IMG/VR virus record: IMGVR_UViG_3300028490_000032
Location: 1-21,823 of that record
DNA: 21,823 nucleotides
Reading direction: 5' to 3' (one strand)
Source: a virus
The notes under the pieces were generated by a model. The model made no database searches and was not told the DNA's origin. It saw nothing but the letters and a program-made list of their open reading frames with translations. The position numbers were made by a program, and so were the translations under genes. Below are positions 1 to 21,823 of the stretch, piece by piece; position 1 is the stretch's first letter, and each line of letters begins with the position of its first letter.

Positions 1-107
1 AGAAGACAATACGCATTTACAAACTAAGGCACAAGCCAAAGAACGTGGTATGACTATTCGTGGTTATATTGCTTATATAGTAAAGAAAGACAAACAGTTA
101 TTAATGA
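1..107 (+). repeat. Element A, left copy (direct repeat flanking the methyltransferase cassette)
   Basis: These 107 bases are identical to 19795-19901. The match stops at position 108, three codons before the end of the small RHH gene that the repeat encodes. Beyond that the nucleotides differ although the last residues stay alike (M-K-G-K here, M-R-G-K in the other copy). The repeat marks the upstream border of two different methyltransferase-nuclease cassettes. The window begins inside it, so its true left extent here is unknown. Confidence 0.95.
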
Positions 108-118
108 AAGGTAAGTAA
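2..118 (+). CDS. Small ribbon-helix-helix-like protein, 5' end cut off by the window edge
   Basis: This is the 3' part of a 44-residue gene that is complete at 19778-19912. The reading frame is open from base 2 and ends with TAA at 116-118, whose last A starts the methyltransferase ATG (TAATG). The visible protein reads as a short strand (NTHLQTK), a helix (AQAKERG) and a second helix (TIRGYIAYIVKKDK), the pattern of Arc/CopG-type RHH DNA-binding proteins. A transcriptional regulator of the downstream cassette is an inference from fold pattern, size and position. The first six residues lie outside the window. It could instead be an antitoxin-like or other small protein, since no function is proven by sequence. 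Confidence 0.6.
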   Translation, partial: EDNTHLQTKAQAKERGMTIRGYIAYIVKKDKQLLMKGK

Positions 119-1242
119 TGGAAGTTATAGAGGTAGATGTTTTTGAATTGGAAGCTGAAATTATCCAACGTGAAACATTAATAAAGAAGTATGATGCAGG
201 GCTTATAGCTATGTGGATAGACCAAGGTAAGGCACTAATAAATTTACACCACAAGTTAAATGGTAGTTTCGCTGAACTGATAGAAGACCCTACAAATACA
301 GTTATGGTTGAGGTGTGTGGTGCTGAACGACTAGAAAAGCATTTAAACAAGGCTTTAGCCCGTGGTACTATTTACAGATACATGGCTTTTGCGTACAGCC
401 CTAAATTAAGAGAAACACCACTAGACCAACTTATAGGGTTTGACCAGCGTTCCCTTGAGAAGATGGTATTTTTAGAAGACAAAGCTTGGGATGAAGTGAT
501 AGAACTAGGTAGCTATAAGGACTTCTTACAACTCTCCAAAGAACGCGAGAAGATAGATGCTATTGAACACGCTAAAACACTAGACTTGAGATACGATATA
601 GTTAATGGAGATAGTACAGTTGAAACATTAAATGCACCTACTGGCATTAAGTGTGTAATCACAGACCCACCTTACGGAATGGCATTTGTATCTAATAGAA
701 GAGAAGCTAGTGCTAAAGATGTTGGAATAGCAAATGATGAAGACATCTACACAGCAATAAAAGTAACAACAGATGTTTTTAACAACCTATACAGAAAGAT
801 GCAAAAAAATAGTAGCCTTTTTTGCTTCATTGGTTGGCGTGAAGAGCCTATGTTTCGTGAACTCATTGAGAGTTGTGGCTTCACTATAAAAAACAGTATC
901 ATTTGGGTAAAGAACAATCATGGAACTGGTGACCTAAAAGGAACGTTTGCCCCTAAGCATGAACGTATAATTTTTGCAACTAAAGGAACAGTTGAACTTT
1001 CACATAGACATACAGATGTACTAGAAGGTAGTGATACACGAACAGACCACCCAACAGCAAAGCCAGTGGACTTAATAAAACTTCTGATAGAAGATACTAC
1101 CCTCGCAGGTGATTTGGTTGTAGACCCTTTTGCAGGACATGGTTCAACTCTCATAGCAGGGAAAGAACTAAGCCGTAATATTTGGGGATGCGAATTAGAC
1201 CCGTATAATTATGCTGAAATAAAAAGGCACTTAGATGCATAG
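118..1242 (+). CDS. Beta-class DNA adenine methyltransferase (cassette 1)
   Basis: This 374-residue protein should transfer a methyl group from S-adenosylmethionine to a base in DNA. The catalytic motif DPPYG (residues 183-187) comes before the cofactor motif DPFAGHGST (about 336-344), with HPTAKP (311-316) just before it. This order defines the beta class of amino-methyltransferases. DPPY favours N6-adenine but does not exclude N4-cytosine. The first 155 or so residues form a separate helical domain with a segment (WIDQGKALINLHHKL) resembling DUF3102-type N-terminal regions seen in phage proteins, and may set target or partner specificity. The start overlaps the RHH stop and the end overlaps the next gene by 8 bases, so translation is coupled. 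The methyltransferase at 19909-21228 shares only the catalytic domain type. Paired with a nuclease it may be a restriction-modification system or may protect phage DNA. Confidence 0.88.
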   Translation: MEVIEVDVFELEAEIIQRETLIKKYDAGLIAMWIDQGKALINLHHKLNGSFAELIEDPTNTVMVEVCGAERLEKHLNKALARGTIYRYMAFAYSPKLRETPLDQLIGFDQRSLEKMVFLEDKAWDEVIELGSYKDFLQLSKEREKIDAIEHAKTLDLRYDIVNGDSTVETLNAPTGIKCVITDPPYGMAFVSNRREASAKDVGIANDEDIYTAIKVTTDVFNNLYRKMQKNSSLFCFIGWREEPMFRELIESCGFTIKNSIIWVKNNHGTGDLKGTFAPKHERIIFATKGTVELSHRHTDVLEGSDTRTDHPTAKPVDLIKLLIEDTTLAGDLVVDPFAGHGSTLIAGKELSRNIWGCELDPYNYAEIKRHLDA

Positions 1243-1708
1243 GGTTGCAGAAAGAAAGCACTTGCCACAAATAGAAAGAATACTTAATTTAATTAACGCT
1301 AAAAAAAATATAGCCCCAATTACTTTAAAGGAAAGCACCGAGCATGAAGATACTAAGTTGTCATTTGATGCAATAACTTCTTTAGGTGAACAAGTGTCAA
1401 TAAGAATTAGAGATATGAAATACTTCCCTAATTTTAAAGATGTAACAATAAGAGCTAAGGCTAGTAAAGGAGGTAAGACTGAAGTAGATAAGCTAAGAGA
1501 TGGACTAGGGGATAAATACTTCTACTGTTGGGAGGATGCATTTGGTATAAGACAATTCATCTACTATGATATTAATAGGTTAAGACCTTTCTTAGATGAA
1601 GGTAACTGGAAAGATAATAGTGATACAACTAGCTTTAGAACCTATTCACTTAGTACGCTTAAAAGATGTAATAGTCTTATAGCATTAACCAAGTCAGTCC
1701 AGACATAG
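1235..1708 (+). CDS. Putative PD-(D/E)XK-type nuclease, cassette 1 partner of the methyltransferase
   Basis: I do not recognise this 157-residue protein with certainty. Its central part, with acidic residues in TEHEDTKLSFDAI (about 35-47), a basic strand VSIRIRDMKY (54-63), VTIRAK (70-75), then TEVDKLRDGLGDKYFYCW (82-99), resembles phage proteins of the PD-(D/E)XK phosphodiesterase superfamily. Candidate metal ligands are D39, D45 and E83 with K86. The start has an AAAAAGG ribosome site 7 bases upstream and overlaps the methyltransferase end by 8 bases. The last two codons (ACA TAG) lie in repeat element B. The position matches that of the clearer PD-(D/E)XK protein at 21225-21713, although the two proteins show no obvious sequence similarity. 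A restriction endonuclease role is an inference from this pairing. Confidence 0.5.
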   Translation: MHRVAERKHLPQIERILNLINAKKNIAPITLKESTEHEDTKLSFDAITSLGEQVSIRIRDMKYFPNFKDVTIRAKASKGGKTEVDKLRDGLGDKYFYCWEDAFGIRQFIYYDINRLRPFLDEGNWKDNSDTTSFRTYSLSTLKRCNSLIALTKSVQT

Positions 1709-1812
1709 CGTTGCTCTTATTCTTCCGAAGGGATGCTAGAAGCATATCCAAACTAGGAATAACTGTCAAGGGTTTTTAACAATTGATTAAAAGTTATACA
1801 ACGCTGTATAAA
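1701..1812 (+). repeat. Element B, left copy (112-bp repeat closing the cassette)
   Basis: These 112 bases match 21712-21823 with three mismatches, all around 1778-1787. The element is non-coding apart from the last codons of the nuclease gene. It contains an odd palindrome CTTCCGAAG (1722-1730), a bulged hairpin (GGATGCT, loop AGA, AGCATATCC, 1731-1749), an AT-rich inverted repeat (TTTTAA...TTAAAA, about 1775-1791) and an 18-bp operator-like palindrome at 1794-1811. Its 5' AGCGTTG (1707-1713) is complementary to CAACGCT (1799-1805) near the 3' end. It probably combines a transcription end with the control region of the next operon, and it marks the downstream exchange border of the cassette. 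Confidence 0.9.
1794..1811. promoter_or_regulatory. Operator-like palindrome
   Basis: TTATACA-ACGC-TGTATAA is a perfect 7-bp inverted repeat around a 4-base spacer, about 11 bases upstream of a TATAAT -10 box. Size and position fit a dimeric repressor site. The RHH proteins encoded nearby are candidate binders, which is inference. The same palindrome occurs at 21805-21822. Confidence 0.55.
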
Positions 1813-1822
1813 AATTAAGCAG

Positions 1823-1828
1823 TATAAT
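1823..1828 (+). promoter_or_regulatory. Probable -10 box of the promoter for the SSB-like/zinc-finger operon
   Basis: The sequence is a perfect TATAAT 14 bases before the ATG at 1843. No good -35 hexamer is visible at the usual distance, and the operator-like palindrome occupies that place. AAAGGA (1830-1835) supplies the ribosome site for the first gene. Confidence 0.5.
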
Positions 1829-1842
1829 ATTAAAGGATATAA

Positions 1843-2025
1843 ATGAATAAGCCACTAAAAGTAAGAGCTGGTCATAACAAAGATATGTACTTCGCAGTAC
1901 GTGAACATAAAGCAAAGAAGTATAATAGAAACTTTACTTCTTTAGCTAGAACAGAGATTATACGCATCTTCTATAAATTAGATAATGCTATGAATTACGT
2001 TTTACAACAAAATAAAGGAAAATAG
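1843..2025 (+). CDS. Small basic protein, possibly ribbon-helix-helix
   Basis: This 60-residue lysine- and arginine-rich protein is the first gene after element B. Its middle reads as a strand (MYFAVREHKAKKY), a loop, and then a helix (FTSLARTEIIRIFYKLDNA), compatible with the RHH DNA-binding fold (strand-helix-helix, 45-60 residues). There is no other recognisable motif. It has a good ribosome site (AAAGGA, 7 bases upstream), a TATAAT box before it, and ends 1 base before the SSB-like gene, so the three genes to 2577 form one operon. A DNA-binding regulator is the likeliest reading. It is unrelated in sequence to the 44-residue RHH-like protein. Confidence 0.45.
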   Translation: MNKPLKVRAGHNKDMYFAVREHKAKKYNRNFTSLARTEIIRIFYKLDNAMNYVLQQNKGK

Positions 2026-2026
2026 A

Positions 2027-2317
2027 ATGACATTTAAGAACTTAGTACATACAACAACGTATGAGAAAAATGGCGAACAAAAGAAAAAGTATACAAACGT
2101 AGGAACTCTCTTCATTTATGATGATGGCAATATGGGTATCAAGCTAGACTCAATCCCTGTAAACTTTGATGGTAAGTTAGCTGTGTATGATAGAGATGAT
2201 AAACAGCAACGTCCAAGTCAGCAGACTTCACAGTATGCACAACAACCAGCACCTATTGGACAGCCACCAGCTCCAGCTCCAGTACTTGATCCAGCTTTGG
2301 ATAATCTCCCGTTCTAA
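2027..2317 (+). CDS. SSB-like single-stranded DNA-binding protein
   Basis: The 96-residue protein has two parts. Residues 1-58 are strand-rich (NLVHTTTYEKNGEQKKKY, NVGTLFIYDDGNMGIKLDSIPV, KLAVYDRD), as in small phage and plasmid proteins of compact beta fold. Residues 59-90 are a flexible Gln/Pro/Ala linker, and the protein ends in the acidic tip DPALDNLPF. That architecture (folded beta domain, disordered linker, acidic tail ending in Pro-Phe) is the hallmark of bacterial and phage SSB proteins, whose tip recruits partner proteins. The fold domain is shorter than a classical OB-fold SSB, so the family is not assigned with certainty. The stop and the next start overlap (TAATG). It would coat single strands for the ERF annealing protein and the resolvase. 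Confidence 0.6.
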   Translation: MTFKNLVHTTTYEKNGEQKKKYTNVGTLFIYDDGNMGIKLDSIPVNFDGKLAVYDRDDKQQRPSQQTSQYAQQPAPIGQPPAPAPVLDPALDNLPF

Positions 2318-2577
2318 TGAATAAGATTAAATACCGTCGCTGTAGTGTGTGTAACGAGAATAAACCTTTAGATGAAGATCACTATAAGCGTAATAAGAGA
2401 GCTGGCAAGAATACTAAGATAATGTATTTCACAAAGAGCTGTAGTATCTGTTTAAATAGACTTGCAGCACATAGAGCTAGAGAAGCTTATGCTATCAAGA
2501 CAACCGATGCTAAGATACACTTGCCTAAGCACTTGCTAGAGCGTGGGAAGATACATTACGAAGGACATACGTTTTAA
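2317..2577 (+). CDS. Small zinc-finger protein resembling the N-terminus of phage HNH endonucleases
   Basis: The 86-residue basic protein begins with CSVCNENKPLDEDHYKRN (C9, C12) and continues to CSICLNR (about C42, C45). These are two CxxC knuckles about 30 residues apart that would bind one zinc ion. The pattern C-x2-C-x3-KPL-...-C-x2-C is the usual front end of phage HNH endonucleases and some recombination-associated proteins. The HNH catalytic part is absent: after the second CxxC only a basic helical tail follows. It may be a free zinc-binding DNA protein or the remnant of an HNH gene. It overlaps the SSB-like stop by one base and closes the small operon. Confidence 0.5.
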   Translation: MNKIKYRRCSVCNENKPLDEDHYKRNKRAGKNTKIMYFTKSCSICLNRLAAHRAREAYAIKTTDAKIHLPKHLLERGKIHYEGHTF

Positions 2578-2578
2578 C

Positions 2579-2840
2579 TTTGGGAGTAAACCCAACTAAA
2601 AATCTCTCGAAAATCTCTCAGCATAACAGTTGAGTATCATTATATTGACTGATAGACTCGCATAGGATTGCACTCCTGAGTCTATTGGTGAGTGTTTGTC
2701 ACCTTGACACTAACTGGACGGGAGTTTGGCTATTGAGTTAGTAACACCGTAAAACAAAACAGCTTTAGAGGCTGGACAAATGCGTATTTAAACGCGAGAT
2801 AATTAGAGCCCTTGGGTGCAGTAGGTGGAAGCCCTACCAT
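2579..2840 (+). other. Gene-free stretch with many hairpins; candidate structured RNA
   Basis: Between the zinc-finger gene and the RusA gene lie about 270 bases without a convincing reading frame. Visible stems: TTGGG/CCCAA (2580-2595); a long stem at 2648-2689 (12 pairs with two G-U), enclosing AGGA/TCCT (2664-2677); GGTGA/TCACC (2687-2703), which competes with the foot of the previous stem; ACTAACT/AGTTAGT (2709-2742); GCGT/ACGC (2782-2795); GTAGG/CCTAC (2821-2837), just before the RusA ribosome site AGGAGA. AATCTCTC also occurs twice (2601-2608 and 2612-2619). I cannot match this to a known RNA family. It could be an untranslated leader, a small RNA or a packaging or replication site. Confidence 0.45.
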
Positions 2841-2851
2841 AGGAGATAGAA

Positions 2852-3214
2852 ATGATACAATTAAAATTAAAACTAAAAGGTATGCCAAGTCCAAGACCAA
2901 GAGTTACACGTCATGGAACTTATATGCCACAAGAATATTTAGAATATAAGAAATATCTACAAACGTATTTTAGCGTGTTTAAACCCTTCTCAATAGTACC
3001 ACTTAGGTTAGAGTTACTTTTCGTGTTTAAGACACCAAAGAGTAGTCGCAATAAGTACCCAATGTAACGAGGTGATGTTGATAACTATGCCAAGAGTGTA
3101 ATGGATGCTATGGAAGGTATATTATTTGAGAATGATACTCAGATTACAGAACTTAAAAGTAAGAAGATGTACGGTGATGATGATTTGATATTTATTACTT
3201 TGAAGGAAGTATGA
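2852..3214 (+). pseudogene. rusA: RusA-type Holliday junction resolvase interrupted by an in-frame stop
   Basis: Read through one TAA (3065-3067), this frame gives about 120 residues, the usual RusA length. The N-terminal half (KLKGMPSPRPRVTRHGTYMP..YLEYKKYL) and the second half (RGDVDNYAKSVMDAMEGILFENDTQI) match the family's order. The second half carries the catalytic Asp-x-Asp-Asn and Lys of the motif DxDNxxK. The stop sits just before that motif (KYPM-stop-RGDVDN), where a Lys or Gln codon is usual, so a single base change (AAA or CAA to TAA) would explain it. The 71-residue product that ends there lacks all catalytic residues, and no start codon is available for the second half alone. 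RusA resolves four-way junctions after recombination. Broken gene, sequencing error or readthrough cannot be told apart here. Confidence 0.75.
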
Positions 3215-3220
3215 TATAAT
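3212..3220 (+). promoter_or_regulatory. Extended -10 promoter for the lipoprotein/terminase operon
   Basis: TGA-TATAAT is an extended -10 element (TGn then a perfect TATAAT) lying over the stop codon of the broken resolvase and 23 bases before the ATG at 3244. GAAGGT upstream of that ATG is its ribosome site. No clear -35 is seen, which extended -10 promoters tolerate. It is the best candidate for starting the packaging and head genes. Confidence 0.55.
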
Positions 3221-3243
3221 ATGTAAAAATATGAAGGTATTAA

Positions 3244-3531
3244 ATGAAGATAGGACTATTAATATTAGCATTTCTATTCGTTGGGTGTGAAGAGAATAGC
3301 ACTACAATCACGAATGTTAATCAGGGTGATGGTGGTACATACATCAACAACAATGATGGGACGGTGACTTATACTTACACACAGTCGGAAGGCGATGCAT
3401 CTGACGGCACTACGGGTGAGTATGATCAGAGTGACGATGAAGTCGAATGCAAGAGTAAAGGTTACTTCTACTGCCCAATTACTAACACTTGTAATAACAC
3501 AGCCTTAAACGGTGGAAGCTGTACTAGATAA
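3244..3531 (+). CDS. Small lipoprotein
   Basis: The 95-residue product starts MKIGLLILAFLFVGC. This is a short basic tip, a hydrophobic stretch and a lipobox with Cys15, so it should be exported, lipid-modified and anchored in the envelope. After the cysteine comes a low-complexity Asn/Thr/Gly/Asp-rich region, then a C-terminal part with five cysteines (ECKSKGYFYCPITNTC..GSC) that could form disulfides in the periplasm or outside. No family is recognised. It is the first gene after a good promoter and overlaps the terminase small subunit start (TAATG). Phage lipoproteins often block re-infection by masking receptors, and a role in lysis is also conceivable. Neither is shown here. Confidence 0.7.
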   Translation: MKIGLLILAFLFVGCEENSTTITNVNQGDGGTYINNNDGTVTYTYTQSEGDASDGTTGEYDQSDDEVECKSKGYFYCPITNTCNNTALNGGSCTR

Positions 3532-3932
3532 TGGCACGCCCTAAACTGTACGATACAGAAGAAGAGTTTGAAGAAGTACTGAACGCTTATATCTCTGATT
3601 GTGAAGATAATACTAGAGAGATATATACTAAAGAAGGTGGGGTTGTAACTATTTCAGCACCTATACCACTCTCTATTGAAGGGCTATGTCATGCCTTACA
3701 GATGACTAGACAATCCCTATTAAACTATACAAAAGATGATAAGTTTTTTGACATAATAAAAAACGTGAAGCGTAGAATACTGCGTAATCAAGTAGAGATG
3801 GGACTTATGGGGATAACTGATAAGACTATGACAATCTTCTTACTAAAGAATAATCACGCTTATACAGATAAGACAGAAGTAGAACAAACTGTAATAACTC
3901 CAAAGGCACCAGTCATTGAAGTTGAACAGTAA
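3531..3932 (+). CDS. terS: Terminase small subunit
   Basis: The 133-residue protein begins ARPKLYDTEEEFEEVLNAYI and contains the helix-turn-helix-like stretch PLSIEGLCHALQMTRQSLLNYTKDDKFFDIIKN (about 47-80). This is the 'specific steps: regional genes, then HTH, then short helices' pattern of phage DNA-packaging small subunits. A central helical oligomerisation part (RRILRNQVEMGLMG) and the segment MTIFLLKNNHAYTDKTEVEQ near the end are also typical of the family. It recognises the packaging site on phage DNA and stimulates the large subunit. It directly precedes and overlaps the large-subunit gene by 17 bases, which supports the call. The start overlaps the lipoprotein stop (TAATG). Confidence 0.85.
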   Translation: MARPKLYDTEEEFEEVLNAYISDCEDNTREIYTKEGGVVTISAPIPLSIEGLCHALQMTRQSLLNYTKDDKFFDIIKNVKRRILRNQVEMGLMGITDKTMTIFLLKNNHAYTDKTEVEQTVITPKAPVIEVEQ

Positions 3933-5142
3933 GCAAGGTGAGTTCCTACTTTCCAAGGCTAAGAATACTGGCTTCGTAGCTGGGTTTGGTAGTGGCAAAT
4001 CATACGTTGCTACTCTCAAATGCATACAAAAGAAGCTAGAGAATCCCACACTAACAGTTGCTTACTATCTCCCTAACTATGGCTTAATACGCGATATTGC
4101 ATGGGATAAGTTCCCTATGTTACTACATGAAATGGGCTACACTTTCAGAATAAATAAATCAGACAAAGAGATTATCATCGATGGTGCTGGTAAGATTATC
4201 TTTAGAAGTATGGATAATCCCGATACTATTATTGGATATGAAACATTCTATAGCTTGATAGATGAGTGTGACATTCTACCAATGGATAAAATGGAGAACG
4301 CATATAACAAGATACTAGCTAGGAATAGACAGAAGCACCCAACTGGTGAGCCTAACAGATTAGATATCGTTGGTACTCCAGAAGGCTTCAAGTTCTTCTA
4401 TAAGCGTTATGTGAAAGAGTTCAATAAAGGCACTGACTTACTTGTGAGAGCATCTACATACAGCAATAAGCATCTACCTATTGACTACATTGATACACTC
4501 AAACAACAGTACCCATCTAACTTGATTGAAGCATACTTGAATGGACACTTCGTCAACCTAACAAGTGGTAACATCTATAGCTATTATGATAGAGCTAGGC
4601 ATCATAGTGGTAGGAAGATTAGAGATACTGACGTGCTACACATAGGTCAAGACTTCAACACAGGTGGTTGTGTGTCTATTGTATTCGTGATAGATGATGA
4701 TATACCTATTGCAGTTGATGAGGTAGTGAGTAAAGATACATTTACGGTGGTTACTAACTTACAAGCTAGATACCCTGAGCATACGATAGTTATCTATCCT
4801 GACGCTAGTGGTGCAAGTAACAAGACTTCAGCTCAACGTACAGACTTACAGATACTCAAAGATGGTGGCTATGTGATACGTGCTAAGGCTAAGAACCCAG
4901 CAGTGATGGATAGGATTAACTCAGCTAACTCTCTCTTTGACCATAACACCATAAAAGTGAATGAAGATAGCTGTCCTAGATTAGCTGAAGCACTTGAACA
5001 GCATTCATGGGACGAAAAGGGTGAGCCTGAGAAGTTTAACGGTGGTGGTACAGTTGATGACTTCACCGATGCAATGGGTTACTTCTTATTCTATAAGTTT
5101 GGTATAATTAGAGCAAGAACAATAATAAAGGCAGGAACATGA
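3916..5142 (+). CDS. terL: Terminase large subunit (packaging ATPase/nuclease)
   Basis: The 408-residue motor protein translocates phage DNA into the prohead and cuts it. Visible motifs: Walker A GFGSGKS (23-29), Walker B LIDECD with the catalytic Glu117 (114-119), the coupling motif GTPEG (153-157), then a C-terminal RNase H-like nuclease with Asp246 in IGQDF, Asp296 in YPDASG, and an acidic stretch DDFTDAMGYF near the end. No ATG is suitable. The likely start is TTG at 3916, inside the small-subunit gene, with AAAGG about 10 bases upstream. A second TTG at 3922 is also possible. The gene ends in an ATGA overlap with the portal gene. At 408 residues it is a compact but complete member. Confidence 0.93.
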   Translation: MKLNSKQGEFLLSKAKNTGFVAGFGSGKSYVATLKCIQKKLENPTLTVAYYLPNYGLIRDIAWDKFPMLLHEMGYTFRINKSDKEIIIDGAGKIIFRSMDNPDTIIGYETFYSLIDECDILPMDKMENAYNKILARNRQKHPTGEPNRLDIVGTPEGFKFFYKRYVKEFNKGTDLLVRASTYSNKHLPIDYIDTLKQQYPSNLIEAYLNGHFVNLTSGNIYSYYDRARHHSGRKIRDTDVLHIGQDFNTGGCVSIVFVIDDDIPIAVDEVVSKDTFTVVTNLQARYPEHTIVIYPDASGASNKTSAQRTDLQILKDGGYVIRAKAKNPAVMDRINSANSLFDHNTIKVNEDSCPRLAEALEQHSWDEKGEPEKFNGGGTVDDFTDAMGYFLFYKFGIIRARTIIKAGT

Positions 5143-6431
5143 CCAACGACAATGTAAAGTTTTTACACCCAATCTATGTAGCACAGCAGAAACGTGTTAC
5201 CTTATGTAACGCTATGTATGATGGCTATGATACAGCTAAGAAGTACTTACTGCAATCTACTAATGAGAATGAACAAGACTATGCTATACGTGTAGACTTA
5301 GCAACATATAACAACGTCATGGAGCGTATCATAACTGCTCAAGTTGGTATGGTGTATCGTAAAGAACTCATTTATGAAGATGTGCCTGAGAAGTATCTAG
5401 AATGGTTCACAGACATTAAGTTTGAGCAACACTTACAAGATGCAACTACACGTGCAGATGTAGATGGTAAAGGCTTGATAATGCTAGATATGCCTATTGC
5501 AGGTGGTGAACCTTACTTAGTACAGATTAAGCGTGAGAGTCTAATCAACTGGCGTTACAGTGATGGCAAGTTTACTATGGCTGTGATAGCTGAACAGTAC
5601 GCAGAGGAAGATGGCTTTAAGATTGAGTATAAGACTCAGTACAGACACTTAAAAGAAGACGGGAACATAAACATATGGAGAGAGGTAGAAGGTCAAGGCA
5701 TGACTATCGTTGAGAGTATCACTACTAGCTATGACTTCTTACCATTGTATCTAGCTGACTTAGGGACGCTTCCTCCTATGTATAACATCGCTGTAATGAC
5801 TAAGAACTTATTTAATTGTTCTGCTATGACTGCTAATGCTATACGCAAAGCTACTGATCCATCTCTCTTAACTGTAGGCTTAGGCTTAGATGAGAACAAC
5901 GAACTAAAGCTAGGTGTGAATAGTACTATCAATACCGACAATGAGAACGCTAGAGTTGAGTGGATAGAGTTAGATGGTGCATCGATACCAATAGCTAAGC
6001 TAGACTTAAAAGACCAGGAAACTACAATAGGTGAACGTGCATTGAATATGCAAGCACAGACACAAGATAAGAGTAATAAGACAGCAACACAAGTTAACAA
6101 AGAGAATAGTGAGTCTAATGCTAGACTCTCTGACATCTCTTCAGTAATGGAGTATATGGCTAACGATATCTACCAGGGCTTGATGCGTATGAAGTATAAC
6201 CAAGATGCTATTGGTAAGATCTGTTATGCACGTGACTTCAAAGATGAGGGTGTAGCGAATAACCTTATGCCTTCAATCAATCAAGCGTGGGTTAGTGGGC
6301 TTATCTCACATGAAACAGCACTTACAACACTTGTAGAGAAGGAACAGTTAGTCATAGATGATATAGAAGCCGAGATTAAACTAGCAGGAGAGGAGTTCAC
6401 CGTTGAAGAAGTACAAACTAAAACTAACTAA
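5139..6431 (+). CDS. Portal protein (DUF4055 type)
   Basis: The 430-residue protein forms the dodecameric ring through which DNA enters and leaves the head. Supporting features are its position right after the large terminase gene, its length, an N-terminal start with HPIYVAQQKRVTLCNAMYDG, and the C-terminal helical stretch GERALNMQAQTQDKSNKTATQV followed by a Glu/Asn/Ser-rich helix. That last stretch is the signature region of DUF4055 portal-like proteins. The start ATG overlaps the terminase stop (ATGA). The C-terminal 29 bases overlap the next small gene. I am sure of the portal role and less sure of the exact family. Confidence 0.85.
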   Translation: MTNDNVKFLHPIYVAQQKRVTLCNAMYDGYDTAKKYLLQSTNENEQDYAIRVDLATYNNVMERIITAQVGMVYRKELIYEDVPEKYLEWFTDIKFEQHLQDATTRADVDGKGLIMLDMPIAGGEPYLVQIKRESLINWRYSDGKFTMAVIAEQYAEEDGFKIEYKTQYRHLKEDGNINIWREVEGQGMTIVESITTSYDFLPLYLADLGTLPPMYNIAVMTKNLFNCSAMTANAIRKATDPSLLTVGLGLDENNELKLGVNSTINTDNENARVEWIELDGASIPIAKLDLKDQETTIGERALNMQAQTQDKSNKTATQVNKENSESNARLSDISSVMEYMANDIYQGLMRMKYNQDAIGKICYARDFKDEGVANNLMPSINQAWVSGLISHETALTTLVEKEQLVIDDIEAEIKLAGEEFTVEEVQTKTN

Positions 6432-6594
6432 ATCCCAAATAATTGATATATTAGAAGCTCTACTTAATGAAAGTGCCAAGGCTCATAGTGATATGCTAAT
6501 GTATAAAGGTATGAAAAAAGAGGAGTATTTTAAGCAAGACTTTGAAGATTATGAAAAGCTAATAAGGCTATTTAATGAAAAAATATCAGAGTGA
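6403..6594 (+). CDS. Small helical protein of unknown function in the head operon
   Basis: This 63-residue, lysine- and glutamate-rich protein (KLKLTKSQIIDILEALLNESAKAHSDMLMYKGMKKEEYF...) is predicted by composition to be almost all helix. No family is recognised. The start is a TTG with a strong ribosome site (AGGAGAGGAG, ending about 8 bases upstream). It overlaps the portal gene by 29 bases and the next head gene by 20 bases, so all three are translated together. The reading frame and the ribosome site make it a real gene. A chaperone or adaptor for portal or head assembly is only a guess from position. Confidence 0.6.
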   Translation: MKKYKLKLTKSQIIDILEALLNESAKAHSDMLMYKGMKKEEYFKQDFEDYEKLIRLFNEKISE

Positions 6595-7525
6595 AGTAAA
6601 TCAACTAATCAAACAAATAGTAAGCCAAATACTAGAGGGTAAGCTAACTTCTAAGAAAGCTATCAATCAAGCACTAGCTAGGCTCTCTAAGGATATCAAA
6701 GTACCAATAGCACAACTAAAGGTACGTTTGATAGAGGAAGCCAAGGTTAGTGCAACAGCTTCTGCACACTCAGTAGTCAAACAACTTATGGCACTCAACC
6801 AACAAGCCGTGATAAAGTCCATGACTGCTACAGATATATCTGTTATGGTTGATAAGATATTCAATGGCTTATTACCGTTTAAAAAGATTAAGAATGGTAA
6901 GACCATAGACTATGCCATAAGGGTTGATGATTGGTTCGCTTATCTAGGTGATGATGTAGTCAAAAAGGTTAAGCAAGGAATACTTGGTTCTTATATTAAT
7001 GGTGAACATCCAGCTGAGGTTGCACGTAATGTACTATTAAATACAGACCAAAACAGTAAAGCCAATAGAGCCAAGGTAAAAGCATTAACATTTACTTTAG
7101 TACATAAGGCTAATGAAGCTTCAAACCTCCAAACCTTCATTGATAACGAGCGTTATGTCGAGTGGGTGAAGTACCAAACAGCAGTTGATGAGAGAGTTGA
7201 TGATGTATGTGAACACGCAGAGCTTGATAGTGTGCAGTTAAAACTAAAGCCAAGTGAGTATGCCAAAGAGAATATGCCTATACCGAGTTTGCACGTATTT
7301 TGCCGTTGCTATCTCAAAGCTATGAACGGTGAAGATGATACAGCTAAGATGATTATGAATGCCAAGAAGAGGAAGTTAATAGTTAGATATGTAGACGGTG
7401 TACGTGTAAAAGGTAAGTGTACTCCTCCTAAATGGTTGAAGTCTTCTAAGACTATATCAAATATCAAGAAGATAGTGGGTAAATGTAGGTACTCATATAA
7501 AGAATACCTAGGCGAGGGGGATTAA
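6575..7525 (+). CDS. Head morphogenesis protein (Mu F-like minor head protein)
   Basis: The 316-residue protein follows the portal gene, as in many phages, and shows the C-terminal signature of the Mu gpF/SPP1 gp7-like family: an Asp-containing strand with a cysteine (QTAVDERVDDVCEHAEL, D205 and C212), then PSLHVFCRCYLKAM (His240, Cys243, Cys245). These residues probably bind a metal. The N-terminal 180 residues are helical. Family members are minor capsid proteins that act in head assembly and can be injected with the DNA. The stop at 7523-7525 overlaps the stop of the opposing antirepressor gene. A short inverted repeat (GAGGG/CCCTC, 7514-7530) spans both stops but has no T-run. Confidence 0.82.
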   Translation: MKKYQSEVNQLIKQIVSQILEGKLTSKKAINQALARLSKDIKVPIAQLKVRLIEEAKVSATASAHSVVKQLMALNQQAVIKSMTATDISVMVDKIFNGLLPFKKIKNGKTIDYAIRVDDWFAYLGDDVVKKVKQGILGSYINGEHPAEVARNVLLNTDQNSKANRAKVKALTFTLVHKANEASNLQTFIDNERYVEWVKYQTAVDERVDDVCEHAELDSVQLKLKPSEYAKENMPIPSLHVFCRCYLKAMNGEDDTAKMIMNAKKRKLIVRYVDGVRVKGKCTPPKWLKSSKTISNIKKIVGKCRYSYKEYLGEGD

Positions 7526-8187
7526 CCCTCCTCAAATAAACTAGGCTCTACATTAACATAGTTGCTAAACACATCATCTAATGCTCTACTGTTAAACTCA
7601 ATGACTGAGTCACCTATTTGTTTACCAAACGTATCATCAAGTAAGAAAGTCTTAGATACAAGCGTATCTCTCTTCTCTACTGCATTACATTGTAGTAACA
7701 TACTCCAAGCCGTTTCTTCGGTTAGATTGATGTCATTATCTTTTAAATACTTTCTAAGTGATATAAAACCATGAGAGTAAGTCTTTAATCTCTTAACTTG
7801 TAGTTGCTTAATCTCATTATGTGCCATATATAATTGGTTCTTACTTGTATCACATTGTTTTCTTTCAAGTGCGATATAATATTTACGTATCTTACTACCA
7901 ATATCATTATTTGTCATCATACATATTTCTTTTGCCATATCTGATGAAATTATATAATCATTTTTTGTGTTACCGTGTAAATTTATCCCGACATTGATGT
8001 CGGTATTTTTATCAACAATTAGATAATCAAAACCCTCTTCAAAGTCATAATTATTAACATAGTTTTCTATCCATCTTTTATATTGGTCTTTCGCAAGTCC
8101 TAGTTTTTTATATAACTCTCTACCATCGGTAGCATTTATTTTATCTTCACCAAACATAATTTGATAAACTTTTACTAATTCATTCAT
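7522..8187 (-). CDS. AntA/AntB-type antirepressor, antisense within the head gene cluster
   Basis: Residues about 18-110 match the AntA/AntB domain: INATDGRELYKKLGLAKDQY, RWIENYVNNYDFEEGFDYLI, then DYIISSDMAKEICMMTNNDIG and KIRKYYIALER. These proteins counteract phage repressors or act as regulators in phage accessory regions. The remaining 110 residues (HGFISLRKYLKDNDINLTEETAWSMLL...) form a second domain that I do not recognise. I chose ATG at 8187 (221 residues). The frame extends to a TTG at 8205, but that site has no ribosome-binding sequence, and even the ATG has only a weak one (GAAAGAA). The gene runs against its neighbours and is more AT-rich by eye, which suggests a moron-like insertion with its own promoter (TATTAT at 8206-8211 on the minus strand). 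Confidence 0.8.
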   Translation of the reverse strand: MNELVKVYQIMFGEDKINATDGRELYKKLGLAKDQYKRWIENYVNNYDFEEGFDYLIVDKNTDINVGINLHGNTKNDYIISSDMAKEICMMTNNDIGSKIRKYYIALERKQCDTSKNQLYMAHNEIKQLQVKRLKTYSHGFISLRKYLKDNDINLTEETAWSMLLQCNAVEKRDTLVSKTFLLDDTFGKQIGDSVIEFNSRALDDVFSNYVNVEPSLFEEG

Positions 8188-8224
8188 AGTAATTCTTTCG
8201 GACAATAATATTTAAGGTGAGAAT

Positions 8225-8326
8225 GGAGTCCAATCATTCATACAAAAGCACCGATTTTAAATCGGACTCTTTAGATAACCTTAGAGGAGTGCAAAAGATG
8301 CACTCTCGGATTGGACTCCTCTAAAG
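8225..8326. other. Compact element with nested and mutually exclusive inverted repeats
   Basis: Outer arms GGAGTCCAATC (8225-8235) and GATTGGACTCC (8309-8319) are perfectly complementary over 11 bases. They enclose a palindrome CCGATTT-T-AAATCGG (8251-8265) and a hairpin GAGTGCA-aaaga-TGCACTC (8287-8305), giving a three-way junction. TTAGAGGAGT (8281-8290) can instead pair perfectly with ACTCCTCTAA (8315-8324), which uses part of the outer arm and part of the hairpin. CTTTAGA (8269-8275) can also pair with TCTAAAG (8320-8326). No T-run follows, so a simple terminator is unlikely. It lies between the antirepressor start and the scaffold promoter and may be a switchable RNA leader, a DNA-binding array or a miniature inverted-repeat element. 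The rest of 8206-8437 holds only promoters. Confidence 0.6.
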
Positions 8327-8364
8327 CTATTCTGCATTATACCACAAGAAGGTAAACGACCCAT

Positions 8365-8393
8365 TTGTGCCTTTTATCACAATACGGTACAAT
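8365..8393 (+). promoter_or_regulatory. Candidate promoter for the scaffold/capsid genes
   Basis: TTGTGC (8365-8370) and TACAAT (8388-8393) are spaced by 17 bases, a plausible -35/-10 pair with a weak -35. TACAAT also appears as the likely -10 in both directions of the 19652-19777 control region. A separate promoter would let capsid genes be expressed above the packaging genes despite the antisense gene in between. Confidence 0.4.
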
Positions 8394-8440
8394 ACAGTTA
8401 GACATAGGCACTTGTCAATAAACAATCATAAGGCAACTTG

Positions 8441-9037
8441 ATGACACAAGAAGAATTAGAAGCAAAAGTAAAAGAGTTAGAAACCAATAATGCAGATTTG
8501 GTTTCAAGTATCGGCAAACTAGAAAAAGCTAACATGGATTTGGTAGGTGAACGTACTACATTGAAGCAGAAGCTTAAAGACGGTGTAACTGATGAAGAAC
8601 TCAAGGCTGAGAATGAGAAGCTAATGGCAGTCATTGAAAGTAATGAAGCCAAATCAAATGAACTAGAAGTTAGTCACCGTTCAGAAGTGAATGAAATGAA
8701 GATAATATCTATGTTTGATGCACTAGGTATCGAAGCAGACAGTGACGAGGCTAAAGAGTTACTCATACCTCTACTAAAAGAGGGTAGCGACTTTGCAGAA
8801 GATGGCTTCCGATATATAGACAGCGAGAATACAACTGTATTTAAAGATAATAATAGGAAGTATGACTTGATGGATAGAGTCAACGACTTAAGAGAGTCTG
8901 GATATGGTGGGTTATTCCAACCTCAAGTTGGTGGTGGTGCGACTGATACAACGACTGCACCTACACCTAATACAGATATGTCAGCTCAAGGTAGAGCAGA
9001 CTATTTCAAAACACACGGCGTAATGCCAAAAGGATAA
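8441..9037 (+). CDS. Capsid scaffolding protein
   Basis: The 198-residue protein lies directly before the major capsid gene. Its first 85 residues are a long charged coiled coil (EELEAKVKELETNNADL...AENEKLMAVIESNEAKSNELE), followed by a short folded part and a Gly/Thr/Pro-rich linker (VGGGATDTTTAPTP). It ends in a basic helix (SAQGRADYFKTHGVMPKG). That plan fits the GP20-like scaffold family, in which the C-terminus contacts the coat protein while the coiled coil guides prohead assembly and is later removed. I chose ATG at 8441 with AAGG 7 bases upstream. A TTG codon immediately before it (8438) is a poor alternative. It ends 3 bases before the coat protein start. Confidence 0.72.
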   Translation: MTQEELEAKVKELETNNADLVSSIGKLEKANMDLVGERTTLKQKLKDGVTDEELKAENEKLMAVIESNEAKSNELEVSHRSEVNEMKIISMFDALGIEADSDEAKELLIPLLKEGSDFAEDGFRYIDSENTTVFKDNNRKYDLMDRVNDLRESGYGGLFQPQVGGGATDTTTAPTPNTDMSAQGRADYFKTHGVMPKG

Positions 9038-9040
9038 CAA

Positions 9041-10009
9041 ATGCCAGTCGGTAATAAAGATGACTTCAAAATTCATAATACAATAGCAATGGCTTCATAC
9101 TTAGAGAAGCTTACACAAAACTCAGATATCTTCAACGGTGCATCAAATGGTGCTATCAGAATGACATCAAATGGTATGATTGGTGACTTCTCAGAGTCAG
9201 ACTTCATCAAAGAAATGTCAAGTGGTAAAGTAATTAAACACAGAGACCCAAGTGGACTAGGTGCAGTTACTCCAGAGAAGTTTGAAGAAGATACTAAAAT
9301 CTCTCCAAAGCTTAACACTTATGCTTACTTATCTCAAACATGGGATGCATTTAAGAAAAAAGGTCAATCAGCAGAGGCATTCTCTGTATTAGTTGGAGAA
9401 GCTGTAGCAATGGCTCAAATCGAATGGTCTTGTAATACTGCTATCGCTGGTGCAACTGGTGCTATTGGTGCAACTACTGCTATGAACATGGGTGACGTTA
9501 CTAAAGATATTACTTATGCAGACTTCCCTAAAATCATGGGTGCATTCGGTGACAAACTAGGTTCAATAAAATTGCTTTGTATGCATTCATCTACTTACTA
9601 CAACCTTATGGGTACAGCAGTAGCAGAGAAGCTTACTAACATCGCTGGTGCAACAATCATGAGTGCATCTAACCCAACATTTGGTATTCCAGTACTTGTT
9701 ACTGACTCACCATCATTGACTGCTGGAGCTGGTAAGAACATTCTTTGTCTAGTAGACGGAGCTGTAACTATCATCAACTCTGAAGATACTTCAATGAGTG
9801 CTGGTGTTGTAAGAGGTAAAGAAAACCTTATCCTTGAAACACAGTATGAAATGGCTTGTAACATTGACGTTAAAGGTTATGGACTATCTACTGCTGGTGT
9901 AGCTATCATCTCTCCAACTACTGCACAGCTAGAAGCTAAAGCTAACTGGAAACAATCATCAACAGATGTTAAAAACACAGCTGGTGTTGTCTTCGTTTGT
10001 AAGACGTAA
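9041..10009 (+). CDS. Major capsid protein
   Basis: The 322-residue protein follows the scaffold gene with a strong ribosome site (AAAAGGATAAC). Features expected of an HK97-fold coat protein are its length, an acidic-basic N-terminal arm, and an alternating strand/helix core rich in Ala, Gly and Thr (GEAVAMAQIEWSCNTAIAGAT). A C-terminal half with the strand pattern NPTFGIPVLVTDSPSL and KNILCLVDGAVTIINSE is like the A-domain of phage coats. Several hundred copies form the icosahedral head. Codon choice looks more regular here than in the neighbours (frequent ACT, GCT, GGT), as expected for the most abundant protein. The stop overlaps the lipoprotein start (TAATG). Confidence 0.85.
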   Translation: MPVGNKDDFKIHNTIAMASYLEKLTQNSDIFNGASNGAIRMTSNGMIGDFSESDFIKEMSSGKVIKHRDPSGLGAVTPEKFEEDTKISPKLNTYAYLSQTWDAFKKKGQSAEAFSVLVGEAVAMAQIEWSCNTAIAGATGAIGATTAMNMGDVTKDITYADFPKIMGAFGDKLGSIKLLCMHSSTYYNLMGTAVAEKLTNIAGATIMSASNPTFGIPVLVTDSPSLTAGAGKNILCLVDGAVTIINSEDTSMSAGVVRGKENLILETQYEMACNIDVKGYGLSTAGVAIISPTTAQLEAKANWKQSSTDVKNTAGVVFVCKT

Positions 10010-10212
10010 TGAAACTCGCAACTCTAGTAGTATTAGCATTCGTGCTTCTACTGCAAGGGTGCGTCTTTACTCACCCAATATTCGGAACATACGATGTGAC
10101 AGATGTTCGGACAATCAAAGTTACTAAGGGTGATACTGTTTATGAGTTAAGTGGTGACCTTGAAGGCTTCGAGGACTTCGATGAGATGCACAAATTAATT
10201 GATAAACTATAA
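10009..10212 (+). CDS. Small lipoprotein inside the capsid operon
   Basis: The 67-residue product has a lipoprotein signal, MKLATLVVLAFVLLLQGC, with Cys18 as the modified residue. A short acidic periplasmic part follows (TYDVTDVRTIKVTKGDTVYELSGDLEGFEDFDEMHKLI). It belongs to no family I know. It begins on the last base of the coat gene stop, so it is translated with the most abundant phage protein, which implies high late expression. An envelope-acting late lipoprotein could exclude competing phage or help release at lysis. Neither is shown by the sequence. Confidence 0.65.
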   Translation: MKLATLVVLAFVLLLQGCVFTHPIFGTYDVTDVRTIKVTKGDTVYELSGDLEGFEDFDEMHKLIDKL

Positions 10213-10221
10213 AGGACTAAT

Positions 10222-10821
10222 ATGTCAAACTTTTTTAAAGGTTCTTATTTCGATAAGCCTTTCTTTTCAAACACCTTCTTTCACGGGGATTACTTCAAGC
10301 TACCCTTCTTCAATGGCATAGGTGGTGGAACAACTCCTCAACCCGTCCCAGTTGTACCTAAAGTACTAAGCTCTGTAATATCTGCTAATAATGACAAGCG
10401 TATCGTGGTTACATTTGACCAAGAAATGCAGTCACAAGGTGATATTAAACAAGCTATTTGGATTGTAATAGATGGTAAGCCTCCAGTACTGCCAACAGTA
10501 GTTACATTCTCACATGACTTCATGAGTCTATCATTCCCTAGTGAGTTTAAAGCAGGAACAACGGTATCATGGAAGTATGATGATAGCGATGCAGGTATCG
10601 TACTAGAGTCTAAAGCTGGTGTTAAAGCCGATAATCAAACTTATGGCGTACAGAATGATTTAGCAGATGAGCCAAGTGATGGTGAACTAGATATGGACGG
10701 CGATGGTAATCCCGATACAGTTATAGGCACAATCACAGAAGATGAAGACTCATACAACCTTGACATAGATGGTGATGGTGTTGCTGATGTAATCATTCCT
10801 AAAAAGAAAAAGAAAAAGTAA
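10222..10821 (+). CDS. Virion-associated protein with aromatic N-terminal repeats, Ig-like domain and calcium-loop motifs
   Basis: Three regions are visible in the 199 residues. Residues 4-33 are two 15-residue repeats, FFKGSYFDKPFFSNT and FFHGDYFKLPFFNGI. After a Gly/Pro linker, residues about 45-145 look like a bacterial Ig-like domain of the SwmB/SbsA type (VLSSVISANNDKRIVVTFDQ...). The C-terminus carries two DxDxDG loops, DMDGDGNPD (about 157) and DIDGDGVAD (about 181), of the kind that bind calcium, and the protein ends in six lysines encoded by an A-rich run. Aromatic FF/YF repeats near capsid or tail genes are known in other phage genomes. A head decoration or minor capsid role is inferred from position only. 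The stop overlaps the next start (TAATG). Confidence 0.55.
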   Translation: MSNFFKGSYFDKPFFSNTFFHGDYFKLPFFNGIGGGTTPQPVPVVPKVLSSVISANNDKRIVVTFDQEMQSQGDIKQAIWIVIDGKPPVLPTVVTFSHDFMSLSFPSEFKAGTTVSWKYDDSDAGIVLESKAGVKADNQTYGVQNDLADEPSDGELDMDGDGNPDTVIGTITEDEDSYNLDIDGDGVADVIIPKKKKKK

Positions 10822-12002
10822 TGACTAGCTATTGGAAGCATGGGCATAAAGTATATGAGTGTGACGACTTTATCCCAAACAAAGACTTCGTACTAAGACC
10901 AGCGTATTATCCTTATGATGATAACTGTATCTTAGTGCCTAAAGGTATGTGTGATGGTAACTTCACGCAAATATCTATAACTGAGTACCATGAGTTATTG
11001 AAGTGGTATATCAATTATGATGGTGTACTAATTACAGAAGTAGATGGTACACGCTCACTCAAAGATGAGGGTAACTTACCATTTGATTACGATGAAGTAC
11101 ACTCTGGCTACTCAGTAGAGGTTAGTGGTGATGGTAAGATAGAAGTACCTATTAATGCTACGTTGGGTAGTGCTATTACAGTACCAAATGCTTCTTCATT
11201 TGACACGGGAGTAACAATAAATGGTAAAGAACTACAATATGATGGAACAGGCACAGCATCTACGGGACGTTATCAAGGAGTAGTAACACCAAACAAAGAA
11301 GCAAATTATGCCGTTGAAATAGTATCTTCATTTAGTGCAGTTGGTACAGTTGTATTTATAAATGGCTCAAGAGTTGAGAAAATTCCACTTAAAAATGGAA
11401 CTCATACTTATACTGTTAAAGCATCTAGTGATACTACAGAAGATAGACTATGGGTAGCGTTTGAGGCACATACAGCGATAGGTACGATAGAAGTTATTTC
11501 CTTTAAAGAAATTACAGCAGTCAAAGGTTCAGTAACAATATTTGACCATGCAACTAAAACCTTCACTCAACCTACATTACCTCTAGCTTCAACGTATACA
11601 CTCAAAGATGGTACATTTGGTACAATCATCAAGCTAGATACTAATACCTTCTCACAAGCTGACTTAACAGCATTTACAGCTAGACCTGAGTTAGTAACAG
11701 ATTGGTTTGATGGTACAAAGACTATACCAAGTGGCATCACTAAACAGAATGGAGATGTACTCACGCTACAACCAACGGCTACTGGTACTAACACAGTATC
11801 AAATACAAGTGATTACGGTATCCAGACTATAGCACTAGGTAATGCTCCTATGAATGGTGGGAATGATGGTAGATACGTTACAATACCATTACGCACACCT
11901 AAGAAGCTATTAGTGACCAAAGACATAGATACTATTCAAGGTGATAACTTCAAAGTAACAGTTAATTACTCTGATGGTACTCACGAAATAATAAAGGCAT
12001 AA
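10821..12002 (+). CDS. Beta-rich virion protein of unknown function
   Basis: This 393-residue protein is not recognised. The first 90 residues are rich in Tyr, Trp and Asp (MTSYWKHGHKVYECDDFIPNKDF). The rest is a run of Gly/Thr/Val-rich strands, including SGDGKIEVPINATLGSAITV and a segment with TLPLASTYTLKDGTFGTIIKLD. The end (VTKDIDTIQGDNFKVTVNYSDG) resembles strand repeats of surface-exposed phage proteins. It overlaps the gene before it by one base and is followed after 1 base by the first connector gene. It may be a head decoration or fibre protein, since it sits between the coat protein and the connectors, where such proteins are common. Confidence 0.45.
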   Translation: MTSYWKHGHKVYECDDFIPNKDFVLRPAYYPYDDNCILVPKGMCDGNFTQISITEYHELLKWYINYDGVLITEVDGTRSLKDEGNLPFDYDEVHSGYSVEVSGDGKIEVPINATLGSAITVPNASSFDTGVTINGKELQYDGTGTASTGRYQGVVTPNKEANYAVEIVSSFSAVGTVVFINGSRVEKIPLKNGTHTYTVKASSDTTEDRLWVAFEAHTAIGTIEVISFKEITAVKGSVTIFDHATKTFTQPTLPLASTYTLKDGTFGTIIKLDTNTFSQADLTAFTARPELVTDWFDGTKTIPSGITKQNGDVLTLQPTATGTNTVSNTSDYGIQTIALGNAPMNGGNDGRYVTIPLRTPKKLLVTKDIDTIQGDNFKVTVNYSDGTHEIIKA

Positions 12003-12003
12003 G

Positions 12004-12438
12004 ATGTTAATTATATACCCAATAACTGGTTGGAGTTCATTCCTAACCGAACCAGAAGCGGATAAGTTTATGAAAGTACAAAAAGATGATGGTGGGTGGG
12101 ATAAGCTAACTACTGAACAAAAGTCAATGTTACTCACACAAACTACAGCTCAGATACGTCTATGTACTGGCATTAAACTACCAACTACAGCAGAAGCAGA
12201 CTTAAAGGCTGGACAAGGCTACTTGTTACTACAAGCTACTCGCTCAGATATGACAGTATTCGACCCTAACGAGAAAGATGTAACCAAGGAGAAGGTCGGT
12301 GAGATTGAGATTAATTATGCTTACAGAGATAAAAACTCAACAGTAACTACATTCCCTCCTATGGCTGTGTTATTTTTAGAACAGTATGGCTGTAGTGGCA
12401 ACAGTGGCTTTAGTCAATCACCGACGGTAAAAGCATAA
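12004..12438 (+). CDS. Head-tail connector, adaptor type (DnaT-like family of phage annotations)
   Basis: The 144-residue, mainly helical protein has the plan EADKFMKVQKDDGGWDKLTTEQKSMLLTQTTAQIRLCTG, then KAGQGYLLLQATRSDM, and ends with a short Ser/Pro tail. Helical proteins of 120-160 residues at this place, first after the coat-associated genes and before three further small genes, are head completion adaptors of the gp6/gp15 type. Some databases label this family 'DnaT-like'. It would bind the portal and the next connector. It is translationally coupled to the following gene (TAATG at 12436-12440). Confidence 0.55.
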   Translation: MLIIYPITGWSSFLTEPEADKFMKVQKDDGGWDKLTTEQKSMLLTQTTAQIRLCTGIKLPTTAEADLKAGQGYLLLQATRSDMTVFDPNEKDVTKEKVGEIEINYAYRDKNSTVTTFPPMAVLFLEQYGCSGNSGFSQSPTVKA

Positions 12439-12791
12439 TGTTAGCAGATAGACTTAGGCTCACAGCAGACAGACTTATAACTAAGTTTGGTTCTGCGATA
12501 GTCTTAACTGAACACATCACTACTACATTCAACCCAACTACGGGTGACAACCTAGAAACTAGTGTTGAGTATCACACAAAGGCACATATAAGCCCTTATA
12601 CAACTTCCGACATAGTATCAGGTGTTGTAGGGATTAAAGACCTACGTTTCCTTATATATGCAGATGGTTATGATATTGATGAGGATTGGACTATCGAGTA
12701 TGATAACCAACGCTACACCATCATTAACATCTCTAAGACTATTGCACAAAATAAACGTATCGTTTTGACGTTACAGTGTAGATGTAAATAA
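12438..12791 (+). CDS. Head-tail connector, stopper type
   Basis: The 117-residue protein is strand-rich and starts with a helical tip (ADRLRLTADRLITKFG). Then follow a strand (AIVLTEHITTTFNPTTGD), the motif AHISPYTTSDIVSGVVGIKDL and YDNQRYTIINISKTIAQNKRIVLTLQCR. The order strand, 'I-x-G-x-x-I-x-D', then 'Y-x-I-x-x-I' with a terminal strand, is that of head closure (stopper) proteins that seal the packaged head. It lies second in the four-gene connector block and overlaps both neighbours by one base (TAATG). Sequence similarity is low in this family, so the call leans on order. Confidence 0.58.
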   Translation: MLADRLRLTADRLITKFGSAIVLTEHITTTFNPTTGDNLETSVEYHTKAHISPYTTSDIVSGVVGIKDLRFLIYADGYDIDEDWTIEYDNQRYTIINISKTIAQNKRIVLTLQCRCK

Positions 12792-13144
12792 TGATTAAAA
12801 TAGTAGCTAACTCTGATAATATCATCATAGCTTATGAAGAGATGACTAAAGAGATAGACCAAATCATCTTTGATGAGGTTAAGAACCTTAGAAGCGACCT
12901 AGAAGATATAGGTGAAAAGATTAGGGTCACTAGAAACTTTAAGAACGGCATAATGGCTACGAGAAAGACTAACTATGGCTGGGTTATCCAAATGAAAGCT
13001 AAATACTCTTCTATATTGTGGGCAGGACGTAGAACTATAGGTGGTAGAGAGTACGGCTCACTAGGTTGGTATAATGGTGGAGCTCCAATGCTAGAGAAGA
13101 TGGGTAACGATATAACAAGGAGAGTAAACGATGTTAAAAGATAA
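12791..13144 (+). CDS. Neck / tail completion protein, HK97 gp10-like
   Basis: The 117-residue protein is the third of the connector block. It contains a helical first half (EEMTKEIDQIIFDEVKNLRSDLEDIGEKIRVTRNF) and a second half (YGWVIQMKAKYSSILWAGRRTIGGREYGSLGW) with the aromatic-glycine composition of gp10-like tail completion proteins. These bind between the head stopper and the tail terminator. It starts on the previous stop and overlaps the next gene by 14 bases. No catalytic motif is expected or seen. Confidence is moderate because the family diverges strongly. Confidence 0.55.
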   Translation: MIKIVANSDNIIIAYEEMTKEIDQIIFDEVKNLRSDLEDIGEKIRVTRNFKNGIMATRKTNYGWVIQMKAKYSSILWAGRRTIGGREYGSLGWYNGGAPMLEKMGNDITRRVNDVKR

Positions 13145-13523
13145 ACATATAGTAGATAAATACTTCCAAGATAATTGGACGGGTACTCCCATTCAGTACG
13201 ATGGTGCTAACTTCAAGATGCCAATAGATGGCAAATGGATAAGCGTTAGGCTTGTTCCATACGATAGGCAGTCATTGAGTGCTAACAACGGTTTAAAGGT
13301 TGATTACGCATTGATACGAGTGTATTGTTATGATACATCAGTAACCAAGTGCTATAATCTAGCTAAGCAAGTCCAAGACTTCCTAGAATGCAAGAAGATA
13401 CCAACAGATACAGCAAGCGAGTTGATAGTAGAGGTAGCCGTTCCAAATGGTGACGGAGCAACGCCCCTACATAATTCAATCTATGAAACAGTACTTAATT
13501 TTACTGTTAGAAAATATACATAA
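13131..13523 (+). CDS. Tail terminator protein
   Basis: The 130-residue protein has the alpha-beta plan of tail terminators (lambda gpU/DUF4128-like). There is an N-terminal helix (HIVDKYFQDNWTGTPIQYDGANF), strands with WISVRLVPYDRQSL and YALIRVYCYDTSVTKC, a helix NLAKQVQDFLECKK, and a final strand ETVLNFTVRKY. It would cap the growing tail tube and join it to the head. The gene overlaps the completion protein by 14 bases and ends 9 bases before the tail tube gene. Its position between connector and tube genes is the canonical one. Confidence 0.62.
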   Translation: MLKDKHIVDKYFQDNWTGTPIQYDGANFKMPIDGKWISVRLVPYDRQSLSANNGLKVDYALIRVYCYDTSVTKCYNLAKQVQDFLECKKIPTDTASELIVEVAVPNGDGATPLHNSIYETVLNFTVRKYT

Positions 13524-13532
13524 GGAAACATC

Positions 13533-14507
13533 ATGAGTATTATTAACTCTAAACAGACAGCATTATATTTAAAGCAACAAGCGACTCTACCAGTACCTCC
13601 AGCAGACTTCATTGAAACTATGAAGCCTTTAATGGTAGTGCCAAAGTTCGCAACAGTAGATACCAATAGACTTAGTGGCTCAATGAACACTAAAGACAGC
13701 GTAATTGATACGTGTAGAGCTTCAATCGCATTTATGGCTGAGGTAGCACTAAGAGAAACGGGTGCAACCTTTACCAATGCTCCAGAGTGGGTAGAATTAG
13801 CTAAGATTAGTGGTATGACGGGTACAGTCGGTACAGACTTATTCACAGTAGCCAATGCAAGTGGTGGTATTGCCAAAGGTAGTGCAGTTGTAACAGTAGA
13901 TGCAGGAGCAAGTGCTTTCAATATGACTAACACTCTAGTTGGTGACATAGAGTTTGTATTGCCAGTAGGTAAGTTAGCACAAGTTAATACAAAGCTAAGT
14001 GGTTACATCGACAGCCCAAAACCTACAACAGTACCAATCCCAGTTGCTAACACGCTTAATACTAATCCAGCGTTGGTTGTATCTTGTGCAGATATCATTA
14101 CTTTAACGGGTACATCTATCCCAGCTGAAAAGATTGTATTTAAGATGAACCCAGACATACAGAATACTTATACAATGGGTGGGGCTAGTGGTATCAAACA
14201 AGATATGATTACTGATTATGGCGTAACTTGTGAGATTACCTTCCCAGTAGAGAGTGCCACATTTGGACGTGAAGCTACTTTAATAGATGCTGGTACAATC
14301 AGTCAAGTAAGAGTTATTATAGGTGCTGACGACCAAGGTAAGCCCGTTGATGGTAAGTCATTCTTATTCTTAGCAGATGCTTCTAAAGCTGTAAACTATG
14401 TAGATAGCGTTAATGGTGACTTACTCCAAAGAGTATTGACTCTCAGACTCTATGATGGTGCAGAAAAAGCATTACGTGTTATTAGTGGTAAAATCGCTGG
14501 GTTATAA
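13533..14507 (+). CDS. Tail tube protein
   Basis: This 324-residue, strand-rich, Thr/Ala/Val/Gly-rich protein follows the terminator gene and precedes the tape measure gene. The ribosome site is AAGGAAAC. The N-terminal part (YLKQQATLPVPPADFIETMKPL) is followed by long beta segments (TGTVGTDLFTVANASGGIAKG, ITDYGVTCEITFPVESATFGR) and a closing helix-strand (LLQRVLTLRLYDGAEKALRVI). Tube proteins of siphoviruses usually have 150-300 residues, so this one is long and may carry an extra surface domain. Role in the cell: it stacks in rings to form the DNA channel. The call rests mostly on order and composition. Confidence 0.68.
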   Translation: MSIINSKQTALYLKQQATLPVPPADFIETMKPLMVVPKFATVDTNRLSGSMNTKDSVIDTCRASIAFMAEVALRETGATFTNAPEWVELAKISGMTGTVGTDLFTVANASGGIAKGSAVVTVDAGASAFNMTNTLVGDIEFVLPVGKLAQVNTKLSGYIDSPKPTTVPIPVANTLNTNPALVVSCADIITLTGTSIPAEKIVFKMNPDIQNTYTMGGASGIKQDMITDYGVTCEITFPVESATFGREATLIDAGTISQVRVIIGADDQGKPVDGKSFLFLADASKAVNYVDSVNGDLLQRVLTLRLYDGAEKALRVISGKIAGL

Positions 14508-14509
14508 TC

Positions 14510-15571
14510 ATGGCTGAGATGAATATAAAAGCCATTGTAACTGGCGAAGAGGATATAAAGAAGCTAGGTGACTCCATTGAAACAGTTAGTAAGAAGACCA
14601 AAGGCTTAGAAAAGTCTATGGGTGGAGTTTCTGCTAAATCTGTAGCACTAGGTAACATCTATGCTAAAATGGCTAGTGTTGCTTTAGATGCGTTCAGTAG
14701 TATGTGGAGTGCTGGTAAAGACTACCAAGAACAACTTGACGAAATGAATGGTAAGACTAACGAGCTAAATAAAACAAATGATGAGTTAGCTTCGTCGTTT
14801 GGTGCGTTAAGTGCTACAATTACCCAAAACACAGTAGTGACTGGTGCATGGGATACTGCCGTCAAAGAGTTATCATTCACTATGGATTGGTGGAATGGGT
14901 TCTTCTCTGACAAATCAGTAGAACAAATAAAAAAACAACGTGAAGAGTTAGTTAATTATACAGAGGACATGCTCGTATGGGCAGATGCTAAAAAGAAGAT
15001 GGCTGAAGGTGCTAAAGTTTATGCCAAAGAGTTAGCCAACGAAGCTAGACAGACAGACATAGCTACACAAGCACTTGCTAGATATAATGGCGAACTTGCT
15101 ACTAAAGAGAGAGCACATCAAAGGGATATAGCTGTAACACTAGAGCTTATTAACATCTACGAGGAACAAGGCAGAAGCACAGACGGACTCATTAATCAAC
15201 TAGATGAGCTTGAAGCTAAAAGAGTAAATCATACTAAGACTATCCGAGAGGAAGCCGAAGAGTTAGCCAAAAATACACTAGAAGTTGAGAATAACACAGA
15301 AGCAACCAAAGAGAGTACAGATGCTACTCATGCAGACACAGAAGCTAGAAGCAATAATACTAAGGCTATGGAAGATAATAATAGCTCAACGGGGGCAGGT
15401 ACAACATTCCAAAGTGATGGTAAAAAGATTAGTGGTGCTGAGTCATACGCTATTCATGCACTAGGACACGCACCAACGCATACCAATCAGAGTAATGGTA
15501 ACCTTGCTAAATATCTTGAAGACATAGCACGGAACACACGCCAAACAAATCAATATCTAGGAGGTATTTAA
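14510..15571 (+). CDS. Short tape measure protein
   Basis: The 353-residue protein is mostly helical and coiled coil. It starts with the family-like MNIKAIVTGEEDIKKLGDSIETVSKKTKGLEKSM, then has an amphipathic segment KSVALGNIYAKMASVALDAFSSMW and long charged helices (NELNKTNDELASSF, TKERAHQRDIAVTLELINIYEE, EEAEELAKNTLEVENNTEATKEST). The C-terminus is Ser/Asn-rich. Tape measure length sets tail length at about 1.5 Angstrom per residue, so a tail near 50 nm is expected, short for a siphovirus. No peptidase or transglycosylase domain is visible. The stop overlaps the next start. Confidence 0.68.
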   Translation: MAEMNIKAIVTGEEDIKKLGDSIETVSKKTKGLEKSMGGVSAKSVALGNIYAKMASVALDAFSSMWSAGKDYQEQLDEMNGKTNELNKTNDELASSFGALSATITQNTVVTGAWDTAVKELSFTMDWWNGFFSDKSVEQIKKQREELVNYTEDMLVWADAKKKMAEGAKVYAKELANEARQTDIATQALARYNGELATKERAHQRDIAVTLELINIYEEQGRSTDGLINQLDELEAKRVNHTKTIREEAEELAKNTLEVENNTEATKESTDATHADTEARSNNTKAMEDNNSSTGAGTTFQSDGKKISGAESYAIHALGHAPTHTNQSNGNLAKYLEDIARNTRQTNQYLGGI

Positions 15572-16491
15572 TGCTTATACTAGAACAAAAGATAAAGAAG
15601 TTTATACGCACCAACCTACAACAGCCTTATGCTGAGTGGGATAAAGATACCGAGTACGTATGGAATACGACCATCGTATACAAGAACCACATCTACAGAA
15701 ACATAGTTAAGCAAAATAAAGGAGTACAGCCAGACCTTAACACGGGTAAATGGCTTCTTTTCGGTGTTGATAATGCCTTCGCTATGTTAGACTTACACTC
15801 ACATACCGATACTGTTATGGATAAAGGACTAAAGAGGATAGAGGTAACTTTCTCTTCTGCTGGATATGATTATATAGGTTTTGGGAATGTTAAAGGCTCT
15901 CTCATTGAGATACAAGAATACAGCTCTACTAATATGAGATTAAAGACTACTCAACATAAAATTGGTAATGAACGTACTTGTGCTACTACATGGCACGACT
16001 ATTACTACTGTGGCATACCTGACAAACTAGACTTAGGAAAAGGCAAAGCTGTAGATTTCTTATACGGACACATACTTCCAAGGACAGCGAGTATTAAAGT
16101 TATTATCCATCAAAACTCAGATAATATTGCATCTTGTGGATCCATGGTTAGTGGTAAGGCTAAAGACATTGGGAACACACAATTTGGTGTAGATATAAGG
16201 CTAGTTGATTACTCGGTTAAAACCACAGATAAATATGGGATAACCACTATTGAAAAGCACGATAGCCAAGAGGTGTTCACTTGCGAGATTACATTCCCAG
16301 CCAAGACCACACAACTAGTTAAGCGAGAGGTTAAACAAAATTTAGGTAAAGTTGTAATGATAATTGCAGAACCTGAACGGGATAGCAACTATGACAACTT
16401 AATCACACTAGGTTATATAGAAGACTTTCAGATATACATCAATAATGGTGTAGAGTCTAGGGCATCTATGAGAGTACTGGAAGTACTTTAG
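15571..16491 (+). CDS. Distal tail protein with a carbohydrate-binding-like segment
   Basis: The 306-residue protein directly follows the tape measure gene, where distal tail or hub proteins are found. Residues about 16-66 (PYAEWDKDTEYVWNTTIVYKNHIYRNIVKQNKG and PDLNTGKWLLFG) resemble the ChtBD3/CBM5-12 type of carbohydrate-binding module, with the W...Y...V-Y-x-x-x-Y...W spacing. The rest is strand-rich with a cysteine pair region (ERTCATTWHDYYYCGIP) and ends in YIEDFQIYINNGVESRASMRVLEV. It may bind cell-surface sugars while forming the tail tip. The start overlaps the tape measure stop (TAATG). Function is inferred from position and this one module. Confidence 0.52.
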   Translation: MLILEQKIKKFIRTNLQQPYAEWDKDTEYVWNTTIVYKNHIYRNIVKQNKGVQPDLNTGKWLLFGVDNAFAMLDLHSHTDTVMDKGLKRIEVTFSSAGYDYIGFGNVKGSLIEIQEYSSTNMRLKTTQHKIGNERTCATTWHDYYYCGIPDKLDLGKGKAVDFLYGHILPRTASIKVIIHQNSDNIASCGSMVSGKAKDIGNTQFGVDIRLVDYSVKTTDKYGITTIEKHDSQEVFTCEITFPAKTTQLVKREVKQNLGKVVMIIAEPERDSNYDNLITLGYIEDFQIYINNGVESRASMRVLEVL

Positions 16492-16509
16492 CATGAAAGG
16501 AATACTATA

Positions 16510-17601
16510 ATGGCAGTAAACAGTACAGCGTTAAGAGCTAATGTAAGGGCAGTATCTGACTTGTTTTTCAGTGGCTCACAAACAGTCACTAAAGGCGATG
16601 AAGTCATTTGGATACTAGACGAAACTTACGCTTTCAAAGTAACGGAAAAGTGTGCAGTATCTACTAACGCATCTCCATTTGTTAATCTACAAGCTGGTGA
16701 TGTATTTATCATCTACAAGCGTACAGAAGACGATATAACAGCTAAGAACGCTAAAGGCATATACATCTTTGACCGTGACACAGTAGTGGGTCTAGCTTAT
16801 CCACAAGAGGTAACACAAGATATAGTTATAGAGAATGATATCTATGCTAACAACTATAACTCAGTAGTCATTGAAGCAGATAAAACACCAACAGCAAAGA
16901 TAACAGTATCTAATATGCAACCAACTATAGGAGATATAATCAAGATAGATGGAAGCTCATCTTATGGTGTTAGCCCAGCTATCATAAATTCATGGAGATG
17001 GAAGAAAAATGGTGTTTCTGTTTCAACCTCCCCAAGCTTTACTTATAAAGTAGATAGAGTTGGTCAAGATGATATTACCTTAGTAGTCACAGACAATGGA
17101 GGACGTAAAGCCAATACACAAGTTGGTATTATGATTAAAGCTAAACCAGTAGTAGTTCCTCCTCCAGTTATTCCTCCAGTAATTCCTCCTGCTGTGGAAC
17201 AAGGTTGGAGGCAAGACGGAAAAGTCAATCCAAACATACAATTAAAAACACCAATATGGATAACCGTACTAGATATGACATCAAGCGAGAGTGGACAAGG
17301 AACGACTACCATTAAGTGTAGTTCCACATTCTATTGTCACTTCACCCACACACAAGGGGGTACACAACACGATATACATATAGGGCTATTCATAAATGGA
17401 GTTTTAATCTCCACTAATAATCGCTTCTTTGGAGTACAAACACAGACCAACAGCATGAGTATCGTTACAACACGTAATATGCGAATTAATCATGGTGATA
17501 GATTTGAAATAAAACTACTAGATAAACAAGGTAACTCAAACTATTATAATAGGGCGGGAACAAACAATTACCCACAAACTATAGAAATAGTACAATATTA
17601 A
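16510..17601 (+). CDS. Tail fibre/spike protein with PKD-like domain
   Basis: The 363-residue protein has three parts: an N-terminal domain (1-120) that probably attaches to the tail, a PKD/Ig-like domain (about 126-211, with IDGSSSYGVSPAIINSWRWKKNG and ITLVVTDNGGR), and a proline-rich spacer PPPVIPPVIPP. The spacer is followed by a C-terminal domain (229-363) with strands such as STFYCHFTHTQGGTQHDIHIGLFINGVLIS that most likely binds the receptor. AAAGGA precedes the start. PKD modules and Pro spacers are common in surface-exposed phage adhesins. The C-terminal domain is not recognised by me, as expected for a fast-evolving receptor-binding part. Confidence 0.62.
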   Translation: MAVNSTALRANVRAVSDLFFSGSQTVTKGDEVIWILDETYAFKVTEKCAVSTNASPFVNLQAGDVFIIYKRTEDDITAKNAKGIYIFDRDTVVGLAYPQEVTQDIVIENDIYANNYNSVVIEADKTPTAKITVSNMQPTIGDIIKIDGSSSYGVSPAIINSWRWKKNGVSVSTSPSFTYKVDRVGQDDITLVVTDNGGRKANTQVGIMIKAKPVVVPPPVIPPVIPPAVEQGWRQDGKVNPNIQLKTPIWITVLDMTSSESGQGTTTIKCSSTFYCHFTHTQGGTQHDIHIGLFINGVLISTNNRFFGVQTQTNSMSIVTTRNMRINHGDRFEIKLLDKQGNSNYYNRAGTNNYPQTIEIVQY

Positions 17602-17613
17602 AAGGATAATAAA

Positions 17614-18246
17614 ATGGCTAACATAACACAAACGATAACAAACTTTCCAACACCCCCCGACTCTTCAAACGATACACCGACAGAGTTCAACACTAAAGCC
17701 GATGCATTCGTAAACCACCAAGGCAACGTGTATACAACCGAGGTTAATACGTGGGCTACGCAGGCGAATGGGCTTAAAGATGACATGAATGTTATTAAAA
17801 CAGATATTGCCGGGATTGTCGCAACTATCCCAGCAGGGTCTATTAATGACGGACAAATATCAAACAAAAAAGTATGGAGTTCTGCTAAGACGAATAACAT
17901 ATTAAATCAAAAGCAAAACATCGACCCAAAGTTTGGGATAGAGAGTACCCAAGAGAGTACAGAATGGATAACCAAATTTCCAGATGGTACTTGTATGTTG
18001 TATGCTACTAGATTTACCACTCCAGCTACTGCTACGTTTAACTTCAACTACCCAGCTGATGCGTTCATACTCGAGCCATCTGTAAGCATAACTATTGTAA
18101 ACGGTACCTATGGCTATCACGGTATCACTCAGCACACCACCTCATCAAAAGACAAGATGGTAGCAATTAAATATAAGAGAAGTGACGGCAGTGCCTCAAG
18201 TGATGCCATCACAATAAACGTACACGCTATAGGACGCTGGAAATAA
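17614..18246 (+). CDS. Tail fibre protein
   Basis: The 210-residue protein starts NFPTPPDSSNDTPTEFNTKADAFVNH, the 'FPTPP...F..KADAF' N-terminal signature of many phage tail fibres. Next come a helical segment (VNTWATQANGLKDDMNVIKTDIAG), a hinge with ISNKKVWSSAKTNNIL, and a strand-rich tip with conserved ending INVHAIGRWK. The closing G-R-W is shared with fibre tips of other phages. It is the last gene of the long rightward operon and is followed by a hairpin terminator. It would trimerise and bind the host. It is short, so it may work with the 363-residue protein before it. Confidence 0.72.
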   Translation: MANITQTITNFPTPPDSSNDTPTEFNTKADAFVNHQGNVYTTEVNTWATQANGLKDDMNVIKTDIAGIVATIPAGSINDGQISNKKVWSSAKTNNILNQKQNIDPKFGIESTQESTEWITKFPDGTCMLYATRFTTPATATFNFNYPADAFILEPSVSITIVNGTYGYHGITQHTTSSKDKMVAIKYKRSDGSASSDAITINVHAIGRWK

Positions 18247-18258
18247 CCTATAGCTTTT
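18226..18258 (+). terminator. Rho-independent terminator of the late operon
   Basis: GCTATAGG (18226-18233) pairs perfectly with CCTATAGC (18247-18254), separated by a 13-base loop holding the fibre stop codon, and is followed by TTTT (18255-18258). The opposite strand has no T-run, so it acts rightward. It lies where two convergent operons meet, 1 base between their stops. Confidence 0.62.
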
Positions 18259-18808
18259 CTAGGTACTCAATCAAGCCGTTTACTGCATTAAGTGGTAAGT
18301 CTTTCAATGACTCCACTGCATAATGCTTCTTCAATCCCTCTCTATCTGCTTTCTTTAGAGATATGAGAGTGTTAATCTTCTTTAGTTGAGCTTCACTTAC
18401 TACCTCTTTCCTGACTTCAGCCACATGGTTAGAGTTATCCATACCATCGGCATCTACCGAGTCATCTATCAGAAACAACCCATTAAGTGCATATTTACGT
18501 GCATACGAACTTGTACCACCAGTTACTTGCGAAGCTTGCTGTCCTTTGAGTGAAAGCTCTTCTCTAGCATAAGCACTAGAATGCGTTATAAGGCTCATCT
18601 TCTCATCATACAATGAAACAGTCGCCTTGATGTAGTATCTATCTCCTATTAGCTCCAAGGCATCATTAATCACTAAAGAATACTGATGCTTAGATAGTAA
18701 TGGCTTCAATGCTTCAAGAATACTTTCTGCACTCCTATATTTATACTTACCAAAGGCATTTGTTTTATCCTTTGGAGCATTTAGACTTGTTTGTATATTA
18801 TGTAACAT
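18248..18808 (-). CDS. erf: ERF-family single-strand annealing protein
   Basis: The 186-residue protein shows the ERF pattern: N-terminal KYKYRSAESILEALKPLLSKHQYSLVIND and, at about 98-124, GTSSYARKYALNGLFLIDDSVDADGMD, the family's core signature (tyrosine-rich Y-A-R-K-Y-A-L followed by an acidic D-D-S motif). ERF proteins form rings, bind single-stranded DNA and anneal complementary strands, often circularising infecting phage genomes. Partners here could be the SSB-like protein and the RusA-type resolvase at the other side of the genome. It is the last gene of the leftward operon and overlaps the gene before it by 11 bases. It has AGAGGT as ribosome site. The C-terminal part is short, without an added domain. 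Confidence 0.85.
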   Translation of the reverse strand: MLHNIQTSLNAPKDKTNAFGKYKYRSAESILEALKPLLSKHQYSLVINDALELIGDRYYIKATVSLYDEKMSLITHSSAYAREELSLKGQQASQVTGGTSSYARKYALNGLFLIDDSVDADGMDNSNHVAEVRKEVVSEAQLKKINTLISLKKADREGLKKHYAVESLKDLPLNAVNGLIEYLEKL

Positions 18809-19055
18809 TATTTACCTCTCTATTAATTTTGGGGTGTACGGTTAATTGACTAATCTCTTTTATTATATCCCTCACCCTATTTACTGACAAGCTAAAAGTT
18901 CCTGCTATTTTTGTAAAGGTTTCTTCACCCTCTAGCTTCATTAAATATATAGTTATATCCCTATTACTTTTTCTTTTAGATAACACCTCAATATATTTAG
19001 ATTCATTCCCTTTTACGAATCTATCATATCTATCTTTTATTATTTCATATTTCAT
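18798..19055 (-). CDS. Small putative helix-turn-helix protein
   Basis: This is an 85-residue basic protein. Residues about 45-70 (EETFTKIAGTFSLSVNRVRDIIKEISQL) look like a helix-turn-helix: helix TKIAGTF, turn SLS, recognition-like helix VNRVRDIIKEI. The N-terminal half is charged and helical (KDRYDRFVKGNESKYIEVLSKRK). It is not similar to a known repressor, but the size and position next to the ERF gene make it a candidate regulator or DNA-binding recombination partner. The start overlaps the gene before it by 4 bases and the end overlaps the ERF start, so it is coupled to both. Confidence 0.5.
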   Translation of the reverse strand: MKYEIIKDRYDRFVKGNESKYIEVLSKRKSNRDITIYLMKLEGEETFTKIAGTFSLSVNRVRDIIKEISQLTVHPKINREVNNVT

Positions 19056-19258
19056 TTATATCTCCTTATCAATCCATTATATCTATTTGGTTCAGCCTTG
19101 TTATGTTTGTTCAAATGTGCTAAACTGTCATAGCCATATAATTTGGCTAGTTGTTCATCATACATCAAGCCCTCTTCTCCTATATTTCGGTTACTGTGTA
19201 TGATGACTTCGGGTTCCCAATCTTTATCCAGTAACCATTTTAGGTTATTATTAGTCAT
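19052..19258 (-). CDS. Small protein of unknown function in the leftward operon
   Basis: The 68-residue protein (NNNLKWLLDKDWEPEVIIHSNRNIGEEGLMYDEQLAKLYGYDSLAHLNKHNKAEPNRYNGLIRRYK) belongs to no family I recognise; a C-terminal segment (EQLAKLYGYDSLAHLNKHN) could be a short helix-turn-helix-like pair, similar to recognition modules that read 'A-x-L-Y-G-Y'. It overlaps both neighbours by 4 and 8 bases, and its length and consistent codon use support a real gene. Confidence 0.5.
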   Translation of the reverse strand: MTNNNLKWLLDKDWEPEVIIHSNRNIGEEGLMYDEQLAKLYGYDSLAHLNKHNKAEPNRYNGLIRRYK

Positions 19259-19400
19259 CTATCTGTACCTCCGGCAATTCATCTCTCATACTTTTAATCA
19301 TAGCTAGTTCACCACGTAAGTACCCTTGATACCATGTTGCTAGATCCTTAGCTGTATCACAACCGTCTGCCATTGCTAATTCCATTAATTCTGCATTCAT
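19251..19400 (-). CDS. Very small acidic protein of unknown function
   Basis: Forty-nine residues, starting ATG at 19398-19400 and ending TAA at 19251-19253. The sequence begins MNAELMELAMADGCDTAKDL and continues with a helical stretch around TWYQGYLRGELAMIKSMRDEL and an acidic end. It starts inside the stop of the signal-peptide gene before it (TAATG) with AGGAG 8 bases upstream, and overlaps the next start by 8 bases. It is too short for family assignment. The overlaps at both ends are the main evidence that it is translated. Confidence 0.5.
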   Translation of the reverse strand: MNAELMELAMADGCDTAKDLATWYQGYLRGELAMIKSMRDELPEVQIDD

Positions 19401-19651
19401 TATCTTAACTCCTCTATTTTACTTTCAATATTATCTATTCTAACTTGTATCTCATCTTCCATCTTAGGAGGACAGTCATATCTAGCATCTATCATGCTTT
19501 GTAGTGCCATATTCATGTGGGTTAGTTTCCTATCTATATTAGTCATATAGGTTGCTTTTTGTATGTGCTTATTAGAACTCTTTAATGAATACAGACACAT
19601 ATCTGCATTACCTACTGTTAGCATCATTGCTAAAATTATTATCTTTTTCAT
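19400..19651 (-). CDS. Small exported protein, first gene of the leftward operon
   Basis: The 83-residue product has a Sec signal, MKKIIILAMMLTVGNA, with likely cleavage after Ala16, and a Cys soon after (DMCLYSLK). The mature 67 residues are helical, with a C-terminal coiled-coil-like part (KMEDEIQVRIDNIESKIEELR) and a second Cys (YDCPPK). It should act in the periplasm. It has AAAGGA 6 bases upstream and is the first gene after the divergent control region, so it is probably expressed early. A role against superinfection or in lysis control is possible but not shown. Confidence 0.6.
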   Translation of the reverse strand: MKKIIILAMMLTVGNADMCLYSLKSSNKHIQKATYMTNIDRKLTHMNMALQSMIDARYDCPPKMEDEIQVRIDNIESKIEELR

Positions 19652-19777
19652 GTTATTCCTTTAATTGAAGATAGGTCATTGTAGCATTAGTAAACTTAAA
19701 GTATTGTTAAGCTATAGTTTAAGTTAAGTTAAGGTTTGATGTGATACAATACACTATCTTAAACGAAAGGAATATAT
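19652..19777. promoter_or_regulatory. Divergent promoter/operator region between the leftward operon and the cassette operon
   Basis: Rightward, TGA-TACAAT (extended -10, TACAAT at 19745-19750) lies 27 bases before the ATG at 19778, with AAAGGA as ribosome site (19766-19771). Leftward, TACAAT (complement of 19678-19683) lies 26 bases before the start at 19651. Between them AACTTAAA (19693-19700) and TTTAAGTT (19718-19725) form an 8-bp inverted repeat, and TAAGT is tandemly repeated (AAGTTAAGTTAAGG, 19721-19734). A regulator binding here could control both directions. The RHH protein encoded immediately to the right is the obvious candidate. Confidence 0.5.
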
Positions 19778-19912
19778 ATGAAGATGCTAGAAGTAGAAGA
19801 CAATACGCATTTACAAACTAAGGCACAAGCCAAAGAACGTGGTATGACTATTCGTGGTTATATTGCTTATATAGTAAAGAAAGACAAACAGTTATTAATG
19901 AGGGGGAAATGA
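19778..19912 (+). CDS. Small ribbon-helix-helix-like protein, complete copy
   Basis: The 44-residue protein starts MKMLEVEDNTHLQTK and continues AQAKERGMTIRGYIAYIVKKDKQLLMRGK. Read as strand-helix-helix this fits small RHH proteins of the Arc/CopG type, where the strand pair contacts DNA and the helices dimerise. It is the first gene after a good ribosome site (AAAGGA, 6 bases upstream) and a likely extended -10 promoter. Its stop overlaps the methyltransferase start (ATGA). The gene is shared by both cassettes, so it is probably part of the backbone and could regulate whichever methyltransferase follows. Cassette-controlling small DNA-binding proteins are known in restriction-modification systems (C proteins), but those are of helix-turn-helix type. 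Confidence 0.62.
   Translation: MKMLEVEDNTHLQTKAQAKERGMTIRGYIAYIVKKDKQLLMRGK
19795..19901 (+). repeat. Element A, right copy
   Basis: Identical over 107 bases to window positions 1-107. The match covers RHH codons from about 6 to 41 and ends at the ATG A of the fourth-last codon region. The sequence before 19795 cannot be compared because the other copy is cut by the window edge. Confidence 0.95.
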
Positions 19913-21228
19913 TGATATTGGAAATAAACGAAGTATTTGAAAAGCTGATACCAAAACTAAAAGAGGAAGAGTTCCTACAATTAGAAGAAAGCATTAAAGA
20001 TGAGGGATGTAGAGACCCTATAGTGGTATGGAATGGCACAATCATAGATGGACATAATCGTTATTCTATATGTACGTTGCATGATATACCATTTAACACA
20101 GTAGAACGCCATTTTAACAATGAAACAGAGGTTAAAGAATGGATGTATGCTAACCAACTAGGAAAGCGTAATATAACCCCAGACGTTGCAAGTGCATTAA
20201 GAGGTAAATTATACAAGAGTCGTAAGCTGTCGCATAGTTCAGAGGGTAAATTGAACCATCAAAATGAGGGTTCAAAGACAACAGCACAGCAAGTAGCAGA
20301 AGAAACTGGAGTGTCAAAAGCAACAGTAGAACGTGACGCTAAATATGATGACGCTTTGTGTGCCATTGAAGAAGCGAATGAAGAGCTATATACTCAGATA
20401 TATAACAATGAAGTAAAGCTAACTAAAGCAGAAGTAACCAACTTAGGTAAAAAAGATGCAGACGTTATACAGAATGTCGGTGACCGTATCTTAAACAAAG
20501 AAGCTGGTAGTGTTAAACAAGCCTACAAGATAATAGAACAAGAAGAACGGGCAGAAGTAGTAGCACAAGCTCCAGCAAAAGAAGATAAATCATTACTTCT
20601 AGGTTCTGCACCAGATATGCTAAAAACATTAGCAGATAATAGCGTGGACTTAGTATTGACTGACCCACCTTATGGAGTAGATTATACAGATACTAGAGAT
20701 AGTTTCAACCCAGATTACTTAGATGGTAAAGATTATGCTTTAAAGCTATTAGATGATACTTGTAGGGAACTTGTTAGGGTAGTGAAGCCAGATGCCCACC
20801 TTTACTTCTTTTTTGCTATGTGGAACGTTACAGAAACAAAAGAGATAATAGGCAAGTATTTTGATATTCATCCTATACCATTAATTTGGGCAAAGAATAA
20901 TCATACACTATGTGATTTTGATAAAAGATACGCTCCTATGTACGAGCCTATATGGTTCTGTTCTTCTAAAGGTAGAAGCCTAAATGAAAAGTGTTCTAGG
21001 GATGTTCTTAGCTTTGATACACCTAGAAATAAAGTTCACCAAGCACAAAAGCCAAAAGAGTTGTTGAAGTATCTTATAGGTAATTCAACCATAGAGGGGG
21101 AAACTGTACTAGATTGTTTCGCTGGTTCTGGTAGTACTTTACTTTCAGCTAAAGAAATGAATAGAAAGTATATAGGCATTGAGTTTGATGAAGATATATA
21201 TAAGATAGCACTTGAGGCTATACTATGA
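19909..21228 (+). CDS. ParB-like domain fused to a beta-class DNA methyltransferase (cassette 2)
   Basis: The 439-residue protein is modular. Residues 1-75 are a ParB/sulfiredoxin-like domain (KDEGCRDPIVVWNGTIIDGHNRY, with the family motif DGHNR at 47-51). Residues about 124-146 form a helix-turn-helix (TTAQQVAEETGVSKATVERD). The C-terminal 210 residues are the methyltransferase: DPPYG (252-256), HQAQKP (377-382) and DCFAGSGST (402-410). Motif order puts it in the beta class, probably N6-adenine. Such ParB-methyltransferase fusions occur in phages and mobile elements. It shares the catalytic layout, and a strand IW-x-KNNH, with the cassette 1 enzyme, but not the N-terminal domain. It overlaps the RHH gene by 4 bases and the nuclease gene by 4. 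Confidence 0.9.
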   Translation: MMILEINEVFEKLIPKLKEEEFLQLEESIKDEGCRDPIVVWNGTIIDGHNRYSICTLHDIPFNTVERHFNNETEVKEWMYANQLGKRNITPDVASALRGKLYKSRKLSHSSEGKLNHQNEGSKTTAQQVAEETGVSKATVERDAKYDDALCAIEEANEELYTQIYNNEVKLTKAEVTNLGKKDADVIQNVGDRILNKEAGSVKQAYKIIEQEERAEVVAQAPAKEDKSLLLGSAPDMLKTLADNSVDLVLTDPPYGVDYTDTRDSFNPDYLDGKDYALKLLDDTCRELVRVVKPDAHLYFFFAMWNVTETKEIIGKYFDIHPIPLIWAKNNHTLCDFDKRYAPMYEPIWFCSSKGRSLNEKCSRDVLSFDTPRNKVHQAQKPKELLKYLIGNSTIEGETVLDCFAGSGSTLLSAKEMNRKYIGIEFDEDIYKIALEAIL

Positions 21229-21713
21229 TACCTTTTGAAGAACTAACTACTACACAAAAGGGTACAGTGGGTGAGGACATTGTAAAGAGTTATCTAGCTT
21301 CTAAAGGTTGGATAATATACGATACTAATTATAAAGGAGCACATCCTTTTGACTTCATGTATGCCTCTGCTGATAAGCAAAAGATATTCTTAGCAGATGT
21401 TAAAACAAAGAAACGCTTTGACTTTAGAAAAAAAGGGCTTCATGTAACTGGCATAGACACTAGACACTTTAAACAGTATCAGCACTTACAGAATGAATAT
21501 AATAATGATTTCGTTCTTTTCTTTGTAGATGAATTAGAAGGGAGTGTGTACTGTAATCTAATATCTAATTTAGAACTAGCTTCCTATGAGGTGACAGATA
21601 AAAGAAGTACAAAGACTATATTTAATTTAGATGATATGATGGAGGTATGTAAGCTTACAAGTAATGAAATAGATATACTTAATAGACTATCAAGTGGTAA
21701 CCATGAGTACTAG
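21225..21713 (+). CDS. PD-(D/E)XK nuclease, cassette 2 partner of the methyltransferase
   Basis: The 162-residue protein has a clear endonuclease fold signature: helix TTQKGTVGEDIVKSYLASKG with Glu17, strand-turn HPFDFMY with Asp43, strand KIFLADVKTKKR with Asp58 and Lys60 (D-x-K), and a following helix with Gln and Tyr (HFKQYQHLQNEY). This is the alpha-beta-beta-beta-alpha core of Holliday-junction-resolvase-like and restriction-type nucleases. Together with the methyltransferase it overlaps by 4 bases (ATGA), it could make a two-gene restriction-modification system. A recombination or repair nuclease is the alternative. The stop codon TAG borrows its last two bases from repeat element B. 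The remaining 60 residues (FFVDELEGSVYCNLISN...) are not assigned. Confidence 0.75.
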   Translation: MIPFEELTTTQKGTVGEDIVKSYLASKGWIIYDTNYKGAHPFDFMYASADKQKIFLADVKTKKRFDFRKKGLHVTGIDTRHFKQYQHLQNEYNNDFVLFFVDELEGSVYCNLISNLELASYEVTDKRSTKTIFNLDDMMEVCKLTSNEIDILNRLSSGNHEY

Positions 21714-21823
21714 ACATAGCGTTGCTCTTATTCTTCCGAAGGGATGCTAGAAGCATATCCAAACTAGGAATAACTGTCAAGGGTTTTAGACAATTGGTTA
21801 AAAGTTATACAACGCTGTATAAA
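21712..21823 (+). repeat. Element B, right copy (cut by the window end)
   Basis: Matches 1701-1812 with three mismatches (21788-21797 region). It includes the odd palindrome CTTCCGAAG, the bulged hairpin and the operator-like palindrome TTATACA-ACGC-TGTATAA (21805-21822). The window ends one base after that palindrome, just short of the place where the left copy runs into its -10 box. Confidence 0.9.

What the first reader, a model, noticed from the sequence alone, without database searches (positions are those of the whole stretch)
1..21823. Two different methyltransferase-nuclease cassettes framed by the same flanks at both ends of the window
Seen: 1-107 equals 19795-19901, and 1701-1812 matches 21712-21823 with three mismatches. 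Between the flanks lie two different gene pairs, 118-1708 and 19909-21713, each a beta-class DNA methyltransferase overlapping a probable PD-(D/E)XK nuclease. The methyltransferases differ in their N-terminal domain (DUF3102-like helical versus ParB plus helix-turn-helix), and the nucleases are unrelated in sequence. The junctions are precise: just before the RHH gene's last three codons, and at the nuclease stop codon. Known: phages carry defensive and anti-restriction methyltransferases. Inference: one locus in a circular or permuted genome of about 20 kb carries interchangeable modification/restriction cassettes, and the assembly holds two alleles. This would be a modular exchange locus using an RHH gene and a 112-bp element as anchors.
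Basis: partly seen in the sequence, partly recalled or inferred. Interest (0 to 1): 0.85.

Follow-up and report, generated by a model that had tools for sequence, protein, structure and literature searches.

The report
Swappable phage methylase-nuclease cassettes
A small, probably circularly assembled phage genome seems to exist with two different DNA-methylase-plus-nuclease gene pairs at the same spot, and comparison with about 30 other viral cassettes shows that these pairs are built from parts phages exchange, like interchangeable restriction kits.

Summary
Positions 1-107 equal 19795-19901, and 1701-1812 match 21712-21823 with three mismatches. Between these flanks lie two unrelated methyltransferase+small-ORF pairs. 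The window is a whole IMG/VR record, and both repeats are cut by the contig ends. The "112-bp element" therefore has no outer border; it is simply the start of shared backbone. The best reading is one ~20-kb unit with two alleles, read once round. No reads were available to prove it.

The cassettes belong to a widespread viral module. Of 80 viral loci with the same ParB-HTH N-terminus, all 30 fused to a methyltransferase and with room downstream were followed within 60 nt by a 120-230-aa ORF. The methyltransferase half comes from three superfamilies and the small ORF from at least five families. N2's family carries PD-(D/E)XK residues; N1's lacks the canonical lysine. ORF type follows the methyltransferase half, not the N-terminus, and identity drops mark exchange at module boundaries.

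I propose a compact restriction-modification-like weapon whose parts are recombined. ParB-methyltransferase fusions were known; I found no description of the nuclease partner or the shuffling, but the key paper (Iyer 2013) was not held.

The parts
1..107 (+). Left flank copy 1: 3' part of the 44-aa RHH-like ORF, cut by the contig start
   Evidence: 100% identical to 19795-19901
118..1242 (+). MT1: beta-class N6/N4 DNA methyltransferase, 374 aa; N-terminal ~150 aa of unidentified family
   Evidence: Pfam N6_N4_Mtase 3.1e-31; C-terminal half 56% identical to L008
1235..1708 (+). N1: 157-aa ORF overlapping MT1; nuclease-slot protein, PD-(D/E)XK-like fold suspected, canonical D/E-x-K not found
   Evidence: Family alignment A5: invariant D39, D45, R57, R59, T82-E83, K86; weak profile match to a PD-(D/E)XK-type family; 38% identical to the ORF after the L008 methyltransferase
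1701..1812 (+). Right flank copy 1: end of N1 and intergenic start of shared backbone
   Evidence: 97% identical to 21712-21823
1813..19794 (.). Single-copy phage backbone: SSB-like, RusA remnant, TerS, TerL, portal, head, connectors, tail, ERF
   Evidence: Pfam and PHROG matches
3531..5142 (+). Terminase small and large subunits, about 1.8 kb after the cassette
   Evidence: GP3_package 4.6e-18; Terminase_6N 3.6e-15
19778..19912 (+). Complete 44-aa RHH-like ORF, stop overlapping MT2's start (ATGA)
   Evidence: Sequence; no confident family match
19795..19901 (+). Left flank copy 2
   Evidence: 100% identical to 1-107
19909..21228 (+). MT2: ParB-HTH N-terminus fused to a beta-class N6/N4 methyltransferase, 439 aa
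   Evidence: N6_N4_Mtase 7.1e-32; PHROG ParB families; N-terminus matches over 500 viral stretches
21225..21713 (+). N2: 162-aa PD-(D/E)XK nuclease-like protein
   Evidence: Invariant E17, D43, D58-x-K60 in alignment A4; UPF0102 0.0022; family profile's best PDB matches are EcoRV, E 0.01
21712..21823 (+). Right flank copy 2, cut by the contig end
   Evidence: 97% identical to 1701-1812

Best explanation
The record is one small phage genome (about 19.8-20.0 kb per unit) assembled slightly more than once round, so the one variable locus appears twice with two alleles. Each allele is a two-gene, overlapping cassette: a methyltransferase with its own N-terminal extension (ParB-HTH in allele B, an unidentified domain in allele A), followed by a small nuclease-slot protein. 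Proposed mechanism (inferred): the methyltransferase marks adenine or cytosine N4 in the phage DNA after entry, the small protein cuts DNA lacking the mark (rival phage, or host DNA), and the two together work as a compact restriction-modification-like weapon and shield. Alleles are exchanged by ordinary homologous recombination in the conserved flanks (ERF and SSB-like genes are present), not by a site-specific element. In the wider family, recombination also swaps parts at the HTH/methyltransferase linker and the methyltransferase/nuclease junction. Shown: repeats, gene layout, wide occurrence of the layout, module shuffling, linkage of small-ORF type to the methyltransferase half. Inferred: allelism, circular unit, cutting activity, weapon role.
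For: Repeats and their truncation at both contig ends. The backbone genes between them are single copy, with a full terminase-to-tail set. Divergence starts within a conserved gene end (KGK/RGK-stop). L008 carries MT1's methyltransferase half (56%) and an N1 relative (38%) behind a ParB-HTH N-terminus, so the two travel together. 30 of 30 ParB-methyltransferase fusions with room have an adjacent 120-230-aa ORF. ORF type follows methyltransferase identity: partial correlation 0.50 against -0.085 for the N-terminus; none of 2000 label permutations reached the simple methyltransferase correlation, 4 reached the N-terminal one. Identity steps: L008/L106 ~71% DNA to nt ~525, then ~45%; L098/L112 likewise; L102/L116 97-99% through the methyltransferase, then ~50%, with methyltransferase dS 0.10 but nuclease dS saturated. 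Different cassettes beside homologous flanks: L062 vs L080/L063 upstream, L096 vs L111 downstream. Purifying selection on a small ORF: L063/L080 dN/dS 0.23.
Against: No reads, so two fixed copies cannot be excluded. No lysis gene or polymerase was recognised, so completeness of a 20-kb unit is open. N1's family lacks the canonical catalytic lysine, and occurs without a neighbouring methyltransferase in two of five bacterial genomes (L122, L123), odd for a toxic restriction enzyme. The same nuclease families pair with unrelated methyltransferase superfamilies, unlike classical cognate pairs. In most pairs only one flank could be shown homologous. Structure models were too poor to use.
Confidence: 0.6

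Rival explanations
1. Two fixed copies: a larger linear genome carries both cassettes at separate loci with duplicated flanks, and the assembler stopped at the repeats.
For: Contig ends inside repeats are also expected for true repeats. The closest TerL relative lies on a 42-kb contig. No lysis or polymerase gene was recognised in the 20-kb unit.
Against: Needs a duplication with both flanks kept at 97-100% while the whole interior was replaced, and both outer borders hidden exactly by the contig ends. Backbone genes are single copy and form a coherent terminase-to-tail set.
Confidence: 0.15
2. Terminal-redundancy heterozygote: a headful-packaged molecule carries allele A at one end and allele B at the other after mixed infection, and the contig reflects such molecules.
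For: The contig equals one unit plus about 2 kb, with the variable locus at both ends.
Against: Ends fall just outside the variable region, which looks like an assembly effect rather than random headful ends. It would still imply two alleles in the population.
Confidence: 0.08
3. The small proteins are not restriction enzymes. The methyltransferases protect phage DNA from host restriction, and the downstream proteins act in packaging, recombination (resolvase-like) or as inactive DNA-binding or decoy subunits.
For: N1 lacks the canonical D/E-x-K and occurs alone in two bacterial genomes. N2's weak Pfam match is UPF0102 and its relative L106 weakly matches Hjc. ParB-methyltransferase fusions near terminase have been linked to packaging (PMC6536676).
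Against: 30/30 adjacency to the methyltransferase, co-variation with it, a type-0 family with clear D...D-x-K in the same slot; among the downstream ORFs of ten relatives four were DnaB and only one a terminase.
Confidence: 0.3
4. Assembly chimera joining two different phages that share flanks, with no biological exchange.
For: Metagenome-derived virus record; no reads to check.
Against: The flanks are 100% and 97% identical and the backbone is single copy; two populations sharing these flanks are already two alleles. Related viruses show the same kind of swap.
Confidence: 0.08

Closest known systems
Phage ParB-methyltransferase fusions / 'ParB-Tls locus' (PMC6536676, citing Iyer et al. 2013 NAR gkt573)
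   Same: N-terminal ParB fused to an m6A/m4C methyltransferase, in phages; in the window it lies upstream of the terminase genes.
   Different: The passages read describe the methyltransferases without a nuclease partner; here a small overlapping nuclease-slot ORF is present in every case with room. Of ten relatives tested (one downstream ORF each), four have DnaB and one terminase. Iyer 2013 was not held and could not be checked.
Type II restriction-modification systems, including phage-borne ones (Sau42I of phi42 and P1, cited in PMC6536676)
   Same: Adjacent methyltransferase and PD-(D/E)XK-type nuclease genes; the nuclease diverges faster than the methyltransferase.
   Different: ParB-HTH N-terminus, very small nuclease, and the same nuclease family paired with unrelated methyltransferase superfamilies; shared sequence specificity untested.
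Bce_0392 ParB-methylase (described in PMC5512222)
   Same: ParB domain fused to an adenine methylase.
   Different: There the ParB domain itself is reported to nick DNA non-specifically; here a separate downstream nuclease-like protein exists, and allele A has no ParB domain.
Type I and Type III specificity-part swapping (general knowledge)
   Same: Modular exchange of recognition and effector parts at one locus.
   Different: No S subunit or translocase, no inversion repeats, two small genes only.

Membership tests
Type II restriction-modification system | DNA methyltransferase with SAM-binding and catalytic motifs | tested here: met
   N6_N4_Mtase 3e-31 and 7e-32; DPPY and FxGxG in both
Type II restriction-modification system | Adjacent endonuclease with a recognisable catalytic core | tested here: inconclusive
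   N2: E...D...DxK invariant, EcoRV top PDB profile match at marginal E. N1: canonical D/E-x-K absent
Type II restriction-modification system | Both enzymes recognise the same site and the nuclease is blocked by the mark | not testable with these tools
   Needs biochemistry or methylome data; only co-variation was shown
PD-(D/E)XK nucleases | D-x(n)-D/E-x-K core in N2 | tested here: met
   D43 and D58-x-K60, with E17, invariant in four members
PD-(D/E)XK nucleases | D-x(n)-D/E-x-K core in N1 | tested here: not met
   D45 then RxR in all six members; fold-level alignment to type 0 only weak, E 0.0036, probability 9%. N1 is therefore not filed as a member
ParB-Tls locus | ParB-like gene or fusion with DNA-modifying genes next to the terminase large subunit | tested here: met
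   Window allele B only: ParB fusion, TerS/TerL about 1.8 kb after the locus if the unit is circular; 1 of 10 tested relatives had a terminase ORF downstream
Site-specific cassette exchange element | Discrete conserved anchor with two borders, or a dedicated recombinase | tested here: not met
   Flanks are truncated by the contig ends; 21-mer core absent elsewhere; no confident recombinase or integrase match

The most novel reading that the evidence does not exclude
A phage-borne plug-in restriction module in which reader (ParB-HTH), writer (any of three unrelated methyltransferase superfamilies) and cutter (at least five small nuclease families) are exchanged separately, so the cutter has no stable specificity of its own and takes it from the methyltransferase protein; different versions coexist as alleles in one phage population, as rival immune types.
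Probability: 0.3. Interest if true: 0.82.

Novelty: new variant of a known kind. Interest (0 to 1): 0.62.

Why it matters
Phage methyltransferases are usually filed as orphans. If a small hypervariable nuclease regularly sits behind the ParB-fused ones, many are in fact two-part systems that attack other DNA. A standing allele pair in one phage population would make it possible to test directly whether phages use exchangeable restriction types against each other, and the swaps across methyltransferase superfamilies raise the question of where the nuclease's specificity comes from.

Tried and rejected
N1 and N2 in GenBank phages and plasmids: none; in viral contigs by exact peptide words: none, although relatives surfaced through the MT1 and ParB searches. 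AlphaFold models of N1 and N2: pLDDT 42, unusable, so no fold search was run. Rfam on the window: nothing meaningful. The 112-bp stretch as a structured RNA: z -2.9 and -1.6, not pursued because it has no outer border. RHH as a general anchor: no relatives upstream of other cassettes. Direct homology of N1 and N2: none. A simple D-x(8-22)-D/E-x-K pattern count (28/30) is too permissive to count as evidence; only aligned families were used. PADLOC named only the methyltransferases.

Full report
WHAT IS IN THE SEQUENCE. The window is a complete IMG/VR record of 21,823 bases. The two repeats are real: 107/107 identical and 109/112 identical. They bracket two gene pairs in the same order. MT1 (118-1242) overlaps N1 (1235-1708); MT2 (19909-21228) overlaps N2 (21225-21713). 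Apart from the two flanks, the two ends (1-1830 and 19700-21823) share no exact DNA word longer than 11 bases. Both repeats are cut by the contig ends, so their lengths are not biological. On the left, divergence begins three codons before the end of the 44-aa ORF, but the protein end is kept (KGK-stop, RGK-stop): this suggests both cassettes came with the same upstream gene, which fits recombination between relatives rather than insertion of an element. On the right, N1's stop lies inside the shared stretch.

ONE LOCUS OR TWO. Between the repeats lies one single-copy phage gene set: SSB-like protein, RusA remnant, terminase, portal, scaffold, Gp13-like capsid, connectors and tail proteins, ERF annealing protein. 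A circular or circularly permuted genome of about 19.8 kb (allele A) or 20.0 kb (allele B), read once round with one allele taken at each end, explains everything with no extra event. Two fixed copies need a duplication, replacement of one whole interior, and outer borders hidden at both contig ends. I prefer alleles, but this is an inference. No lysis gene was recognised, and near relatives were not found.

WHAT THE CASSETTES ARE. Both methyltransferases are beta-order N6/N4 enzymes. MT2's N-terminus is ParB-HTH. MT1's N-terminus matches nothing confidently. N2's family has invariant E17, D43 and D58-x-K60; its profile's best PDB matches are EcoRV at E about 0.01, marginal alone but in the right place. 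N1's family keeps D39, D45, R57, R59, T-E-x-x-K and an FY block, with no canonical lysine; a weak profile alignment places its RIR where the type-0 family has D-x-K. I therefore call N1 a nuclease-slot protein, not a proven nuclease.

A WIDESPREAD LAYOUT. Searching viral contigs with the ParB-HTH N-terminus gave over 500 matches, 80 kept. Thirty are fused to a methyltransferase and have room downstream; all 30 are followed within 60 nt, usually overlapping, by a 120-230-aa ORF. These ORFs fall into several sequence families by all-against-all search. N1's family includes L008, L046, L050, L051, L096 and L097; N2's includes L098, L106, L110 and L111. The methyltransferase halves belong to N6_N4, MT-A70 or Dam. 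N1-type and N2-type ORFs each occur behind both N6_N4 and MT-A70. The archaeal virus Blf4 has a ParB-methyltransferase with an overlapping ORF of yet another kind.

SHUFFLING. Among pairs of cassettes, small-ORF type follows methyltransferase identity: 29 of 34 pairs at 45% or more share type. N-terminal identity has no independent effect: partial correlations 0.50 and -0.085 (pairs are not independent, so this is descriptive). DNA identity falls in steps at module borders: about nt 525 (HTH/methyltransferase linker) in L008/L106 and L098/L112, and at the methyltransferase/nuclease junction in L102/L116. In L102/L116 synonymous divergence is 0.10 in the methyltransferase but saturated in the nuclease, which mutation alone is very unlikely to give. 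Different cassettes sit beside homologous flanks in other related viruses, mostly shown on one side. The window is the cleanest case, with near-identical flanks on both sides.

HOW IT PROBABLY WORKS. Most likely a compact restriction-modification-like pair: mark own DNA, cut unmarked DNA, exchange versions by homologous recombination. Against a textbook Type II system stand N1's missing catalytic residue, two bacterial genomes with an N1-type gene and no neighbouring methyltransferase, and pairing across methyltransferase superfamilies. These would fit a nuclease that depends on the methyltransferase protein for recognition, which is the more novel reading and is untested.

KNOWN OR NEW. ParB-methyltransferase fusions in phages, and their clustering near terminase, are published (PMC6536676). 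A ParB-methylase with nicking activity is cited in PMC5512222. Phage-borne restriction-modification systems exist (Sau42I, P1; cited in PMC6536676). I found no account of the small overlapping ORF or of the three-way shuffling, but the central 2013 paper was not held, so novelty is provisional.

Noticed in passing
2852-3208: RusA-like resolvase reading frame interrupted by one in-frame TAA at 3065-3067; the frame continues with a RusA-like stretch (RGDVDNYAKSVMDAM). Pseudogene, error or recoding not resolved.
   Followed up: no
2578-2851: Non-coding stretch of about 270 bp; 2575-2720 folds better than shuffles (z -2.96) but matches no Rfam family.
   Followed up: partly
7522-8205: AntA/AntB antirepressor gene on the opposite strand inside the head gene cluster, hinting at a temperate ancestry although no integrase was recognised.
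   Followed up: no
21788-21823: The contig ends 25 bases after the last mismatch of the right flank, a possible trace of the assembler's word length.
   Followed up: no
L102:1749-3325 and L116:133-1697: Methyltransferase gene 97-99% identical in DNA while the adjacent nuclease protein is 46% identical: apparent nuclease-only replacement.
   Followed up: yes
L122:3851-4345 and L123:3365-3853: N1-type genes without a neighbouring ParB-methyltransferase in two bacterial genomes.
   Followed up: partly
L045, L049, L053, L066 and others: A second architecture: ParB-HTH ORF of about 320 aa without methyltransferase, followed by another ~300-aa ParB-like ORF, common among the 80 loci.
   Followed up: no
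L030 (PQ006095): ParB-HTH gene without methyltransferase, overlapped upstream by an ORF annotated as putative restriction endonuclease.
   Followed up: no
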